Positions 1 through 64,000 of a stretch of DNA of 64,000 bases are shown in pieces. The stretch is taken from assembly GCF_003573545.1 (NCBI RefSeq), contig NZ_QWET01000021.1, positions 17,719 through 81,718 on the forward strand, read 5' to 3'. Each line of letters starts with the position of its first letter. The first letter of the stretch is position 1. The notes beneath the pieces were generated by a model that was given only the letters and a program-made list of their open reading frames with translations, did no database searches and had not been told where the DNA came from. The DNA is from Mariniphaga sediminis (GTDB lineage: Bacteria > Bacteroidota > Bacteroidia > Bacteroidales > Prolixibacteraceae). Made by a program: the position numbers and the translations under genes.

Positions 1-2
1 AA

Positions 3-575
3 AGCGGTCGGAAATATGAGGAGCTGAATTTGATTGTTGCTCATCTGGGAGGAGGTATTTCTGTGGGCGCTCATAAAAAGGGCAGGGTAGTGGATGTGAA
101 TAATGCTTTTGATGGCGAAGGTGCTTTCAGCCCGGAGCGATCGGGTACACTGCCGTTGGGACAGCTAATTGATATTTGTTTTAACGGAAAGTATTCGGAA
201 GCGAAAGTAAGGCGGATGGTTGTGGGTGAGGGGGGCTATGTGGGATACCTCGGTACAAACGACGCTAAAGCAGTGGCTGAAATGGCTGCATCGGGAAATG
301 AAAAGGCCCGTCTGATAAGGGAAGCCTTGTTTTACCAGGTTTCAAAAATGATTGGGGAAATGGCCGTGGTGCTGGAAGGAAAGGCAGATGCTATTTTACT
401 TACCGGAGGACTGGCTTTCGATGTTCAACTGGAAAAATATGTAAAAGAAAAAACCGGCTTTTTGGCTCCTGTTTTTACATACCCCGGAGAGGACGAGCTG
501 GAGGCTTTGGCCATGAACGCTTTGCGGGTGGCCAATGGCGAAGTGGAGGTAAAAGAATATCAGGCGGGGCCCTGA
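3..575 (+). CDS. buk: Butyrate kinase, C-terminal part (5' end outside window)
   Basis: Acetate/butyrate kinase family (ASKHA fold), converting butyryl phosphate and ADP to butyrate and ATP, or the reverse. The reading frame is open from the window edge and reads SGRKYEELNLIVAHLGGGISVGAH, the phosphate-binding region of butyrate kinases, followed by NAFDGEGAFSPERSG and a late LLTGGLAFD segment. About half of the usual ~355 aa is missing upstream, so the TTG at position 30 is not the true start. The stop overlaps the 3' end of the convergent TPR gene by 16 bp. The family call is firm; the direction of the reaction in the cell cannot be judged. Confidence 0.93.
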   Translation, partial: SGRKYEELNLIVAHLGGGISVGAHKKGRVVDVNNAFDGEGAFSPERSGTLPLGQLIDICFNGKYSEAKVRRMVVGEGGYVGYLGTNDAKAVAEMAASGNEKARLIREALFYQVSKMIGEMAVVLEGKADAILLTGGLAFDVQLEKYVKEKTGFLAPVFTYPGEDELEALAMNALRVANGEVEVKEYQAGP

Positions 576-3500
576 ATGAAGTGATTTGATTCGGAGGAAG
601 TATCGTCTTCACTGGTATTTGTCTCCCGGGCTTTTTTGAGGTATTCGTCGGCAGCAGAATAGTCATTCAAATCGAAAGAGACGTTTGCTGCCTTTTGATA
701 AAAAGTTTTGTCAGAAGCTGCTTTCTTTAGATAGATTTGAATTGCTTCTTCCCTCCGGTTTAACTTTTCAAGGGCGAACCCCAGATTGTCGTATCCTAAT
801 GAGTCTTCGGGATCGAGTTCAATGTATTTTTTAAAACATTCCACTGCGTCTTCCTGCTTGCCCGTTTCAAAAAGCAGCAGTCCGAGGTGGTTCAGTAAAC
901 TTTTGGAGGGAGCCTCCTTTTCCAGCATCTTTTCCAAAAAGCCGATGGCTTTTTCTTTTTGGTTACAAAGTTTGTAAGCCGAAACAAGGTTGTCCAGATA
1001 AACAGCTAAATAGGGGTTTAATTCAATCGCTTTCTGGTAATATCCGGCCGCGGTTTCGAAATTTCCCTGCGCATACCAGGTGTTCCCAATAAAATTGAAA
1101 TAGATGTCGGCCTCTCCGGGCGAAGCCTTTTTCATTGCTATGTCAAACGTGTCTCTTGCTTCATCATATCTTCCCTGGTTTTGAAGAGTCAATGCCAGGG
1201 TTTCATGGTAAATATTGTTTTCGGGATAAGCCTCAATTGCCCGCCGGATATTTTCTTCTGCTTTATCAAATTCCTGGTTTTTGTAATACACATTCGCGAT
1301 TTTTTCAAAAAGTACAGGATCCAGGGTGGCACCTTCTTTATAAATTTCAATGGCTTTTTCATTGTTTCCGTTTTTTTCGAGCGCTTCCCCTAAATTGATA
1401 TAATTATTTACCCGGTTACGATTTAAATGATACGCCTTTTCATAGAAATCCAAAGCCTTTGGGATATCATTCTGATGCAGATAAATTTTACCCAGAAAAC
1501 TGCAAACAATATCATTTTCCGGATCAATGCGAAATGCTTCCCTGAAAATTTCTTCGGCTTTATGCCAATTCCCTTCTTGTTGGTAGGCAGCTCCGAGGAA
1601 CTGGATACTCATTAACTCTTCAGGTTCAATTTCAGGCGTTCTTTTATAAATATCTATGGCTTTTGTTAAATACTTTTTTGCCTTTTGGGTATCCTTGTAG
1701 TTATCTAAAATATTCCATCCCAACTGAAAATAGTACCGGCCCTCCCAGGGTTCTAGCTGCGCAGCCTGCAGGTAGGCTTCTTCAAATTGTTCCATTTTCC
1801 CCAGGTCGTTGAATACATTTCCCAGGTTTTCGAAGTAAACGGCTTTGGGATTTTTTTCAATTGCCTGCCGGTAATAGGCAACGGCCTCTTCGTATTTTTT
1901 CTGGTTGTAGTAAAAAATGCCAAGCCGGTTCAGAAAAATATCTTTTTCCCCGGAGGACAATCGAAGCGCCGCACTGTAACTGTTTTTCGCTTCTTCCAAC
2001 ATGCCGAGGTTTTCAAACGCATACCCCAGATTTTCGTAATAAATGGGCGCCGGATTGAGTTGGACGGCTGTTTTTAATAAATCGACTGCTTCTTCGTGCT
2101 TCCCCGTTCCTGACAAAAAGAAGGCCAGCCGGTTGTAATATTTGTCCCGGCTTGCATCACTCCTCTCATCGGCCAGGTTCAGTGCATTGCGGTAGCTTTC
2201 TTCCGCTTTTTTGGTTTGATCTTTTCTTTCGAAAACAAGCCCGGTATTTTCATAATAAACAGGTTTGGGAAAGAAATGAATGGCATTCAAATAATGTTGC
2301 AATGCTTTTTCGTAGAAGCCCTGGTTGTAATAGAAAATGCCGAGCCGGTTCTCATAAATGTCTTTGTCGTTATCAGCTAATTCCAGTGCTTTAATGTAGC
2401 TTAATTTGGCTTGTTCCTTGTTTCCGGAATTTTCGTAGGCAAATCCCAGGTTCTCGAAATATAGTGGACTGGCATTTATTTCAACGGCCTTTTGCAATAA
2501 ATCAATGGCCTCGTCATATTCTTTTAGGTCAATCAATAAAAAAGCCAACCGGTTGTAATATTTGCTTTTGTCGGCTGCTTCATTTTTGATTGCTTTCCGG
2601 TAATAGGAAATTGCATTATCGTAGTTCCCGGTTTTTTCCCATGCGAGGCCAAGGTATTCCAGTTTTACCGGCTCATTCGGGTCGGTTTCTACCGCTTTCT
2701 CAAAATGCCCGATGGCATCCTGGTACAATTGGTTTTTGAAATAGATGACACCGGCTTCGTGGTGAAAACTGCTTTCAAAAGCGGGGCCTTTAATTTCCCT
2801 GATTTTTTCGAGCAACGATATTCCCTTTTTTACCGGAAGCTTAAATTCTGCTATATCATAAAGGGCGTTTAACCCGAGGCTCTTTTCCCGATCGTGTTTT
2901 AGTGCCAGCAGGTAGTATTTTTGGGCGTTTTCAACCTCTTCCAGTTTTTGGTATGCATTCCCAAAATCGTTGTAAATGTAATGCCGCCATTGTGGCCTGT
3001 ATTTTTCACAATACTTTAAATTGGCCACCACCCCGTTCCAATTTTCTTTTTTCCTGTTTAAAGCTACCAGTCCCCAGTAACCTTCAAATGCTTTTTTGTC
3101 AATTTCAATACTTTTTTTGAAGGCCTCTTCCGATTTCTCCGGTTCATTTTTTTCCAGCCAGGCATAACCCAGATTGCACCAGGCCTGAATTCTGAGGGGA
3201 TGCAGTTTGATGGATTTTTGGTAATATTCCTCCGCTTCCGCAAAATGCCCGTTTTTCTGGTAAACAAAAGCAGCGTTGTTCAGGGCTGTGTAACTAAAGT
3301 CAGGCGCCAACTTCATTATTTTACTTAAAAGGTAGTCCACTTCTTCGTGGTGCTTTTTAAAATAGGCAGGCTGTTCGTTTAACAGCAGGAGTCTGTTGTA
3401 TAAATCGGCCTTGCCCGGATTTTCACCCAGTCCTTCGTTGTACCAGTTTGCTGCAGTGTCATCCCTTTTTTCCGCCTTGTATAAATCGCCGAGAACCAGG

Positions 3501-4231
3501 TAATTTTCAAAGTCTTTTTTATCAATCTCCAATGCTTTCTGAAGGTGTTCCCGTGCCTTTTTAAAATCGTTTTGCTGAATGTAATATTCACCCCATATTC
3601 TTTCCGCTTTGGACGTACCCGGAATCAGTTCCTTGACTTGCTGAAAATGTTCTACTGCCTTGTCAAAATCCAACAGGTGGTACATTTGTACAGCTCCCGC
3701 AAGTAAGTGCAGATCCGCCTTTACCTGGGGTGGAATGTGGTCTTGTTTTAGAAAAAATTCAAATAAAAAATTACCTTCTACCCATCTTTCCTCTCTGAGA
3801 TAAGACAAGTGTTTTTTTATAAACTTAAAATCGGTTCCACAGGATGGAGGTGTTTTTATCTTTAGCAGCGAATTCAGAAAATCATGGTTGAGCCGGGCCA
3901 GCTCATGGGCAAAAACTTCCAGCCATTTTTTCCATCCTTCGTTCTCATTGGTTTTAAGTTTTTCAGTAATCTCTTTTTTAGTGCCAAGCCTTACGTTTTG
4001 TCTGAGTTTTTTTTGCAATTGGTGAATGGTACTGAATTCTGCATCGTTTTCAATACTTTCTCCGAGATACACCAACAGCTGATCATCAATTTTTTGAAAT
4101 TCCATTTTATTCAGAAACATGGAACGAATTGCCTCCAAAATGTCTGTTATCCGGTGCATGTCGCAGCCTGAATTGGCAGCCTGAAAATAGCTTTCTGCAA
4201 GAAGTTTTTTCATTTTTTCGTTGCTATCCAT
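560..4231 (-). CDS. Giant tetratricopeptide-repeat protein, partner of the CHAT protease
   Basis: A 1223-aa protein made almost entirely of TPR units, from about residue 160 to 1200, with repeated patterns of the type A-x-x-x-Y-x-x-A-I-E-x-x-P. The first ~150 residues are helical but not clearly TPR. No signal peptide or membrane segment is visible, so it is probably cytosolic. The ATG lies 3 bp after the stop of the CHAT-protease gene, which indicates one operon. TPR superhelices are protein-docking scaffolds; next to CHAT peptidases they commonly serve as sensor, substrate or regulator (for example TPR-CHAT of type III-E CRISPR systems). Near-identical units within the array suggest internal duplication. 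Its role here is inferred from context only. Confidence 0.85.
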   Translation of the reverse strand: MDSNEKMKKLLAESYFQAANSGCDMHRITDILEAIRSMFLNKMEFQKIDDQLLVYLGESIENDAEFSTIHQLQKKLRQNVRLGTKKEITEKLKTNENEGWKKWLEVFAHELARLNHDFLNSLLKIKTPPSCGTDFKFIKKHLSYLREERWVEGNFLFEFFLKQDHIPPQVKADLHLLAGAVQMYHLLDFDKAVEHFQQVKELIPGTSKAERIWGEYYIQQNDFKKAREHLQKALEIDKKDFENYLVLGDLYKAEKRDDTAANWYNEGLGENPGKADLYNRLLLLNEQPAYFKKHHEEVDYLLSKIMKLAPDFSYTALNNAAFVYQKNGHFAEAEEYYQKSIKLHPLRIQAWCNLGYAWLEKNEPEKSEEAFKKSIEIDKKAFEGYWGLVALNRKKENWNGVVANLKYCEKYRPQWRHYIYNDFGNAYQKLEEVENAQKYYLLALKHDREKSLGLNALYDIAEFKLPVKKGISLLEKIREIKGPAFESSFHHEAGVIYFKNQLYQDAIGHFEKAVETDPNEPVKLEYLGLAWEKTGNYDNAISYYRKAIKNEAADKSKYYNRLAFLLIDLKEYDEAIDLLQKAVEINASPLYFENLGFAYENSGNKEQAKLSYIKALELADNDKDIYENRLGIFYYNQGFYEKALQHYLNAIHFFPKPVYYENTGLVFERKDQTKKAEESYRNALNLADERSDASRDKYYNRLAFFLSGTGKHEEAVDLLKTAVQLNPAPIYYENLGYAFENLGMLEEAKNSYSAALRLSSGEKDIFLNRLGIFYYNQKKYEEAVAYYRQAIEKNPKAVYFENLGNVFNDLGKMEQFEEAYLQAAQLEPWEGRYYFQLGWNILDNYKDTQKAKKYLTKAIDIYKRTPEIEPEELMSIQFLGAAYQQEGNWHKAEEIFREAFRIDPENDIVCSFLGKIYLHQNDIPKALDFYEKAYHLNRNRVNNYINLGEALEKNGNNEKAIEIYKEGATLDPVLFEKIANVYYKNQEFDKAEENIRRAIEAYPENNIYHETLALTLQNQGRYDEARDTFDIAMKKASPGEADIYFNFIGNTWYAQGNFETAAGYYQKAIELNPYLAVYLDNLVSAYKLCNQKEKAIGFLEKMLEKEAPSKSLLNHLGLLLFETGKQEDAVECFKKYIELDPEDSLGYDNLGFALEKLNRREEAIQIYLKKAASDKTFYQKAANVSFDLNDYSAADEYLKKARETNTSEDDTSSESNHFIQGPA

Positions 4232-4234
4232 TTT

Positions 4235-6079
4235 TTATTGCAGGTATCCGGGTTTAATATCGTTTTCTGTCAATTCATCAGAAAGCCGGTGAAGAAAAGC
4301 TTTTATCTCTTCTGCTTTCTCGCGGAGAGTGTTGGTATTCAGGCAGGTTGTGTACATTTCCTCCGTATTTTTAAGTTTTCTGGCGTAAATGTCTATTGTT
4401 ACGTATGATTGAAAAAGTTCCAGTGCATTTCCGATGTTGCTGTCAATGGCGAGGTGCAATTCTCCTTTTATTTTAAACAACGCTGGCGACCATTGTTGAG
4501 ATTGTCGTAAAAACCTTCCGTTTCCGTTGTTGGGGCCCGCCATTCCCCTGCCATTTTCATTAGGGGCAGAAGAGGAAACGGGTTCGGGTGATTTACTTTC
4601 GCGCCCCATTCTTTGAACAGCTACCTCCGGCTGACCGGAACGCGCCATAGTGAGTTCTTCATAAAATTCTTTTTTCTTAGTAACCAACTGCTGTCCGCAA
4701 CTGGAACATAATTTGTCCAGCGGAGTATAGCGGGCTTCGTCTCTATAATAGGGGCATCCGGGATTATTACAAAACTTGGTTGTTATTTCTTCCCTTGTTT
4801 CCCTTTGGGGAGGGCTTTGGGCATCGTGACTTTTCAATTTCAGTGGAAAATCAACATAAGTAAATAACACCGGGCTCCCGAAAGCTTTTTGGTTAAATTC
4901 ACCTTGTCCGCCCAATTCAAACCTTCCGGCTGAAACGCAGGTGCCAATATTGGCGCCTTTCAAAAAATGGTTGTAAAATGTCTCGGTAAATTTCAGTGCA
5001 TGATCTTCCTGTACCGGGTTTTGCATGGCAATAACAAAAGGTATTTGTTTTTCCAGCAGCCGCGACGCAATGCCGTTTTTATTGAGGTAATCCACAATTC
5101 TGCCCCCGTTGCAAACCTGGAGAAAGACCAGCTTGGGTTCGAGCCGTGAATTTTTGATACAATTGGAAAATTTAATATCAGTTACCGGCTTTTTTAAAAA
5201 CAAACCACCCCTTGTTTTATCTTCCTCCGAAAAAATCAGCATTCCGTTTTTGTCTTTTACAAAACCGTGGCCAATAAAATGAATAATATGGGGAGAAAAA
5301 GATGCGTCGTGTTTACCTATTTTGTCGCCCAGTTCATTTTCCAGTGAATAGATTTCTGATGCCCCGGCCTGCCCGTTGTTTAGTTCTGATTTGAAAAAAT
5401 CCTGGTCGGGGTTTGGCTGGTATAGATATTTGATTTGCAGGGTTTCCTCTTCGGGATAGTTGTCTTTAAGTTCCTTGAAGTACAGGAGCAATTCGTTCCG
5501 CTTTTTCAATGGCTTTTCCGTCGGGTCCGAAATGATAAGTAGAATTTTCAGAGGGTATTCAATTTCAGATAGCTGTTCGTCGCGTGAATCCACAAAAGTA
5601 AAAGGGATTTTGCGGTAGAAGTTGATTTTTTTTCCAAAACTGGCAGCAAAAAAGGGCTCATCTATTATTAACCCTTTGGTTTTGGGGCGGTAATGAATGT
5701 ATTCCCAGGGAAGGATGGCCAGATCGTCAAATTCCGGTTCAAGGTCAAATTCGAGAAAAATATTATATGCATCTGCCCCTTCTTCGTCTTTTAGCGCGCT
5801 GGAATACCAGTCTTCAAATTCGATTATCAGGTTTTCTTTGGTAAAAATAAGGTCGAAAAGCAACTCACCCAACGCCTCGAAATCTTTCCGGTTAAAAACC
5901 GACAACTGCCCGGCTTCAAATTCCATGTCGAGGTATTTCCGCAGGATGCTCACAATACGTCTGTCGCGCACTTCCTCCCGGATGGTATCTGCATAAAAAA
6001 ACGACTTTCGCGAATCGGGCCGCCACCCTACCTTGGTTTCATTGTTCCGTTTTAAGAACTTGATATAAAAATTTGCCAT
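4235..6079 (-). CDS. CHAT-domain (caspase-like) peptidase with zinc ribbon
   Basis: A 614-aa protein with a CHAT peptidase core. The catalytic His is in HFIGHG (about residue 268) and the catalytic Cys in LVFLQVCNGGRI (about residue 321), followed by the family-typical region FVIAMQNPVQEDHALKFTETFY. A four-cysteine zinc ribbon (CNNPGC ... CSSCG) lies at about 434-462. Next come a low-complexity Ser/Pro/Asn linker and a helical C-terminal segment (about 535-610) that could be an adaptor domain. The N-terminal ~200 residues resemble the CHAT-associated alpha/beta region. There is no signal peptide. It is the middle gene of a tight operon: 23 bp after the 360-aa gene and 3 bp before the TPR gene. 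CHAT proteases act in bacterial conflict and cell-suicide systems; the trigger and substrate here are unknown. Confidence 0.88.
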   Translation of the reverse strand: MANFYIKFLKRNNETKVGWRPDSRKSFFYADTIREEVRDRRIVSILRKYLDMEFEAGQLSVFNRKDFEALGELLFDLIFTKENLIIEFEDWYSSALKDEEGADAYNIFLEFDLEPEFDDLAILPWEYIHYRPKTKGLIIDEPFFAASFGKKINFYRKIPFTFVDSRDEQLSEIEYPLKILLIISDPTEKPLKKRNELLLYFKELKDNYPEEETLQIKYLYQPNPDQDFFKSELNNGQAGASEIYSLENELGDKIGKHDASFSPHIIHFIGHGFVKDKNGMLIFSEEDKTRGGLFLKKPVTDIKFSNCIKNSRLEPKLVFLQVCNGGRIVDYLNKNGIASRLLEKQIPFVIAMQNPVQEDHALKFTETFYNHFLKGANIGTCVSAGRFELGGQGEFNQKAFGSPVLFTYVDFPLKLKSHDAQSPPQRETREEITTKFCNNPGCPYYRDEARYTPLDKLCSSCGQQLVTKKKEFYEELTMARSGQPEVAVQRMGRESKSPEPVSSSAPNENGRGMAGPNNGNGRFLRQSQQWSPALFKIKGELHLAIDSNIGNALELFQSYVTIDIYARKLKNTEEMYTTCLNTNTLREKAEEIKAFLHRLSDELTENDIKPGYLQ

Positions 6080-6102
6080 ACCTTAAAAAGTCGTTGCCCC
6101 TG

Positions 6103-7185
6103 TTAAAAATTTAATTGTCCGGCTGCTTCATCCATAATTTGATCGATGGGGTCCATCTTCATACTTTTTATCCTTATTTCTTCGTCGCTGCCGTCCAGTT
6201 TGGTCAGCATGTCCACAAAGCTTTCGATTTCTTCCTTTTTCTCTTTCCAGATTCTGTCGGCCTGCAGCGTTGTAAGATCAGGACTTAGTCTGATGTCCAC
6301 CGCCAGCTGGCGGAGTCGTGACTTCAGGTTGAGGAGTTGGTTCTCGCTGAGTTCTGACTGGTTTCTGATGTATTCATATATACTTGTATATTGTTTGTAA
6401 AACGAAAGCGACTCTTCATCTTTCCGGTCCTCCGAAATTCCGATTCGGAACAATACAAAATCATCATCACGGTAAGATTGCGCCGTGTCGAGGCTATCAC
6501 CGTAACAGAGCCGTTTGTTTTTTACCCAAAATTTATTTTTGTCGAGGTTTTCTCCCTGAACCAGTGCATAGTATCCCGGACGGAAAGGATTGCCGGAAGC
6601 CTGTCCAAAATTGTTGTTGATGCCCAACAGGGGACTGGTTTGTTCAAATCCCAACAGCGAATCAAATCCCTTGAGCACCACTCGCCCGACCTTTGTATAG
6701 CTTTCGAGTCCTGCGGAAAAATCAAGACTGTTTGATACATCTTCAACGACACTCAAAACTTTTTCAATGTTGTTGGTTTCTTTTACCCGGCAAAGAATAA
6801 TACTCAGCGAAAGGTTACCACCCCGCCACGGATGAACTCCTACCACCGGCGTGTTTAAGAATAACATGCCTTTGGGGAGTCTTTGTTCAAATTTTTTCAG
6901 GTGTGAGGGTCCGATTATATATGGAATTTCAAGTGTTTCACCGTTGTATTTGAAATTGCATACTGAAAAAACCATGGGCGAAAAGTTCTGATGCCAAAGA
7001 CGGTTGTAAGATAAAAACATCTCGCTTACGCTTACCATAAAATAGTGCCGGCGGTCATCGAATTTCGTTGAGAACAGAGCCGGTTCATCTGTTTGATTTG
7101 CCGAAAATTCGATGTAGGTAGGAACAAAAGTGGGGGATTGTCTGATGTTGTCCCACAGGTTGTTGAAGAATTGAGATAAAGGCAT
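6103..7185 (-). CDS. Unrecognised 360-aa first gene of the CHAT-TPR operon
   Basis: I do not recognise this family. The protein is soluble in appearance, with no signal peptide or membrane helix. Residues 1-250 look alpha/beta, with aromatic-rich strands (for example RRHYFMVSVSEMFLSYNRLWHQNF and PVVGVHPWRGGNLSLSIILCRV). Residues 260-345 are strongly helical and charged, ending in an acidic tail. It opens the operon whose next genes encode a CHAT peptidase and a TPR scaffold. It is therefore a candidate sensor, inhibitor or effector of that system, purely by position. Its promoter must lie in the 176-bp gap shared with the divergent lyase gene. Confidence 0.7.
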   Translation of the reverse strand: MPLSQFFNNLWDNIRQSPTFVPTYIEFSANQTDEPALFSTKFDDRRHYFMVSVSEMFLSYNRLWHQNFSPMVFSVCNFKYNGETLEIPYIIGPSHLKKFEQRLPKGMLFLNTPVVGVHPWRGGNLSLSIILCRVKETNNIEKVLSVVEDVSNSLDFSAGLESYTKVGRVVLKGFDSLLGFEQTSPLLGINNNFGQASGNPFRPGYYALVQGENLDKNKFWVKNKRLCYGDSLDTAQSYRDDDFVLFRIGISEDRKDEESLSFYKQYTSIYEYIRNQSELSENQLLNLKSRLRQLAVDIRLSPDLTTLQADRIWKEKKEEIESFVDMLTKLDGSDEEIRIKSMKMDPIDQIMDEAAGQLNF

Positions 7186-7361
7186 TTTCTTTGAATTTAA
7201 TGAGTGGTAAAATGTAATCCAATATTTTCTTTACATTTTTTGTTTCGATAATTTACGAAAAAATCTTTTAATATCAATTTCCCAAATCCTTTTTCATCCC
7301 GGATGTTTCTTCGGTTTCTTTTTTATTGTTTATTATTGTTGAGAGAATTAAACCAATTAAA

Positions 7362-9272
7362 ATGATAACAAAAATGAATCTCCTGGTTAGTTTGTTATGT
7401 TTTTTGACACTAACCACAACTTTAGCTACTGCCGGAACGAATACTTCATTTCCGGAGGAGGAACTTCCAAAGCTCGACAATCCTATGTCAGTGCAATACC
7501 TAAAAAAGAACCTGCGGAAGTCTCAGCCACGTCTGGTGCTGAACGCAGTCACAGAACGGAATCTTAAGAATAAGCTGAAAACCGATCCGGTGGTTCAGAA
7601 CATGTATAAAGCCATTCAGTTAAACGCAGAAAGAATTCAGCAAGAACCGTTTCTGGAACGTATCAAAATTGGTCGAAGGCTACTTTCTGTATCCCGCGAG
7701 ATGCTTTACCGCATGAATATGCTGGGGATGGTTTATCGAATAGATAAAGATCCGAAGGTGTTGAAACGGATCAACGATGAAGTGGTAGCTGTTTGTAATT
7801 TTTCAGACTGGAATCCGTCGCACTTTCTCGATGTGGCGGAAATGTCAATGGCTGTGGCTATTGCGCTCGACTGGACCGCCGGGAAACTGCCCAAGCCAAC
7901 CATTGAGCTGGCAAAAACGGCAATAATAGAAAAAGGAATAAAACCAAGTTGGTCCGAAAATGGAAAGAATCCCTGGTGGGCATACGGAACCAATAACTGG
8001 AACCAGGTGTGTAACGGGGGTATGATTGCCGCCTCTATAGCCATAGCGGATGAAGAACCGGAACTGGCTGCAAAAACAATCTGGCGTGCACTCGATGGCC
8101 TGCCTCATGCACTGGTTGAATATGGCCCTGACGGCGTTTATCCCGAGGGAGCTTCCTATTGGGGTTATGGAACCGGCTTTTCGGTTATAACTGCAGCCAT
8201 GCTTGAAAGTGCATTCAATACCGATTTTGGTCATTTTGAATATCCAGCATTTAAAAAAAGCGCTTTGTACAAAGTATTAATGATTGCTCCTTCCGGATGG
8301 TATTACAATTTTGCCGATTGCAGTAGTCAGCGTAGTGAACAGGGTGACATTACCCTGGCCTGGTTTGCTGCCAAAACCGGGAACAAAACCTTTTTTGAAA
8401 GGGAGCGGTTTTTGACTCCTGCCGAAAAGATGGGGAGATTATCGCGTCTGACAGGAGCAGCTTTGGTGTGGCTGGCTCAGTTTGAGGAAACCGGAAAAGA
8501 AAAGGTTCCCACTGCCTGGAAGGGCGGAGGTGCCAACCCGATTGTTATCTTTTCCGGTGGGGAAAATGACCCACATCAGTATTATTTTGGGGGCAAAGGT
8601 GGTCGCGGTGCTGTAAATCATGGAAATATGGACGGCGGTTCTTTTATTTTTGAACTGAACGGTGTTCGTTGGGTAATTGATCCGGGTAATCAGAGTTACT
8701 ACGATCTGGAAAAAACCGGATTCGACCTTTGGGGAGGGTGTCAGGAGTGTGAACGCTGGACCCTGCTTACCAAAAATAACTTCGGGCACAGTACGCTTAC
8801 CGTGAATGATAAGTTGCATATAGTAAAGGGACTGGCCACCATTGTCGATTTTAAAGAGGAGGAAATCCCGGAAGCAACTATTGACCTGACTCCAACTTTT
8901 GAAGGGCAACTGAAAAGTGCCCGGAGAAGGTTCCTGAAAGACAGCGGAACTTCTTTGGTAATTGAAGATTATATTGAAACATCGGATGAAACCAAACTGG
9001 TGACCTGGCAGATGCTGACAACTGCCGATGTGGAAATTGTAGATGGTGGTGCAATCCTGAAACAAGACGGACAAACCCTTAACCTGGAAAATCTTTCGCA
9101 TCCGGAACTGATGGTTTCCGTTGTTTCTCTGGACCCGGCGCCACTTAAACTCGATCGTCAGATAGAGGGGCTCAAACGGCTCGAGATTCGTATTCCGGCC
9201 TGGACGATTGAAGATGGAAAAGAGACAATTAAAGTGAGATTAGCCGGGAATTGTTATGTTGAAAATGAATGA
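7362..9272 (+). CDS. Heparinase II/III-family polysaccharide lyase, secreted
   Basis: An alpha/alpha-toroid plus beta-sandwich lyase of the heparinase II/III superfamily, acting by beta-elimination on uronic-acid polysaccharides. A signal peptide is seen (MITKMNLLVSLLCFLTL, then TTTLATAG). The toroid holds NNWNQVCNGG and GVYPEGASYWGYG; the C-terminal domain begins with the conserved NHGNMDGGSFIFELNGVRWVIDPG, whose His is typical of the active site. I place the start at the ATG at 7362, because the frame extends upstream only through a TTG that would precede the signal peptide with charged residues. It is the first gene of the glycan cassette. The exact PL family and substrate cannot be set by eye; PL40-like ulvan lyases are one option. 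Confidence 0.87.
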   Translation: MITKMNLLVSLLCFLTLTTTLATAGTNTSFPEEELPKLDNPMSVQYLKKNLRKSQPRLVLNAVTERNLKNKLKTDPVVQNMYKAIQLNAERIQQEPFLERIKIGRRLLSVSREMLYRMNMLGMVYRIDKDPKVLKRINDEVVAVCNFSDWNPSHFLDVAEMSMAVAIALDWTAGKLPKPTIELAKTAIIEKGIKPSWSENGKNPWWAYGTNNWNQVCNGGMIAASIAIADEEPELAAKTIWRALDGLPHALVEYGPDGVYPEGASYWGYGTGFSVITAAMLESAFNTDFGHFEYPAFKKSALYKVLMIAPSGWYYNFADCSSQRSEQGDITLAWFAAKTGNKTFFERERFLTPAEKMGRLSRLTGAALVWLAQFEETGKEKVPTAWKGGGANPIVIFSGGENDPHQYYFGGKGGRGAVNHGNMDGGSFIFELNGVRWVIDPGNQSYYDLEKTGFDLWGGCQECERWTLLTKNNFGHSTLTVNDKLHIVKGLATIVDFKEEEIPEATIDLTPTFEGQLKSARRRFLKDSGTSLVIEDYIETSDETKLVTWQMLTTADVEIVDGGAILKQDGQTLNLENLSHPELMVSVVSLDPAPLKLDRQIEGLKRLEIRIPAWTIEDGKETIKVRLAGNCYVENE

Positions 9273-9468
9273 CGGCCGGATTAGCGAAATTTCGGTTCCC
9301 GACCCTAACCGGGAACTGGCGCGTTTCAATCTTTCCGTTTCTTTACGCATTGATAAGGGCAGCGAAAATTTTAGCACGGTTTGGAATGAAACTACAGGCA
9401 TGACACATATTTCCATTGACCTTCCGGAAGATAATTACACCGGCGCCAGTGTAACCATTAATTTATAA
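9256..9468 (+). pseudogene. Remnant resembling the C-terminal domain of a PL8-type lyase
   Basis: A short frame overlapping the last 17 bp of the lyase gene in another phase. It reads ISEISVPDPNRELARFNLSV ... THISIDLPEDNYTGASVTIN. This looks like the final beta-sandwich of PL8 lyases (hyaluronate/chondroitin/xanthan type), which end in a 'DLP-x-G-x-SV' strand. With no N-terminal domain it cannot be an enzyme. I read it as the tail left by deletion of a PL8 gene, or as a frameshifted extension of the upstream lyase. The PL8 assignment comes from memory of the family pattern. Confidence 0.45.
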
Positions 9469-9633
9469 TTTTTTTGACGATAAAAATATTTTTGGTTTTC
9501 TTAGACGCGATTTATTGCTGGTGCCGGAAACGTTTTATGCAATCGTTTTAATTGGGGATTGTGAATGGGGCATATATTCACCTGAAAAGTGTCAGAAGAA
9601 CGTAACATCTCTTTGTATCGAAAAATTTTTATT

Positions 9634-11040
9634 ATGAGAAGAATACCACACATTTTAATTTTTTCTTTGTCCATTTTGTTTGTAGCAGCTTGTTCACAGT
9701 CAGGCCCACACCAGCCTGTTGTTATTGACGAAACGGATAACACTGAAACCATTGTTCAAACCATTAAAATTGACAGTGTATGGGCAGGGCATCCGGTTGG
9801 GTTTTGCCTGTTGACCCATGCAGACCGGCAGTATATTGCCTACTATAATGCCAACAGAAATTTAGTAGTGGGCCAGCGGAATTTGAATGAACTTGAATTT
9901 CAGTTGCACATAATGCCGGCGACTTCCCGGGAAACTCATGGGGGTACCAGTACTGTGCTTAACTGGGACAGTCACAATTCGGTAACGCTTGGCGTAGACA
10001 AAGAAGGCTTTATTCATCTCTCCGGGAACATGCATGTGCATCCGCTTACTTACTTCAGAAGTACCCGGCCCAATGATATTTCTACATTGAACCAGGTAAT
10101 GGAAATGGTGGGGACGGAAGAAAAAAGATGTACCTATCCAAAGTTTATGAATGATCGCGAAGGAGAATTACTTTTTCATTACCGCGATGGCGGAAGTGGA
10201 GATGGAAATGAAATTTACAACATTTACAATACCGAAACCAAAACCTGGAGCAGGCTACTCGATACTCCCCTTACTGATGGTCAGGGCTTGATGAATGCCT
10301 ACCAGTCGCAGCCCACACTGATGAAAGACAACTGGTACCATGTGTACTGGGTTTGGCGCGACACGCCGGATTGTTCGACCAACCACGATCTTTCCTACAT
10401 GAAAAGCCCTGATTTGAAAAACTGGTTCAATGCATTTGGCGAAAAGGTTAATCTGCCCGCCACTTTGGATAACAAGTCGCTGATTGTAGATCCGGTTCCG
10501 GTTGAAGGGGGAATTATTAATCTGGCTGCAAGGCTTATTCTGGACAAAGAAAACAATCCGGTTTTTGTGTACCATAAATTTGATGACCAGGGAAACACGC
10601 AATTTTACATTGCACGGCCCAACGGAAAAGAATGGAGTTATAAACCCATTACAGAATGGGACTACCGCTGGTTTTTTTCAGGAAACGGAAGTATTAATAA
10701 AGAGATACTATTAAAGGGTTTCCGGCAGCGGGAAGACAAAAACTATGAAGTAGATTACTGGCATATTAAATATGGTTTTGGAACAATCCTGTTAAATGAA
10801 AATTTTGATCCTATGGGTAAAGTGCTGAAGCCACAACCTTTTGGAGAAACAATGAAACCAGAAGGTGAATTTCCCGGGTTACAGGTGCTTGTTTCCGGAG
10901 ATATTGGAGACAGCGGCGAAAAAAAATTCAGGTACCTGTTAAAATGGGAAACCCTGAGCCGAAACCGCGACAGGCCACGTCCTGAGCCATGGCCGGAACC
11001 GAGCAATTTGTACCTATACAGAATGGAGAAAAACAAATAA
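9634..11040 (+). CDS. BNR-4 repeat lipoprotein, possible PL24/PL25-like lyase
   Basis: A seven-bladed propeller-like protein of the BNR-4 repeat family. Visible signatures are an early YYNANRNLVVGQRNL strand, the His-rich segment SVTLGVDKEGFIHLSGNMHVHPL, KRCTYPKFM and GELLFHYRDGGSG. The BNR-4 fold is shared by ulvan-lyase families PL24 and PL25, where His, Tyr and Arg are catalytic; comparable residues are present but I cannot assign them. The start is placed at 9634 because MRRIPHILIFSLSILFVAAC gives a clean lipoprotein signal with Cys after VAA; the longer frame from 9589 would bury it. Likely surface or periplasmic. It lies between two lyase genes on the same strand. Confidence 0.75.
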   Translation: MRRIPHILIFSLSILFVAACSQSGPHQPVVIDETDNTETIVQTIKIDSVWAGHPVGFCLLTHADRQYIAYYNANRNLVVGQRNLNELEFQLHIMPATSRETHGGTSTVLNWDSHNSVTLGVDKEGFIHLSGNMHVHPLTYFRSTRPNDISTLNQVMEMVGTEEKRCTYPKFMNDREGELLFHYRDGGSGDGNEIYNIYNTETKTWSRLLDTPLTDGQGLMNAYQSQPTLMKDNWYHVYWVWRDTPDCSTNHDLSYMKSPDLKNWFNAFGEKVNLPATLDNKSLIVDPVPVEGGIINLAARLILDKENNPVFVYHKFDDQGNTQFYIARPNGKEWSYKPITEWDYRWFFSGNGSINKEILLKGFRQREDKNYEVDYWHIKYGFGTILLNENFDPMGKVLKPQPFGETMKPEGEFPGLQVLVSGDIGDSGEKKFRYLLKWETLSRNRDRPRPEPWPEPSNLYLYRMEKNK

Positions 11041-11067
11041 TTTTATAACAAAAAAGGATCTGGAAAA

Positions 11068-13077
11068 ATGAAAACAAAAAGTATTTACCTATTATTTGCT
11101 TTTCTGATAATTTCAGGAATGCTCTCAGCTCAAAAATGGCAGGAAATTAAATCAGTTGAAGATGTCTGCAGGGCGTATCCGGATGAAATGAAAAGGATGC
11201 TGGGAGAATTTAACCTGGACTATCCGGGACTGGAAAAAGTGAAGGCTGCGCAGGAAAAGGGAAATTTGACAGAAGCCTGTGAGTATCTTCTCAGCTATTA
11301 CAAAAACAGCGAAAATGCATTGCATTTGCGAAAATCCCAACCTGCAGCAACGGGACAAACCAATGCAGCAGCTGATACCATCTTAGAAAATGTATTTGTG
11401 ATTCAAAATGTGAGGGGACAGGTTCCCTGGGGCGACGATGGCCACCGCGACTGGTATTATAAGGGGCCAAACAACGATCGTGAATGGGCGTGGCTTTCCA
11501 ACCGGCACAGCCAGATAAGCCATGTGCTTGGAGTTTATTTTGAAACCGGAAATCCGAAGTATGCCAGACATATTGATCTTTTTTTGCGTGACTTTATCAT
11601 TAAAAGTATGCCCTACCCGGGGGTGAAAAGCAGTACATCGGTTTGGCGTGGACTTGAAGTTGCCGCTCGTGCGAAAGTTTGGAGCCGTATTTTTTACGGA
11701 TTGTTAAACAGCGAATATATTTCGCCTGCTACCCAACTTTTGATGTTAAGCAGTTTACCTGATCATGCCCATTACAACCGGAATTTTCATGCCGGAAGCA
11801 ATTGGTTAACCATGGAAATTTCAGCGCTGGCAACTGTTGCCACCAACTTTCCGGAATACAAAAAATCGGAAGAGTGGCTGGCATATTCCATCGAAACCAT
11901 GATAGAGAGTATGAAGGAGCAGGTTTATCCTGATGGCGTACAGGCTGAGTTAACTTCGCATTACCATATTGTCTCTCTTTCAAACTTTGAACTGTTCAAG
12001 CAAATTTGTGACCATGCCAATCGCCAGCTTCCCGACTATTACCTGAAAAATCTGGAACTTATGCAGAATTATTTGGCGCAGACCGTTCGACCTAATGGCA
12101 CGGGGATTCTGAATAACGACGGGGATTTGGATTACAACAGAAATAGAATTCTGGATGCCGCGGCTGCCTATAATCGTCACGACTGGGAATTTATTGCTTC
12201 AAATGGTCAAAGTGGCAAAGCACCTGAAAAGGGGCCGTCTTACTTTTTTCCATGGGCCGGGCAATTGATTTCACGGAGTGGTTTTGATGCGGATGCGCAC
12301 TGGTCCTTTTTTGATGTCGGACCGTGGGGTAGCGGCCATCAGCACAGCGACAAACTGCATATTTCCATTGCTGCCTACGGGCGCGATTTACTGGTAGATG
12401 CCGGCCGGTTTGCCTATACGGGCGAAGTAGCGGAAAAATTCCGCGGATATGCGCGTGGAAGCCAGGGGCATAATGTGCTGCTTATTGACGGAAAAGGACA
12501 GGAACCGGGGCCGCGGAAGACAGAGAAGCCGTTATCTGAGAAACACAGGCTGATTACCGGCAAATATGATTATGCCTGGGGCGCATTCAGCAAATTTATC
12601 GATGTGGAAGGCGAATGTACACACACACGCAGGCTATACTATGACCGGGGTAATTTTTGGGTTGTGGTAGATGAAGTTGCTACGGACCGGCCCCGGAAAG
12701 TTGAAGCGCTCTGGCACTGGCATCCGGATTGCGAGGTTCATCTTAACGGAAATAACGTTTCAACTCAAAATAAAAGGGGAAATTTGCAGATTATTCCGGC
12801 AGGTAATCAAAAATGGGAGGTGAATTTTGTGAAGGGACAGGAAAATCCTGAAATTCAGGGATGGTACAGCAAAGAGTACAACAAATATAAGCCCAATGTG
12901 GCTTCCGTTTATACTACCAAAGTTGAATCGGACAGTAAATTTGTTTGGGTATTATTCCCTTCGGAAAAGGTTGAAACAGGTGTCCGGGCTGAAATTATTT
13001 CGGAATCTTCAAAAGAAATAAAAGTAAAGGTCATCAATGAAAGGAATGAAGAACGGGTAGTAACTGTTCCTCTTTAA
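11068..13077 (+). CDS. Heparinase II/III-family polysaccharide lyase, secreted
   Basis: A 669-aa lyase with signal peptide MKTKSIYLLFAFLIISGMLSA. The helical toroid carries GSNWLTMEISALATVA and PDGVQAELTSHYHIVSL, and the beta-sandwich carries the hallmark SGHQHSDKLHISIAAYGRDLLVDAGRF. The His in GHQHSD and the Asn and Tyr of the toroid fit the heparinase II/III active site. It differs clearly from the lyase at 7362 and represents a second subfamily. It starts 27 bp after the BNR-4 lipoprotein gene and ends 1 bp before the next ATG, so it is operonic. Similar enzymes include PL40-type ulvan lyases and PL12/PL21 glycosaminoglycan lyases; the GH78-sulfatase neighbour favours a rhamnose-containing sulfated substrate. 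Confidence 0.88.
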   Translation: MKTKSIYLLFAFLIISGMLSAQKWQEIKSVEDVCRAYPDEMKRMLGEFNLDYPGLEKVKAAQEKGNLTEACEYLLSYYKNSENALHLRKSQPAATGQTNAAADTILENVFVIQNVRGQVPWGDDGHRDWYYKGPNNDREWAWLSNRHSQISHVLGVYFETGNPKYARHIDLFLRDFIIKSMPYPGVKSSTSVWRGLEVAARAKVWSRIFYGLLNSEYISPATQLLMLSSLPDHAHYNRNFHAGSNWLTMEISALATVATNFPEYKKSEEWLAYSIETMIESMKEQVYPDGVQAELTSHYHIVSLSNFELFKQICDHANRQLPDYYLKNLELMQNYLAQTVRPNGTGILNNDGDLDYNRNRILDAAAAYNRHDWEFIASNGQSGKAPEKGPSYFFPWAGQLISRSGFDADAHWSFFDVGPWGSGHQHSDKLHISIAAYGRDLLVDAGRFAYTGEVAEKFRGYARGSQGHNVLLIDGKGQEPGPRKTEKPLSEKHRLITGKYDYAWGAFSKFIDVEGECTHTRRLYYDRGNFWVVVDEVATDRPRKVEALWHWHPDCEVHLNGNNVSTQNKRGNLQIIPAGNQKWEVNFVKGQENPEIQGWYSKEYNKYKPNVASVYTTKVESDSKFVWVLFPSEKVETGVRAEIISESSKEIKVKVINERNEERVVTVPL

Positions 13078-13078
13078 A

Positions 13079-14488
13079 ATGGCAGAGAATGTGAAAAAGC
13101 TTATTGTAATTACAGGCATTTTATTATCGTCCGTTTTTATTGCAAATAGTCAGTCGTTAAACAGCACAAAGTTCGATGGCTACCGGGGAATCTGGTTTGA
13201 ACTGAACCAAAAATATGAATACGGGGATAAATATTCGGGCGCTTTGGGAACATACACCGCCAAACATGTTCCGTTGGCTGTTTATGCAAAGGAGGTGGAT
13301 AAAACTTTTTTTGTGTATGGCGGGACAACATCAGAAAACGAACGCTACCTGCTTTGTATGATTGGCGAGTTCGATCACAAAACCGGAAAGGTTTCCCGAC
13401 CAACAGTGGTTTACGACAAACAGGGAGTGAACGATCCGCATGATAACCCGTCACTGATGATAGATGACGACGGCTATATCTGGGTTTTTATCAGTGGGCG
13501 AAATGTCAGGCGGATGGGGTATAAATTCAGAAGTGCCGAACCATTTTCTATCAATCGGTTTGAACAGGTTACCGAAGAGGAAATGACCTACCCGCAACCC
13601 TGGAATACCCGTGAAGGTTTCCTGCATCTTTTTACCAAATATAGCGGAGTCAGGCAGTTGTATTTTGAATCCAGTACCGATGGTTTAACCTGGACGGAAG
13701 ACCGGCTTTTGGCTGCTATTCCCGTGCACGAAGGTGAAAAATCGGGGCACTATCAAACCAGCGCCTGTTTTAACGGGGAAAAGGTGGGGACTTTTTTTAA
13801 CCGCCATCCCGATGGGGATGTGGATAAACGAACCGATATCTACTATATTGAAAGCAGTGATTTAGGGCAAACCTGGACCAATGTGCAGGGAGAACCAATG
13901 CCGGTTCCGCTGCTGCAGCGCGATAATCCGGCACGTGTTATCGATTACCAGTCGCAAGGGAAAAATATTTATGTAAAAGATATGGGGTTTGACCAGGAAG
14001 GTTACCCTGCATTCCTTTATATCCGTAGTAATGGTCACGAGCCGGGACCGGTAAGCGCCCCTTATGAATGGTGCATTACCCGTTGGAATGGAGCAAAATG
14101 GTTGACAACAGTTGTTACCGAATCGGATCATAATTACGATATGGGAAGTTTGTACATTTTAGAAAAAGACTGGAAAGTAGTGGGGCCCACCCAGCCCGGA
14201 CCGCAAAAGTGGGGGGTGGGAGGCGAACTGGAGGTTTGGCGTTCAACAAACGAAGAAAAAACCTGGAAGCGGGCGAAAAAGCTTACCCGGAAAAGTGAGT
14301 TCAGTCATTCCTATGTACGTCGCCCGCTAGATTATAAACCGCCGTTTTGTTTTTTCTGGGCCGATGGGCATTCTCACGAGTTCAGTAAATCGCAACTTTA
14401 CTTTGGCGATTTTAACGGAGATATTTGGATGTTGCCTTATAATATGGAAGAGGATTTCGCAAAACCGGTTAAAATGAAGGCAAAATGA
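13079..14488 (+). CDS. BNR-4 repeat protein, secreted, possible polysaccharide lyase
   Basis: A 469-aa secreted protein with signal peptide KLIVITGILLSSVFIANS, followed by the conserved opening FDGYRGIWFELNQKYEYGDKYSG. The body is a beta-propeller with Asp-box-like turns (SSTDGLTWTED, SSDLGQTWTN, STNEEKTWKRA) and the motif KSGHYQTSACFNGEKVGTFFNRHP. BNR-4 proteins of this kind include sialidase-like proteins and PL24/PL25-type ulvan lyases. The ATG follows the upstream lyase stop by one base, so translation is probably coupled. Enzymatic activity is inferred from fold and neighbours only. Confidence 0.75.
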   Translation: MAENVKKLIVITGILLSSVFIANSQSLNSTKFDGYRGIWFELNQKYEYGDKYSGALGTYTAKHVPLAVYAKEVDKTFFVYGGTTSENERYLLCMIGEFDHKTGKVSRPTVVYDKQGVNDPHDNPSLMIDDDGYIWVFISGRNVRRMGYKFRSAEPFSINRFEQVTEEEMTYPQPWNTREGFLHLFTKYSGVRQLYFESSTDGLTWTEDRLLAAIPVHEGEKSGHYQTSACFNGEKVGTFFNRHPDGDVDKRTDIYYIESSDLGQTWTNVQGEPMPVPLLQRDNPARVIDYQSQGKNIYVKDMGFDQEGYPAFLYIRSNGHEPGPVSAPYEWCITRWNGAKWLTTVVTESDHNYDMGSLYILEKDWKVVGPTQPGPQKWGVGGELEVWRSTNEEKTWKRAKKLTRKSEFSHSYVRRPLDYKPPFCFFWADGHSHEFSKSQLYFGDFNGDIWMLPYNMEEDFAKPVKMKAK

Positions 14489-14666
14489 TGCGGGTAACCA
14501 CGGGATACAAAAACAGTTGGTTTTTACTTTTTTGCTGACATATTAAAGTAAAAGATAAAAATAAATAGAATAAAACAGCCCATGCCCGGGGTATAGATTG
14601 TGTACGCATCGGTGAATGACTGGTTTCTTAGTTCATGGAGGAGTGGGCCGCATAAAATACAGACTT

Positions 14667-17600
14667 ATGAAACAGAAAAGATACATCCTGTTGCTTTTAA
14701 CTCTTTATATTTTTTTCGGTACTCAGACCGTTCAGGCTAAAAAAGAACGTGGAAAAGTAAAAAGGCCCAATATCATTTTTATTCTGACCGATGATCAGCG
14801 GTGGGATGCCCTGGGATATGCCGGAAATAAAGTTATCCATACCCCGGAAATGGATAAACTGGCAGAGGCGGGGGCATATTTTAGCCAGGGGATGGTAACC
14901 ACTCCTATTTGCTCAGCCAGCCGGGCTAGTATTTTCAGCGGCTTGTATGAACGAACCCATAAATATACTTTCCAGACTGGCCCCATTCGTAATGAATACA
15001 TGGAAGCGTCTTATCCGAAGTTGCTGAAAGATGCCGGGTATTATACGGGTTTTTTCGGAAAGTTTGGGGTAAACTATCCGGGAAACGTGGCGCTTTTTGA
15101 TGTAATGGAAGATTACGATCGGAACAACCGTTTTAAGGATTACCGCGGATATTACTACAAAATGTTAGATGGAGATACTGTCCATTTAACCCGTTACACC
15201 GGGGAGAAAGCCCTGGAATTTATTGATGAGGCACCTTCGGATAAACCTTTTTGCCTGTCGCTTAGTTTTAGCGCGCCACATGCCCACGATGGTGCCCCGG
15301 AGCAGTATTTCTGGCAGGAAGAACCGGGGCGTTTGTTTCGCAACATGGAAATGCCGGGGCCTGCTTTGGCGGAAGATACTTGGTTTAACCGGTTGCCTGC
15401 CCCGGTACGCGAAGGGTTTAACCGCACACGCTGGTACTGGCGATACGATACACCTGAAAAATACCAGCACAGTCTTAAAGGATACTACCGCATGATCAAC
15501 GGGATCGATCTGGAAATTGCTAAAATCAGGAAGAAGCTGAAAGAAAGAGGGCTGGATGAGAATACAGTTATCATTCTTATGGGTGACAACGGCCAATTCC
15601 TGGGTGAGCGTCAGTTGGCAGGAAAATGGCTCATGTATGAGAATTCTGTCCGTGTACCGCTTATTGTGTATGACCCGCGTGCCAGGAAACACCGTGATGT
15701 TGATGAGATGGCGCTGAACATTGACATTCCGGCCACCATTGCCGATTTGGCCGGAGTGGAAGAACCGGAGTCGTGGCACGGAAAAACGTTAATGCCCCTG
15801 GTTTCAGGAAAGGAAAAATCATTATCGCGCGATACCGTTTTGCTGGAACATTTATGGGAGTTTGAAAATATTCCCCCCAGTGAAGGGGTACGCACGGCTG
15901 ACTGGAAATATTTGCGGTATGTGAATGATAAATCGACCGAAGAACTGTACTATCTTAAAGATGATCCCCGGGAAACAAATAACCTTGCAGGGGAAATCCG
16001 CTACCGTGAAACGCTGCTGAATTTACGAAATAAATGCGACGAACTGATCCGGAAATATGCAGACCCATTTTCGGGTATTCCTTCCGGCCTGACGGTAGAA
16101 TACATCCGGGAACCAAAGAAAACAAGTATCAATGATATCCGTCCTGAATACAGTTGGATAGTTCCGGATGAAGCTGTTTTTCAGAAAGCTTACCAGGTGC
16201 TGGTGGCTTCTTCCCGGGAAAATATTGATAATAACATCGGAGATGTGTGGGACAGTAAACCGGTACAATCAGGGAACTCAACCAATATAGAACATGGAGG
16301 TATTCCGTTGCAGCCAAACAAAAGTTATTTATGGAAGGTGCGGATTTTTGACCAGGATAACCGGATTTCTGAGTACTCCAAAGCTCAGCCATTTCAAACC
16401 GGCAATTTTAAAGGGACTATTTCGTCAGCGAATTTTTTCCAGGTAGAGCGGATTAAGCCTGCTGCCATAAAAACGACCGCAGGAAACAACTATTTTATCG
16501 ATTTTGGAAAAGCAGCTTTTGGAACGCTGGAGTTGAAATACCAGGCCCAACGCATAGAAACACTGATTATCCGCTTGGGAGAAAAATTGCTGGATGGCCG
16601 TATCGACCGTGAGCCCGGTGGCTCAATCCGTTTTCAGGAAGTGAAACTGGAAGTACATCCCGGAAAATTGAATTATACGGTACAATTACCCCCTGATAAA
16701 CGTAACACCGGGAAGGCGGCAGTGCAACTGCCTGATTCTTTTGATGTGGTGATTCCGTTCCGGTATTGCGAAATAGACAACGCAACACAGAAAATTTCGG
16801 CTGAGGACGTGCTTCAAAAAGCTTACTTTTATTACTTTGACGATACCCAAAGTGCTTTCTCCAGTTCCGATACCATTTTAAACCAGGTGTGGGATATTTG
16901 CAAATACAGTATGAAGGCCACTTCCTTTGCTGGCCTGTATGTGGATGGCGACCGTGAGCGCATTCCTTATGAGGCCGATGCATACATTAATCAGTTGGGG
17001 CATTATTGCACCGATCGGGAATATGCCATGGCTAGGCAAACCATTGAGTATTTTATGGAACATCCTACCTGGCCGACGGAATGGCAACTGCATGTGGCGC
17101 TCATGTTTTATCAGGACTACATGTACACAGGAGATACCGAACTCATAGAAAAATATTACGAGCCGCTTAAACATAAAACACTGATGGAACTGGAATATGA
17201 AGATGGCCTGATCAGTACATCTTCTTCGAAATTAAATGGTGAATTTATGGCCAGGCTTGGTTTCGCCGATACTACTCAACGCATCAGAGACATTGTGGAC
17301 TGGCCGCCGGCTCAAAAAGATACCGGATGGGAATTGCCTGAAGACTGGCCGCAGGGAGAACGCGACGGCTTTGTTTTTAAGCCGGTAAATACCGTTATCA
17401 ACAGTCTTTATTACCAGAACCTGAAAATTATGACGGAGTTTGCGCGGGTACTGGACAAGCCGGAGGAAGAACTGGAGTTTAAGCTGCGTGCAGCCAAAGT
17501 TAAAAAGGCCATGAACGAAAAATTGTTTAATCCGGATGGGGGATATTACCGGGATGGTATTGGTACCGACCACGGGGCGGTGCACTCCAATATGTTGCCA

Positions 17601-18206
17601 CTGGCTTTTGATATTGTTCCCGGGAGTTACAAAAAAAGTGTGACAGAATACCTTAAAACGCGCGGAATGGGATGCAGTGTTTATGGAGCTCAATTCCTGA
17701 TGGAAGCGGTATACAACGGCGGTGACGAAGATTATGCTCTGGAACTGATGACTGCCACTCATGACCGCAGTTGGTATAACATGATTAAAATCGGGTCAAC
17801 AATTACCCTCGAGGCCTGGGATATGAAATACAAACCCAATTCCGACTGGAACCATGCCTGGGGGGCGGCTCCTGCCAATATTATTCCCCGGTTTTTGTGG
17901 GGAATTCAACCCAAAACGCCGGGATTTGGAGTTGTCAGCATCCGTCCGCAAATGGGTAATCTGAAAGAAAGCACCATTAAAATGCCTACTGTTAAGGGAG
18001 CCATTCGCGGCGAATTTCAACGGGTAAATCAGCGCCTGAAGATGTTTACTATTGAACTCCCGGCCAATATGGTTGCTGAATTTGAATCGGATTTCTCTCC
18101 ACAGGACGAGGTAACCCTTAACGGAGAAAAGGTAAACCTCTCATTTGGTTCCATTCGTTTGCAACCCGGCGTTAATAATATTGAAATCCGGGTTCATTCG
18201 TTTTAA
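14667..18206 (+). CDS. Sulfatase (S1) - GH78 alpha-L-rhamnosidase fusion, secreted
   Basis: A bifunctional exoenzyme of about 1179 aa. After a signal peptide (KRYILLLLTLYIFFGTQTVQA) comes a type I sulfatase (about 30-460) with PNIIFILTDDQRWDALGYAGN and the formylglycine site C-S-A-S-R at Cys82, plus DNGQFLGE and GKWLMYE. From about 470 the frame continues into GH78: Ig-like N-terminal domains, an (alpha/alpha)6 catalytic part with YVDGDRERIPYEAD and WPTEWQLHV, then GSTITLEAWD and a C-terminal beta-sandwich (PGFGVVSIRPQMG). Such S1-GH78 fusions are known in ulvan loci (P36 of Formosa agariphila). The start is placed at 14667 so that the signal peptide is N-terminal. It probably desulfates rhamnose residues and then releases them. 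Confidence 0.93.
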   Translation: MKQKRYILLLLTLYIFFGTQTVQAKKERGKVKRPNIIFILTDDQRWDALGYAGNKVIHTPEMDKLAEAGAYFSQGMVTTPICSASRASIFSGLYERTHKYTFQTGPIRNEYMEASYPKLLKDAGYYTGFFGKFGVNYPGNVALFDVMEDYDRNNRFKDYRGYYYKMLDGDTVHLTRYTGEKALEFIDEAPSDKPFCLSLSFSAPHAHDGAPEQYFWQEEPGRLFRNMEMPGPALAEDTWFNRLPAPVREGFNRTRWYWRYDTPEKYQHSLKGYYRMINGIDLEIAKIRKKLKERGLDENTVIILMGDNGQFLGERQLAGKWLMYENSVRVPLIVYDPRARKHRDVDEMALNIDIPATIADLAGVEEPESWHGKTLMPLVSGKEKSLSRDTVLLEHLWEFENIPPSEGVRTADWKYLRYVNDKSTEELYYLKDDPRETNNLAGEIRYRETLLNLRNKCDELIRKYADPFSGIPSGLTVEYIREPKKTSINDIRPEYSWIVPDEAVFQKAYQVLVASSRENIDNNIGDVWDSKPVQSGNSTNIEHGGIPLQPNKSYLWKVRIFDQDNRISEYSKAQPFQTGNFKGTISSANFFQVERIKPAAIKTTAGNNYFIDFGKAAFGTLELKYQAQRIETLIIRLGEKLLDGRIDREPGGSIRFQEVKLEVHPGKLNYTVQLPPDKRNTGKAAVQLPDSFDVVIPFRYCEIDNATQKISAEDVLQKAYFYYFDDTQSAFSSSDTILNQVWDICKYSMKATSFAGLYVDGDRERIPYEADAYINQLGHYCTDREYAMARQTIEYFMEHPTWPTEWQLHVALMFYQDYMYTGDTELIEKYYEPLKHKTLMELEYEDGLISTSSSKLNGEFMARLGFADTTQRIRDIVDWPPAQKDTGWELPEDWPQGERDGFVFKPVNTVINSLYYQNLKIMTEFARVLDKPEEELEFKLRAAKVKKAMNEKLFNPDGGYYRDGIGTDHGAVHSNMLPLAFDIVPGSYKKSVTEYLKTRGMGCSVYGAQFLMEAVYNGGDEDYALELMTATHDRSWYNMIKIGSTITLEAWDMKYKPNSDWNHAWGAAPANIIPRFLWGIQPKTPGFGVVSIRPQMGNLKESTIKMPTVKGAIRGEFQRVNQRLKMFTIELPANMVAEFESDFSPQDEVTLNGEKVNLSFGSIRLQPGVNNIEIRVHSF

Positions 18207-18386
18207 AGATCGCGGTATCTGTCTATTTTTTAGAATTTCTGCTGAACCGGTGAAAATCCGGCACTATCTTTTTGGATTTTTATCATTTTCCTTTTTCGGT
18301 TTAAAAAAAATCCCGATTTTTCGTGCGTTTGCTTTTAGAACAAATAAAGGAATTTTGGGGTAATTGAAGGAACAAAATATAATTGT

Positions 18387-19937
18387 ATGGCAAAACAAAA
18401 GGATACATCGCGAAAGGATTTGCAGTCGGAAAGTAAAGGTATATTGAAGTGGATTGAACAGTTGGGGAATAAACTGCCCCATCCGTTCTGGCTGTTTGTA
18501 TGGATTATTGGTTTTATTATTGTGCTGAGTGCCGTTGCTGCTTTTTCCGGAATCAGTGCAGTGGATCCCGGTTCTGGTGAAGTAGTAACACCGCAAAACC
18601 TTATCTCGGGTTGGGGGTTGCGGCGTTTTCTGGAGGAGATGGTTACCAACTTTGCCCATTTTGCGCCGTTCGGGTTGGTACTGGTAATGTTGATGGGGGT
18701 TTCGGTAGCCGAACGCAGCGGCCTGCTCACCATTATATTGCGTACCATGGCATTTGCTGTTCCGCGTAAGATTGTTTTACCTGTCATTTTTATTATTGGG
18801 GCGTGCGGAAACATCGGCTCCGATGCCGGAGTGGTAATTGTACCACCCATTGCCGCGTTAATATTCATGCAAATGGGGTTGCATCCCATTGCAGGCCTTA
18901 TTGCCGGGTATGCCGGTGCTACTGCCGGATTTACTGCCAACTTTTTTATTGCCGGAACCGACGTGCTTCTGGCGGGCATTAGTACCGAGGTGGTACAGCA
19001 GTTCGATCCCACCCTGGAGGTGAGCGCCACAGCCAACTGGTATTTTATGATTATTTCTACCCTGCTGCTTGGAATAGGAGGGGCGTTTGTCGCTTCACGT
19101 TTTACCATTCCCCGCACCCGGGGTTTTGCCATGGGCGACGGTTCGGTAGAGTCGTATGATGAGGCGCCCAAACTAACGGCTACCGAAAGAAAAGGGTTAA
19201 AATATGCCGGATTGGTTACGTTGATTTATATCGTAATAATTGCGGCGTTGGTAATTCCGGCCAATGCACCATTGCGTAATCAGGAAACTGGCGGAGTGGT
19301 GCCTTCACCGTTTTTACGCGGACTGGTACCTATCCTCTTTTTCTTTTTTGCTCTTCCCGGGTACGTGTATGGAAAAATAACGGGCAGCATTACAAAACCC
19401 GACGACCTGCTAAAATTTATGGAGCAGGGAATGAAGGATCTTTCGGGCTATATTGTCCTGATGCTGGTAGTGGCGCAGTTTATCAATCTTTTTAGCTGGA
19501 GCCGTCTGGATACTATTCTGGCCATTAACGGGGCGGAGTTTCTACAGTCAACCGGGCTAACCGGCCCGCTGATGTTCACTATGTACATGATTCTGGTGGC
19601 CTTCCTGAATATTTTTATTGGCAGCGGTTCGGCGAAGTGGGCCATTTTTGCCCCCATTTTTATTCCCATGCTGGCACAGTTGGGGTATAATCCGGCCTTT
19701 ATTCAGCTGATGTATCGTGTGGGAGATTCCATCACCAACGCTATCAGTCCGTTGTATGTTTATTTTCCGCTGCTCATCGGGTGGGTAAGAAAATACGATA
19801 AAAATGTAGGCATCGGCACCATTCTGTCTCTGCTCGTGCCTTATGCGGTGGTCCTGTTTATAATGTGGGTGGTATTGCTGTTTGTTTGGTTTTGGCTCGA
19901 TCTTCCCATTGGAGTGGGCGAGGGGATATTCAGGTAG
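18387..19937 (+). CDS. AbgT-family transporter
   Basis: A 516-aa inner-membrane protein of the AbgT family (p-aminobenzoyl-glutamate uptake, or efflux of antimetabolites driven by proton motive force). Signatures include KLPHPFWLFVWIIGFIIVLSA, the GACGNIGSDAGVVIVPPIAALIF hairpin segment and FIGSGSAKWAIFAPIFIPML. About 10-12 hydrophobic helices are visible. It lies on the same strand after the glycan cassette with a 180-bp gap and has no obvious link to glycan use. Its 3' end overlaps the convergent methyltransferase gene by 8 bp. The physiological substrate is unknown. Confidence 0.92.
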   Translation: MAKQKDTSRKDLQSESKGILKWIEQLGNKLPHPFWLFVWIIGFIIVLSAVAAFSGISAVDPGSGEVVTPQNLISGWGLRRFLEEMVTNFAHFAPFGLVLVMLMGVSVAERSGLLTIILRTMAFAVPRKIVLPVIFIIGACGNIGSDAGVVIVPPIAALIFMQMGLHPIAGLIAGYAGATAGFTANFFIAGTDVLLAGISTEVVQQFDPTLEVSATANWYFMIISTLLLGIGGAFVASRFTIPRTRGFAMGDGSVESYDEAPKLTATERKGLKYAGLVTLIYIVIIAALVIPANAPLRNQETGGVVPSPFLRGLVPILFFFFALPGYVYGKITGSITKPDDLLKFMEQGMKDLSGYIVLMLVVAQFINLFSWSRLDTILAINGAEFLQSTGLTGPLMFTMYMILVAFLNIFIGSGSAKWAIFAPIFIPMLAQLGYNPAFIQLMYRVGDSITNAISPLYVYFPLLIGWVRKYDKNVGIGTILSLLVPYAVVLFIMWVVLLFVWFWLDLPIGVGEGIFR

Positions 19938-20712
19938 GTTGATTTTTTTGGGCAATAACCAGCATCTCAAAGTCTTCGGTCGTCAGTTTATCGTTGCGCG
20001 AAAATGCACCCAGTCTGGCGCCGTAAATGTCAATTTCTAAATATCCGAGGGATTTCAGCAACCAGGTAATTTCACTCGGAACGTAATAACGTTCATTGCA
20101 TTCGAGTGTCTTTTTATTGCCCGCATCATCTACAAACGCCGTGGTATTATGATCGCGGAAAGTCATTAGATTGAATGTGTTATTGCTATAAGTCGCATTC
20201 CCTTCGTCGGTGGTCGTGGTATCGAAAAAGTTTTCCACTGAATGAAAAAGGGCAAATAATCCATTCAGGGTGGTAAAGATGAATATCCCTTTATTTTTCA
20301 GCGCTTTTGTTACATTCTGCAAAATGTCAAAGTTCATTTCATCGGTTTCCATCAGCGGGAATCCGCCTTCACAAAGCATAAGGGCCACATCAAATTCATT
20401 TACGAATGGAAGGTCTCTGGCGTCGTATTGTTGAAAATCAATGGAAAGGCCCTGGCTTTTTGCTTTTTCGCGGGCTTTGGCAAGTTGTGCTTCCGACAGG
20501 TCTATCCCTGTAACGGAGTAGCCCCGTTTGGTCAGTTCGATGGCATGCCTGCCGGTTCCACAACCAACATCCAGTATCTTCAATGTTTTGTCGAACCGGA
20601 GCTCCTGCTCAATAAAATCGCATTCCCCCATTGTACCTTTTGTAAAACTTTCGCGTTCATAATGTTCCGCATAGTTTTCAAAGAAGGTTTCGTACCATTG
20701 TTTCTTTTTCAT
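19930..20712 (-). CDS. SAM-dependent methyltransferase (class I)
   Basis: A 260-aa Rossmann-fold methyltransferase. Motif I is ILDVGCGTGRHAIELTKRGY, the acidic end of beta 2 is VTGIDLSEAQL, motif II is QYDARDLPF and motif III is FDVALMLCEGGFPLM. The C-terminal half (FTTLNGLFALF ... YGARLGAF) follows the family of small-molecule methyltransferases common in Bacteroidota. The substrate cannot be inferred. It is transcribed toward the AbgT gene and is followed upstream by a DUF1080 lipoprotein gene on the same strand. Confidence 0.88.
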   Translation of the reverse strand: MKKKQWYETFFENYAEHYERESFTKGTMGECDFIEQELRFDKTLKILDVGCGTGRHAIELTKRGYSVTGIDLSEAQLAKAREKAKSQGLSIDFQQYDARDLPFVNEFDVALMLCEGGFPLMETDEMNFDILQNVTKALKNKGIFIFTTLNGLFALFHSVENFFDTTTTDEGNATYSNNTFNLMTFRDHNTTAFVDDAGNKKTLECNERYYVPSEITWLLKSLGYLEIDIYGARLGAFSRNDKLTTEDFEMLVIAQKNQPT

Positions 20713-20774
20713 GTTGTTAAATTATTGTTTTACTGAATTAGCTGTATTTAATTCTTCGGTATTTTCAAAAAGTG

Positions 20775-21470
20775 TTAGTGCCCGGCTTGTAAGTCCGGTT
20801 TTACTTGAATATTTCGTAAAGCCGCGGTAGTTACCCAGGAGCAAATGCCAAAGGGTTTGGAAAGTTCTACTTCGGGCCGGATGGAAAGTTTCCGGTTTTC
20901 GGTGGCAAAGTCCACCATTTTCTCTTCGTTTATCCAGGCTTCGATTTTTTCCGGCGTAACCTTCAGATGGATATGATACCAGGTGTCGTGTTCAAATTTT
21001 TTTAATGTTCGGGTCTCATTTTCGGAAGCATCGTAACCGTCGATATTACTGAGCCCGACCACCGGGCCACCCCAACCGCCAATAATCAGGGAGCAGAACG
21101 ACTCGGCAACCGGGAAAGTCATTCCGCAGAAAAAATCATTGCCGGTTATTTTTTTTGCCTCCAACTGCACTTCATAATTTATGGTGGGAAAATTGCCTGT
21201 CCAGGTGATGCCTGTGCAGCCGTCACCCATCCCCAGCACAATATTGCCGCCGGAAATACGCACCGGTCCCTGCGTGCCGAAGTTGGTTACCTCCCAACCA
21301 TTCAGCGTCTCCCCGTCAAAAAGGGAAACCCATCCCGGTTCAGCGCTTTTGGTTTGCGGAGTGGTACGATTCTCTGTTTTTGGATTTCCGGTACAGGAGG
21401 CGAGGACCAGCAAAAGTGCTGCCAGCACAGGAATTTGGGTTCGTTTTAGAGTGAGTGAATATGATTTCAT
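20775..21470 (-). CDS. DUF1080 (3-keto-disaccharide hydrolase-like) lipoprotein
   Basis: A 231-aa lipoprotein with signal TQIPVLAALLLVLASC and Cys at the lipobox. The body is a concanavalin-like jelly roll with the DUF1080 hallmark GWVSLFDGETLNGWEVTN, then NYEVQLEAKKITGNDFFCGMTFPV and WYHIHLKVTPEKIEAWINEEKM. Some DUF1080 members hydrolyse 3-keto-glycosides; many are only carbohydrate-binding. It has no close operon partner apart from the methyltransferase 62 bp downstream. Confidence 0.85.
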   Translation of the reverse strand: MKSYSLTLKRTQIPVLAALLLVLASCTGNPKTENRTTPQTKSAEPGWVSLFDGETLNGWEVTNFGTQGPVRISGGNIVLGMGDGCTGITWTGNFPTINYEVQLEAKKITGNDFFCGMTFPVAESFCSLIIGGWGGPVVGLSNIDGYDASENETRTLKKFEHDTWYHIHLKVTPEKIEAWINEEKMVDFATENRKLSIRPEVELSKPFGICSWVTTAALRNIQVKPDLQAGH

Positions 21471-21577
21471 GTGTATAAACTTTTGTTGCTCTCTCTTATA
21501 TCAGATTAGATGTTCTTTGCAAAAATAACAAAGGATAGCACTTTTTAGATCCGCTTTTTCATTTTACCTTTATAAGC

Positions 21578-24010
21578 ATGAATGAATATTTGAACAGGCA
21601 ACTGGATCAAATCAGTAAGCTCATTTCGGGTTTGAAAGGGGCGGATGTCGGTTTGGAGAAGCTGATCGAACTCGACCGGTCGCTCGAAATGCTGAGCAAC
21701 CTGATTAAGACTGTCCGGCTCGAAGGACAGGAAGATTTTACGGAGCTTAATGATCAGGGGGTAAAGCAGGATGCAGCTTTTTATTTCAACCGACAGTTCC
21801 GGGTGGTTCGTTTTGTGGGATCCTACGAAAATATATTCGGTTCAGGAAAAATTGATGATCTCCCCGAAGTAAGTTCATTTTTTAATGCAGCAGGTTTCGA
21901 CCATTTTCGGGAAAAGACAGAGTCGTTGCTGGAAACCGGGGAACCGCAATCGTTTTATGCTGAGATTATTTCAAAAAACGGATTATTATTGCCGGTACAT
22001 TTTCTGCTCGAGAAAATTTCCTTTAGCGCCGGACAGGAGATAGTCACTGCCGGAATGGTATTTTTCAGTCAGACGCCCACCGTGCTGGAAAACTATCGTG
22101 AAATTTTGATAGAAAACCTTCCCGGAATGGACGTATATCTTTTCGATACCCAATTCCGGCATGTTTTGTCGGGAGGGCGGGAAAAGGAACGCCTGGGGCT
22201 TTCCAATGCCGATTTCATTGGTAAAACCCTTTTTGAGGTGTATGGTGAAAAGACCCGAAAACGTCTTTTCCCGTTTTACCGCAATGCACTCGACGGTAAA
22301 TTGTCGGAAGGGGAGGTGCGGATAAAAGGGCGTGTGTATTTTATCAGTGCCACACCGGTACGGGGCATTGACAAACAGGTGGTGGGAGGAGCCTTAATTT
22401 CCCAGGATGTCACAAAAGAGAAAGAGGTCGAAAAAAATCTGTTACGGGCTAAGCGTGAAGCGGAAGAAGCCGATAAGGCCAAATCCCTTTTTCTGGCTAG
22501 CATGAGCCATGAAATCAGGACGCCCCTGAATGCTATTATCGGGTTCACCGATCTGCTTCATAAAACCGATTTAACGCCAAAACAGAAAAAGTTCAGTCGA
22601 TTGATCAGCCAGTCATCGGAGCATTTGCTTTCGGTTGTCAACGAAGTGCTTTTCCTTTTCAAACTTGGAATGGGAAAGGTGTATATTGAAAAAGTGCCGT
22701 TTAATCTCCACGAACTGATTCGGAATGTGCGTGAATCGCTTATATTCCGTGCCAATGAGAAAGACCTGGAGTTTGTTTACTCTATTCATTCCGGTGTGCC
22801 GGAGGTGGTGGCGGGTGACCCCTTTCGTCTGAAGCAGATTATTTCAAATCTTGTAGGAAATGCGATTAAATTTACCGATGACGGAAGGGTGTGTGTCCGG
22901 GTTTCAAAAGAGAAAAGTATCCGAAAGCGTGTGTTTTTGCGGTTTGAAGTGGAAGACACAGGAATAGGTATTCCGAAGAAAGATTTGGATTTTATTTTTG
23001 ATGAATTTGCCCAGTCGGGAATTGGAAATGAAAAAAGACGGAAAGGCGCCGGCCTGGGGCTTACCATTGTGAAAAAACTGGTGGATTTGCTTGGTGGCAG
23101 AATGGGTGTGGAAAGTTTGCCTGGGGAAGGCTCAACGTTTTTCGCCGTTATTCCGTTTGAAAAAACGGACGCTGATGTTTCTGAAGTGCAGGAGAAAGAT
23201 TACGGAGGTACTTTTAACCTGTTGGAAGGCAAGCGTATTTTATATGCCGACGACGATGAGAATAACCTCCTGCTCGGAGAATCAATCCTAAAAGACTGGA
23301 ACGTGGACTATGAATTGGCTGTTGACGGTGCGGAAGCGCTGGAGTTGTTGAGAAGGGAGCCTTTCGACCTGGTGTTGCTGGATATCCACATGCCCAAACT
23401 TTCGGGAGTAGAGGTACTGAAAAAGGTAAAAATGGATGAAACAAACCCCAATAAAAACGTCAAAATGTTGGCTGTGACTGCAAATATTATGAGAAATGAT
23501 ATTCAGAGATATTTAAGAAGCGGATTCGACAGCTATATTGTAAAACCTTTCAGGGAAGAAAATCTTTACAGCAAGATTTGTAACCTGTTGGATTTGGAGC
23601 CTCCGGTGTTGGGGAAAGACACCTTTCCTGTTTCAACCTCCAAAACCGGAATTACATCTGAAAGGTTTGATACCTCTCTTTTGTTAAAAACATCGGGCGG
23701 GGACATTGCTTTTTTTAACCAGATGATTGATACGTTTATTTCCGGGGCAAAAGAGGCTTCTGAAGGGATGGTGGCAGCGGTTCAGACCAAAAACCGGAAC
23801 GAAATTGGTAAAAGGGCACACAAGGCAATTCCCTCATTTCGCTATTTTGGGTTGACCCGGTTGGTTAGTAGCCTGATGAAACTGGAAGAGATGACTCTCC
23901 GGCAAAGAAAAACAGAACCAGTGGAAGAGTTGGTAGCCTCATTGGTGAAAGAAATTGAAAAAATGGTTCGTCTTGCGGAAGAAGCTAAAATTCCGGAAGA
24001 TGGGAACTGA
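21578..24010 (+). CDS. Hybrid sensor histidine kinase with PAS, receiver and HPt-like domains
   Basis: An 810-aa cytoplasmic phosphorelay protein. A helical N-terminus and PAS domains (to about 290) precede HisKA with FLASMSHEIRTPLN (phospho-acceptor His311). HATPase_c follows, with LKQIISNLVGNAIKFTDDG, DTGIGIPKKDLDFIF and GAGLGLTIVKKLV. The receiver begins at RILYADDDENN (about 555), with phospho-Asp in LVLLDIHMPKLSG. The C-terminus is HPt-like, with the putative phospho-His in KRAHKAIPSFRYFG. No transmembrane segment is evident, so it senses an internal signal. It lies 41 bp before an NtrC-type regulator gene, its likely partner. Confidence 0.94.
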   Translation: MNEYLNRQLDQISKLISGLKGADVGLEKLIELDRSLEMLSNLIKTVRLEGQEDFTELNDQGVKQDAAFYFNRQFRVVRFVGSYENIFGSGKIDDLPEVSSFFNAAGFDHFREKTESLLETGEPQSFYAEIISKNGLLLPVHFLLEKISFSAGQEIVTAGMVFFSQTPTVLENYREILIENLPGMDVYLFDTQFRHVLSGGREKERLGLSNADFIGKTLFEVYGEKTRKRLFPFYRNALDGKLSEGEVRIKGRVYFISATPVRGIDKQVVGGALISQDVTKEKEVEKNLLRAKREAEEADKAKSLFLASMSHEIRTPLNAIIGFTDLLHKTDLTPKQKKFSRLISQSSEHLLSVVNEVLFLFKLGMGKVYIEKVPFNLHELIRNVRESLIFRANEKDLEFVYSIHSGVPEVVAGDPFRLKQIISNLVGNAIKFTDDGRVCVRVSKEKSIRKRVFLRFEVEDTGIGIPKKDLDFIFDEFAQSGIGNEKRRKGAGLGLTIVKKLVDLLGGRMGVESLPGEGSTFFAVIPFEKTDADVSEVQEKDYGGTFNLLEGKRILYADDDENNLLLGESILKDWNVDYELAVDGAEALELLRREPFDLVLLDIHMPKLSGVEVLKKVKMDETNPNKNVKMLAVTANIMRNDIQRYLRSGFDSYIVKPFREENLYSKICNLLDLEPPVLGKDTFPVSTSKTGITSERFDTSLLLKTSGGDIAFFNQMIDTFISGAKEASEGMVAAVQTKNRNEIGKRAHKAIPSFRYFGLTRLVSSLMKLEEMTLRQRKTEPVEELVASLVKEIEKMVRLAEEAKIPEDGN

Positions 24011-24051
24011 ATCTCCAAAGTTTTGGTTAGTTTTGTTCAAACGGCAATCCA

Positions 24052-25401
24052 ATGGCAAGAATTCTCATCATCGACGACGATATATTTATTTGTAAGGCAA
24101 TTCAAAAACAACTTGCCAATAAAGGTTTCCGTACGGAAATTGCTTTTTCGGGAAATGCCGGCCTAAAGTTGCTGAAGGAGAAATCGTTCAGCTTGGTTTT
24201 GTGTGACTTCAGGCTTCCCGATAAAGATGGGTTGGAAATCCTTCGGGAAGTAAAGCAGATGGATACACGTATCCCGGTGGTAATTATCACGGCTTATGCC
24301 GATGTGCGTATGGCGGTGAAGCTAATGAAACAGGGCGCGTACGATTACCTGACCAAGCCGTTGCAACACGAAGAAATTGTGAGCCTGGCAAAGCAGTTGA
24401 CCGGCACCACAAAAAAAAGCGGTTCCTCCGATGTTTTCGAAGATTTTTTGGTGGGAGAAAATCCGGGGTTTAAGCAGGCTGTAAAATTTGCGAAAAAGGT
24501 GGCTCCTACAGGAATGTCGGTGTTGATTGAGGGGGAAACCGGAACAGGAAAAGAATATGTGGCCCGGTATATTCACCGGAATAGCAGCCGGAAGAATAAA
24601 CCTTTTGTGGCGGTTGATTGCGGCGCTATTCCAAAAGAACTGGCAGGAAGCGAACTTTTCGGCCATGTGAAAGGATCGTTTACCGGTGCCGTGGGCGATA
24701 AAACCGGAGTTTTTCAGCAAGCCGATGGTGGAACTCTTTTTCTCGATGAAATAGGAAACCTCAGCTACAGTGTGCAGGTACAGTTGCTTCGCACGCTTCA
24801 GGAAAAAACGGTTACACGGATTGGGGAAAACAAACCGGTGAAAGTGGATGTAAGGGTGATTGCCGCTACTAACGAAACGTTGACCCGGCAGGTGGAAGAG
24901 AATAACTTCAGGGAAGATTTGCTGCACCGCATCAACGAATTTAAAATTGTTTTGCCTCCCTTGCGAAAAAGGCAGGAAGACATTCTTTTCTTTGCCGATC
25001 ATTTCAGGAAACTGGCTAATGAAGAACTGGATCAGCAGGTTGAACAATTTTCGGACGATGTACGGGAAATATTTTTTCGCTACGAGTGGCCCGGAAACAT
25101 GAGAGAAATGAAAAATGTTGTGAAGCGTGCTGTGCTGCTTTCTTCCGGAGAGATACTCTCGTCCCGGGCACTTCCGGAAGAAATTGTACAGTTTTCATCT
25201 GTGCAGACTTTTCCAGGAGAAGGAATTAACGAAAATAACCAGGAACAAACATTGAAAAAATTGACCTCCGGCGCTGAAAAGGAGATCATTATCAAAGCCA
25301 TTGAAGCAGCCGGATATAACAAATCGAAGGCAGCCCGAACGCTTAATATTGACCGAAAAACACTTTACAATAAAATCAGGCAATACGGTATCGATATCTA
25401 A
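24052..25401 (+). CDS. Sigma-54-dependent response regulator (NtrC family)
   Basis: A 449-aa activator. The receiver (1-115) has [10 protein letters not shown], phospho-Asp in [15 protein letters not shown] and the switch Lys in YLTKPL. The AAA+ domain has Walker [10 protein letters not shown], the sigma-54-contact loop [12 protein letters not shown] (usually GAFTGA; Ala replaced by Ser) and Walker [13 protein letters not shown]. The C-terminal Fis-type HTH is [26 protein letters not shown]. It directly follows the hybrid kinase gene and presumably receives phosphate from it. Targets are unknown; a -24/-12 promoter search would be needed. Confidence 0.95.
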
Positions 25402-25535
25402 CCCGGGTTAACTTCCAAACAGTATTTTCTGTAGCTAAAAAAATCAAAAGAAAGGTTTTTTAAAATAGTTGTTCGCACCCGGAGTTTTTTTGGAATAGAA
25501 ATTGACTTTTTTCTTTTACAAAAACAAGCGTTGTG

Positions 25536-25940
25536 ATGAGGCAAAAAAGAAAAAAGGTGTTGTGTGTTGATTCCGATCCCTCCTTCCTCGATCTCCAGAA
25601 AAAAACGTTAACCCATAAGAAGATTGGGCATTGTTTTTTCGGATTTAATGATTTTGGAGATGCTATTCATTTTATTGAAAAACAGGTTATTCCCCACAAT
25701 GAAAAGTTGGATTACATCCTGCTGGACCAGAAAATTTTGGGTAAAGAACTGGTGTCCTCTCTGGAAAAAATTTCGGGGTTGAAAAATTTCCTGAAAAAGT
25801 CTGAAATCATTGTGTGTACCAATGAAAATAACAATGCCTTGCGCAACCAGGTTATGCAATATCCTTTTGTAAGCGCGTTTTTGGTAAAACCGATTCCATC
25901 CAACTATATTGAATTTCTAATTACCGGGCAATCGGACTGA
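25536..25940 (+). CDS. Stand-alone receiver-domain (CheY-like) protein
   Basis: A 134-aa single-domain receiver: an acidic strand VLCVDSDPSFLDLQKKTL, a phospho-Asp candidate in YILLDQKILG, a Thr in IIVCTN and the switch Lys in FLVKPI. I use the ATG at 25536 rather than the GTG one codon earlier. It follows the kinase and NtrC-type gene on the same strand with a 134-bp gap and may be a phosphate sink or shuttle. Divergence around the active site makes full phosphorylation competence uncertain. Confidence 0.75.
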   Translation: MRQKRKKVLCVDSDPSFLDLQKKTLTHKKIGHCFFGFNDFGDAIHFIEKQVIPHNEKLDYILLDQKILGKELVSSLEKISGLKNFLKKSEIIVCTNENNNALRNQVMQYPFVSAFLVKPIPSNYIEFLITGQSD

Positions 25941-25956
25941 ATAGGGGATAGGGTTT

Positions 25957-26008
25957 TGTGGAAATCATCTGATTTCTTTCCACAGGTTGAGGAAACCTTT
26001 CCTCACCT
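25957..26008 (+). terminator. Tandem hairpins downstream of the receiver gene
   Basis: Two adjacent inverted repeats: TGTGGAAA...TTTCCACA (25957-25984) and AGGTTGAGGAAA...TTTCCTCACCT (25984-26008). They sit just after the receiver stop and before the YtxH cassette. There is no long T tract, so they may be a weak or bidirectional terminator. Confidence 0.45.
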
Positions 26009-26166
26009 CTATTTGTATTCTGGGTTTCCAGAGACGTTTATCTTTCTGATTTTCAGTATTTGTTTTTTTTGTCCGGGTGGGGACGGAAGCTGGAATACTT
26101 TTTTCATAAAGAAGAATGAACAAGAGAGAAATAAATAGAAGTATTAACATTAAAAATGAAGATGCC

Positions 26167-26466
26167 ATGAAAAAAGGAACAAGAAATGCATTGTTGGGAT
26201 TTGTTGCCGGAGCGGCAGCAGGAGCTTTAACCGGAATTTTACTTGCGCCCGACAAGGGTTCGAAAACACGGAAAGAAATCTCAAAAAAAGTAAAGAATGT
26301 GTCGAAAGACATTACCGATACGCTGAGTGAAAAAGTAGACCACCTGAAAGAACAGGTAAATGAGGTGGTGAATGAAATGCGTGGTAAAGCCAAAGATGCA
26401 GAAGAAAAGGTAAAAGAAAAAGTGAAGGAAAAAACTGCTGCAGAATCAGCGAAAGCAACCAACTAG
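26167..26466 (+). CDS. YtxH-domain envelope-stress protein
   Basis: A roughly 99-aa protein. It has a short N-terminal membrane segment with a Gly/Ala-rich zipper (NALLGFVAGAAAGALTGILLAPDKGSKTRKEI) followed by a charged coiled coil ending in Lys/Glu repeats. This is the YtxH pattern, common in stress operons. The start is set at the ATG at 26167; the frame runs upstream to 26116 but those residues are not family-like. It heads a cassette with a holin-like protein, a small coiled protein and UspA, and it has a paralogue at 60461. Confidence 0.85.
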   Translation: MKKGTRNALLGFVAGAAAGALTGILLAPDKGSKTRKEISKKVKNVSKDITDTLSEKVDHLKEQVNEVVNEMRGKAKDAEEKVKEKVKEKTAAESAKATN

Positions 26467-26505
26467 AAAAAGGAATCTGACTGTTTAACCGTATATTTTG
26501 ATGCA

Positions 26506-26859
26506 ATGAGTAAAGAACTGACAAAAAACTTAGGAGAGTTGAACGGCTCCGTAAAAAGTTATGTCCAGGCAAAGATTGACCTGGTAAAACTTACGTTTCT
26601 GGAGAAAATCACAAGGTTTACATCCTATCTATTCAATTTCCTGGTTGTTTTAATGTTTTCCATGCTGGCAATTGGTTTTGCTGCTGCAGCATTCGCCGTT
26701 TGGTATGGTGAAACTTATAATAACTATGTGGAAGGAATGCTCATTGCAGGTGGCGTACTCATTCTGACAGCGTTAGTTTTTATCCTTTTGCGAAAACAGA
26801 TTGTGACCGGATCGGTTATTAAAAACTTTTCGAAAATATTATTTGAGGAAGAAGAATAA
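26506..26859 (+). CDS. Phage-holin-family (superfamily III) membrane protein
   Basis: A 117-aa protein with an amphipathic N-terminus (SYVQAKIDLVKLTFLEKITRF), two hydrophobic segments (about 40-65 and 78-95) and a cytosolic acidic tail. It matches the small 'phage holin family' proteins that accompany YtxH genes in Bacteroidota; despite the name these are usually not phage proteins. It is 39 bp after the YtxH gene. A paralogue lies at 59914. Confidence 0.82.
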   Translation: MSKELTKNLGELNGSVKSYVQAKIDLVKLTFLEKITRFTSYLFNFLVVLMFSMLAIGFAAAAFAVWYGETYNNYVEGMLIAGGVLILTALVFILLRKQIVTGSVIKNFSKILFEEEE

Positions 26860-26986
26860 TGCCAGGATGAAATGTCCGTGAGCGAAATTATCAAAAACAG
26901 GAAGATACTTGTGTGGCGAATTCCCTGTCTGACTCTATCAGTCGGCAAGGCATGTGTGCGCCATTAAAAAAGAATAATTAAAACAC

Positions 26987-27199
26987 ATGAAAACGATTAA
27001 GAATATGCGTGAGTTGCGCCTGGTAAGGCAGAAGCTGGAGTTCCAGGAACAATTGTATGAAAAAGAACTGGCCGAGTCGACAGCCGACATAATTGACAAT
27101 CTTACCGACAAACTGAGGGATACGGCTTTCGATGTAGGATCGCGCCTGCTACTCCGGCTTATTCACTCACGCCGGAAACATCATACTCCCGAAGAGTAG
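26987..27199 (+). CDS. Small helical protein of the YtxH cassette
   Basis: A 70-aa charged helical protein (MRELRLVRQKLEFQEQLYEKELAESTADIIDNL) with a basic tail containing SRRKHH. No family is recognised. Position between the holin-like gene and the UspA gene, same strand, suggests a membrane-associated stress factor. In the paralogous cassette at 59-60 kb the equivalent slot holds a 132-aa protein that also begins with a charged helix. Confidence 0.65.
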   Translation: MKTIKNMRELRLVRQKLEFQEQLYEKELAESTADIIDNLTDKLRDTAFDVGSRLLLRLIHSRRKHHTPEE

Positions 27200-27225
27200 G
27201 ATTTTAATTTATAAGCTGTATTGTC

Positions 27226-28089
27226 ATGGAAACAAATTTATTATTGCTCGATTCGTACAAAAATATGGAAGATTTGGTTGCGTATGCTTTTTCTTTTAGC
27301 AACCGGTTGAAACGAAATTTGAAAATTGTATATGTATTTGATTTTGACTGGATGCGACAATCGTTTATGGTAGGAGCTACCGGTCCGGTGAACCCTGCAT
27401 TGGTTGCCGTGGAGAAAAATGCCAGGAAAGAGTTTAAAGTGGCTGAAACAAAAATCAGGGAGGTGGCTGCCGACTACATGAAAAAACATGCCGTAAAAAT
27501 TTCTTTTGAAGTGCATGTAACGGAAATGAACCGTATTGATGTAGTACAGAATGAATTGGATAAAGAACCTGGTTTGATATTGTTTATTAGCAATCATCAA
27601 AGTTATTCTGAAGCATCCGGCGGACTGGTAGGGTACCCCAACCTGATAGAACATGTAGGTTGTCCGGTATTTGTAATTCCGGAAAATGCACGTCATGCTG
27701 TATTGAAGGAAGTGGTATATGCGTCCGATTTTAATCCGGAAGACGCAGATGCCCTGAAACATCTTCTCCGTTTGATTCATAATTCGGCAAATGCCAGGAT
27801 AACTGTGTTGCATAATGAAAAAAATTATGGATTTGAGGAAAAATTAATGTGGACCGGTTTTAAGGAAATCGTAAAGGAAGAAACCGGGAATCGAAAACTA
27901 TCATTCAGCCTTAAAAATAATAAAGATACGGTAAGCGCCATTGAAGAATTTGCCGGAGAAAATGATCCTGATTTACTTGTTATTATGAAGGAAAGAAAGG
28001 GCTTTTTTGAGGAAATGTTTACTCAGAATGAAACAAAAAGTGTGTTAACACATTTCCATAAACCGGTATTGGTTTACCACGAAAATTAG
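27226..28089 (+). CDS. Universal stress protein, two-domain (UspA family)
   Basis: A 287-aa protein of two tandem Usp-like alpha/beta domains. The first ends in PVFVIPENA and the second starts at KEVVYASDFNPEDADALKHLLRLI and ends in HKPVLVYHEN. The ATP-binding G-x2-G-x9-G signature is not clear, so nucleotide binding is uncertain. It closes the YtxH cassette 26 bp after the small helical gene and is followed by a strong terminator. Confidence 0.85.
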   Translation: METNLLLLDSYKNMEDLVAYAFSFSNRLKRNLKIVYVFDFDWMRQSFMVGATGPVNPALVAVEKNARKEFKVAETKIREVAADYMKKHAVKISFEVHVTEMNRIDVVQNELDKEPGLILFISNHQSYSEASGGLVGYPNLIEHVGCPVFVIPENARHAVLKEVVYASDFNPEDADALKHLLRLIHNSANARITVLHNEKNYGFEEKLMWTGFKEIVKEETGNRKLSFSLKNNKDTVSAIEEFAGENDPDLLVIMKERKGFFEEMFTQNETKSVLTHFHKPVLVYHEN

Positions 28090-28110
28090 ATTTTTTACTT
28101 GTCGATTCGT

Positions 28111-28152
28111 AGCCGGTCTGTCATTAATAAGAATGCAGGCCGGTTATTTTTT
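28111..28152 (+). terminator. Rho-independent terminator of the YtxH-UspA operon
   Basis: Inverted repeat AGCCGGTCTG / CAGGCCGGTT (with G-U pairs) followed by a run of six T, 21 bp after the UspA stop. Confidence 0.8.
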
Positions 28153-28317
28153 ATCAGAAATTGTTCTTTTGGCTGAAAAAAGATTTTGACAATGAAAAAA
28201 CAATTAATACATTTGCACGCACGAAAAACAGGAGTTCTTTTATACGATAGAAATGTTGAAGTAGCTAAGCTTTCACGCTGAAAGTATTTGGCAGCTTTTC
28301 CACAAATAATATAAACA

Positions 28318-28363
28318 GCGAGTTGGGTGAGTGGTTAAACCGGTAGGTACCGGATACGAAACC
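28318..28363 (+). pseudogene. tRNA-Ser-like fragment
   Basis: The stretch shares GGGTGAGTGG, then AAACC, with the 5' half and D-arm of the tRNA-Ser gene that starts 27 bp downstream. It lacks a foldable anticodon and T arm. It is best read as a relic of a duplicated or recombined tRNA-Ser gene, perhaps an attachment-site scar. Confidence 0.5.
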
Positions 28364-28389
28364 AGTCATCTTTCTGTGAAAAGAAAAAA

Positions 28390-28478
28390 GGTGAGGTGGG
28401 TGAGTGGCTGAAACCACCGGTTTGCTAAACCGGCGTACGGGTAATACTGTACCGCGGGTTCGAATCCCGCCCTCACCG
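28390..28478 (+). tRNA. tRNA-Ser (anticodon GCU)
   Basis: The 7-bp acceptor stem GGTGAGG/CCTCACC closes an 89-nt molecule with discriminator G. The anticodon stem CCGGT/ACCGG carries loop TTGCTAA (anticodon GCT), there is a long variable arm (GTACGG...CTGTAC), and the T arm is GCGGGTTCGAATCCCGC. CCA is not encoded. A terminator follows directly. Confidence 0.96.
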
Positions 28479-28483
28479 CTTTT

Positions 28484-28517
28484 ATACTCCAAAGCTTTTG
28501 CGGAGGAGTATTTTTTT
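28484..28517 (+). terminator. Terminator after tRNA-Ser
   Basis: Perfect inverted repeat ATACTCC/GGAGTAT followed by a T tract, starting 6 bp after the tRNA-Ser gene. Confidence 0.85.
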
Positions 28518-28555
28518 AGTTCTTAAAACATAACGCTGAAATTTCAGTGTATGAA

Positions 28556-28630
28556 CGGGGTATAGCGCAGTCCGGTTAGCGCACCTGCTTTGGGAGCAGG
28601 GGGTCGCAGGTTCGAATCCTGCTACCCCGA
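28556..28630 (+). tRNA. tRNA-Pro (anticodon UGG)
   Basis: Acceptor stem CGGGGTA/TACCCCG with discriminator A, anticodon stem CCTGC/GCAGG with loop TTTGGGA (anticodon TGG), and T arm GCAGGTTCGAATCCTGC. It is 75 nt with no encoded CCA. Confidence 0.96.
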
Positions 28631-28644
28631 CGGCTGAAAATGAA

Positions 28645-28673
28645 GGAGTTAGATTGAAATCTGACTCCTTTTT
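28645..28673 (+). terminator. Terminator after tRNA-Pro
   Basis: Inverted repeat GGAGTTAGAT / ATCTGACTCC with loop TGAA and a following T run. Confidence 0.8.
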
Positions 28674-28916
28674 ATTTTACATGTGTACAACATAGGTACA
28701 ACAAAATCAACCATTACATATCACTACATAATCGATGGATTTTGAATGTTATCCAACATTTCGAAGTCTAATACCATCCAAACAACGACAAATGCTGCCA
28801 CTACAACAGCTTTCCCTTGTTTTCATCTATCTGATTCAGTAATTTTAGTTTCTTGATTTTCAATGCTGTTGAAAACAGAAAACAAAGCCAGTTTTTACTC
28901 AAAAAAGTCATTGTAG
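28674..28916. other. Non-coding stretch beside tRNA-Pro, possible attachment-site relic
   Basis: No gene is visible. Just after the tRNA terminator the sequence has a short direct repeat (TGTACAACATAGGTACAAC) and AT-rich DNA. Elements inserted at tRNA genes often leave such arm-type repeats. The next reading frame is a broken gene, which fits a decayed integrated element. Confidence 0.35.
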
Positions 28917-29503
28917 ATGGAAATTATTATTCAGAAAACAGGAAGGTTACTGTATCTGCTCAACCGAAAAGGGAAAAGATTACTCAGTACACAGGTTTTA
29001 AGGAATCATACTTCCATGATTCTGTTTATCATGCTGGTTTGCTCTATTACTATTTTAACCATGTTTTGGGCATGGGGATATCCGGTTCTCAAAATCATAA
29101 TATATATTTCGGCTACCTTGATAATACTATTTATCATTTTAGTTTTTGTTAGTTCCTGGCATGAAGCCATACGACTTCATCGGAACGAGCTTGTATCCTG
29201 TTTTCATTTTAAACGCAGTAACATCTGTGGAATTCATTTACCGGATTTAGGGTTTTCTGATTCTGATCGGGAAGAATTAAACCTGATTCTTACAACCTGC
29301 GACCTTCACGAAATGGAGGAATCAGAGATTTTAAAAAGGAACGCAAAGAAGTTCTGTTCAAATTTATCGAATCCACATTTATTTTAAATGGCCGGGAGGT
29401 AAACAGGGCGAGTCTGAACTCGCGGTTTTCAGAGTGGGTGAATGAAAGTGAAATAGAATTTTCTGAAAAGCTGGAACCTTTTCGGAAAATTCTTGGGCGG
29501 TAG
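28917..29503 (+). pseudogene. Frameshifted two-TM accessory protein
   Basis: The first frame (to 29387) encodes a protein with two hydrophobic helices (HTSMILFIMLVCSITILTMF and IIIYISATLIILFIILVFV) and a soluble tail LGFSDSDREELNLILTTCDL. At the run ATTTTAAAAAGG (about 29327-29339) a shift of one frame continues open as FKKERKEVLFKFIESTFILN ... EKLEPFRKILGR to a stop at 29503. The two parts join smoothly, so this is one gene with a one-base indel. The family is not recognised; the tail resembles accessory proteins of Bacteroidota mobile elements. Confidence 0.6.
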
Positions 29504-29781
29504 AAGGTATTTCTCCCGTAATTTGCCCGTAATTCAAAGCATTTGGTTGTAAGCTCCTGTTTATGTGAAAATGATAACTTATCAATGGAACAATAAAGGG
29601 CCGGAGGAACAAAATTGAGCCATCCGTCGTGGTATTGTTTTATTGTTTCCCTCGGCAGGCGGAGCGATGAAAAATGTGTCCCTTAATTTTACCAGGTATT
29701 AAAAACTCTCAAGGTGAAATCAATTATGGGTGGTTTGGATGATGGGCACGAACAACATTCTCATCTTATTCACAGAGCCTT
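29504..29781. other. Gene-free stretch with possible gene debris
   Basis: No intact gene is seen. A short frame starting near 29570 (MITYQWNNKGPEEQN, then stop) looks like debris of a further mobile-element gene but is too short to assign. Confidence 0.3.
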
Positions 29782-32028
29782 TCATACCAATTTTAAATCC
29801 GATCTGTGAAACTCTTCGTAGGCCTGCAATACTGTCAGATGTGAAATTAAATAAGCGAGCGAACTTTCAGCGCCCTGATTGCGGTTTACTCCATAACTTT
29901 CGAACCCATCGCAACATCCTTTGGTTTCAAAATCATACAAACTCATCCGCAAATCATTTTCACCTAAAAACCACAGAAAAGATGTATATAATTTATTGAG
30001 ATAATCCTTGTCGTTTGTCACGGAATATGCCTGGTGATACATTAAAACCATTGACATTGCATCGATGGGCTGTTGCGCAAAGACAGAACGTTCGCCCTCT
30101 TTTTTATACCACTTTTCGTTTCCAATTATCGAAAGGTAGTTATCCTTTAATGTATGACTGGTCAGAAAATTCATGGTAGTGATAGCTATTTGCGTAATTT
30201 TATCGTCATTCAGTATTTCGGCTGAATGCAGCAATGCCAAAGGCAAAATTCCATTGTCATAAGCCAGCAACGATTCAAACCAATTCCAATCAGGGGTCTG
30301 GTTTTCCCTATAATGTTTGATTAATACATTCGAGAGGTTCCTCAACCTTTCCGTCATGGAATCGTCAGAAGGATTGCTTTTCAGGTAATAACTGATTCCA
30401 ATCATTGTATTGGCAATTCCCCGAATGGATTTTAATTTTTCAAAATTGGGCGATGCATTAAAAAATACCAATTTACCAGTCTGATAGTAAGCATCGTTGG
30501 GAGCATTTCCCAACAAATACCCAAGCGCCCAGATTGTTCTGCCAAACGAATCTTCTGAACCAATTTTATCCAAGAAATTCCGGTTAAAACTCAGAAAGTT
30601 CCTGAAAGTACCATTTGTGTTTTGCATGTAATGGATATAACTTAAAAAAATGGGGGACAATTCAAGCGCCCGCATATCTTTTTTCTGTCGGTATGCCATT
30701 AAAACCATTAACAAAGCCCTCGAATTATCATCCAGGCAATAACCTTCCTTTAAATTCGGAATACCAAACTTAGCATGTTGAATAATGCCGGTATCATCAG
30801 TCAATCTATTAATATGCGCAAGCGAAAAGGGGGGAAGAATAAGCAAATCAGGCTCCGTTTCTTTTTGAAGGGCAACTGAGTGCTCATCCTTCATTATATT
30901 TTCTACAAGTGCTACATATCTTTCCCCAATTTGTGGCCATGTAATTTTTTTCCCATATTCGCCGGCTTTGTTTTTTAGTTTACTTAGTTCTTCAGGCTTA
31001 TCAAGAAGTTCGTTTAAGGTTTTCGCAAGTTCTGTCGAATCATTAAAATTGAATAACCTGCCTCTACCTTTAGCCAGCAATTCAGCTGCATGCCAGTAAG
31101 GTGTAGATAAAACGGCCGCACCCACTCCGACAGCATACGAAAGGGTTCCGCTGGTAATTTGGGCTTCATTCAAGTAAGGTGTAATGTAAATATCACAGGC
31201 ATATAAATACTTGAATAAATCCTGCTCGTCGATAAATTCGTTTAGAAATATAACATGATTTTCAAGCTGAAGATTTTTCACCAAACGAAGAAGAAAAATT
31301 CGGTATTCTTCGCCAGAATGCCTTAGCACATTGGGATGGGTTTTACCCAAAACGATGTATATTAGATTCGGAAATTTTTGAACCACTTCCGGCAATGCTT
31401 TAATTACAGTTTCAATGCCCTTACTTCGTCCGATAAAACCAAAAGTAAGCAGTACTTTCTTTTTTTCAAGTTTAAAATCTTTTTTCGATTTTTCGGGACT
31501 AAAATGGATATCAGGGACGCCATGTTCAATCAGTGCAATTTTTTTTTTGGGCACATCGTAAACACTTACCAGAAACTCAACTGCCTTGTGGCTCATTACT
31601 ACAATTTTATGAGCCATTTTGCAAATTTCTTTCAAAATTGCCTTTTCATTGTACGAAGGTGTTTTGAGTATGGTATGAAGTGTAACAATAAGTGGAATCT
31701 CAAGCCGGTGAAGCAAAGGAAGGATATAAACACCACTCTGTCCTCCGAATATGCCAAATTCGTGCTGTAAAATACAAACGTCCGCACCACTGAGATTAAT
31801 GTATTTTACGGCTTTTAAATAATCTTCCTGATGCTCTTGCCGGATGGTAACTTTAACTTCTTCAGGGTATTTATATGAGACATCATTGTCATTTATTGCA
31901 ATCACAAAACCTTCAAGCACATGTTCATTTTTCAGATTGTGCGCTAACATTGATTTAAACAGATTATTTGTGAAGGTTCCTATGCCGCATTCGCGGGTTG
32001 GATATGTTGCAATATAAGAGATTTTCAT
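29782..32028 (-). CDS. GT4-type glycosyltransferase fused to a helical-toroid domain
   Basis: A 748-aa protein. The N-terminal GT-B glycosyltransferase (1-375) starts MKISYIATYPTRECGIGTFTNNL and has LQHEFGIFGGQSGVYILPL, LLTFGFIGRSKGIETVIKAL and ITPYLNEAQITSGTLSYAVGVG. The C-terminal half (about 390-748) is an all-helical (alpha/alpha) domain with GYCLDDNSRALLM and GRTIWALGYLLG, as in mannan-handling proteins of Bacteroidota. It probably acts in cytosolic mannoside or glycan metabolism and fits the GH130 remnant at 42.2 kb. It is last in a minus-strand run of cupin, Lys-rich 42-aa, 67-aa and this gene, possibly driven by the motif promoter at 33.0 kb. Confidence 0.88.
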   Translation of the reverse strand: MKISYIATYPTRECGIGTFTNNLFKSMLAHNLKNEHVLEGFVIAINDNDVSYKYPEEVKVTIRQEHQEDYLKAVKYINLSGADVCILQHEFGIFGGQSGVYILPLLHRLEIPLIVTLHTILKTPSYNEKAILKEICKMAHKIVVMSHKAVEFLVSVYDVPKKKIALIEHGVPDIHFSPEKSKKDFKLEKKKVLLTFGFIGRSKGIETVIKALPEVVQKFPNLIYIVLGKTHPNVLRHSGEEYRIFLLRLVKNLQLENHVIFLNEFIDEQDLFKYLYACDIYITPYLNEAQITSGTLSYAVGVGAAVLSTPYWHAAELLAKGRGRLFNFNDSTELAKTLNELLDKPEELSKLKNKAGEYGKKITWPQIGERYVALVENIMKDEHSVALQKETEPDLLILPPFSLAHINRLTDDTGIIQHAKFGIPNLKEGYCLDDNSRALLMVLMAYRQKKDMRALELSPIFLSYIHYMQNTNGTFRNFLSFNRNFLDKIGSEDSFGRTIWALGYLLGNAPNDAYYQTGKLVFFNASPNFEKLKSIRGIANTMIGISYYLKSNPSDDSMTERLRNLSNVLIKHYRENQTPDWNWFESLLAYDNGILPLALLHSAEILNDDKITQIAITTMNFLTSHTLKDNYLSIIGNEKWYKKEGERSVFAQQPIDAMSMVLMYHQAYSVTNDKDYLNKLYTSFLWFLGENDLRMSLYDFETKGCCDGFESYGVNRNQGAESSLAYLISHLTVLQAYEEFHRSDLKLV

Positions 32029-32061
32029 GTAGACAAATATTAGAATAAAGACAAAACCTGT

Positions 32062-32075
32062 CTGCCGAAAGGCAG
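32062..32075 (-). other. Small hairpin between the 67-aa gene and the glycosyltransferase gene
   Basis: CTGCC-GAAA-GGCAG inverted repeat. No T tract follows, so attenuation rather than full termination is the most it could cause. Confidence 0.3.
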
Positions 32076-32151
32076 AAAATTAAGACACAAAACAGAAATT
32101 AACCCTAATCTTACTTACCAAAACTCCTTTGCCATGGTTATCATTTTTAAG

Positions 32152-32355
32152 TTACTGGGTTTTAGAAAGTAATTTCCCTATATCTTTTTTGCCGGGTGGA
32201 ATGAGTTCCCGTTCAAAATAGACCAATTCTTTATGCGTAAGGTCTTCTTGTATCTGACAATAATAAATCCGGGCAACATAGCGCCTGACGAGCAAATTCA
32301 GGGTTGGATTAACCTTTGCCTGCACAATATCACCTGCTTTATATTTGTTCTCCAT
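32152..32355 (-). CDS. Small conserved-looking protein (67 aa)
   Basis: A 67-aa beta-rich, basic protein: YKAGDIVQAKVNPTLNLLVRRYVARIYYCQ then a helical tail. The opening 'GD-x-V-x-A-K-x-NP' resembles small SH3-like folds. No function is assignable. It lies on the same strand between the Lys-rich mini-gene and the glycosyltransferase gene. Confidence 0.6.
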   Translation of the reverse strand: MENKYKAGDIVQAKVNPTLNLLVRRYVARIYYCQIQEDLTHKELVYFERELIPPGKKDIGKLLSKTQ

Positions 32356-32430
32356 TTTTATGTTTTAAATTGTTCTCTACTGTTTTTTCATCCCCTATCT
32401 TTCCCTTTAGAATTCTATTAAAATGAAAAA

Positions 32431-32559
32431 TCAGATTATGCTTGAATCATTTTTCACAGCTTTCTTTACCGCTTTATCGGCTCTTTTTTCTTTAAGGCTT
32501 TTTACAGCTTCCTTTTTCATGTTTCTTCTTTCTTTTCCTTCTTTACTTTTCGTCATCAT
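32431..32559 (-). CDS. Tiny lysine-rich protein (42 aa)
   Basis: An open frame from ATG at 32559 to TGA at 32431 encodes MMTKSKEGKERRNMKKEAVK followed by SLKEKRADKAVKKAV and a short tail. It is about one-third Lys/Arg. Small basic proteins ending in 'KxLKEKRAxKxAK' recur in Bacteroidota genomes, which is why I accept it although it is short. It starts 21 bp after the cupin stop, in the same orientation. A nucleic-acid or ribosome binder is possible. Confidence 0.6.
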   Translation of the reverse strand: MMTKSKEGKERRNMKKEAVKSLKEKRADKAVKKAVKNDSSII

Positions 32560-32580
32560 ATTTATTTTTAAATATTTCTA

Positions 32581-32931
32581 TTATAATGTACTCCCTTCAT
32601 ATCCGCTTTTAATTACTGTTGAAATCATTTTAACCCGACCATTTGCCCGCACAATATTTGATGAGTGTGCCGGAATAATAATACCTTGTCCCATTTGAAG
32701 TATGTTTGACTGATCATCAATTACAACTTCGGCGGTTCCTTCAATAATTTGAATAAAAGTATCGAACGGAGAAATTTTTTCTGCCAACGCTTCGCCGGTG
32801 TCGATGGCAATAACGCTAATATTCCCTGTAGTTTTTCGGATAATTGTTTTGCTAACCACTGAATTGGGGACATACTCAATGATTTTGATGAGAATATGGA
32901 TTTCCGACTTTTCAATTTCATTTGTTTGCAT
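32581..32931 (-). CDS. Cupin-domain protein
   Basis: A 116-aa single-domain cupin: SPFDTFIQIIEGTAEVVIDDQ (first cupin motif, with the metal ligands replaced) and LQMGQGIIIPAHSSNIVRANGRVKMISTVIK (second motif). With only one candidate His it may bind no metal. It starts 25 bp downstream of a complete motif promoter (-7 box at 32957-32964), so it is a direct regulon member and probably opens the cupin-to-glycosyltransferase run. Confidence 0.85.
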   Translation of the reverse strand: MQTNEIEKSEIHILIKIIEYVPNSVVSKTIIRKTTGNISVIAIDTGEALAEKISPFDTFIQIIEGTAEVVIDDQSNILQMGQGIIIPAHSSNIVRANGRVKMISTVIKSGYEGSTL

Positions 32932-32956
32932 CAGTTTCCAACTTTGATATTCTTAA

Positions 32957-33023
32957 CAAAGTTACTTCTGCTCAATTCAAAAGAGTTACATAATTGATGT
33001 TTTAATTTACATCATTCACACAT
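32957..33023 (-). promoter_or_regulatory. Motif promoter 1 (cupin operon)
   Basis: On the minus strand: ATGTGTGAATGATGTAA (33023-33007), 11 bp, AATTATGTAA (32995-32986), 21 bp, -7 box TAACTTTG (32964-32957). It drives the cupin gene 25 bp on. Confidence 0.8.
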
Positions 33024-33072
33024 TTTGAAAAATGGTAACCAGTATTTTAGTTTTATTAAATACCTGAAGGGT

Positions 33073-33089
33073 TTAGATTATTCACACAT
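33073..33089 (-). promoter_or_regulatory. Decayed motif half-site
   Basis: ATGTGTGAATAATCTAA on the minus strand, fused to the AraC-gene remnant as in the intact copy at 36.3 kb. The second half-site is degenerate and no -7 box is seen. Confidence 0.5.
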
Positions 33090-33226
33090 CTTCAGGTGTC
33101 TCGCGGCGTTTGTTTTTTTTGCTATTTGAAATGAATGGGAGGTAGTCCGGTATATTTTTAAAACTGATTTGAGAGATGAGTCACACTGCTGTAGTGCATT
33201 TATACAAACTTCTGAGATGAAGTTTA
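33082..33226 (-). pseudogene. Remnant of the 3' end of an HMA-AraC regulator gene
   Basis: About 145 bp align by eye with the 3' end of the AraC-type gene at 36329-36889. The shared features include the terminal residues RRETPEDV-stop (RRDTLEDV in the intact gene), IPDYLP in place of TGLTPTH, and the downstream half-site overlapping the stop codon. The frame upstream is interrupted. It shows that a regulator-plus-promoter block was duplicated and then lost. Confidence 0.7.
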
Positions 33227-33232
33227 TGCAGT

Positions 33233-34222
33233 TTATAATCTATCGAATGCTGTAAATATTTTACGTTGATGACCGGATAAAATTTTCGCAAAATTGTTAA
33301 TATCTGAACGATATAAACAATAGCGTATTTTTGTGTACGGATTCAAGCTTTGCTTTATCTCTTTTTCTATTGAATTGGCAATGGTAAGATAATTTTGGAT
33401 TGCTTCATTTAATTGACCTTCTGTAAAACTATTTCTCAATTGCAATATTTCCTGAACAAAACCATCCACCTTAAATTCAACAAAATTATAGGCGGGAAAA
33501 TATTTTAAGGCAATAAATAAAAACCGAAAAACATCCAATGATTTATTTGTTTCTATTCTGTCACCTTTTTTTAGACGATCACTAATTTTTTTTTCGGCGT
33601 GAAATATTTCATTTTTTATGTTTGAGAATTCGTCATCCGCTATTTCAAACAATGCTGATAAGCGATTTATCCGGCGCTTAAGTGATTGAGGAATACTTTT
33701 TTTGTATTTAATTTTATGATCTAAAACACTCCACGCATCCTGAATCACTGTACGAATCTGGAGTTCAACTTTAATGCCTTTAAAATTATGCGCATCAGGG
33801 ACACCATCCAGTTTGCTTTTCAGAATCAGTTGTAAATGCAAACTTTTATATCCGAATTTGTCATCTGTTTTTTCCAACTGACTGCTTTTATCTGTAGTTT
33901 CAATTTCAGTAAAGTATCTTTTAAGTCCCCGCCTTATTTGATTCACTTCTTCATTGTAAAAACACACAGCCCTTATTCCAATCAGGTCAGTAAGACAATC
34001 GCTGATTTTTGTGATATCATCATCCGGTTTCAGCAAAGGCAGGTACTTTCTCTCAAATTTGCTGATGCATTCATTAAAGCTTTTAGTTCTGCCATTGACT
34101 GTTTCCACTTTGGGAATAGAAGAAATTACGCGGCAGAAAAATTTTACAGATGCGTTATGAAAGTCCAGTTTTTGATCGTACCAGATTTTAAATTCATTGA
34201 TTTTTTTATCAAGCTCATTCAT
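33233..34222 (-). CDS. Small alarmone synthetase-like protein (RelA/SpoT synthetase domain)
   Basis: A 329-aa protein with a ppGpp-synthetase domain and no HD hydrolase or TGS/ACT domains. Seen are LTDLIGIRAVCFYNEEVNQI, the G-loop FGYKSLHLQL and VELQIRTVIQDAWSVLDHKIKYKK. A helical C-terminal extension (about 205-329) exceeds ordinary SAS length. It would pyrophosphorylate GDP/GTP from ATP. It follows a truncated desaturase and the radical SAM gene on the same strand, so motif promoter 3 may make alarmone synthesis part of the stress regulon. Confidence 0.88.
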   Translation of the reverse strand: MNELDKKINEFKIWYDQKLDFHNASVKFFCRVISSIPKVETVNGRTKSFNECISKFERKYLPLLKPDDDITKISDCLTDLIGIRAVCFYNEEVNQIRRGLKRYFTEIETTDKSSQLEKTDDKFGYKSLHLQLILKSKLDGVPDAHNFKGIKVELQIRTVIQDAWSVLDHKIKYKKSIPQSLKRRINRLSALFEIADDEFSNIKNEIFHAEKKISDRLKKGDRIETNKSLDVFRFLFIALKYFPAYNFVEFKVDGFVQEILQLRNSFTEGQLNEAIQNYLTIANSIEKEIKQSLNPYTKIRYCLYRSDINNFAKILSGHQRKIFTAFDRL

Positions 34223-34233
34223 CTAAACCTCCA

Positions 34234-34674
34234 TTACCTTACTTTTTTTAATGGATGGTGAGGCGAAAACCCTAAGATTCCCGGAGGAGCGATATCCTCG
34301 TCTTGCCCTTCGATGTTGGCAAATCCATGATAGATCATGTTGTGTTGATAGTGCCGGTTAGGAGGAAACTCACCCAGCAGATATAAAGAATTTCCAAATA
34401 ACTTGTTCACCCACCGGTGTTTCGAAAAAGAACCGTGATTGGCATCGTGCATGGGAACCATCCCCAATCCCATATTAAGCCTGAATACTAATGCAAGTAT
34501 TACTGAAGGAACCAGTCCTGAAATCATCAGGATAGAAGGAGAAATGTACAGTAAGGTCATGAAAATAGTTTTTACGGAAATTTTTTGAATACCATACGGT
34601 TGATTGTTGTTTTTGCTAAAATATTCGTTTACCAAACTTTTAATTTCTGTTGTAAAATTGACAATAACTTTTCC
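34234..34674 (-). pseudogene. Truncated fatty-acid desaturase
   Basis: The N-terminal ~145 codons of a membrane desaturase: a hydrophobic hairpin (IFMTLLYISPSILMISG..), the first His box HDANHG and the second NRHYQHNMIYHG. The frame stops after HHPLKK, where family members continue for ~200 more residues with a third His box. Homology begins around 34674 (KVIVNFTTEIKSLVNEYF) with no ATG, so the usual start is lost too. It sits in a gap between the radical SAM and RelA/SpoT genes. It cannot be an active desaturase. Confidence 0.8.
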
Positions 34675-34682
34675 TTGATAAT

Positions 34683-36182
34683 TTAATATTTATGCTTTTT
34701 TTGTCTGAGTCCGTAAATGGTTCTGAAATGGTATCCGTAAACCGTGTATGTAACTGCATCAACCATTAGTTTTGGTTTGTTGAAAAGGATCCAAATCATA
34801 AATTTCCAGTATTCGGTTCTTCCCTTACTGAGAAAACCAATAACAAAAACCGATTTTAGAAAAGCCATCAGCAGGTTAAATTTTATTCTACTTTGTCCTT
34901 TAGCCAACCGGTTGTAATTCAGTAATAACCGCCTAACCCTTTGGTAATAGGGCTTTACCGAATAAATATTGGTGATTATTCTTTTATAACCTTCCTGAAG
35001 CTCATTGTAATCCATTTTGGGAATAAAATTCATTGATGAATCAGTATTATTCCCTGTGGCTTCAATGGTTAATCTGTTTTCTGCTTCTAACTGTTTGTAT
35101 AGTTTAGTGTTTTTAGGTGCATTCAATAATCCAACCATGGCCGAAACAATTCCACTTTTCTGAATAAAATCGATTTGGCGCTGAAAAACAGACGGTGTAT
35201 CGCTGTCGAAGCCAACAATAAAACCACCTGAAACCTGAATTCCAGCCTGTTGTATCTTTTTAACGCTTTGAATAAGATCCCTGTTTTTGTTCTGCACTTT
35301 ATTGCATGCCTGAAGAGATAATTCATCGGGTGTTTCTATGCCAATAAAAGCAGCATTAAAACCGGCATCAATCAATTGCGACATAAGCTCTTTATCATCC
35401 GCAAGATTTATTGAACTCTGGATGCTAAAATTAAAGGGGTATTTGTGACTTTGCATCCATTTCTTCATTTCCGGGAGCAGGTTCTTTTTTATTTCCTTTA
35501 TATTCCCGATAAAATTATCGTCAACAATTGAAACTGCCCCGCGCCAATGAATGGTATTATACAAGAAATCCAGTTCGCGTATGATCTGGGCCGTATTTTT
35601 CATTCTCATTTTATGCCCCAATAGTGATGTAATTTCACAAAAATTGCAGTTATACGGACAGCCGCGTGTAACCTGAATATTCATAGTAGCATAATCTTTA
35701 ACCGACAACAAATGGAAATCGGGAACCGGTGTTAATGAAAGGTCAGCATATTCATCCGTAGCATAAATCCGTTGCGGTTGTCCTGCATTTAAATCAGCCA
35801 GGAAAAAGGGCATGGTTATCTCTGCTTCATTCAAAATAAAGTAATCAACTTCCGGATAATTCTGATGTTCCTGTGTAAAAAGCGGGCCTCCAGCAACTAT
35901 TTTTTTGTTCCATTTTTTACTTTCTTCAATTACCTTGTTTACCGATTCTTTTTGAATATACATGGCGCTGATAAAAACATAATCAGCCCACTGAACATCA
36001 CTTGTCCGAAGTGTGGTTATATTCAAATCCACCAGTCTTTTCTCCCACGTATCTGGCAGCATTGCCGACACAGTAATTAAACCAAGTGGGGGTACTGCAG
36101 CTTTTTTAGAGATAAATTTCAAGGCATGGGTAAAACTCCAGAAAGAGTCGGGACATTTCGGATAGACCAATAATACTTTCAT
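34683..36182 (-). CDS. B12-binding radical SAM protein (DUF4070/HpnP-like), intact copy
   Basis: A 499-aa enzyme. It has an N-terminal cobalamin-binding Rossmann domain (MKVLLVYPKCPDSFWSFTHAL ... PPLGLITVSAMLP), a radical SAM core with cluster motif CPYNCNFC (three Cys), and a C-terminal DUF4070-like region (MNFIPKMDYNELQEGYKRI). Hopanoid methylases and other lipid or small-molecule C-methyltransferases share this layout. The neighbouring desaturase remnant suggests membrane-lipid modification, but this is inference. It starts 86 bp after motif promoter 3. A second copy at 61.7-63.2 kb is frameshifted. Confidence 0.88.
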   Translation of the reverse strand: MKVLLVYPKCPDSFWSFTHALKFISKKAAVPPLGLITVSAMLPDTWEKRLVDLNITTLRTSDVQWADYVFISAMYIQKESVNKVIEESKKWNKKIVAGGPLFTQEHQNYPEVDYFILNEAEITMPFFLADLNAGQPQRIYATDEYADLSLTPVPDFHLLSVKDYATMNIQVTRGCPYNCNFCEITSLLGHKMRMKNTAQIIRELDFLYNTIHWRGAVSIVDDNFIGNIKEIKKNLLPEMKKWMQSHKYPFNFSIQSSINLADDKELMSQLIDAGFNAAFIGIETPDELSLQACNKVQNKNRDLIQSVKKIQQAGIQVSGGFIVGFDSDTPSVFQRQIDFIQKSGIVSAMVGLLNAPKNTKLYKQLEAENRLTIEATGNNTDSSMNFIPKMDYNELQEGYKRIITNIYSVKPYYQRVRRLLLNYNRLAKGQSRIKFNLLMAFLKSVFVIGFLSKGRTEYWKFMIWILFNKPKLMVDAVTYTVYGYHFRTIYGLRQKKHKY

Positions 36183-36268
36183 TTCTAATATTTATTGAAT
36201 TATCATATAAAAGCATTGTAATTGCCATCCTTTTTTGAGAAAACAATTCTAAAGCAACACTTTAAGCG

Positions 36269-36336
36269 TAAATTTCGTGATTAAGGTTGAGGAATGTGTT
36301 ACACAATTCTGAAGAATATTTACATTATTCACACAT
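36269..36336 (-). promoter_or_regulatory. Motif promoter 3 (radical SAM - RelA/SpoT operon)
   Basis: Minus strand: ATGTGTGAATAATGTAA (36336-36320), N11, AATTGTGTAA (36308-36299), N22, GAAATTTA (36276-36269). The TGA stop codon of the upstream regulator gene lies inside the first element. Confidence 0.78.
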
Positions 36337-36889
36337 CTTCAAGGGTATCACGGCGTTTGTTTTTGAGCATTTTAAAATGGGTAGGAGTTAATCCGGTATA
36401 TTTTTTAAACTGGTTTGAAAGATGGGCAACACTACTGTAATGCATTTTGTAAGCGATTTCAGAAAGATTAAGTTCATCATAAACAATGAGTTCTTTTACT
36501 TTTTCAATTTTATGGGTCAGGTAATATTTTTCAATAGTAATACCTTTCACTTCCGAAAAAAGATTGGCAAGGTAAGTGTAATCGTAATTAAGTTTTTCAC
36601 TCAGGTAATCAGAAAGGTTTACCTTAATCTGTTCCTCGGTGTAATGCACCAGTTCGATAATTGCACTTTTTACTTTCTCAACCAGAATGCTTTTTTTATC
36701 ATCCATTAATAGTAGCCCTGTTTTTCTTAATGCCAGACCCAACTGTTTTAGCTGTTCCCTTTCCACATTACCTATAATATCAGCTTCCCCTATTTTCACA
36801 TAAGTATATGGCAGCCCAATCTTTTTCAATTCAGCTTTAACTACCATCTGGCAGCGAATGCAAACCATATTTTTAATATATAACTTCAA
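36329..36889 (-). CDS. Short regulator: HMA-like N-terminus plus AraC-type HTH
   Basis: A 186-aa protein. Residues 1-70 resemble a heavy-metal-associated ferredoxin-like domain with C-x-x-C in NMVCIRCQMVV. Residues ~85-180 are an AraC/XylS double HTH with LSEIAYKMHYSSVAHLSNQFKKYTGLTPTHFK. It lacks the usual large AraC effector domain. The paralogue at 49935 is about half identical over the HTH. It is a prime candidate for binding the 21-bp direct repeats found at 15 places. No copy of the motif precedes its own start. Whether the Cys pair senses metal or redox state is unknown. Confidence 0.88.
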   Translation of the reverse strand: MKLYIKNMVCIRCQMVVKAELKKIGLPYTYVKIGEADIIGNVEREQLKQLGLALRKTGLLLMDDKKSILVEKVKSAIIELVHYTEEQIKVNLSDYLSEKLNYDYTYLANLFSEVKGITIEKYYLTHKIEKVKELIVYDELNLSEIAYKMHYSSVAHLSNQFKKYTGLTPTHFKMLKNKRRDTLEDV

Positions 36890-37013
36890 TTCAAGTCTAC
36901 CCTTAGTGTGCTAAAAGTACACTATTAAATTTACGTATTATTTAATTTTTGGTTTATTACACCTTACAGTATTATCGTTGGGGCGGGCAAAACTAATAGC
37001 AACGTCCATTGTT

Positions 37014-37406
37014 TTACTCTTTATCGGGAGTGTTAAAAAAGTCTTTCACAAAGGCTTTTTGTTGATTATCGGTCATATTATCTGCAGGTTGAACAGAAAT
37101 TTTTATTTTTTCAAATTTGCGGTTACTTTGTAACACGTTGAATAATTCGGATTTGGCATCAGTGGGTCCAAAAAGGAGTACTTCACTGTAATCGTTGATA
37201 ATGTAACTTAATTTTTTGTAAAAATCCGCATATTGATTTTGCTCTTTATTGTGCATCAGGCTCTCATCCAATCTCAGATTTTCGACTTGGTCAGGGAAGG
37301 CCGGAATTGATTCCAGCGTTTTTGATATTACCGTGTCATTTAATAATTCAAATATATTGGCAGTTGAATGATCCATCCATATTCCTAACCGTTTTACTGA
37401 TTTCAT
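37014..37406 (-). CDS. Protein of unknown function (130 aa), end of the stress operon
   Basis: A 130-aa alpha/beta protein opening RLGIWMDHSTANIFELLNDTV and with SEVLLFGPTDAKSELFNVL. This pattern (a strand with W-x-D-H, then a 'LFGP' strand) recalls eRF1-like or host-attachment-type small proteins in bacterial stress operons, but I cannot name a family with confidence. It is the last gene of the run started by motif promoter 4. Confidence 0.65.
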   Translation of the reverse strand: MKSVKRLGIWMDHSTANIFELLNDTVISKTLESIPAFPDQVENLRLDESLMHNKEQNQYADFYKKLSYIINDYSEVLLFGPTDAKSELFNVLQSNRKFEKIKISVQPADNMTDNQQKAFVKDFFNTPDKE

Positions 37407-37506
37407 GATATTCTATTTTTATTGTTTTCATTACTGTTTTATTTCTCTCAGGCGTTTTGATCACTGTATTTTAATGAAATCAATCCCCTCATTAATACCG
37501 TTGAAT

Positions 37507-37983
37507 TCAGGATTTACTTTGCTTTTTTGTTGGGATAATCAAAACCGGAATAGTTGTATTTTGTAAAACTTTTTCAGTTACGCTTCCCATGGTTGTATTT
37601 TCAAACCATTTACGGCTGTGCGAACCCATGACAATAATATCCGCACTAATTCTGGTTGCTTCCTTTAAAATAGTTTCTGCACAATCACCCTCTTTAATCA
37701 ACGTTTCAATACTATTATCGCCAAGATAAAGTTTTGACTTATCAAGAAATTGAATGCCCACTTTTTCAGGATTAAAAGTCTCCTCCTGCATCACTTTACT
37801 GGTATCCAAGTGACCTGCAAAACCCATAACCTTAATGGGTTCAGTTAACTTATAATCCTGTGGATTTACCAGTACATGCATTAATGTTATTGCGGACTTC
37901 ATTGTTTTGGCAAATGAAAAACCTGTTTCCGCTACTTTTTGGGCACTTGGATCATAGTCCAGTGCAATCAATATTTTTTTCAT
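37507..37983 (-). CDS. Universal stress protein (single domain)
   Basis: A 158-aa UspA protein, MKKILIALDYDPSAQKVAE at the start and the ATP-binding signature SADIIVMGSHSRKWFENTTMGSVTEKVLQNTTIPVLIIP (G-x2-G-x9-G-type loop) at the end. I use the ATG at 37983; the frame runs up to 38064 but the family begins here. It lies 77 bp after the SPFH gene in the same operon. Confidence 0.92.
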   Translation of the reverse strand: MKKILIALDYDPSAQKVAETGFSFAKTMKSAITLMHVLVNPQDYKLTEPIKVMGFAGHLDTSKVMQEETFNPEKVGIQFLDKSKLYLGDNSIETLIKEGDCAETILKEATRISADIIVMGSHSRKWFENTTMGSVTEKVLQNTTIPVLIIPTKKQSKS

Positions 37984-38060
37984 TTTTTCATGTTGATATA
38001 TTGTCCTGGTTCTTCCCTCAATACCTCTAAAAAATCGTTTCAAAAAGGTTTTTCTTGTAA

Positions 38061-38927
38061 TCATTTCTCTTTTTGTTTTCTTTCCAGGGGAATAATACCA
38101 GCCATTTCGCCTATGATGTTCACCAAATCGGAGCCGGTTGGAATAACAATTTTGGCATTGTTCTCCAGCGATGCCTCCAGCGCTTCCAATTTTCGCAATA
38201 ACTGGGCATTTCCAATAAAATATTTATCGGCAGCCTCGTTGACCAGTTTTATAGCTTCTGCCTCACCTTCGGCATGTAAAATTTTTGACTGTTTGTACCC
38301 TTCAGCTTCCTTGATTTTAGCGCGTTTTACACCGTCGGCGACGGTTTCGGCCGCAGTAGCAGAATCGATGGCTGCAATTTTTTCATTTTCCGCTTTCACC
38401 ACTTTGTTCATGGTTTCCTGCACATCAGAGGGAGGATCAATCTGTTTTAATTCAGTACGTATAATTTCAATTCCCCAGCTTTTGGTTTCTTTATGCAGGG
38501 TTTCATGCAGTTCGGTATTTATTTTTCCACGTTCGCTGTTTGCCGATTTTAAGGTAAGTGTGCCTATAATATTACGGAGTGTTGTACGGGCAAGATTAAC
38601 AATCTGCCATTGGTAATTGTCAACATCATAGGTTGAACCTTTTATACTTTCCTCGTCCGCTTTTACACGAAAATATACCTGAGCATCTACGCTAGCATTC
38701 AGGTTATCGTTGGTGATAATTTCCTGAGGTTCGGCGTCAACCATTTGTTCTGTAATATTTACCATAAAAATGCGATCTACAACCGGAATAATCCAATGAA
38801 ACCCGGGGTCCGCAAGTTTCTTATATTTTCCAAGTCGCTCAATAAGACCGCGGTGAGTGGGTCTTACAATTCTGATTCCTAATAGCAAAAAGATTACTAT
38901 CGGAAAGATTAAATACAAATAATTCAT
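38061..38927 (-). CDS. SPFH/stomatin-like membrane protein
   Basis: About 288 aa. One N-terminal transmembrane helix (YLYLIFPIVIFLLLGIRIV) is followed by the SPFH domain (RGLIERLGKYKKLADPGFHWIIP ... VDAEPQEIITNDN, QIVNLARTTLRNIIGTLTL) and the Glu/Ala-rich coiled coil (AEGEAEAIKLVNEAADKYF). It probably assembles membrane microdomains or assists a protease. The start at 38927 gives the family-typical N-terminus. Part of the operon with CsbD-like and UspA genes. Confidence 0.93.
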   Translation of the reverse strand: MNYLYLIFPIVIFLLLGIRIVRPTHRGLIERLGKYKKLADPGFHWIIPVVDRIFMVNITEQMVDAEPQEIITNDNLNASVDAQVYFRVKADEESIKGSTYDVDNYQWQIVNLARTTLRNIIGTLTLKSANSERGKINTELHETLHKETKSWGIEIIRTELKQIDPPSDVQETMNKVVKAENEKIAAIDSATAAETVADGVKRAKIKEAEGYKQSKILHAEGEAEAIKLVNEAADKYFIGNAQLLRKLEALEASLENNAKIVIPTGSDLVNIIGEMAGIIPLERKQKEK

Positions 38928-38952
38928 TTTAATATTTTTAGCTTGTTTGTTT

Positions 38953-39150
38953 TTACGAAGTATACTCCAATGAGCCAATTTCATCCATCAGTTCTTTTTT
39001 TGTTTTACCTAATTTGGATGAAATCATTTGTATCAGGTCTTCTCCCGAAACGCGTCCCCAATACATATCAGCATCGGTAAGCTCAGGATACTTATTTTTA
39101 AGCTTTTCCTTTATTCTTCCCCATTCATTCATGTCAAATTTTGTTTCCAT
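38953..39150 (-). CDS. CsbD-like general stress protein
   Basis: A 65-aa soluble protein: MNEWGRIKEKLKNKYPELTDADMYWG matches the CsbD pattern 'W-x-x-IKGKLKEKWG-LTDDDL'. The tail IQMISSKLGKTKKELMDEI is helical. CsbD proteins are general-stress markers of unknown mechanism. Second gene behind motif promoter 4. Confidence 0.85.
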   Translation of the reverse strand: METKFDMNEWGRIKEKLKNKYPELTDADMYWGRVSGEDLIQMISSKLGKTKKELMDEIGSLEYTS

Positions 39151-39196
39151 AATTGTATATTAACTGTTCATTTAAATTCTTATCATTCTAACTATT

Positions 39197-39352
39197 TCAA
39201 TTTTGTTTTTTTGTAAAAAGGATTCGAAGAAGTATTATAAACACGGCTAGAGGAAGTAAGATATCAATATAGCGAAATGAGTGAAACCCAAACGTTATAA
39301 TGGCCCAAAGAAGTACGAGTAGCCCTGCGATGATGTAAAGTGAATTTTTCAT
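39197..39352 (-). CDS. Small lmo0937-type (DUF5670-like) membrane protein
   Basis: A 51-aa two-helix protein, MKNSLYIIAGLLVLLWAIITFGFH then DILLPLAVFIILLRILF. The start is set at 39352 because the motif promoter's -7 box ends at 39397, so the longer frame to 39418 would begin upstream of the transcript. Family members often end in Q-G-R-R. It is the first gene of the CsbD/SPFH/UspA operon. A second, disrupted homologue is at 63807. Confidence 0.82.
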   Translation of the reverse strand: MKNSLYIIAGLLVLLWAIITFGFHSFRYIDILLPLAVFIILLRILFTKKQN

Positions 39353-39396
39353 CCTATTGTTTTTATTAATCTTAAATAGCGCTTCAATTATTTGAA

Positions 39397-39464
39397 TAAA
39401 GTTACTTTGAAAAGGCACGGAAAGTGTTACATAATTCTAAATAAGAGTTACATCATTCACACAT
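39397..39464 (-). promoter_or_regulatory. Motif promoter 4 (lmo0937/CsbD/SPFH/UspA operon)
   Basis: Minus strand: ATGTGTGAATGATGTAA (39464-39448), N11, AATTATGTAA (39436-39427), N22, TAACTTTA (39404-39397). Confidence 0.82.
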
Positions 39465-39558
39465 TTAGTTGTCCTATTTAGCGATACTATTCAGATTCCC
39501 AAATAATTCATAGATTTGAACAATAAACGGGGTAATTTTTAAATCAAAGATTTATTAT

Positions 39559-40857
39559 TTGGACACTGAAATCAAAAATACGGCTCCAAATTCCGGCAAA
39601 TTCTGGTTTGCTCTGGATAATGCTGCGAAAATATATCCGGCTATTATCAACGAAAATGTTACTGCCGTTTTCAGGTTGACGGCCAGATTAAAACAACCCG
39701 TTAAGATAAAACCGTTTCGAAAAGCAGTTTTGCAGGCAGAAAAGCGGTTTCCGTTTTTTAGGGTACAACTAAAAGAAGGATTTTTCTGGTACTACCTTGA
39801 GTATCTTTCGAAACACATTTCCGTTGAGCCCGATGATAAACCTCCCTGTAGGAAATTTCCAAAAGGAAGCCTTTTAATACGGATTCCGGTAGAAGGCAAC
39901 AACATCAGCATCGAATGTTCGCACATTTTAACCGACGGCAGTGGGGCTCTGGAATTTTTCAAAACCATTCTCATTGCTTATTCAGGCGAATGCGGGACAG
40001 AAATTCCCTCCGAATATCATTTTAACGAACCGACAGCCATTCTGGCTGAAGAGTACGAAGATGCTTACAACCGTTTTTTTAAAGCCGAAATCCCGCCAAT
40101 GGTAAAACGATCAAAAGCTTTTCACCTGCCCTTTTCTTTAAGACCATCTTCCCGCTTTTCCCGGTTAAACGCAATGATGCCTCTGGAACAAATGAAGGAG
40201 ATTTCACATGCCAAAGGAGTAAGTATAACGGTTTATCTTACCTCGGTTTATCTTTTTATTTTGCAGGAGATTTATGAAAGCCTGAATGCATTTAGCAACC
40301 ATAAAAAACGGAAAAAGCTTCGTGTGCAGGTGCCGGTAAATTTGAGAAATATTTTTCCGTCGAAAACCATGCGGAATTTTTCGTTGTTTGTGATGCCGGA
40401 AATTGATTTGCGTCTGGGGCATTATGAGTTCGATGAGATAATTAAATCGGTCTATCACCAAACAAAATTGGAAACCGATGAAAAGTTAATCCATAAAAAC
40501 ATTTCAAGAAATGTGGGAAGTGAAAGGAAACTGTTTATCAGGGGAATACCACTTTTTTTGAAGGGTTTGATCCTGCGCATGAAATACTACTCGCTGGGTA
40601 CAAGCCAGTATAGCGGAGTGCTTACCAATCTGGGAAAAATAGATCTTCCAGATGAAACCGGCAAATTGATCAATTATTTTATAATGACACCTCCACCACC
40701 CAACAAAATGCTGAAGATAAGTTGCGGAGTAGCCGGATTTGGCGATAACCTGGTGTTGAGCTTTGGCAACATTACACAATCGCTTGAATTTGAAAAAAAG
40801 TTTATGCAGTTTTTACGCGATCAGAATATTTCGGTTGAATGGGAAACAAATAGATAA
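39559..40857 (+). CDS. Condensation/acyltransferase-fold protein (HxxxD)
   Basis: A 432-aa member of the CoA-dependent acyltransferase superfamily (alcohol acetyltransferase, WES or NRPS condensation type). The catalytic H-x-x-x-D-G is in IECSHILTDGSGALEFF, with the second-half motif VNLRNIFPSKTMRNFS. Both halves of the fold are present. No ATG is available; the TTG at 39559 is the best start. Position 39511-39518 (TAGATTTG) could be its -7 box. It is 6 bp before the zinc-ribbon membrane gene, a pairing that suggests lipid or envelope acylation. Confidence 0.82.
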   Translation: MDTEIKNTAPNSGKFWFALDNAAKIYPAIINENVTAVFRLTARLKQPVKIKPFRKAVLQAEKRFPFFRVQLKEGFFWYYLEYLSKHISVEPDDKPPCRKFPKGSLLIRIPVEGNNISIECSHILTDGSGALEFFKTILIAYSGECGTEIPSEYHFNEPTAILAEEYEDAYNRFFKAEIPPMVKRSKAFHLPFSLRPSSRFSRLNAMMPLEQMKEISHAKGVSITVYLTSVYLFILQEIYESLNAFSNHKKRKKLRVQVPVNLRNIFPSKTMRNFSLFVMPEIDLRLGHYEFDEIIKSVYHQTKLETDEKLIHKNISRNVGSERKLFIRGIPLFLKGLILRMKYYSLGTSQYSGVLTNLGKIDLPDETGKLINYFIMTPPPPNKMLKISCGVAGFGDNLVLSFGNITQSLEFEKKFMQFLRDQNISVEWETNR

Positions 40858-40863
40858 AAGGCT

Positions 40864-41589
40864 ATGGTACAATGTCCGAATTGCGGAGTGGAAGTAGAAG
40901 AAAACGCCAATTTTTGTTCGTTATGCGGTGAGTTACTACTCGAAAATGCAGCCGATAGTGCGGCTATCATAAAATCGGGAAAATTACGAAGGCAGGAAAA
41001 ACTGCTCACAGATTATCAGAAATTGACCGGATTTCAGAAACGAAAAATTTTTTGGCAAATATCGGCACTAATTCTTATTTCCGGTATTATTATCACTTCA
41101 CTCATCGATTTTATTGGAAATCAAAACATCACCTGGTCAAAATACCCGGCCACAATTAGCCTGGTTTTGTTTATCAATTTTACATTGAATACATTTTTGC
41201 GGCAAAAAATTATACTCATGGTTATCTTAAGTTTTTTGTCGGTAACAGGCCTTTTTAGGCTTTTCGATATTTATGCCGGTAACACCGGCTGGGAAATAAA
41301 ACTGGGAATCCCAATTATTTTTGCTGCATATTTAACCGTTTTTACACTCATTTTTCTGGTGCGCAAAGCCAAGCAAAAAGGCTTGAATATTATCGCTTTT
41401 TCTTTGACTGCAGCCGGACTGCTGTGTATATGTGTTGAAGGAATGATTTCCGTTTATTTCCAAAGCTCAGTTTATTTTGGATGGAGTCTGATTGTGATGG
41501 TTTCTGTTACATTTATCTCAATACTCCTGCTGTATATACATTACCGGCTGAAAAAAGCAACCGACCTGAAACGGTTTTTTCATATTTGA
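40864..41589 (+). CDS. Zinc-ribbon membrane protein (DUF6320-like)
   Basis: A 241-aa protein with an N-terminal zinc ribbon (CPNCGVEVEENANFCSLCG) followed by about six transmembrane helices from residue 60. It is translationally close to the acyltransferase gene (6-bp gap). The same pair occurs together in other Bacteroidota as far as I recall, hence the DUF6320 suggestion. The 3' end overlaps the convergent CPBP-like gene by 10 bp. Confidence 0.75.
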   Translation: MVQCPNCGVEVEENANFCSLCGELLLENAADSAAIIKSGKLRRQEKLLTDYQKLTGFQKRKIFWQISALILISGIIITSLIDFIGNQNITWSKYPATISLVLFINFTLNTFLRQKIILMVILSFLSVTGLFRLFDIYAGNTGWEIKLGIPIIFAAYLTVFTLIFLVRKAKQKGLNIIAFSLTAAGLLCICVEGMISVYFQSSVYFGWSLIVMVSVTFISILLLYIHYRLKKATDLKRFFHI

Positions 41590-42230
41590 AATACCGTCCA
41601 CATTTCATTCCACAAATCCCGGTCCAACACGAAAAATAAAAAAAAACTGGCCACCCATCCGTGGTAAAGACCCAAAGCCCAAAGATTTCGCCATTTAAAC
41701 CAGGCGGTAAGAAATACCAGTTCCATAAAAAAAGTAAAAACCATTAAAGGCAGACTGGGATAATGAACCCATGCAAACACTGTGGAAGTTAAAAGGAATA
41801 TTTGAGATTTACTGAAATTTATCGTTTTAATTGCCTGCAAATTTCCGGCAACCAGCGCCACCATCAGAAATTGCTGAATAATTCCCCATGCCGGATAAAA
41901 CACAAAAACGGGAATCACATGCCAGTTAAGAAAGATGGCATTGTAAAAAATACCATACCAAACAATGACTGCAAACATAACCAACGCAAATGGCAAAATA
42001 AAAAAGAACGTATGTTTGAAATTGTTTTTCCGAAAGCCCCATTGTTGTGAAATGAACTGATTTTCCCGATACCTTTTATAAATGTAAACTGACCAAAAAA
42101 TGCATGCAGCTGCAATATAAAATGCACGGAGATTCAGCCAGTCTATTAAAATAAATTTCATTAAACCGGTTGCTAAAACTGCTGCTATCTCAAAGCACCG
42201 TCGTTTGTCGGTTTCTTTAGAATTTTCCAT
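41580..42230 (-). CDS. CPBP-like membrane protein, probably catalytically dead
   Basis: A 216-aa protein with about six hydrophobic helices. The arrangement and the segments GIIQQFLMVALVAGNL, STVFAWVHYPSL and LGLYHGWVAS match CPBP (CAAX-protease-like) proteins. The glutamate pair EE-x-x-x-R of motif 1 is QQ-x-x-x-V here, so protease activity is unlikely. It starts 3 bp after the stop of the GH130 remnant and lies behind the degenerate promoter 5. Confidence 0.7.
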   Translation of the reverse strand: MENSKETDKRRCFEIAAVLATGLMKFILIDWLNLRAFYIAAACIFWSVYIYKRYRENQFISQQWGFRKNNFKHTFFFILPFALVMFAVIVWYGIFYNAIFLNWHVIPVFVFYPAWGIIQQFLMVALVAGNLQAIKTINFSKSQIFLLTSTVFAWVHYPSLPLMVFTFFMELVFLTAWFKWRNLWALGLYHGWVASFFLFFVLDRDLWNEMWTVFQI

Positions 42231-42233
42231 TTT

Positions 42234-42781
42234 TTATGAATCTCTCCACTCATTTAACAGTGCTCGCAGGTTAACATTGGCATAGGTGAAATCATAATCC
42301 GACAAAATATAAGGTATAATCAATTCGTCGTTATGAATCATTGAACCGCATGAATAAACTACGTTGGGCACATACCCTTCCCGCGCTCTTCGGAGTTGGG
42401 CATTATAGTTGTACCATCATAAGCCGTATAAGTTGCATAATAACTTATTTTACCGTCATCATCAACAAATTTTACAAAACCTGCATCCTCAACTCCATTT
42501 TTTTCATTTGCCGAAATCGGAAAAATTACCCGCTCTGAAGTGTTGGTATCCAACGAAAATTCCAATTCGTAATGCGACGAAGTCAGCCAGATAATCTGAT
42601 TAAACAACACTTCTTTCTCCGATGTAAGATGTAATGATTTTCTTGCTTTTCTCTTACAATCGCACAGTTCGCCGTAGGTAAATGTATTGTTTAACTCGTT
42701 GGTAATTAAACTGAAAAGGATAATCGAATGAAAATCTTTCATCTCGTTCAGATTGCTTTTAATGGAAGCTTTTTCATACAT
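42234..42781 (-). pseudogene. GH130 mannoside phosphorylase remnant
   Basis: Two parts of a GH130 gene in different frames. The first (42781-42359) reads HYELEFSLDTNTSERVIFPISANEKNGVEDAGFVKFVDDD ... YATYTAYDGTTIMP. The second, one frame over, reads REGYVPNVVYSCGSMIHNDELIIPYILSDYDFTYANVNLRALLNE and stops at 42234. The central blades carrying much of the active site are missing and the N-terminus is not intact. It probably once worked with the glycosyltransferase at 29.8 kb. Confidence 0.8.
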
Positions 42782-42860
42782 ATGCCGTTCAATCTGTTGA
42801 ATATAATCCAGTAAAACAAATCCTTTTTTGAAGAAAACAATTGAGTTAATTTGTGTCGGA

Positions 42861-42898
42861 ATGTCAGATTCAACCCAGGAGTTATATCATTCACACAT
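42861..42898 (-). promoter_or_regulatory. Degenerate motif site 5 (before the GH130 remnant)
   Basis: Minus strand: ATGTGTGAATGATATAA (42898-42882), N11, AATCTGACAT (42870-42861). The second half-site and -7 region have decayed, matching the decayed gene behind it. Confidence 0.55.
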
Positions 42899-42923
42899 TT
42901 CTAAAAAAAAAGAAATTTCAATA

Positions 42924-43490
42924 TCAGTACTTATTATTCTGCAAACTGAACTTTGAAATATTGACCACCGACAAAAGACATTTTTGATCCTCTTCTGTAA
43001 CTACTCCCTCCATATAAACAGGACATAATAGTCTATTATCATAACCCAGCAAAACTTCACACGATTCTTTTGCATTAGTGTTGTAGACTTTTCTGAAAAA
43101 TTTATTAAAAACAGGTTTTGAATCTTCTGATACGAATAGCTTAAAATTGCTGTCTATTAAACTAAAACGTCTGTCTCCGAGCATTTCAGCACCTGTAAAG
43201 TTCAGCTCGCAAATGGTTCCATCTGAATCGAGTGTAAAATAACCTACAAGAGACAATTCAAACACCATGATGTATTTTTTCAGGGCCGATTCTGCTGTTT
43301 CATATGCCTGACGCAGCTCCTCATTCTGCATTTCCAATTCTATCTGATGCACCTGCAATTCATGCAGGAGTTTTTTCATATCGGTTTCTTCCTTCGAAAT
43401 TTTCTCCTTTTGTTGTTTTTCATTGAGTAGTTCTTCCGCTTTTTTGCGCAGCATTTTGGCATTCAAAAAATTCATTTCATCGCTCATCAT
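42924..43490 (-). CDS. PAS-domain protein with coiled coil
   Basis: A 188-aa protein: an N-terminal coiled coil (LRKKAEELLNEKQQKEKISKEE ... HQIELEMQNEELRQAYETAE) joined to one PAS domain (IMVFELSLVGYFTLDSDGTICELNFTGAEMLG). No output domain is present. Its ATG overlaps the stop of the CheB-CheR gene (ATGA), so the two are translationally coupled and probably form a signalling pair. Confidence 0.85.
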   Translation of the reverse strand: MMSDEMNFLNAKMLRKKAEELLNEKQQKEKISKEETDMKKLLHELQVHQIELEMQNEELRQAYETAESALKKYIMVFELSLVGYFTLDSDGTICELNFTGAEMLGDRRFSLIDSNFKLFVSEDSKPVFNKFFRKVYNTNAKESCEVLLGYDNRLLCPVYMEGVVTEEDQKCLLSVVNISKFSLQNNKY

Positions 43491-46414
43491 GACTTCAATT
43501 TTTTTGTAGTAATTATAACTCCCATTGGCAAATCCTGATCATTGGAAAGTACATTAACCTTCCATTCAATTTCCATTTCAAGACCACCTGCTCCAATTGC
43601 CCTCATTTTTATTTTATTTTCACCTGCATGTTTCAGCAGTTGGTTCATTTGTTGTTCGGTTTTATGCCGCATAGGCTCAGTAACAAACAATTCCAGATAA
43701 TTTTTATTGATAACATCATCCTGTATTACTCCAAAAACGTCTTCAGCAGCTGAATTAAACTCCAGTATTTTCCAATCGGGAGATAATTTAATGATCACAT
43801 CTGATGATGAATGGAGCAGCAGGCGATTGAACTGGTGGTTTTCGTTTAATTTCTCTTCCACCAGTTTCAATTCTGAAATATTGATAAATGTGATAACCAG
43901 GCCGTCAATCCGGTCGTCGAAGGTACGGTATGGCATAATCCGGATGGAAAACCACCGCCCGTCTTTGGTTGGAATTTGTTTTTCAATAAAAATGAGTGTC
44001 CTCAGAACCTCGCGTGCATCTTCGGGCAGGTCGGGGTAAATAAGTTGTGAAACCTGGTCGGTAAACGGGCGGCCAATATCGCTTTTAATCAGTTTGAAAA
44101 TTTTTGTAGCCTGATTGGTGTACCGACGGATATTGAGTTCCTTGTCGAGAAACAAAGTAGCAATGTCGGTGCTGTTGAGCAGGTTTTTCATGTCGTTGTT
44201 TACCCGCGAATAGTCTTCCACCTTTGCCATCAATTCGGCATTTACCGTTTGAAGTTCTTCATTCAGGCTTTGCATTTCTTCCTTTGAAGTAGTGAGTTCT
44301 TCGTTGGTTGATTGTAATTCTTCATTGGTTGATTGCAATTCTTCGTTGGTCGATTTCAACTCTTCCTGTGAAGTTTGCATCTCTTCCAGAATATTTTGCA
44401 TCTCTTCGCGGGTATGTTGTAACTCATGCTCTAATTCGGTTTCTCTGACACTGGCTACTGCTTTTTTTCCTTTTTTCTCCGGTTGTTTGGTTTCAGCAGC
44501 TTGCGGAATATCTGTAAAAATTATCATCAGTTTGCCATATAAAGGTTCCGGTTTATGAATCCACTGAATGTTTACATTTAAAGTGATTGTACCTCCGTTT
44601 GTTCCAATTTTAACATGGTGCAAGGCAGTGGCTTCTTTGTTCATTACCGCTTTGCGAAACGCGATGGCAAAATCGTTTTGAAAACCCGGACGCAGCATGG
44701 CAAAAATATTCAGGTTTGCCTTTCCCACTGCAGGCTCCAGGTATTTTCCCGTTCGTCCGCTAATGTACAGTATATCGCCGTTTTCGTTTACCAAAACTCC
44801 GGCAGGCGAAAATTGCTGGAGCAGAAGTTGATCGGCAAGTGTTTGTATATTCATAATTGGTTTGTCAGATTCTGTATTTTCAATATTACCCGTTTTAGTC
44901 CGGGTAAATGAAGAAGGAAAATCGAATAATTGCGGGTTTAGGTTGGCATCAGATCGTTTAAAAATTTTCAGGGGTGAATCAACCTGCTCAAAAAGATGGC
45001 TTTGTACACCCAGTGTTTCTGAAGTTCCAAGCATTAAAAACCCTTGCTGGTTAAGGCTGTAGTAAAATAGTCCGAGCAATTTTCGCTGCAATTCCGGATC
45101 CATATATATGAGCAGGTTGCGGCACGAGATAATATCTAAATTGGTAAAAGGCGGATGCATGATAATGTTGTGGTGCGCAAATACAACCATTTCCCTGATT
45201 TCCGTATTAATGCGGTACATGTCATCGACTTTGGTAAAAAAACGGCTCAGCCTTTTGGCCGACACATCGTTGGTAATATTTTCCGGAAACAACCCCTTGC
45301 GCGCTGTATCAATCGCATCGCTATCCAAATCGGAAGCAAAAATTTGTAATGATATCCCTGCGTTCGGATTGACTTTTTCCAGTGTTTCCTTAAATACGAT
45401 GGCCAGCGAATAGGCTTCTTCGCCGGTAGAACACCCGGGTACCCAGGCCCTCAATTGCGAATTGTGTTTCAACTTATCAATCAGCCCGGGCAATACTTTT
45501 TCTTTTAGTTTTTCCCAAACCGGTGCATCGCGAAAAAAATTGGTTACACCAATCATCAGTTCTTTGAACAGGATATGCACTTCCTTTGGATTTTCCTGTA
45601 AAAAGTGGACATACGAAAATATTCCATCAATTTTATGGACACTCATTCGCCTTTCGATACGCCGGTAAACTGTATTTCTTTTATACAGCGAGAAATCATT
45701 CCCGGTATGTGTTCGCAATAAAATAATAATTTTTTCAAGGGCGCTTTTATCCTTTACTTCACTATTTAGGTTTGATTTAACTACAGGAATATGTTTAAGG
45801 AAATGAATAAGTTCCGAAGGTAATTTTTCCGGTGGAGCCACTATGTCAATCAGTCCGGAGTCGATGGCATTTCGGGGCATACTGTCAAACTTTGCGGTAT
45901 CAGGTTCCTGCACCAGTGCAATTCCGTTTTTTTCTTTTATTGCCCGAATTCCTATGCTTCCGTCGGAGCCCATCCCCGAAAGGACAATTCCAACAGCATT
46001 TTCCTTTTGGTCATCGGCCAGCGAACGCAAGAAAAAATCAACGGGCAGGCGCAATCCACGGGCTTCAACTGGGTCAAACAGGTGAAGCGCACCTTTGAAA
46101 ATGGACATGCTTTTATTTGGTGGAATAACATAAACGCAGTTTGGTTTTACTTTCATCAGGTCTTCCACCTGAAAAACCTTCATATTGGAAACCCGTTGAA
46201 GTAATTCCGGAAGCATCCCTTTTTGGGTCGGATCCAAATGCTGGACAACCACGTAGGCCATTCCGCTTTTGTCAGGTACATTTTTCAGAAATTGCTCCAA
46301 TGCTTCCAGTCCACCGGCTGATGCGCCGATACCCACAATTGGAATTTTTTGGGCTTTTACTCCTGAACTCTTTTCTTTTGGTGAGTCAGTTGGTTTTGTT
46401 TTTTTACGTTTCAA
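43487..46414 (-). CDS. CheB-CheR-PAS fusion signalling protein without kinase
   Basis: A 975-aa protein. The CheB-type methylesterase domain has GASAGGLEALE, VVVQHLDPTQKGML and VLSGMGSDGSIG (Ser-His-Asp triad). The CheR methyltransferase has TNFFRD and WVPGCSTGEEAYSLA. A long coiled coil is built on repeats of LQSTNEELQSTNEEL, and PAS domains follow (SDIATLFLDKELNIRRYTNQATKIF; SSSDVIIKLSPDWKILEF). The usual C-terminal histidine kinase is absent. No chemoreceptor genes are nearby, so its role is probably non-chemotactic. Encoded with the PAS protein downstream. Confidence 0.92.
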   Translation of the reverse strand: MKRKKTKPTDSPKEKSSGVKAQKIPIVGIGASAGGLEALEQFLKNVPDKSGMAYVVVQHLDPTQKGMLPELLQRVSNMKVFQVEDLMKVKPNCVYVIPPNKSMSIFKGALHLFDPVEARGLRLPVDFFLRSLADDQKENAVGIVLSGMGSDGSIGIRAIKEKNGIALVQEPDTAKFDSMPRNAIDSGLIDIVAPPEKLPSELIHFLKHIPVVKSNLNSEVKDKSALEKIIILLRTHTGNDFSLYKRNTVYRRIERRMSVHKIDGIFSYVHFLQENPKEVHILFKELMIGVTNFFRDAPVWEKLKEKVLPGLIDKLKHNSQLRAWVPGCSTGEEAYSLAIVFKETLEKVNPNAGISLQIFASDLDSDAIDTARKGLFPENITNDVSAKRLSRFFTKVDDMYRINTEIREMVVFAHHNIIMHPPFTNLDIISCRNLLIYMDPELQRKLLGLFYYSLNQQGFLMLGTSETLGVQSHLFEQVDSPLKIFKRSDANLNPQLFDFPSSFTRTKTGNIENTESDKPIMNIQTLADQLLLQQFSPAGVLVNENGDILYISGRTGKYLEPAVGKANLNIFAMLRPGFQNDFAIAFRKAVMNKEATALHHVKIGTNGGTITLNVNIQWIHKPEPLYGKLMIIFTDIPQAAETKQPEKKGKKAVASVRETELEHELQHTREEMQNILEEMQTSQEELKSTNEELQSTNEELQSTNEELTTSKEEMQSLNEELQTVNAELMAKVEDYSRVNNDMKNLLNSTDIATLFLDKELNIRRYTNQATKIFKLIKSDIGRPFTDQVSQLIYPDLPEDAREVLRTLIFIEKQIPTKDGRWFSIRIMPYRTFDDRIDGLVITFINISELKLVEEKLNENHQFNRLLLHSSSDVIIKLSPDWKILEFNSAAEDVFGVIQDDVINKNYLELFVTEPMRHKTEQQMNQLLKHAGENKIKMRAIGAGGLEMEIEWKVNVLSNDQDLPMGVIITTKKLKS

Positions 46415-46558
46415 TTATTTTTATTTTTGAATTATACGGTTATCAAAAATCCACTTTATTGAATTCCCGGGGTTGGAATATCCGAACAGAATTTTAATAT
46501 ACATTTTAAAATTAATTATAAATATACACATTCCCTTTAAATGGCAGCACAGACAATC

Positions 46559-46726
46559 CTAATCAGGATTTGAGCGCATTTCCATCTGTCTGTTTCCGTT
46601 CATGTCCTGTCCGTGCATTGGCCCCGTCATCCATCTCCTTCCACCCAGCAACAAAAATAGTAGGATTATGATTATCGCTATTACAGTGTAAAGTACTGTT
46701 TCTCTCCTTATAATTCTACGTTTCAT
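46559..46726 (-). CDS. Tiny membrane protein (55 aa) behind a motif promoter
   Basis: Start ATG at 46726, stop TAG at 46559. The protein is MKRRIIRRETVLYTVIAIIII then LLFLLLGGRRWMTGPMHGQD and a Met/Asn-rich tail: a basic cytoplasmic N-terminus, one transmembrane helix and a short Met/His-containing exterior tail. It is too short for routine gene calling. The complete motif promoter 6 sits 27 bp upstream, which strongly supports it. Function unknown; the M/H tail might bind metal. Confidence 0.72.
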   Translation of the reverse strand: MKRRIIRRETVLYTVIAIIIILLFLLLGGRRWMTGPMHGQDMNGNRQMEMRSNPD

Positions 46727-46753
46727 CGTATTTTCAACTTATTTAATTGAGTA

Positions 46754-46821
46754 CTAAAATAGAAAACCGCGTTTACGGTTTTGTTACATTACACCGGAGA
46801 AAATTTACATAATTCCCACTT
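46754..46821 (-). promoter_or_regulatory. Motif promoter 6 (55-aa membrane protein)
   Basis: Minus strand: AAGTGGGAATTATGTAA (46821-46805), N11, TGTAATGTAA (46793-46784), N22, TATTTTAG (46761-46754). More diverged than the other copies but with identical spacing. Confidence 0.68.
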
Positions 46822-46995
46822 TTTTAATTCTGTACATTTGCAAAACCTGACTGTTTTTACCCTGTTTCCGCAGCCGGTTTTTTTTACTGACACCCTTTGT
46901 TCAAAGGCATTTCCATCGAAAGGATCAGGGTAATCAGGAGAAAAATTGAATTTCAATTTTAATTTAAAAAAGCAGAGTTGGAAAACACTGCCGTA

Positions 46996-47063
46996 ATGTG
47001 TGAATGATGTAACTCTTTATGAAAGTTGTGTAAGCCTTTCAATACCAAACCGCCCTACCTTTA
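46996..47063 (+). promoter_or_regulatory. Motif promoter 7 (sugar transferase)
   Basis: Plus strand: ATGTGTGAATGATGTAA (46996-47012), N11, AGTTGTGTAA (47024-47033), N22, TACCTTTA (47056-47063). The ATG of the sugar transferase lies 22 bp on. Confidence 0.85.
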
Positions 47064-47085
47064 TTCAAGATAAATTTTTCCTTTT

Positions 47086-47697
47086 ATGTATAAAGAATCC
47101 GTGGGTTTAAGAATGAAAAGCGTTTTCGACTTATTCTTTAGCTTTTCTGTTATTATGCTGATTTCACCGGTGTTTCTGATAATTGCCATTGCTATCAGGC
47201 TTGAAGATGGTGGTTCAGTGTTTTTCATACAAGAGAGGGTAGGCCTGAACGGACGTCGTTTCCCTATCTTTAAGTTTCGTACCATGGTTGCCAACGCCGA
47301 AGCATTAAAAGTATCATTGCAGGGACTAAATGAACAGAGTGGCCCAGTATTCAAAATCAGGAATGACCCCCGGGTGACCCGGATTGGCAGGTTTCTGAGA
47401 AAAACTTCGTTTGATGAGCTACCCCAGTTTTTTAATGTTTTGCGGGGTGAGATGTCGGTAGTGGGGCCGCGGCCTCCAATTCCTTCAGAAGTAGAAGAGT
47501 ATAAACAGTGGCAAAAAAGAAGATTGACTGTAAAACCGGGTATTACCTGCACCTGGCAGGTTTCAGGAAGAAACGGTATTCCTTTTGAAGAATGGGTGAG
47601 GCTGGATTTGGAATACATTGACAACTGGTCTTTTACCCGGGATGTAATTTTAGTTTTAAAAACCGTCAAAGTAATACTTAAAAGAACCGGAAAATAA
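47086..47697 (+). CDS. Sugar-phosphate transferase (undecaprenyl-phosphate type)
   Basis: A 203-aa bacterial sugar transferase (PF02397 type): one membrane segment (FDLFFSFSVIMLISPVFLIIAIAIRL), then VFFIQERVGLNGRRFPIFKFRTM, the catalytic region DPRVTRIGRFLRKTSFDELPQF and the family end VVGPRPP...KPGITCTWQVSGRN. It loads the first hexose phosphate onto undecaprenyl phosphate to start an exopolysaccharide or O-antigen-like glycan. No other glycan assembly genes are adjacent; its only visible context is the stress promoter, so surface glycan initiation may be part of the response. Confidence 0.93.
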   Translation: MYKESVGLRMKSVFDLFFSFSVIMLISPVFLIIAIAIRLEDGGSVFFIQERVGLNGRRFPIFKFRTMVANAEALKVSLQGLNEQSGPVFKIRNDPRVTRIGRFLRKTSFDELPQFFNVLRGEMSVVGPRPPIPSEVEEYKQWQKRRLTVKPGITCTWQVSGRNGIPFEEWVRLDLEYIDNWSFTRDVILVLKTVKVILKRTGK

Positions 47698-47796
47698 TTC
47701 AGTTGCACCGTATGAAAACTGTTAAAGTGCCTGAAGGGACTTATCGTCAGTCTGTTGCAGTGTGCCTGTTTCCAAATGATCCGGAACGCCACTTCA

Positions 47797-47864
47797 ATGT
47801 GTGAATGATGTAACTGTTATTGAAAATTGTGTAACATTTCGCTCTTTTAATGGGCATACCTTTA
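47797..47864 (+). promoter_or_regulatory. Motif promoter 8 (small ORF / OmpA lipoprotein operon)
   Basis: Plus strand: ATGTGTGAATGATGTAA (47797-47813), N11, AATTGTGTAA (47825-47834), N22, TACCTTTA (47857-47864). It is the copy closest to consensus. Confidence 0.87.
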
Positions 47865-47885
47865 TATGAAAATAAAAAGTTCAAA

Positions 47886-48059
47886 ATGACAAATACATAT
47901 AAAATGAAAATTAGCTGGAAAAATGATTTGCAGCAGTCAATTGTTGAGACGGACGTTCAAAGTCTAAGAAATCAGCTTAAAATAATTCAAAGTTCATCTG
48001 AATTAAATAGAAATATGAGATTACAGAATAACACAGAGGTAAGGGAAAATAATTTGTAA
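47886..48059 (+). CDS. Small protein (57 aa) ahead of the OmpA lipoprotein gene
   Basis: ATG at 47886, 21 bp after the -7 box of promoter 8; the longer frame to 47850 would start before the transcript. The product is polar and helical (WKNDLQQSIVETDVQSLRNQL), with no homologue I recognise. It is either a true regulon peptide or a leader ORF. Confidence 0.5.
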   Translation: MTNTYKMKISWKNDLQQSIVETDVQSLRNQLKIIQSSSELNRNMRLQNNTEVRENNL

Positions 48060-48104
48060 TAGTTATTTGGCAATAAGTTAACTAAAAAAATAAAGAACAA
48101 CAGA

Positions 48105-48776
48105 ATGAAAAAATTTAGAATGGGTTTAGCCGTGATTTTAAGCGCAGCATTTCTTTTTACGGGCTGTGCTTCGTGGAATAAAACACAAAAAGGAGCAGTT
48201 ATAGGAACTGCTTCAGGCGGTGCTGCTGGTGCAGTAATAGGCCGTGCTTCGGGAAATACTGCTCTTGGGGCAATCATTGGGGCTGCCGTTGGCGGTGGCG
48301 CCGGCGCTGTAATTGGCAGGCAAATGGATAAGCAGGCCGAAGAAATTGCAAAAAACGTACCCGATGCAAAAGTTGAACGCGTTGGCGAAGGTATTGTGGT
48401 AGAATTCAGCAGCAATATTTTGTTTGGATTCGATGAATCGAACCTTTCTGCGGACGCTAAAACAAACCTGGATAAACTGGTTGTTGTATTAAATAGTTAT
48501 GCAGACACCGATATTGAAATTCAGGGACATACCGACAGCAAAGGAAGTTTGGCATATAACCAGAATTTGTCGGAGCAACGGGCCGAAACTGTTTCCGGTT
48601 ACCTGACGGGGAAAGGAATTGCATATAACCGTTTAAACATTAAAGGGTTTGGCGAAACATTGCCCAAATATGAAAACGATACAGCAGATGGCCGGACTCA
48701 AAACCGCAGGGTTGAGTTTTTGATTACTGCCAATGAAAAAATGAAGGCCGATGCTGAAAGTGAAGTAATGAATTAA
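48105..48776 (+). CDS. OmpA-family lipoprotein with glycine-zipper domain
   Basis: A 223-aa lipoprotein with signal GLAVILSAAFLFTGC. Then comes a glycine-zipper hairpin (GAVIGTASGGAAGAVIGRAS ... GAIIGAAVGGGAGAVIGRQM) that may insert in a membrane, then an OmpA peptidoglycan-binding domain with LFGFDESNLSADAKTNLDKL, IEIQGHTDSKGS, NLSEQRAETVSGYL and NRRVEF. It anchors the outer membrane to the wall. In the operon of promoter 8, followed 28 bp later by a barrel protein. Confidence 0.93.
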   Translation: MKKFRMGLAVILSAAFLFTGCASWNKTQKGAVIGTASGGAAGAVIGRASGNTALGAIIGAAVGGGAGAVIGRQMDKQAEEIAKNVPDAKVERVGEGIVVEFSSNILFGFDESNLSADAKTNLDKLVVVLNSYADTDIEIQGHTDSKGSLAYNQNLSEQRAETVSGYLTGKGIAYNRLNIKGFGETLPKYENDTADGRTQNRRVEFLITANEKMKADAESEVMN

Positions 48777-48804
48777 TTTTTAACACCTTATAGATATTTT
48801 AAAC

Positions 48805-49485
48805 ATGAAGACAAAACTGTTTTATTTGATACTAATTTTTTTACTCTCAGGTTCCATGGCATTTGCCCAGGGACTTGACGGTTCAAAAACTTCCTTTGCG
48901 ATTCTCGGTGGTGTTAATTTACAAAACCTGAACGGAAAGGATGCGGGCGACGACAAACTTGAAAATGACATGATCATCGGTTTTCATGCCGGAGTAAATG
49001 TTCAGCTTCCTGTTGCCCCGCAGTTTTACTTTCAGCCCGGGTTGATGTTTAGCACTAAAGGAGCTGAAAATACAGAAGGAGTATTATCAGGCACTTACAA
49101 CCTGTCGTATGTTGAACTTCCGTTGAATTTTGTTTACAAAGCACCGGTTGGCAATGGTTATTTTATGCTCGGATTTGGTCCTTACGTAGCGTATGGAATT
49201 GGAGGAAAAGCCACGTACGAAGGCGGCGCTGCATCGGTTGAGACGGATATTGAATTTAAAAATGAGGTGGATTCGGGTGACCCGCTGACCACAGTATATA
49301 TAAAACCGTTTGATGCCGGAGCCAACCTCTTTTTTGGTTATGAATTACCGGCCGGACTGTTTTTGCAACTGAATACGCAACTCGGCTTGATCGATATCAA
49401 TCCAAAGGACAACCGCATCACCGGTGACAATCAATCAACACTTAGAAATACAGGTTACGGGCTTTCACTTGGGTTCCGGTTTTAG
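48805..49485 (+). CDS. Outer-membrane beta-barrel protein (PorT-like)
   Basis: A 226-aa protein with signal peptide FYLILIFLLSGSMAFAQ and a beta-barrel of about eight strands ending in the aromatic GYGLSLGFRF. Features such as GVNVQLPVAPQFYFQPGLMFSTKG and ELPLNFVYKAPVGNGYFMLGFGPYVAYG are typical of PorT/OMP_b-brl_2 proteins. Co-transcribed with the OmpA lipoprotein. Confidence 0.88.
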   Translation: MKTKLFYLILIFLLSGSMAFAQGLDGSKTSFAILGGVNLQNLNGKDAGDDKLENDMIIGFHAGVNVQLPVAPQFYFQPGLMFSTKGAENTEGVLSGTYNLSYVELPLNFVYKAPVGNGYFMLGFGPYVAYGIGGKATYEGGAASVETDIEFKNEVDSGDPLTTVYIKPFDAGANLFFGYELPAGLFLQLNTQLGLIDINPKDNRITGDNQSTLRNTGYGLSLGFRF

Positions 49486-49934
49486 TTTTATCTCATTAAA
49501 ATTGTTTATTTCGTTTGTATTCGATGTAACTCCCGATGAAACGAAGTTCGACCTAAGTCAATTTTAATTCTTCTTGTTTGTGAATTTAAAGAATTAAAAT
49601 TCATGTTCGTTTCAGATTTTAGAAAAATGCTGTCGTTGTTTTCAACGGTGGCCTTTTTAAATTAAAAGAATCAGGTGTTTTGCACAGATACCAGGTAACT
49701 ATTGTTTTGTAGTAGCTTTAATATCATAGGTGTTAAATACTTATAGAAAAAATATTTGTATTGAAGTTCGACCCTGGTCGGGGTTGTATCGTACAATTTG
49801 CCTGGATTTTCTATAAACATTTAAATTCGCTGGATTTAAAACAAATGGTTTAAATTATAACCTCAGTGCCTAATTCAAAAAAATTAAATGAATTCTGCTT
49901 TGGCTCTGCAGGTCGTATGGTTATGAAATTATTT
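49486..49934. other. 449-bp gene-free region with an AT-rich inverted repeat
   Basis: No coding frame is credible. A perfect 13-bp inverted repeat (AATTTTAATTCTT at 49560-49572 and AAGAATTAAAATT at 49589-49601) may terminate the OmpA operon. The phrase GAAGTTCGACC occurs twice (near 49543 and 49762). The rest is AT-rich with no motif site. Confidence 0.5.
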
Positions 49935-50480
49935 TTATGTTAAGTGTCGGGGTCTTTGTTTTCTAAAAAAAGATGGTGTCATTCCGGTAAACTTTTTAAA
50001 CTGGTTCGACAAATGGGCCACACTGCTGTAATTTAATTTAAAAGCCATATCGTCGAGGCTGCTGTCAGTGTATATAAGCAATTCTTTAACCCGTTCTATA
50101 CGTTGTTCAATAATATACTTTTCAATGGTTATGCCCTGCATTTTCGAAAAAGTATTGCTAAGGGAAGCGTAACTGAGATTTACTTTTTGACTGATAAAAT
50201 CAGAATAGTTTGGTTTGGGAATGTCATCTGTGTGATATACCAATTCATAAATAACTGCTTTAATTTCTTCTACCAGTTGGTGTTTTTTATCCTCAAGCAA
50301 TTCCAAACCCGCACTTCGGAGGGCTTTATCCAGTAACCGTAATTTTTTTTCAGGTAATTTCTCGCTTAATTCTACTTCACCCAATTCAACCGTTATGTTG
50401 TAAACGCCCAGTTTGTTCACTTCTTCCTGAACAAAAGTTTTACAACGACTGGTTTTCATATTTTTAATTTTCAGAATCAT
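49935..50480 (-). CDS. Second HMA-like/AraC-HTH regulator, autoregulated candidate
   Basis: A 181-aa paralogue of the regulator at 36329. The N-terminal HMA-like part has lost one Cys of the C-x-x-C pair (NMKTSRCKTFV), so metal binding is doubtful. The AraC HTH is well kept: LDDMAFKLNYSSVAHLSNQFKKFTGMTPSFFRK. The gene lies 76 bp downstream of motif promoter 9, so it is probably controlled by the same regulator or by itself. It is a candidate activator of the cluster's shared promoters. Confidence 0.88.
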   Translation of the reverse strand: MILKIKNMKTSRCKTFVQEEVNKLGVYNITVELGEVELSEKLPEKKLRLLDKALRSAGLELLEDKKHQLVEEIKAVIYELVYHTDDIPKPNYSDFISQKVNLSYASLSNTFSKMQGITIEKYIIEQRIERVKELLIYTDSSLDDMAFKLNYSSVAHLSNQFKKFTGMTPSFFRKQRPRHLT

Positions 50481-50556
50481 TCCTGTTTTTCCCGTTTATT
50501 CTATGCCATTATTGTACACTTTTTATTTTTTTTGAATCAGAGGCCAATAGCCCAAT

Positions 50557-50624
50557 GTAAAATTAATCTATTCGTATTTTTAAATGTTACACAATTCTTT
50601 TAAAATTTTACATCATTCCCACAT
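50557..50624 (-). promoter_or_regulatory. Motif promoter 9 (second HMA-AraC gene)
   Basis: Minus strand: ATGTGGGAATGATGTAA (50624-50608), N11, AATTGTGTAA (50596-50587), N22, AATTTTAC (50564-50557). Confidence 0.78.
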
Positions 50625-50965
50625 TGAAAAAACAACACAATCCAATAAAGGAGTGCGGTGATGCAGCTTTTTAATAACGACAATAATTTTTTTGATACAA
50701 AATTCCTGAAATATGAGGTGGTATGTGCCCCGGATAAAAAATGCCTGTATATTTTTTTGTGTTTGCAAACATGGTGCTATCATGTCAGATATAAAATGAA
50801 GGAAGTATCATTTCCAGCGAAGTGGTTCTCATGGAAGATACCTGAGGTACGAAGTTGGTTTTGCCCGGGCAAACGGGCAGGAGATCACTTCTGACAGCAA
50901 ATTTTTCTCCGAATTCCCGGTGGTGCCACTGACAAGTTCACAGTGAAGTAACACTCGTTTCTGTA
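50625..50965 (-). pseudogene. Decayed copy of an OmpA gene 3' end and terminator
   Basis: From 50625 to about 50720 the sequence follows 51586-51690 closely: CCAATAAAG, GAGTGCGGTGA, GCAGCTTTT, AATA, then GATACAAAA. That is the terminator and 3' end of the OmpA gene at 51655. Here the left arm of the hairpin is lost and no OmpA frame continues. The remaining bases to 50965 hold nothing recognisable; a 78-codon plus-strand frame (50658-50894) crosses it but looks like chance. Confidence 0.6.
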
Positions 50966-51475
50966 TTAACTATCCGAATATTCCCTGAGTGTTTTTTTTA
51001 GTTTTTTCCGGGTGAAAAAAATTCTGCTTTTAACGGTACCAAGCGGCAAATCAAGCTTTTTCGCTATTTCTTTGTATTTGTACCCTTCGAAAAACATAGT
51101 AAAAGGAATTCTGTATTCGTCTTCAAGGGCTTCAATATTCCGGTGAATTTCCCTGGTATGGTAAATGGAGTCGGGGGTCGGATAATTTTTTTCAGTTGGA
51201 ACCAGGTAGCAAAAATCGATGCTGGAACCAACGAACTTGTTCCTTGTTTTTAAAATCCTCCGGTAATCATTAATAAAGGTGTTTCTCATGATGGTGTAAA
51301 CCCATGCCTTAAAATTTGTGTTTTGCGTAAACTTGTCACGGGCAATCAGCACTTTTAACATGGTTTCCTGTAACAGATCGCTCGCCTGCTCCGAATCGGA
51401 AGTTAAACTGATTGCATATATATACAGCTTTTTCCTTAAATTAAGAAGTGCGTTGTTAAATTGAATTTTGGTCAT
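50966..51475 (-). CDS. ECF-type RNA polymerase sigma factor
   Basis: A 169-aa sigma-70 family ECF factor. Region 2 is LYIYAISLTSDSEQASDLLQETMLKVL ... NFKAWVYTIMRNTFINDYRR; region 4 is RIPFTMFFEGYKYKEIAKKLDLPLGTVKSRIFFTRKKLKKTL. No anti-sigma gene is adjacent, so control is probably transcriptional through motif promoter 10, whose -7 box is 42 bp upstream. It could extend the regulon to a second tier. Confidence 0.94.
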   Translation of the reverse strand: MTKIQFNNALLNLRKKLYIYAISLTSDSEQASDLLQETMLKVLIARDKFTQNTNFKAWVYTIMRNTFINDYRRILKTRNKFVGSSIDFCYLVPTEKNYPTPDSIYHTREIHRNIEALEDEYRIPFTMFFEGYKYKEIAKKLDLPLGTVKSRIFFTRKKLKKTLREYSDS

Positions 51476-51517
51476 GGCGTTTTTGTTTTTTTTAATGCGA
51501 AACTTAAATCAATCCCA

Positions 51518-51585
51518 TAAAAATAGGCGATTATGCATGTTTATTACTTACACAATTTTCTCAGGGATTTACATCATTCCCACAT
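51518..51585 (-). promoter_or_regulatory. Motif promoter 10 (ECF sigma factor)
   Basis: Minus strand: ATGTGGGAATGATGTAA (51585-51569), N11, AATTGTGTAA (51557-51548), N22, TATTTTTA (51525-51518). Confidence 0.82.
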
Positions 51586-51589
51586 TCCC

Positions 51590-51625
51590 AAAAAAACACC
51601 GCACCCAATAAAGAAGAGTGCGGTG
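51590..51625 (-). terminator. Terminator of the OmpA gene
   Basis: Perfect 8-bp inverted repeat CACCGCAC/GTGCGGTG (51597-51604 and 51618-51625), followed on the minus strand by a T run. It ends 30 bp after the OmpA stop and abuts motif promoter 10. Confidence 0.85.
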
Positions 51626-51654
51626 AGGCAGCTTTTAATACCGGCAATAAAATT

Positions 51655-52482
51655 TTACTGATACAAAAGCTTATATATTTCCTGTAAATCAGGCGAAAGA
51701 ATAATTTCGGTCCTGCGGTTTCCGGCCCGTCCTTCAACGGATGCATTTGGTTTAACCGGGTGAAACTCGCCTTTACCCGAAGCTGTGATACGTGTGGCAT
51801 CAAAACCATAATCTTTGGTAAGAATACGAACGATGGATGAAGCCCGCGCGGTGCTGAGATCCCAGTTATCTTTAAATCGTTGGGTTTTAATGGGTACATT
51901 ATCTGTGTGGCCTTCAATGTCAACAGTGAAATCGTTGGTGCTGTTCAGTACGCCGGCCAGCGATTTTAGCGCTTCTTTGCCTTTCGGATCAACCACATCG
52001 CTGCCCGATTTGAATAACAATTTTTCTTCGAGCGAAACATAAACCTTTCCATCCTGCTGATAAACATTTAGCTCATCTGTTTTATAATTTAACAAGGCCT
52101 GGGAAATTGAATTTTTCAGATGGGTGGTTTTTTCGTTTTGCGATTGAATGATATCCTGAAGTTCTTTTAAACGCTCAGCCTGTTCCCTGATGGTCATTTT
52201 CGATTCGGAAGAGAGCAACATCAAGTCATTTTGAATGGAATTATATTCTTTTTGAAACGTCTCTTTTTCTTTTTGAAGCGATGCCATTTCATTGTTTAGT
52301 TTCATTGATTGCATTTTGCTTTCATTCAGTTGGCTTTGCGTGTCAGCATTTTCTTTTTGCAGCTTATCGGCCCGGGCTTCTGAAGCTGCAAATTTTTTGC
52401 CCGATACGCAGGATGTAAATGCCAACCCAACTATCAGGGCAATAAAAGTAAATTGGTAAATAGATTTTTTCATTTTGATCAT
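51655..52482 (-). CDS. OmpA-family lipoprotein with coiled coil
   Basis: A roughly 275-aa lipoprotein (signal YQFTFIALIVGLAFTSC). A long periplasmic coiled coil (about 30-135) leads to an OmpA domain with LLFKSGSDVVDPKGKEALKSL, VDIEGHTDNVPI, WDLSTARASSIVRIL and GNRRTEIIL. Two starts are possible (52482 or the second Met at 52473); both lie downstream of the -7 box of promoter 11. It may clamp the envelope layers during stress. Confidence 0.92.
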   Translation of the reverse strand: MIKMKKSIYQFTFIALIVGLAFTSCVSGKKFAASEARADKLQKENADTQSQLNESKMQSMKLNNEMASLQKEKETFQKEYNSIQNDLMLLSSESKMTIREQAERLKELQDIIQSQNEKTTHLKNSISQALLNYKTDELNVYQQDGKVYVSLEEKLLFKSGSDVVDPKGKEALKSLAGVLNSTNDFTVDIEGHTDNVPIKTQRFKDNWDLSTARASSIVRILTKDYGFDATRITASGKGEFHPVKPNASVEGRAGNRRTEIILSPDLQEIYKLLYQ

Positions 52483-52504
52483 TTTTTAGTGAAAAATAAC
52501 AAGA

Positions 52505-52572
52505 GTAAGGTGAGAACATTTGGAATACAAAACATTACACAATTTCAGATAAGAGTTACATCATTCACACAT
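52505..52572 (-). promoter_or_regulatory. Motif promoter 11 (OmpA coiled-coil lipoprotein)
   Basis: Minus strand: ATGTGTGAATGATGTAA (52572-52556), N11, AATTGTGTAA (52544-52535), N22, CACCTTAC (52512-52505), a weaker -7 box. Confidence 0.78.
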
Positions 52573-52579
52573 CTCACTT

Positions 52580-54394
52580 TTATCGAAACAGTACCGGCTC
52601 CGGTTTTCCAATTTCAAAATCGCGAAAACCGAAATCGGTGGTTTCAAAGGAGTTGAATTTAAAAACATTGTTTCCCTTTCCGGGGATTACAGGATAAAAG
52701 GAAACAGACAGCTGAAAAGCATTCATAACCAGGTTGTCATTTTTTATTAAAACCCCCAGTCCTATTTGTGAATAGAGTTTGCTGTCCCGGAAACCCTTTG
52801 ATGCATGGCCAAGCATACCGAGCGAAAAGTTGAAATAAGGGCCAAAATGAAACCCCATAAAATCCCACGAGGCATACGATTGTGTTTGCGCTGTAAACAA
52901 CAACCGGCTGGTACCTGATAATTCAGGGCTGTTAAAACCTCTCAGTCCGTATTCATTGTTCATGGTTAAGCTGTCGTAACTGGTGCGGTGAATGCCAATA
53001 ATTACCTGTGGTTTAATAAACTGCCTGAATTTCCATGACCCAATTTCAATCAGGTTGGTAAAATAATTTGCCCCGGCCCTGAAAACGCCTTGCTCAACCT
53101 GCGCCGACCGGAGGAATGTCCCAAATTCGACATTGGAACTCAGGTATCCCCACTGATAATAATTGCCTGAAGAAAAACGCGCTCCGGCATAGAAACGGCC
53201 CAAACTGTTTTTGTCCTGGTAACCGCCGGTCAGGCTGATAACTTTTCCAACCGGAACATCTTCTGTTATGCCAAACTTAAAAATGTACTTGTCTTTTACG
53301 TACAAACGGGTTGTTACACCTATGCCGGCGAGGTAAAAATTTTCGTCGCTGTAAAACCGGAGTGTGTCAATCGTTTCATGGGGCTTTTCAATAAAACGGA
53401 TCCGGATAAATCGAGCAGCAGAAATAAACCGGGTGGTGCGGCTGTATTCTGTGATTCCCCTGAAAACCGGCATGGAGCTGCCCGCCCAGTAGTCTTGTGC
53501 ATTGTATTTAAACCGCATAAAATTGACCGACCAGATTGAATCTTTGTGAAAGTGTTGCGAAAAATTTACGCCTGCCGCCCAATTTGCCAAAGGAGAAAAA
53601 AACGGTCGTTCCGCAGCAAAACGTTTGATAAAATTTCCGTATTCATCTGTACCGTATTGCAGTGTAGAATTAATGTAGGTGTTCCGAATGTTTGGGATAA
53701 AGTATTTCATCCGGTAAGCCACATCGCCGGTTGAATGTTTCCAGACAATTCCATTCTGGAACGTGTGCCCCAGGCCAGTAAAATTGTTTTCTCTGAGTTG
53801 AAAGTTTAGCCGTGTTGAAGACAAAGAGCCTCCCGGAATCAGACTCCAGCTATCCAGTTCGCGGATGAAAATATCAACCGAATCGGAGTTTTCCAATGCA
53901 ACTGTATAAAACGATACATCGGTAATGTAATTCATACTGCGCACCAAACGTTCCGATTCTTTTACCCGCAGCGAGTCGAAGGGTTGATTTCGATGGAACA
54001 GCAACAGGTTGCGAATGGTGAAGGGATGTGTTTTAATATGAAATTTGTTTCCGGTCCTGGTTAAAAAGTTGAACGATGCCGCAATGGTGTCGCCAATGGA
54101 ATATCCAAACGGGTTGAGTGTTACAATATGAATTTTCCTGATGATTTTTCCTTCAAAGGAGCTGTAAGGTTTTTGTATCAGCCTTTTGTTCAGAATTTTT
54201 TGTGCAGGGGGTGGCGCAACCGGTTTAAAAAACAGCCGGAACATAAATTTTGTAAATCGGGTGCGTTCAGAATAAGTTTCGATGTTTTCGTAAAGATGAG
54301 TTGTATCTTTTTGGGCTATAGGTTCCTGCGCAAAAACAAAATCATTTGTTATGAGTAAAACAAAAAATAATATTGCCGCAATTTTTATCCACAT
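52580..54394 (-). CDS. BamA/TamA-like outer-membrane protein
   Basis: A 604-aa protein with signal peptide AAILFFVLLITNDFVFAQ. A POTRA-like N-terminal part (FEGKIIRKIHIVTLNPFGYSIGD ... RVKESERLVRSMNYITDVSF) is followed by a beta-barrel (LNFQLRENNFTGLGHTFQNG onward, ending in NAFQLSVSFYP). It is shorter than BamA and has at most one or two POTRA domains. Family members act in outer-membrane protein or lipid export. The gene ends 8 bp before promoter 11. The promoter for this gene was not found; a palindromic repeat lies 23 bp upstream. Confidence 0.78.
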   Translation of the reverse strand: MWIKIAAILFFVLLITNDFVFAQEPIAQKDTTHLYENIETYSERTRFTKFMFRLFFKPVAPPPAQKILNKRLIQKPYSSFEGKIIRKIHIVTLNPFGYSIGDTIAASFNFLTRTGNKFHIKTHPFTIRNLLLFHRNQPFDSLRVKESERLVRSMNYITDVSFYTVALENSDSVDIFIRELDSWSLIPGGSLSSTRLNFQLRENNFTGLGHTFQNGIVWKHSTGDVAYRMKYFIPNIRNTYINSTLQYGTDEYGNFIKRFAAERPFFSPLANWAAGVNFSQHFHKDSIWSVNFMRFKYNAQDYWAGSSMPVFRGITEYSRTTRFISAARFIRIRFIEKPHETIDTLRFYSDENFYLAGIGVTTRLYVKDKYIFKFGITEDVPVGKVISLTGGYQDKNSLGRFYAGARFSSGNYYQWGYLSSNVEFGTFLRSAQVEQGVFRAGANYFTNLIEIGSWKFRQFIKPQVIIGIHRTSYDSLTMNNEYGLRGFNSPELSGTSRLLFTAQTQSYASWDFMGFHFGPYFNFSLGMLGHASKGFRDSKLYSQIGLGVLIKNDNLVMNAFQLSVSFYPVIPGKGNNVFKFNSFETTDFGFRDFEIGKPEPVLFR

Positions 54395-54416
54395 TTTTAG
54401 TCTTTAAAACATATTT

Positions 54417-54507
54417 AATGGCTAAAGCCCCTATCATTCGTGGGGTTTATTGCCCCCGGCTTAAGCCGGGGGTTAAATTATTTAAGCAGAGATCTGGCTT
54501 TAGCATT
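54417..54507. repeat. Palindromic repeat element (REP/MITE-like)
   Basis: Near-perfect terminal inverted repeats (AATGGCTAAAGCC at 54417-54429 and GGCTTTAGCATT at 54496-54507) enclose a perfect 20-bp palindrome at 54453-54472 (CCCCCGGCTT/AAGCCGGGGG). The ~91-bp unit would fold into a branched hairpin. It encodes nothing and looks like a non-autonomous mobile or extragenic palindromic element. Confidence 0.7.
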
Positions 54508-54572
54508 TAATCTTAAAACTCCTTGCTTTTTGCCCTTTGTCCCTCGCACTCCACCCGCTGTCCTGTTGCCAA

Positions 54573-54654
54573 AAGGATAGCATCCCTTCTGTTTAAAAAA
54601 CTTGCAAGGGTTTGGATTTTACGTACCGCTGATGAGAAAAGGGATGCCATCCTT
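54573..54654. repeat. Foldback repeat adjoining the palindromic element
   Basis: AAGGATAGCATCCCTT (54573-54588) and AAGGGATGCCATCCTT (54639-54654) are inverted copies with one mismatch. The flanks are C/T-rich low-complexity DNA (CCCTCTGCTCTCTGCCCTCTG). No coding potential is seen. Confidence 0.55.
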
Positions 54655-54688
54655 CGCTCCCTTCCCTCTGCTCTCTGCCCTCTGCTTC

Positions 54689-55633
54689 CTACTTATTTCC
54701 CTCCGGCACTATCGTATCTGTCTCCATTCGCATTTTTTCCTCTTCCTTGGCCTGCCGCCTGTAATATCTCCTGAAAAGGAAATTGTGTTTGAGCGCTTCC
54801 ATATTTTCGTTCAGTCCGATACTGCTTTCTTTTAGATTAATAATCGTTTCATCAATATTATTAACAATAGACGTATCCTTGAGCAACATTCCAATAGCCC
54901 CTTCGCCATTGTTTATTTTTGTCATAATTTCGCCGAGTTCGTTGGAAGCAACTTCCGTTTTTGCGGCAGTTTTCTGTAAGCTCTCCATAAAGGCAAACAC
55001 ATTTTCTTTTGTGATTTCTATGGTTTCATCCAACCCTTCCGAACTTTTTCTGAAGTTTTCGATGGTCAGATTCACATTTTCCGCAATGGTTGAATCCTGG
55101 ATTAACCTTCCCAGCATTCCTTGTCCGTTATTAATGTTTGTCATTATTTCGGCAAGTTGTTTTGTTATAACTTCGGCGCTCTCGGCACTGGTTTTTAAAC
55201 TTTTCATAATCTCGTCGGTTTCAAGTGGTTCTTTCGACAAAATATGTTCTCCGTCTTCTGCCATTGATGAGTTAGTGCTTCCCTGTGTAATCGTAATAAT
55301 CCGGTCGCCGATAATTCCTTCGGAGCCAATACTTGCATAACTGTCGGCTTTTATAAACTGCTGCACATCTTTTCTGATAAGCAGGTCGACCTGCACGGTT
55401 GAATCGTTAATAATTTTAATGTTATCAACAATGCCGACATCAATTCCCGAGAACCGTATATTATTTCCAACTTCCAGGCCGCTTACATTATAGAAATTGG
55501 TTGTAATTTTGAACACAGGATTAAATAAATTTTGTTGCTTGCCAATGATGAAAATGGCCACAACAAAAATGGCAATTCCTACTACAATAAAAATTCCTAA
55601 ACGTGCCTTAAACTGTGGTGTGTAATTTTCCAT
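54689..55633 (-). CDS. MCE-domain lipid-transport protein (MlaD-like)
   Basis: A 314-aa protein with one N-terminal membrane helix (FIVVGIAIFVVAIFIIG) and an MCE domain (VFKITTNFYNVSGLEVGNNIRFSGIDVGIVDNIKI ... GSEGIIGDRIITI). After it come three repeats of a helical unit with 'GEIMTKINNGEGAIGMLLKD'-type sequence, a probable substrate tunnel. It shares an operon with the MlaF- and MlaE-like genes (3-bp gap) and moves phospholipids across the periplasm. Confidence 0.93.
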   Translation of the reverse strand: MENYTPQFKARLGIFIVVGIAIFVVAIFIIGKQQNLFNPVFKITTNFYNVSGLEVGNNIRFSGIDVGIVDNIKIINDSTVQVDLLIRKDVQQFIKADSYASIGSEGIIGDRIITITQGSTNSSMAEDGEHILSKEPLETDEIMKSLKTSAESAEVITKQLAEIMTNINNGQGMLGRLIQDSTIAENVNLTIENFRKSSEGLDETIEITKENVFAFMESLQKTAAKTEVASNELGEIMTKINNGEGAIGMLLKDTSIVNNIDETIINLKESSIGLNENMEALKHNFLFRRYYRRQAKEEEKMRMETDTIVPEGNK

Positions 55634-55636
55634 TTT

Positions 55637-56416
55637 TTATGCTTTTTGTTTGAAAAAAGATTGGATTACCTCATCAGTTGAATTTTCAAAATCATCAATG
55701 TTGCCTTCCATGTAAATCTCGCCGTCTTTTAACATGATAATTCTGTCGGCAGTGGCGCGGGCACATTCAATATCGTGCGTGATGATGATAGATGATGTAA
55801 GGTATTTTTTTTGAACATCATTAATTAGTGCGCTTATTCCACCAGAAGTTACCGGGTCGAGTCCGGTGGTTGGTTCATCGTAGAGCATAATCATCGGGTC
55901 TACTACTATGGTGCGTGCCAGGCTTGCCCGTTTCCGCATTCCGCCCGAAAGTTCCGATGGCATTTTATGCAACGTGTCGGCCAAACCTACATGCTCCAAA
56001 GTTTCCTCAATTTTTTTATCCCTTTCTTTTTTTGAAAGCTTCTTTTTTATTCTGCGTAAAGGAAATTCAAGGTTTTCTTTAATGGTCATTGAATCGTACA
56101 GCGCACCGCTCTGAAAAAGGAAACCAATTTTTTCCCTCAACCGGGCCAGTTTTTTGCTTTTCAATTCACTCACATTTTCGCCCAGAACCATAATAGTTCC
56201 CTGGTCGGGGTTGAGCAAACGGACGATGCATTTAATAAGAACCGATTTTCCGGAGCCTGATTTACCGAGTACAACCAGGTTTTCGCCATCATAAAGTTTT
56301 AACGACAGTTTTTTTAATACCTGCATATCATCAAAACCTTTACTGAGGTTATTAATTTCAATAACCATTTTGGGCTTCTTTGTACTTTCCGGAGTAACCT
56401 TTTTATTTTTAATCAT
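55637..56416 (-). CDS. ABC transporter ATPase (MlaF-like)
   Basis: A 259-aa ATP-binding subunit: Walker A GKSGSGKSVLIKC, Q-loop GFLFQSGALYDSMTIKENLEF (the phrase typical of MlaF), signature LSGGMRKRASLART, Walker B MIMLYDEPTTGLDP and the H-loop His in IITHDIECAR. It powers the MlaE permease. Confidence 0.95.
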   Translation of the reverse strand: MIKNKKVTPESTKKPKMVIEINNLSKGFDDMQVLKKLSLKLYDGENLVVLGKSGSGKSVLIKCIVRLLNPDQGTIMVLGENVSELKSKKLARLREKIGFLFQSGALYDSMTIKENLEFPLRRIKKKLSKKERDKKIEETLEHVGLADTLHKMPSELSGGMRKRASLARTIVVDPMIMLYDEPTTGLDPVTSGGISALINDVQKKYLTSSIIITHDIECARATADRIIMLKDGEIYMEGNIDDFENSTDEVIQSFFKQKA

Positions 56417-56427
56417 TTCTTATTTTT

Positions 56428-57276
56428 CTATAAAAGCATATCGGTTATCTGAACAGCAATCAAATCAACAATTATCACAAGCAGGGAAGCAAGTACCACG
56501 GCCGAATTGGCCGCTTTGCCCACGCTTTCCGTGCCGTGCCCTGCAGAATAACCTTTATAACACCCCACAAGCCCGATGACGGCTCCAAAAAAGAATGTTT
56601 TAATTACGGCAGGTAAAAAATCCATAAAATCGACCACCCGGAATGCCTGGTTGAAAAACAAAACAAAAGAGACGCTTCCTTTAATGTTTGCGCCGGCCCA
56701 GCTTCCCAAAATCCCAAGCGCATCGGCATACAAAACCAAAACGGGGATCATCAGCGTGGCGGCCAAAACCCTTGTTACTACCAAAAAACGTATGGGGTGG
56801 GTAGAAGAAACTTCCATGGCATCGATTTGTTCCGACACTTTCATTGAACCCAGCTCGGCCCCAATCCCCGAACCAATTTTCCCGGCACAGATTAATGCGG
56901 TAATAACCGGTCCCATTTCCCGGATAATTGATAAAGATACCATACCGGGAAGCATGGATACGGCTCCGAAATCGACCAAAACCGGCCGCGATTGTATGGT
57001 TAATACCAATCCCATTATGAGGCCTGTTACCGAAATAAGTGGCAAAGTTTTGTACCCTATTTGAAAACACTGGCGCAGGAATTCGTTAAATTCAAAATTC
57101 AGGGAAAAAGTTTCTCTTGTAGTTTTCCAAAGAAATAAAAAGAAATCGCCTATTCCGGAAAAGAATACATTCGCTTCCTTCGTTTTCTCAATAGTTTTCT
57201 CGCTAAGCTTAATAACTTGCTGTTTAACGACAAGGGTGTTTATTGACACTTTTTTAAATGGGGTAAATTTTTTCAC
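56428..57276 (-). CDS. ABC permease (MlaE-like)
   Basis: A 282-aa permease with about five membrane helices: FFLFLWKTTRETF, TGLIMGLVLTIQSRPVLVDFGA, the MlaE signature REMGPVITALICAGKIGSGIGAELGSMKVSEQIDAMEV and GCYKGYSAGHGTESVGKAANSAVV. The GTG at 57276 lies only 4 bp after the -7 box (57288-57281), so the transcript would start at or past it. The GTG at 57249 is a likelier start unless the mRNA is leaderless. It heads the Mla operon. Confidence 0.93.
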   Translation of the reverse strand: MKKFTPFKKVSINTLVVKQQVIKLSEKTIEKTKEANVFFSGIGDFFLFLWKTTRETFSLNFEFNEFLRQCFQIGYKTLPLISVTGLIMGLVLTIQSRPVLVDFGAVSMLPGMVSLSIIREMGPVITALICAGKIGSGIGAELGSMKVSEQIDAMEVSSTHPIRFLVVTRVLAATLMIPVLVLYADALGILGSWAGANIKGSVSFVLFFNQAFRVVDFMDFLPAVIKTFFFGAVIGLVGCYKGYSAGHGTESVGKAANSAVVLASLLVIIVDLIAVQITDMLL

Positions 57277-57280
57277 CTAG

Positions 57281-57348
57281 TAAAGGTAGGGGCGTTTATG
57301 CCTGAAAATTTTACAGTATTTCGGATAAGAGTTACATCATTCACACAT
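57281..57348 (-). promoter_or_regulatory. Motif promoter 12 (Mla operon)
   Basis: Minus strand: ATGTGTGAATGATGTAA (57348-57332), N11, AATACTGTAA (57320-57311), N22, TACCTTTA (57288-57281). Confidence 0.82.
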
Positions 57349-57372
57349 CTGTAAGTGAATCCGAAGAAATCA

Positions 57373-58239
57373 TTAACAAACGTATTCTTTAAGTAAACTG
57401 TTGCTATGTGTGCGAACTTTTAATTTTTTCAGCGAATGTTCCTTAACTTGCCTTACTCTTTCATACGATAACCCGAAATCGACGCCTATTTTTTCCAAAG
57501 GTTGGGCAACAATTCCGTTGAGCCCAAAAAACCGGCGTAAAATATTGGCTTCCCTTGAGGACAGCCTGGAAAGCGTCCGTTCAATTTCCTTTTGCAATGA
57601 TTCGGTAATTAAACCTGATACCGGACTATGCGAATTATCGTTCGGTACCAAATCATAACGGTTATTTTCCGCTTCATCGCCAACTGGTTCGTCCATCGAC
57701 ATATTTATGGTTAAGATATACATTGTATCTTCCACAACCTCTGGCTGCAATCCCATCGCTTCAGATAATTCGTCAATGGTTGGTTCGCGAAAATACTCAT
57801 GGCTTAATTGGTTGAACGTTTTTTTCACTTTATTTTTTAACCCGATTTTATTCACCGGAAGCCTAACTATTCTTGAATTTTCGTCGATTGCCTGCAGGAT
57901 TGAATTACGAATCCACCAAACAGCGTAGGAAATGAATTTAAATCCCCGGGTTTTGTCGAAACGTTCGGCTGCTGTTATCAGCCCCAGGTTTCCCTCGTTT
58001 ATCAAATCAGGTAAACTTAATCCCTGGTTTTTGTATTGGTTTGCAACCGAAATAACAAACCGGAGATTGGCTTTTACCAACTCCCCAAATGCGTGCTGGT
58101 CGCCCTCACTAATTCGCCGGGCAAGTTCAATCTCTTTTTCTGTTGTCAGCAGTTTAATTTTGTTAATCTCGCGCAAATATATATCCAGCGCTGTACTATT
58201 GGTAAAATTTATTTGCCGGGAAATTTTCAGGTGTCTCAT
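57373..58239 (-). CDS. RpoD-like (group 1/2) sigma factor
   Basis: A 288-aa sigma-70 factor with the short layout of Bacteroidota RpoD. Region 1.2 is STALDIYLREINKIKLLT, regions 2.1-2.4 FGELVKANLRFVISVANQY, LSLPDLINEGNLGLITAAERFD and FKFISYAVWWIRNSILQAI. Region 3 follows, and region 4 is REANILRRFFGLNGIVAQPLEKIGVDFGLSYERVRQVKEHSLKKLK. It departs from the housekeeping sequence at many places, so it is probably an alternative stationary or stress factor. Promoter 13 lies 18 bp upstream. Confidence 0.9.
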   Translation of the reverse strand: MRHLKISRQINFTNSTALDIYLREINKIKLLTTEKEIELARRISEGDQHAFGELVKANLRFVISVANQYKNQGLSLPDLINEGNLGLITAAERFDKTRGFKFISYAVWWIRNSILQAIDENSRIVRLPVNKIGLKNKVKKTFNQLSHEYFREPTIDELSEAMGLQPEVVEDTMYILTINMSMDEPVGDEAENNRYDLVPNDNSHSPVSGLITESLQKEIERTLSRLSSREANILRRFFGLNGIVAQPLEKIGVDFGLSYERVRQVKEHSLKKLKVRTHSNSLLKEYVC

Positions 58240-58257
58240 ATAAAATAATTGTTATTA

Positions 58258-58324
58258 CAAATGTCTCCATTTTTCCAAGAAACTATTTACACTATTTTAT
58301 AAATGATTTACACAATTCACACAT
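58258..58324 (-). promoter_or_regulatory. Motif promoter 13 (RpoD-like sigma factor)
   Basis: Minus strand: ATGTGTGAATTGTGTAA (58324-58308), N11, AATAGTGTAA (58296-58287), N21, GACATTTG (58265-58258). Here the distal element equals the usual proximal half-site, which shows the two are versions of one half-site. Confidence 0.78.
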
Positions 58325-58403
58325 TTCCAATGATTTTAGAATGATATTGTTAATTCGTATTTTGAAAGGATTTTTAAAATGGAACTAACTTATAATTCAA
58401 ATT

Positions 58404-59516
58404 TTACTTATCCGGTGCATTCAATTTGGTTTCATTTTTTTTGAATCGGTGCGATCTTATAATTGGGGGCATTGTATCACCCAATAAAAAGCCCCAGGGT
58501 GTTAATGGCGGAATGTGATCGAAAATAAGCTTTGCAATTGCAGTTAGCGGAATGGCAATTAACATTCCCGGAATACCCCATAGTGCGCCAAATGTAATAA
58601 CAGCAATGATGGAAGCCAATGCGTTGATTTTTACCTTCGAAGCAACTATTTTGGGAACAATGTAATTGTTATCTATAAATTGAATAAAAATATAAAGGGC
58701 CAAAACCAGCAATGCAAACCAGGGAGATGGTTTGGTTACAATGGCAATTATCATTGGCATTGACGCAGCTATAATTGAACCGAGATAGGGAATCAGGTTA
58801 AGAAGTGCGCCCAATAAGCCTAAAATCAAAGCATATTCAATTCCCAAAATCAGAAGGCCAATGGTATATAAAAACGAAATGATTACCACCTCAATTAACA
58901 ATCCGATAAGGTAACGCTGAATAAGGGTTTTAATCTGGTTGATGATTTCGCTCACTTTACTTCTGTTGCTTTTTCCAAACAACTTGTGTGAAAATTCAAT
59001 CAGGAGAGGCTGATAAAACAAAATCATAAAAACATATACAGGAATCAGAAATAATAAAGCTACAACGCTGCCTACATTAATTATGGTTTGCCCGATTTCA
59101 GCACTTCCAATGAGTTCATTTTTTGTTTCTGTAATCCATGTGGTAATTTCCTTATTGCTTAAATTAAAATGCCCCGAAACGTAAATAATTGTCTGGTTGA
59201 TTATTTCAGTAAATTTATCAACCAGTTTTGGCAACGATTCGGTAAACCGGCTTGCCTGGGTAGTCAAAAGAGCCCCAAATGCGGCAATTACCAGAAAGGT
59301 TAGTAATAAGGTAATTAAAATGGCAACAATCCTGTTTATTTTAATCCTGACAAACAGATTTACAACGGGGTGCAAAATAATGGCAATGATGGTAGCAAAA
59401 ACAAGAGGGATAATAATGCTTTTGGCGATATACAGTACCGTGAAAAACGCAAATATGCCAATAAAAACAAGGGGTGCTTTTATGCTGATCGGAATTCTTG
59501 TTTCTTTTTTAATCAC
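58404..59516 (-). CDS. AI-2E-family transporter
   Basis: About 370 aa with eight hydrophobic segments, the AI-2E (PerM-like) hallmarks PLVFATIIAIILHPVVNLFVRI, VYVFMILFYQPLLIEF, LIPYLGSIIAASMPM and NNYIVPKIVASKVKINALASIIAVITFGALWGIPGMLIAIPLTA. I use the GTG at 59516, which overlaps the upstream stop by 8 bp (CGTGATTAA), rather than the longer frame from 59567. The family exports or imports small molecules, or acts in ion antiport. Last gene of the holin-like cassette. Confidence 0.9.
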   Translation of the reverse strand: MIKKETRIPISIKAPLVFIGIFAFFTVLYIAKSIIIPLVFATIIAIILHPVVNLFVRIKINRIVAILITLLLTFLVIAAFGALLTTQASRFTESLPKLVDKFTEIINQTIIYVSGHFNLSNKEITTWITETKNELIGSAEIGQTIINVGSVVALLFLIPVYVFMILFYQPLLIEFSHKLFGKSNRSKVSEIINQIKTLIQRYLIGLLIEVVIISFLYTIGLLILGIEYALILGLLGALLNLIPYLGSIIAASMPMIIAIVTKPSPWFALLVLALYIFIQFIDNNYIVPKIVASKVKINALASIIAVITFGALWGIPGMLIAIPLTAIAKLIFDHIPPLTPWGFLLGDTMPPIIRSHRFKKNETKLNAPDK

Positions 59517-59907
59517 GGCTTGCAGAATTCGATTTCCGGCTGTTGTTTTGAAAAATATTCTGAACAAATGACTTTATGGCATTTGGGGCATAAACAACCA
59601 GGTTGGTAACACCCAACTGTAAAATTAAACCCAATAGTTTCTTTGATTTATTGTTTGACCTGCCAATCATTAGCGCTCTTTTTGAAAGATAGCCTGCAAC
59701 CAGGCCAAGGGTAACGTTAAAAATATTATTGAAAAGATAGGGGGAAGAACCAATTTCTTTCATTGTACTTTTAATAAGATTAGCGGGTTTAAGGCTCTCG
59801 TAGGCAAGAAAAAAGTTTCCCTTCATCTCTAGAAGATGAACAGATTTTTCTGCTTCCAGCAGTTGAATGGCTTCTTTAAGTTCGGCAGGGGTAGATATAT
59901 TTTCCAT
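59509..59907 (-). CDS. Unknown protein (132 aa) of the holin-like cassette
   Basis: A charged N-terminal helix (TPAELKEAIQLLEAEKSVHLLEMKGNFFLAYESLKP) is followed by two short hydrophobic stretches (IFNVTLGLVAGYLS and LLGLILQLGVTNLVVY). It is probably a small membrane-associated protein. It sits 6 bp after the holin-like gene and overlaps the AI-2E start. No named family comes to mind. Confidence 0.72.
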   Translation of the reverse strand: MENISTPAELKEAIQLLEAEKSVHLLEMKGNFFLAYESLKPANLIKSTMKEIGSSPYLFNNIFNVTLGLVAGYLSKRALMIGRSNNKSKKLLGLILQLGVTNLVVYAPNAIKSFVQNIFQNNSRKSNSASRD

Positions 59908-59913
59908 GTCAGT

Positions 59914-60255
59914 TTATTTAAACATCTGTTTAACCAGATAATTGCAAATTTTCCGTTTAATCCACTTATGCATAAAAAAATGCATTACAAGTCCCACAAC
60001 AGCATAAAATGCTGCAATCACAAAAAATCCGTAGAAATTATTCCCGAAAATATCACCCAGCCAAAATGCCAGGCCTAAATTGAAAAAAAGCAGAAACAAA
60101 ACAAGAATAAAAAAAACAACAACATGGGGTATTAACCCGGAAACTACTTCCGATGTTTTGTCTAAAGCTTTTAGCTTTACCAACTCTATTTCTGCTACCC
60201 CATACTTGAAGGTACTTTCCAGAAGGGATTCAATTAATTTCACGTTTTCATCCAT
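59914..60255 (-). CDS. Phage-holin-family (superfamily III) membrane protein
   Basis: A 113-aa protein with N-terminal amphipathic helix (TFKYGVAEIELVKLKALDKT), two hydrophobic helices (HVVVFFILVLFLLFFNLGLAF and FYGFFVIAAFYAVVGLVMHFF) and a basic tail. Paralogue of the protein at 26506 and, like it, preceded by a YtxH gene. Confidence 0.82.
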   Translation of the reverse strand: MDENVKLIESLLESTFKYGVAEIELVKLKALDKTSEVVSGLIPHVVVFFILVLFLLFFNLGLAFWLGDIFGNNFYGFFVIAAFYAVVGLVMHFFMHKWIKRKICNYLVKQMFK

Positions 60256-60330
60256 GGTATTTTTACATTATAGTACTTCATTTTCATTCGGCGAATGTTG
60301 AATTTGTTTGCCCAAGGTGCCTGAAATAAA

Positions 60331-60441
60331 ATGTTAAAAGAAACACGGTTTCTTTCCCGCTTGCTAAAGTTTATATTGTGCAGTAGCAGATGATCTGTAA
60401 CTTCAGCAAAGGATTTCTGTTTTCAATGTTTCTTTTAACAT
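60331..60441. repeat. 111-bp foldback between the YtxH and holin-like genes
   Basis: ATGTTAAAAGAAAC (60331-60344) and GTTTCTTTTAACAT (60428-60441) form a perfect 14-bp inverted repeat around 83 bp of unrelated DNA. It lies in the 205-bp gap inside the operon and may act as an attenuator or be a small inserted element. Confidence 0.6.
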
Positions 60442-60460
60442 GTTTCCATTTTAAACCCTT

Positions 60461-60739
60461 CTAATTCTCAACAGTTTTTGTTTCCTTTTCTGCCTCATCG
60501 GGTTTCCCCATTTTTTTATCAGCATAGTCGGAAACATCTGCTTTCACCTTTTCAAATTTTTCGGTGACTACTTCAAGCAAATCGTTTAACTTTTCCTTTA
60601 CTGCATCTGAGTAGTCTTCCCCCTTTTTCAAAATTCTTTTACGGGTTTTCGATCCTTTTGCAGGAGCAAATAAAATTCCTGCCAATGCGCCGGCGGCTGC
60701 CCCGGCCAATACGCCCAACAAAACTTTTCCTGAACTCAT
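60461..60739 (-). CDS. YtxH-domain protein
   Basis: A 92-aa protein with a glycine/alanine zipper membrane segment (KVLLGVLAGAAAGALAGILFAPAKGSKTRKRIL) then a charged helix to the C-terminus. It is closely similar to the YtxH protein at 26167. Promoter 14 lies 37 bp upstream. Probably heads the YtxH/holin-like/132-aa/AI-2E run, if transcription passes the foldback. Confidence 0.87.
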   Translation of the reverse strand: MSSGKVLLGVLAGAAAGALAGILFAPAKGSKTRKRILKKGEDYSDAVKEKLNDLLEVVTEKFEKVKADVSDYADKKMGKPDEAEKETKTVEN

Positions 60740-60776
60740 ATTATTAATTGATTATTGATTAAATAACTTATACCGA

Positions 60777-60844
60777 CAAAGGTCGGCCATCCTGCACCGA
60801 ATGGCGTTACACAATTTTGCAAATGATTTACATCATTCACACGT
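60777..60844 (-). promoter_or_regulatory. Motif promoter 14 (YtxH)
   Basis: Minus strand: ACGTGTGAATGATGTAA (60844-60828), N11, AATTGTGTAA (60816-60807), N22, GACCTTTG (60784-60777). It ends 2 bp from the stop of the M48 gene. Confidence 0.83.
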
Positions 60845-60845
60845 T

Positions 60846-61691
60846 TTATTTTGACTGATTGTAATATTTCATGGCTTCGGGCATAAATTGTTTCAGCTTT
60901 CTTATTCTTGTTTCATCGGAGGGGTGAGTGCTTAAAAATTCAGGAGGTTTTGCTCCGCCTGCATTCGACATTCTTTCCCAAAAGGGAATTGCTTCCTGCG
61001 GGTTGTAACCGGCCATGGCTGCAAATATTAATCCATACTGGTCGGCTTCGGTTTCCTGTTGCCGCGACCAGGGTAAAACTGCACCAACCGTGCTACCAAT
61101 GCCATAGGCCTGCATGAACAGATTTTGAGTTTCCTGAGGTTTTTGCGATAGGGCAACCTGCAATGCAACGCCGCCCAATTGTTGAATCATTCCCTGGCTC
61201 ATTCGTTCGCTGCCATGTTTTGCAATGGCATGGGCAATTTCGTGGCCAACGACTATGGCAAGCGCTGTTTCGGTCTGCGTAACGGGCAATAAGCCAGTGT
61301 AAACAACCACTTTTCCTCCGGGCATACACCAGGCATTAACGGCTTTGTCATCTACAGTATTAAACTCCCACTTGTAGCCTTCAATTACCGATTGTTGCCC
61401 CTGGCTATTGTAATATTTTGTGATTGCATTGGAAATACGCGCTCCAACGTGGTCAACCATGGCGGCCTCTTTATTGCCCGGGCTTAACACCTTGTGTTCG
61501 GCCAAAAAAGCACTGTACTGGCTGGTAGCCATTAATTGCAATTCCGATTCGGGGACTAAACTCAACTGGTTGCGGCCGGTTACAAGATTCAGAACACATC
61601 CAGTAAACAAAACAGAACCCAGAACCAGCAAAAGAGGTTTTCTGACCTGAAACCCAACTCGTTTTATCCATTTTTTAGCAAGTGTTTTCAT
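60846..61691 (-). CDS. M48-family metallopeptidase, lipoprotein
   Basis: A 281-aa LoiP/YcaL-like protease. Lipoprotein signal (PLLLVLGSVLFTGC), zinc site HEIAHAIAKH (HExxH), third ligand Glu in QETEADQYGL and the conserved tail FLSTHPSDETRI. It acts in periplasmic protein quality control at the outer membrane. It lies 19 bp after the radical SAM copy on the same strand and probably depends on promoter 15. Confidence 0.94.
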   Translation of the reverse strand: MKTLAKKWIKRVGFQVRKPLLLVLGSVLFTGCVLNLVTGRNQLSLVPESELQLMATSQYSAFLAEHKVLSPGNKEAAMVDHVGARISNAITKYYNSQGQQSVIEGYKWEFNTVDDKAVNAWCMPGGKVVVYTGLLPVTQTETALAIVVGHEIAHAIAKHGSERMSQGMIQQLGGVALQVALSQKPQETQNLFMQAYGIGSTVGAVLPWSRQQETEADQYGLIFAAMAGYNPQEAIPFWERMSNAGGAKPPEFLSTHPSDETRIRKLKQFMPEAMKYYNQSK

Positions 61692-61710
61692 TTCCTTATC
61701 TTATAATTCA

Positions 61711-63203
61711 TTATCTGCTTTTGTTCCTTAACCCATATACCGTGCGGAAGTGATAACCATACACCGCAAAGGTTATGGCATCAATCATTAATCCGGGCTT
61801 TCGAAAGAGTGTCCAAAACAGAAATTTCCAGTACTCGCGGCGGCCACTGTTGGCAAGCCCGATGATAAATACAGATTTAATAAAACCTGCCAGGTAGTTC
61901 AACTGCACTCTTCCTTTTCCGGTTTTCGGACGTTTATAATTGTTTAAACACTGTCGTATTCGCTGATAATAGGGTTTTGGAGAATAGATGCCGGTGATAA
62001 TTTTTTTATACCCGACGAGTAGTTCATGATGATCCATTTTGGGGATAAAATTCATGGATGCGTCTGTGTTATTGCCCGATGATTCAACCGTCAGCCGGTT
62101 TTCGGCTTCAAGTCGTTCATAAAGTTTTGTGTTTTTGGGAGCGTTTAACAGTCCAACCATTGCGGATACAATTCCGCTTTGCTGAATAAAATCAATCTGC
62201 CGCTGAAAAACAGAAGGCGTGTCGCTGTCGAAACCAACAATAAAACCTCCGGATACCTGCATCCCCGCGTTTTGTATTTTTTTTACGCTTAGCAAAAGGT
62301 CCCTGTTTTTATTCTGAATTTTGTGGCATTCATGAAGCGATTTTTCTTCGGGTGTTTCGATGCCGACAAATGTGGAACTAAAACCGGTTTCTACCATCAT
62401 TTGCATCAGTTCCTCATCGTCGGCAAGATTAATGGATGTTTCGGTATTGAATTTGAACGGGTAGTTATGGCTTTGCATCCAGCTTTTCATTGCCGGAAGC
62501 AGGTTGTTTTTTATTTCATGTTTGTTCCCGATAAAATTATCATCAACAATCAGCACCGGGCCACGCCAGTTCAGGTTGTAAAGCGCCTCGAGTTCGTTAA
62601 TGACTTGGATGGGGTTTTCATTCGTACCTTGTGCCCCAAAAGGGCAGTAATTTCGCAAAAATCGCAGGAATACGGGCAACCCCTCGATACCTGAATATTC
62701 ATAAAAGCATAGTCTTTTGCCGATAATAAATGGTAGTCGGGGACAGGGGTTGTAGTCATATCGGCATATTCGCTGGTTTTATAAATACGCTGTGGTGGTT
62801 TTCCCGAAGCCAGATCATGGAGGAACAAAGGCATCGTAATCTCTGCTTCGTTCAGCACAAAATGGTCAATCTGCGAATAATTGTTGTACTCCTGGGTAAA
62901 CAGCGGACCGCCGGCTACAACTTTAACCTTGTTTTTTATACATTCTTCCAGAATTTTATTTACCGATTCTTTCTGAATATACATTGCGCTGATAAAAACA
63001 TAATCGGCCCAGATGATATCACTGATTTGAAGTGATGTAACGTTCAGATCAACAAGCTTTTTATTCCATGTTGGCGGCAACATAGCCGAAATGGTAACCA
63101 AACCCAGGGGTGGCACTGCTGCTTTTTTGGAAATAAACCGCAATACATGCGTGAAACTCCAGAATGATTCAGGATATTTGGGATATACCAATAAAATATT
63201 CAT
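61711..63203 (-). pseudogene. B12-binding radical SAM protein, frameshifted second copy
   Basis: Two overlapping frames together match the intact paralogue at 34683 over its whole length. The first (63203-62571) covers the cobalamin-binding domain and cluster motif CPYSCDFC, up to GHKVRM. The second (from 62679 down) resumes at NPIQVINELEALYNL. The break is at the run GGGGTTTT (62611-62618; AAAACCCC on the coding strand), which needs one more A to restore the frame. The rest is well conserved, so the mutation is recent, a phase-variable slip or a sequencing error. Confidence 0.88.
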
Positions 63204-63257
63204 AATTTTCTTTTTTACAGGTTATAAAAAGTCTTTATGCAGGTCGGAAAAGCCATT

Positions 63258-63467
63258 TTATTTCTTATATCCCTGCCATACAAAAATACCACCAACAGCC
63301 ATTACCGCGATGCCAATAAATGGCGACCACCTGAAATTATGAGGTTTATTGGCTGTAATTTTTAAATCTCCTATTTTAACTACATCCTCTCTGGTGAAGA
63401 AAGAAACAGTAGTAAAAATGGTCAGTAATAATCCGACAATAATCAGTACGATGCCTGTTTTTTTCAT
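63258..63467 (-). CDS. Small two-helix membrane protein (69 aa)
   Basis: MKKTGIVLIIVGLLLTIFTTV starts a first membrane helix; after a polar loop (REDVVKIGDLKITANKPHNF) comes a second (SPFIGIAVMAVGGIFVWQGY). The pattern is shared by small Bacteroidota inner-membrane proteins of unknown role. It starts 26 bp after promoter 15 and precedes the radical SAM copy and the M48 gene. Confidence 0.8.
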   Translation of the reverse strand: MKKTGIVLIIVGLLLTIFTTVSFFTREDVVKIGDLKITANKPHNFRWSPFIGIAVMAVGGIFVWQGYKK

Positions 63468-63493
63468 TCTATATAGTATGAATTAATTCATAA

Positions 63494-63561
63494 GAAAGTT
63501 AAAAATTGAAGGGTGGGTGTTTATTATACAATTCCTAAATAATATTACATAATTCACACAT
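63494..63561 (-). promoter_or_regulatory. Motif promoter 15 (69-aa membrane protein operon)
   Basis: Minus strand: ATGTGTGAATTATGTAA (63561-63545), N11, AATTGTATAA (63533-63524), N22, TAACTTTC (63501-63494). Confidence 0.8.
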
Positions 63562-63720
63562 TTAAAGATGTATTTGATTTCCACACAATGAGTATCATTT
63601 TTTTCGTCAGGCAGAACTTCCAAAGTATGGTTGCCCGGTGGTAGTTATTTTTGAGGCAGGGTTTTCATAACAAAAAACCAGGTAGAACTGTCATTCCCGA
63701 TTTATTACGCTTTTTTGGAA

Positions 63721-63749
63721 AAAAATGTGGGCACAAGACCCACATTTTT
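63721..63749 (-). terminator. Terminator after the lmo0937-type remnant
   Basis: Perfect 11-bp inverted repeat AAAAATGTGGG/CCCACATTTTT with a further T run on the minus strand. Confidence 0.8.
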
Positions 63750-63806
63750 AAAAACCAACCCAAACTAAACTATTAACGACTATGGACAATATTTTGTCCT
63801 GAACTT

Positions 63807-63880
63807 TTATAAAATCCTTCTTCCCTGAATAATTCTAATTATTATGGCAATAACTGCAATTACCAGCAAAACGTCATTAG
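63807..63880 (-). pseudogene. lmo0937-type membrane protein gene, 5' end cut off
   Basis: The minus-strand frame ends DVLLVIAVIAIIIRIIQGRRIL-stop, the C-terminal helix and Q-G-R-R end of lmo0937/DUF5670 proteins. Upstream the frame runs within a few codons into the end of an IS element and a stop. The rest of the gene should lie beyond the element, outside this window. Confidence 0.72.
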
Positions 63881-64000
63881 TGTCCACTAAAAATTAAAGC
63901 ACAATTGGCCATGACCATTTTCAGGCATATCATCCATTTGCACCACCCTTTTGAAGAGTTCCCTGATCGGTGTTTTGTCGAAAAGCGACATGCTCAGGAT
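63877..64000 (-). mobile_element. IS4-like insertion sequence, one end only
   Basis: From about 63877 the sequence begins with a likely terminal repeat (TAGTGTCCACTAAAAATTAA). The minus-strand frame from the window edge to TAG at 63887-63889 encodes ILSMSLFDKTPIRELFKRVV and a short tail ending LCFNF. This is the C-terminal signature (LFDKTPI) of IS4-type transposases in Bacteroidota. The remainder lies beyond the window. It has interrupted the lmo0937-type gene. Confidence 0.78.

Follow-up and report, generated by a model that had tools for sequence, protein, structure and literature searches.

A 68-bp unit in the genome of Mariniphaga sediminis is a recurring module that most probably (roughly 80%, in our estimate) constitutes the operator and promoter of one activator family; an AraC-type protein that regulates its own gene and has an HMA-like domain would bind it and recruit housekeeping RNA polymerase. 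The unit, referred to here as the box, occurs in a window of 64,000 nucleotides (contig NZ_QWET01000021.1), the whole stretch of DNA that was analysed. The activator behind it is likely a little-studied protein of about 186 amino acids that combines a metallochaperone-like N-terminus with an AraC DNA-binding domain; in many cases the stop codon of its gene lies within a copy of the unit. Two such proteins are encoded in the window.

The initial annotation listed 13 copies of a 68-letter promoter unit, and all 13 are present, ahead of 13 genes or operons. The 27 fixed bases (17 + 10) are matched with at most three mismatches by 12 of the copies and by nothing in 100 shuffles. The remaining copy, at 46754–46821 on the minus strand, is the most diverged and is missed at this threshold, yet it scores 36.4 bits with a weight matrix whose training set consists in part of the window's own sites; in six first-order shuffles of 810 kb, the matrix returned 0.17 sites per set above 8 bits and none above 12 bits. 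Positions 1–33,000 of the window are without any site above 14 bits, in agreement with the claimed absence of the unit from the first 32.9 kb. The 11-nucleotide gap is invariant in all 13 copies, as described, and in every copy the end of the -7 box lies 4–86 bp before a start codon, in gene orientation on either strand (10 genes being placed through listed open reading frames and three small ones through the first plausible ATG). Two details required revision. The gap to the -7 box takes the values 22 and 21 as claimed, but best-match placing gives nine and four copies instead of eleven and two, the 21-gap -7 boxes being those at 33017, 50618, 58318 and, ambiguously, 52566; and the -7 sequence TAnnTTTR is exact in seven copies, the other six departing from it.

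The boxes, on the minus strand unless marked otherwise, precede genes of diverse kinds. Box 1 (32957–33023; one mismatch, 60.7 bits) precedes a cupin-like gene (32581–32931), and box 2 (36269–36336; 64.5 bits) lies over the stop codon of an AraC-type gene (36329–36889) and ahead of a B12-binding radical SAM gene (34683–36182). Box 3 (39397–39464; 74.1 bits) precedes the gene for a 51-aa membrane peptide, followed by 38953–39150 and by Band_7 and Usp genes, while the diverged copy, box 4, is followed by a 55-aa ORF and a CheB-CheR-PAS gene (43487–46414). On the plus strand, box 5 (46996–47063; 65.8 bits) precedes a bacterial sugar transferase gene (47086–47697), and box 6 (47797–47864; 67.2 bits) a 57-aa ORF with an OmpA/Gly-zipper gene (48105–48776). 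Box 7 (50557–50624; 53.4 bits) stands before the second AraC-type gene (49935–50480), for which autoregulation is predicted; box 8 (51518–51585; 44.9 bits) before an ECF-type sigma factor gene (50966–51475); box 9 (52505–52572; 64.9 bits) before an OmpA gene (51655–52482); and box 10 (57281–57348; 64.8 bits) before MlaE-MlaF-MlaD type genes (54689–57276). Finally, box 11 (58258–58324; three mismatches, 42.1 bits) precedes a sigma-70 family gene (57373–58239), box 12 (60777–60844; 66.0 bits) a YtxH gene (60461–60739), and box 13 (63494–63561; 46.6 bits) the gene for a 69-aa membrane protein (63258–63467). Both decayed copies reported at 33073 and 42861 were recovered as well. The former belongs to a decayed 3' end of an AraC-type gene with its stop-codon box (33072–33201, minus strand), which aligns by blastn to 36319–36447 with 81.5% identity over 130 bp (E 1.5e-32); the latter, below 14 bits (42861 to approximately 42928, minus strand), precedes a truncated gene remnant (42359–42781).

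The clustering holds for the genome as a whole: a pattern search of its 5.83 Mb at no more than three mismatches yielded 15 sites, of which 12 fall in the window, two on the small contig C33 and one, weak, on C70, with none in the control. As the window ends where the contig ends, the cluster may continue further. Nor is the regulon local to the window, since the unit is found in many Bacteroidota, with at least 116 exact-match loci, 115 of them from Bacteroidota among the matches listed.

The unit is a 17-bp direct repeat with a pitch of 21 bp, located upstream of a nearly fixed -7 box. Matrix columns 1–17 match columns 22–38 at a shift of 21 only (score 7.65), the next best among shifts 8–32 scoring -16.1; the best inverted-repeat score, 1.83, sums fewer columns and is therefore not comparable with the direct-repeat score. 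Among 83 exact-match boxes from 80 named loci, the -7 consensus is YACCTTTG-like at a nearly fixed distance, with A at +24 in 94%, TT at +27/+28 in 98–99% and G at +30 in 68%, percentages that count only boxes with 45 bases downstream and that concern a -7 box absent from the search pattern. In the available text of PMC9723704, the sigma-A -7 box of Flavobacterium psychrophilum is TAnnTTTG at -12 to -5; given that position (PMC9723704), the half-sites here would span approximately -66 to -50 and -45 to -29. The promoter motifs SM1–SM6 of that species share this -7 box at -12 to -5, but the text available presents none of the six as a 21-bp direct repeat, and the main text makes no mention of "AraC" (PMC9723704). 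At the usual position of the -33 TTTG element, the consensus lacks TTTG and has the proximal half-site and ACACTTT; the initial annotation had noted the replacement by the half-site. Its reading of an activator-dependent promoter unit that defines a clustered regulon is thus supported by the near-fixed -7 spacing, by the proximal half-site over -33 and by the mostly intergenic location of the boxes, and a promoter function of the unit can be inferred from these features. For 29 of 321 boxes, more than half of the box falls inside an ORF of at least 100 aa, compared with 778 of 963 random places.

The arrangement has known parallels. At araBAD, the I1 and I2 half-sites of AraC are likewise spaced at a pitch of 21 bp, and the near one occupies the -35 region; in Escherichia coli, AraC at araBAD and MarA/SoxS at class II promoters use half-sites in direct repeat, separated by about two turns of the helix, the promoter-near site being at -35. 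Compared with these promoters, the module described here has the -7 box of Bacteroidota, numerous targets in each genome and an operator over the stop codon of the regulator's own gene. The 17-bp half-sites, 21 bp apart, are predicted to be bound by an AraC-type protein with an HMA-like sensor domain, and the bound activator would recruit housekeeping RNA polymerase to the -7 box at its nearly fixed distance.

The location of the boxes relative to genes also bears on the idea of a MITE-like repeat, mobile or selfish, that spreads upstream of genes, which the duplicated remnants close by and the presence of 13 near-identical copies in 31 kb might suggest. Unit orientation follows the genes, and a same-strand ORF start lies within 350 bp of 92% of the 321 sites (all 116 exact-match loci) versus 69% of random places, a weak control because starts inside ORFs were counted too; a stricter gene-start test on 75 of the 116 loci gave 174 of 230 sites versus 163 of 690 random places. 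Neither conserved flanks nor terminal inverted repeats surround the unit, and a mobile repeat would not be expected to keep a constant register over a stop codon, as documented below. This origin is highly improbable and not supported; 41 bp of box 2 had no match in plasmid records. A search for an RNA element with Rfam over positions 28000–64000 of the window returned two tRNAs only.

The initial annotation left the regulator unnamed, and the evidence points to the two AraC-type genes, 36329–36889 and 49935–50480, both on the minus strand. They encode candidate regulators of 186 and 181 aa with the same architecture, an HMA-like domain followed by an AraC-type DNA-binding domain. The double helix-turn-helix (PF12833 and PF00165) is above cut-off in both proteins, and in the predicted model (pLDDT 88.8) the C-terminus has a fold similar to the MarA, SoxS and AraC domains. 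The N-terminus differs from the cupin-like sugar-binding domain of AraC. Its predicted fold resembles CopZ, GolB and Atx1 with weak E-values (structure matches 2roe, 2qif, 4y2i and 2xmv; TM by target 0.60–0.68, E 0.04–0.2), a profile matches the CopA HMA domains (1p6t, E 7e-4), and the predicted secondary structure (E2-6, H11-24, E28-32, E35-38, H44-55) is ferredoxin-like, corresponding to the beta-alpha-beta-beta-alpha fold of those proteins; the Pfam HMA model PF00403 matched neither window protein at E 1e-3. Unlike CopA, CopZ, Atx1 and GolB, the HMA-like domain here is fused to a DNA-binding domain, and the first cysteine is often serine: the MxCxxC-like motif is kept in 27 of 64 genes, including 36329–36889 (CxxC), with serine at the first position in 36 of 64 (SxxC) and threonine in 49935–50480 (TxxC). 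A sister clade adjoins copper ATPases, which suggests metal or thiol sensing; that the signal would be copper, or a thiol change, perceived through the conserved cysteine is speculative.

Box and regulator gene are linked well beyond chance. A same-strand box lies within 300 bp of 28 of 40 HMA-AraC genes (40 regions), compared with a mean of 2.8 and a maximum of 10 in 5,000 random placements. In 20 regions taken for the AraC gene and outside the matrix training, this is the case for 14 of 24 genes (mean 1.1, maximum 7 in 20,000 placements), and in the subset of 15 of these regions from genomes without a match at two mismatches, 11 of 19 genes are box-linked. No box above 14 bits occurs within 300 bp of 12 of the 40 genes, including the third copy in the M. 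sediminis genome (C10). The box covers the regulator's stop codon in one fixed register in 15 of the 40, and when 301 registers were compared in 61 evaluable genes, this one scored best, and positively, in 26, many of the 64 genes in the scan coming from loci chosen for holding a box. In six other HMA-AraC genes, the box lies 84–91 bp ahead of the start. The higher the AraC identity, the higher the box score tends to be (rho 0.60, n = 18, p 0.009), a correlation that is confounded by relatedness and is not taken as proof. From the sequence evidence, both AraC-type proteins encoded in the window are inferred to bind the unit, to activate transcription and to use the housekeeping sigma factor.

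Across genomes, the box likewise follows the protein. Of 30 related genomes that encode an HMA-AraC protein, 13 have at least two boxes, as against none of the 29 that lack it (59 genomes, p 5e-5), although Fisher tests overstate independence because the genomes are related. In a phylum sample, 8 of the 95 other genomes that encode the protein have a box at no more than two mismatches, as does 1 of the 102 that do not; the scarcity of close boxes among protein-bearing genomes may reflect box drift and paralogues, both of which are seen at AraC genes. The box could instead belong to another regulator, whether an unrelated activator, the ECF factor (50966–51475) or the sigma-70 protein (57373–58239), with the AraC-type genes as mere members of a regulon that has numerous members in one cluster, among them both sigma genes, which bear the box themselves. 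However, a search at E 1e-30 did not recover the ECF factor from two genomes, G010 and G047, that have 4 and 6 boxes, and genomes with at least two boxes are not set apart by having this factor (11 of 44 versus 2 of 15, p 0.48). Relatives of the sigma-70 protein occur in 59 of 60 genomes, too widely to be informative. Neither sigma factor is supported as the cognate regulator. The conserved repeat, extending to about -66, exceeds the length of a sigma site, and the stop-codon register is locked to the AraC-type genes. We consider control by a different regulator improbable.

Genes that follow boxes across the loci include CsbD-like, YtxH, OmpA, ice-binding, ferritin-like, Mla, sigma-factor, Usp and RelA/SpoT genes, and these envelope, desiccation/osmotic, alarmone, sigma-factor and iron-storage-type targets would, judged by their predicted products, amount to a stress response. 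The target kinds overlap with those of the Bacillus sigma-B, RpoS and EcfG/PhyR regulons (CsbD, YtxH, ferritin-like protein, sigma factors), but here an activator site lies over a housekeeping-type -7 box in place of an alternative sigma promoter. As many targets concern the envelope (OmpA, Mla, sugar transferase, 55-aa membrane peptides), the HMA-AraC protein might bind the box but repress, or activate few targets, within an envelope or surface programme rather than a stress response. We regard this as rather unlikely, since the near half-site upstream of the -7 box, in place of a -33 element, is the position of an activator and not of a repressor, and the CsbD-like, YtxH, Usp, RelA/SpoT, ferritin-like and ice-binding genes indicate stress.

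The initial annotation knew of no named regulon with this signature, and a search of open-licence articles found no description of the box or its regulator, nor of any named master activator governing a general stress regulon in Bacteroidota; text searches with box sequence strings gave unrelated papers among the matches listed. Guts, soils and seas all harbour abundant Bacteroidota, and the 68-bp signature together with its candidate regulator defines a candidate stress-response regulon in this phylum that is directly testable. The signature permits target prediction in uncultured genomes and may offer an inducible promoter part for the phylum. Tentatively, and at somewhat less than even odds, the regulon may be a phylum-level one that operates with no alternative sigma factor, through a metallochaperone-fused AraC activator sensing the copper or thiol state, which would have originated from, or in common with, a copper-efflux regulator, and whose operator within its own stop codon would let regulator and promoter travel together. 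Recurring in distant families, such an operator over the regulator's stop codon would be an unusual means of keeping the two linked.

Twelve places in the window match the 27 fixed bases of the 68-bp unit (two 17-bp half-sites in direct repeat, then a -7 box, TAnnTTTR) with at most three mismatches, against none in 100 shuffles. The copy at 46754-46821, which is more diverged and clear in the sequence, reaches 36 bits with a weight matrix whose window scores are partly in-sample, since its training sites include window ones; with it, the 13 copies counted in the initial annotation are all recovered. The matrix was derived from 58 sites that a 21-base core picked out, some of them in the window and the others in the fetched loci L203-L219; in six first-order shuffles of the scanned 810 kb it returned 0.17 sites per set above 8 bits and none above 12 bits. 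The claimed absence of copies from the first 32.9 kb is borne out by a matrix scan of positions 1-33,000, which gives no site above 14 bits. So is the clustering: a genome-wide search (5.83 Mb, 70 contigs) for the core at up to three mismatches yields 15 sites, and none for the reversed-pattern control, with 12 in the window, two on contig C33 and one, weak, on contig C70. The contig ends where the window ends.

Half-site 1 is RAATKRTGTAACNCTTW, repeated 21 bp downstream; the direct-repeat score is 7.65 at this shift and -16.1 at the next best among shifts of 8-32. Beyond the searched core, the matrix carries signal in AAATGTGT ahead of the core and in two stretches that follow the half-sites, CTCTT behind the first and ACACTTT behind the second. 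The -7 region was outside the search pattern, yet it stands at one distance across 83 exact-match boxes (80 named loci), with A at +24 in 94%, TT at +27/+28 in 98-99% and G at +30 in 68%. Some details of the original description required adjustment: gaps of 22 and 21 to the -7 box both occur, in nine and four window copies by best placing rather than in eleven and two, and the proposed TAnnTTTR is exact in seven of the 13 copies and inexact in the other six, while the window boxes do end 4-86 bp upstream of a start codon, as claimed. If the -7 box is set at -12 to -5, the position given in PMC9723704, the half-sites would span roughly -66 to -50 and -45 to -29. A dimeric AraC-type activator has this arrangement, with its near half-site over the -35/-33 region. 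The comparison system for such a layout is araBAD.

The search of related genomes that had been suggested finds the unit again: the core at up to two mismatches is present in 18 of 60 related genomes (one reversed-control hit in total) and in 10 of 198 genomes across the phylum (two control hits), the window's own genome being included in both counts. The exact pattern occurs at at least 116 loci of a named genome collection; among the 116 matches listed, 115 belong to Bacteroidota and one is assigned to Kapaibacterium without phylum rank, and Marinilabiliales and Bacteroidales predominate, with single records from Mucilaginibacter, Chitinophaga, Fluviicola, Flavobacterium and Saprospiraceae. 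Across 156 regions (the 116 exact-match loci, 39 stretches and the window), 321 distinct sites score above 30 bits; for 29 of them, more than half of the site falls within an ORF of at least 100 aa, compared with 778 of 963 random places, and the -7 box is a median of 37 bp away from the ORF start. The box is a real, recurrent promoter module, its promoter role being predicted from sequence.

The candidate regulators, termed HMA-AraC, are proteins of about 186 aa that combine a metallochaperone-like (HMA-like) N-terminus with an AraC DNA-binding domain. The window has two such genes, 36329-36889 and 49935-50480; both products are about 185 aa long and contain PF12833 and PF00165 (Pfam). In the first 70 residues of a 24-row alignment, Cys13 is invariant and R12 nearly so. 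An AlphaFold2 model (mean pLDDT 88.8, pTM 0.79) displays a ferredoxin-like N-terminal domain resembling the metallochaperones 2roe, CopZ (2qif), GolB and Atx1 (E 0.04-0.2); its C-terminus is of AraC type, with a best match at E 1e-4. The N-terminal profile matches the HMA domains of CopA (1p6t, E 7e-4), and the Pfam HMA model produced no match to the candidate regulator. Among protein sequences, the profile has at least 8,000 matches at E 1e-10.

A same-strand box lies within 300 bp of 28 of the 40 HMA-AraC genes in 40 regions, compared with a mean of 2.8 and a maximum of 10 in 5,000 random placements of the same boxes. In 20 regions taken for their AraC gene, which came from the phylum and relatives lists, were outside the matrix training and were hand-picked among the best-scoring genes, a box is near 14 of 24 genes (20,000 placements: mean 1.1, maximum 7); without five regions from genomes matching at two mismatches somewhere, the figure is 11 of 19. 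Fifteen HMA-AraC genes share one register: core position 1 coincides with base 2 of the stop codon, so that an in-frame GTG TGA doubles as the box's GTGTGA. Among 61 evaluable genes (64 in total, many from loci chosen for having a box), 26 score best, and positively, in this register out of 301 compared. The box precedes the start by 84-91 bp in six of the 40 genes and by 138 bp at window gene 49935-50480. Twelve of the 40, including the third copy of the window's own genome (contig C10), lack a box within 300 bp that exceeds 14 bits; weak matches in the stop-codon or 84-89-bp register occur at several of them.

Protein and boxes also co-occur across genomes. With the own genome omitted, two or more boxes are found in 13 of 30 relatives with an HMA-AraC protein (E 1e-20) versus none of 29 without (p 5e-5), and one or more in 15 of 30 versus 2 of 29. 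In the phylum sample, a box is present in 8 of 95 genomes with the protein versus 1 of 102 without (p 0.016), the protein survey having been capped at 17 candidates in larger genomes, so that it may have overlooked some proteins. The small share of 8/95 goes against a simple reading of one box for all; diverged boxes at AraC genes suggest that box drift may lie behind it. Two sigma factors of the window were considered as alternative trackers of the box and are not supported: presence of the ECF sigma factor (50966-51475) does not separate genomes with two or more boxes (11/44 versus 2/15), and it has no match at E 1e-30 in the box-bearing related genomes G010 and G047, while relatives of the sigma-70 family protein (57373-58239) occur in 59 of the 60 genomes. 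The latter, a 288-aa product of a box-bearing gene, is only 62% identical to its best relative among 59 related genomes and would, from this comparison, be a genome-specific extra sigma factor.

A quick tree of 64 HMA-AraC genes, with SH-aLRT as its sole support measure, joins eight CxxC genes in a single group at 99. Of these, seven have a copper-type ATPase or HMA-MauE homologue within 5 kb, and the eighth is the C10 copy; Pfam searches of five of the seven neighbour genes gave three P-type ATPases with HMA and two HMA-MauE. Two SxxC genes on locus L217 are also near such a homologue. At six loci (L193, L194, L195, L196, L201, L202), a diverged 21-bp repeat box lies over or near the stop codon of an HMA-AraC gene that precedes HMA-MauE or P-type ATPase genes, and the protein encoded there is possibly a copper regulator of Bacteroidota.

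By Pfam, the window cluster, some members of which are not directly behind a box, comprises B12-radical SAM, Band_7, Usp, CheB-CheR-PAS, sugar transferase, OmpA (twice), ECF sigma, sigma-70, MlaE/F/D, AI-2E, YtxH and RelA_SpoT, together with a cupin-like gene whose match is below the cut-off. Elsewhere, with target clusters named from representatives, the genes directly behind boxes are CsbD-like (20 sites in 18 loci; Pfam E 5e-5, below cut-off), ice-binding-like (15 sites in 12 loci; E 8e-41), ferritin-like (three sites, E 1e-17, read as Dps-like), DUF6600, OmpA-type, MlaE, cupin and, at 14 sites, the AraC gene itself; 58 of 92 clusters of proteins behind boxes hold a single protein. Downstream of box 13 (63494-63561) and its small gene, a second B12-radical SAM gene (61711-63203) is split into two ORFs in different frames; at the DNA level it is 71% identical to the intact 34683-36182 across 1468 bp. 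The 133-aa ORF 34234-34635, which matches only the first third of a fatty acid desaturase model, is probably a gene fragment. The 140-aa ORF 42359-42781 resembles an internal segment of a 477-aa gene of C33 (L003, 1586-3019) that adjoins that contig's two boxes; it is a truncated duplicate, and its box has decayed. The 130-aa product of 37014-37406 has no Pfam family, and at locus L188 an HMA-AraC gene is followed by a protein whose sequence start (GVWMDHHEAHLMEF) is similar to it.

A search of open-licence literature found no description of the box or of the HMA-AraC regulator. HMA-AraC is a well-supported candidate activator of the box, with binding and activation predicted. Because of the copper-type ATPase and HMA-MauE neighbours, the first hypothesis for its signal is a metal or a thiol.
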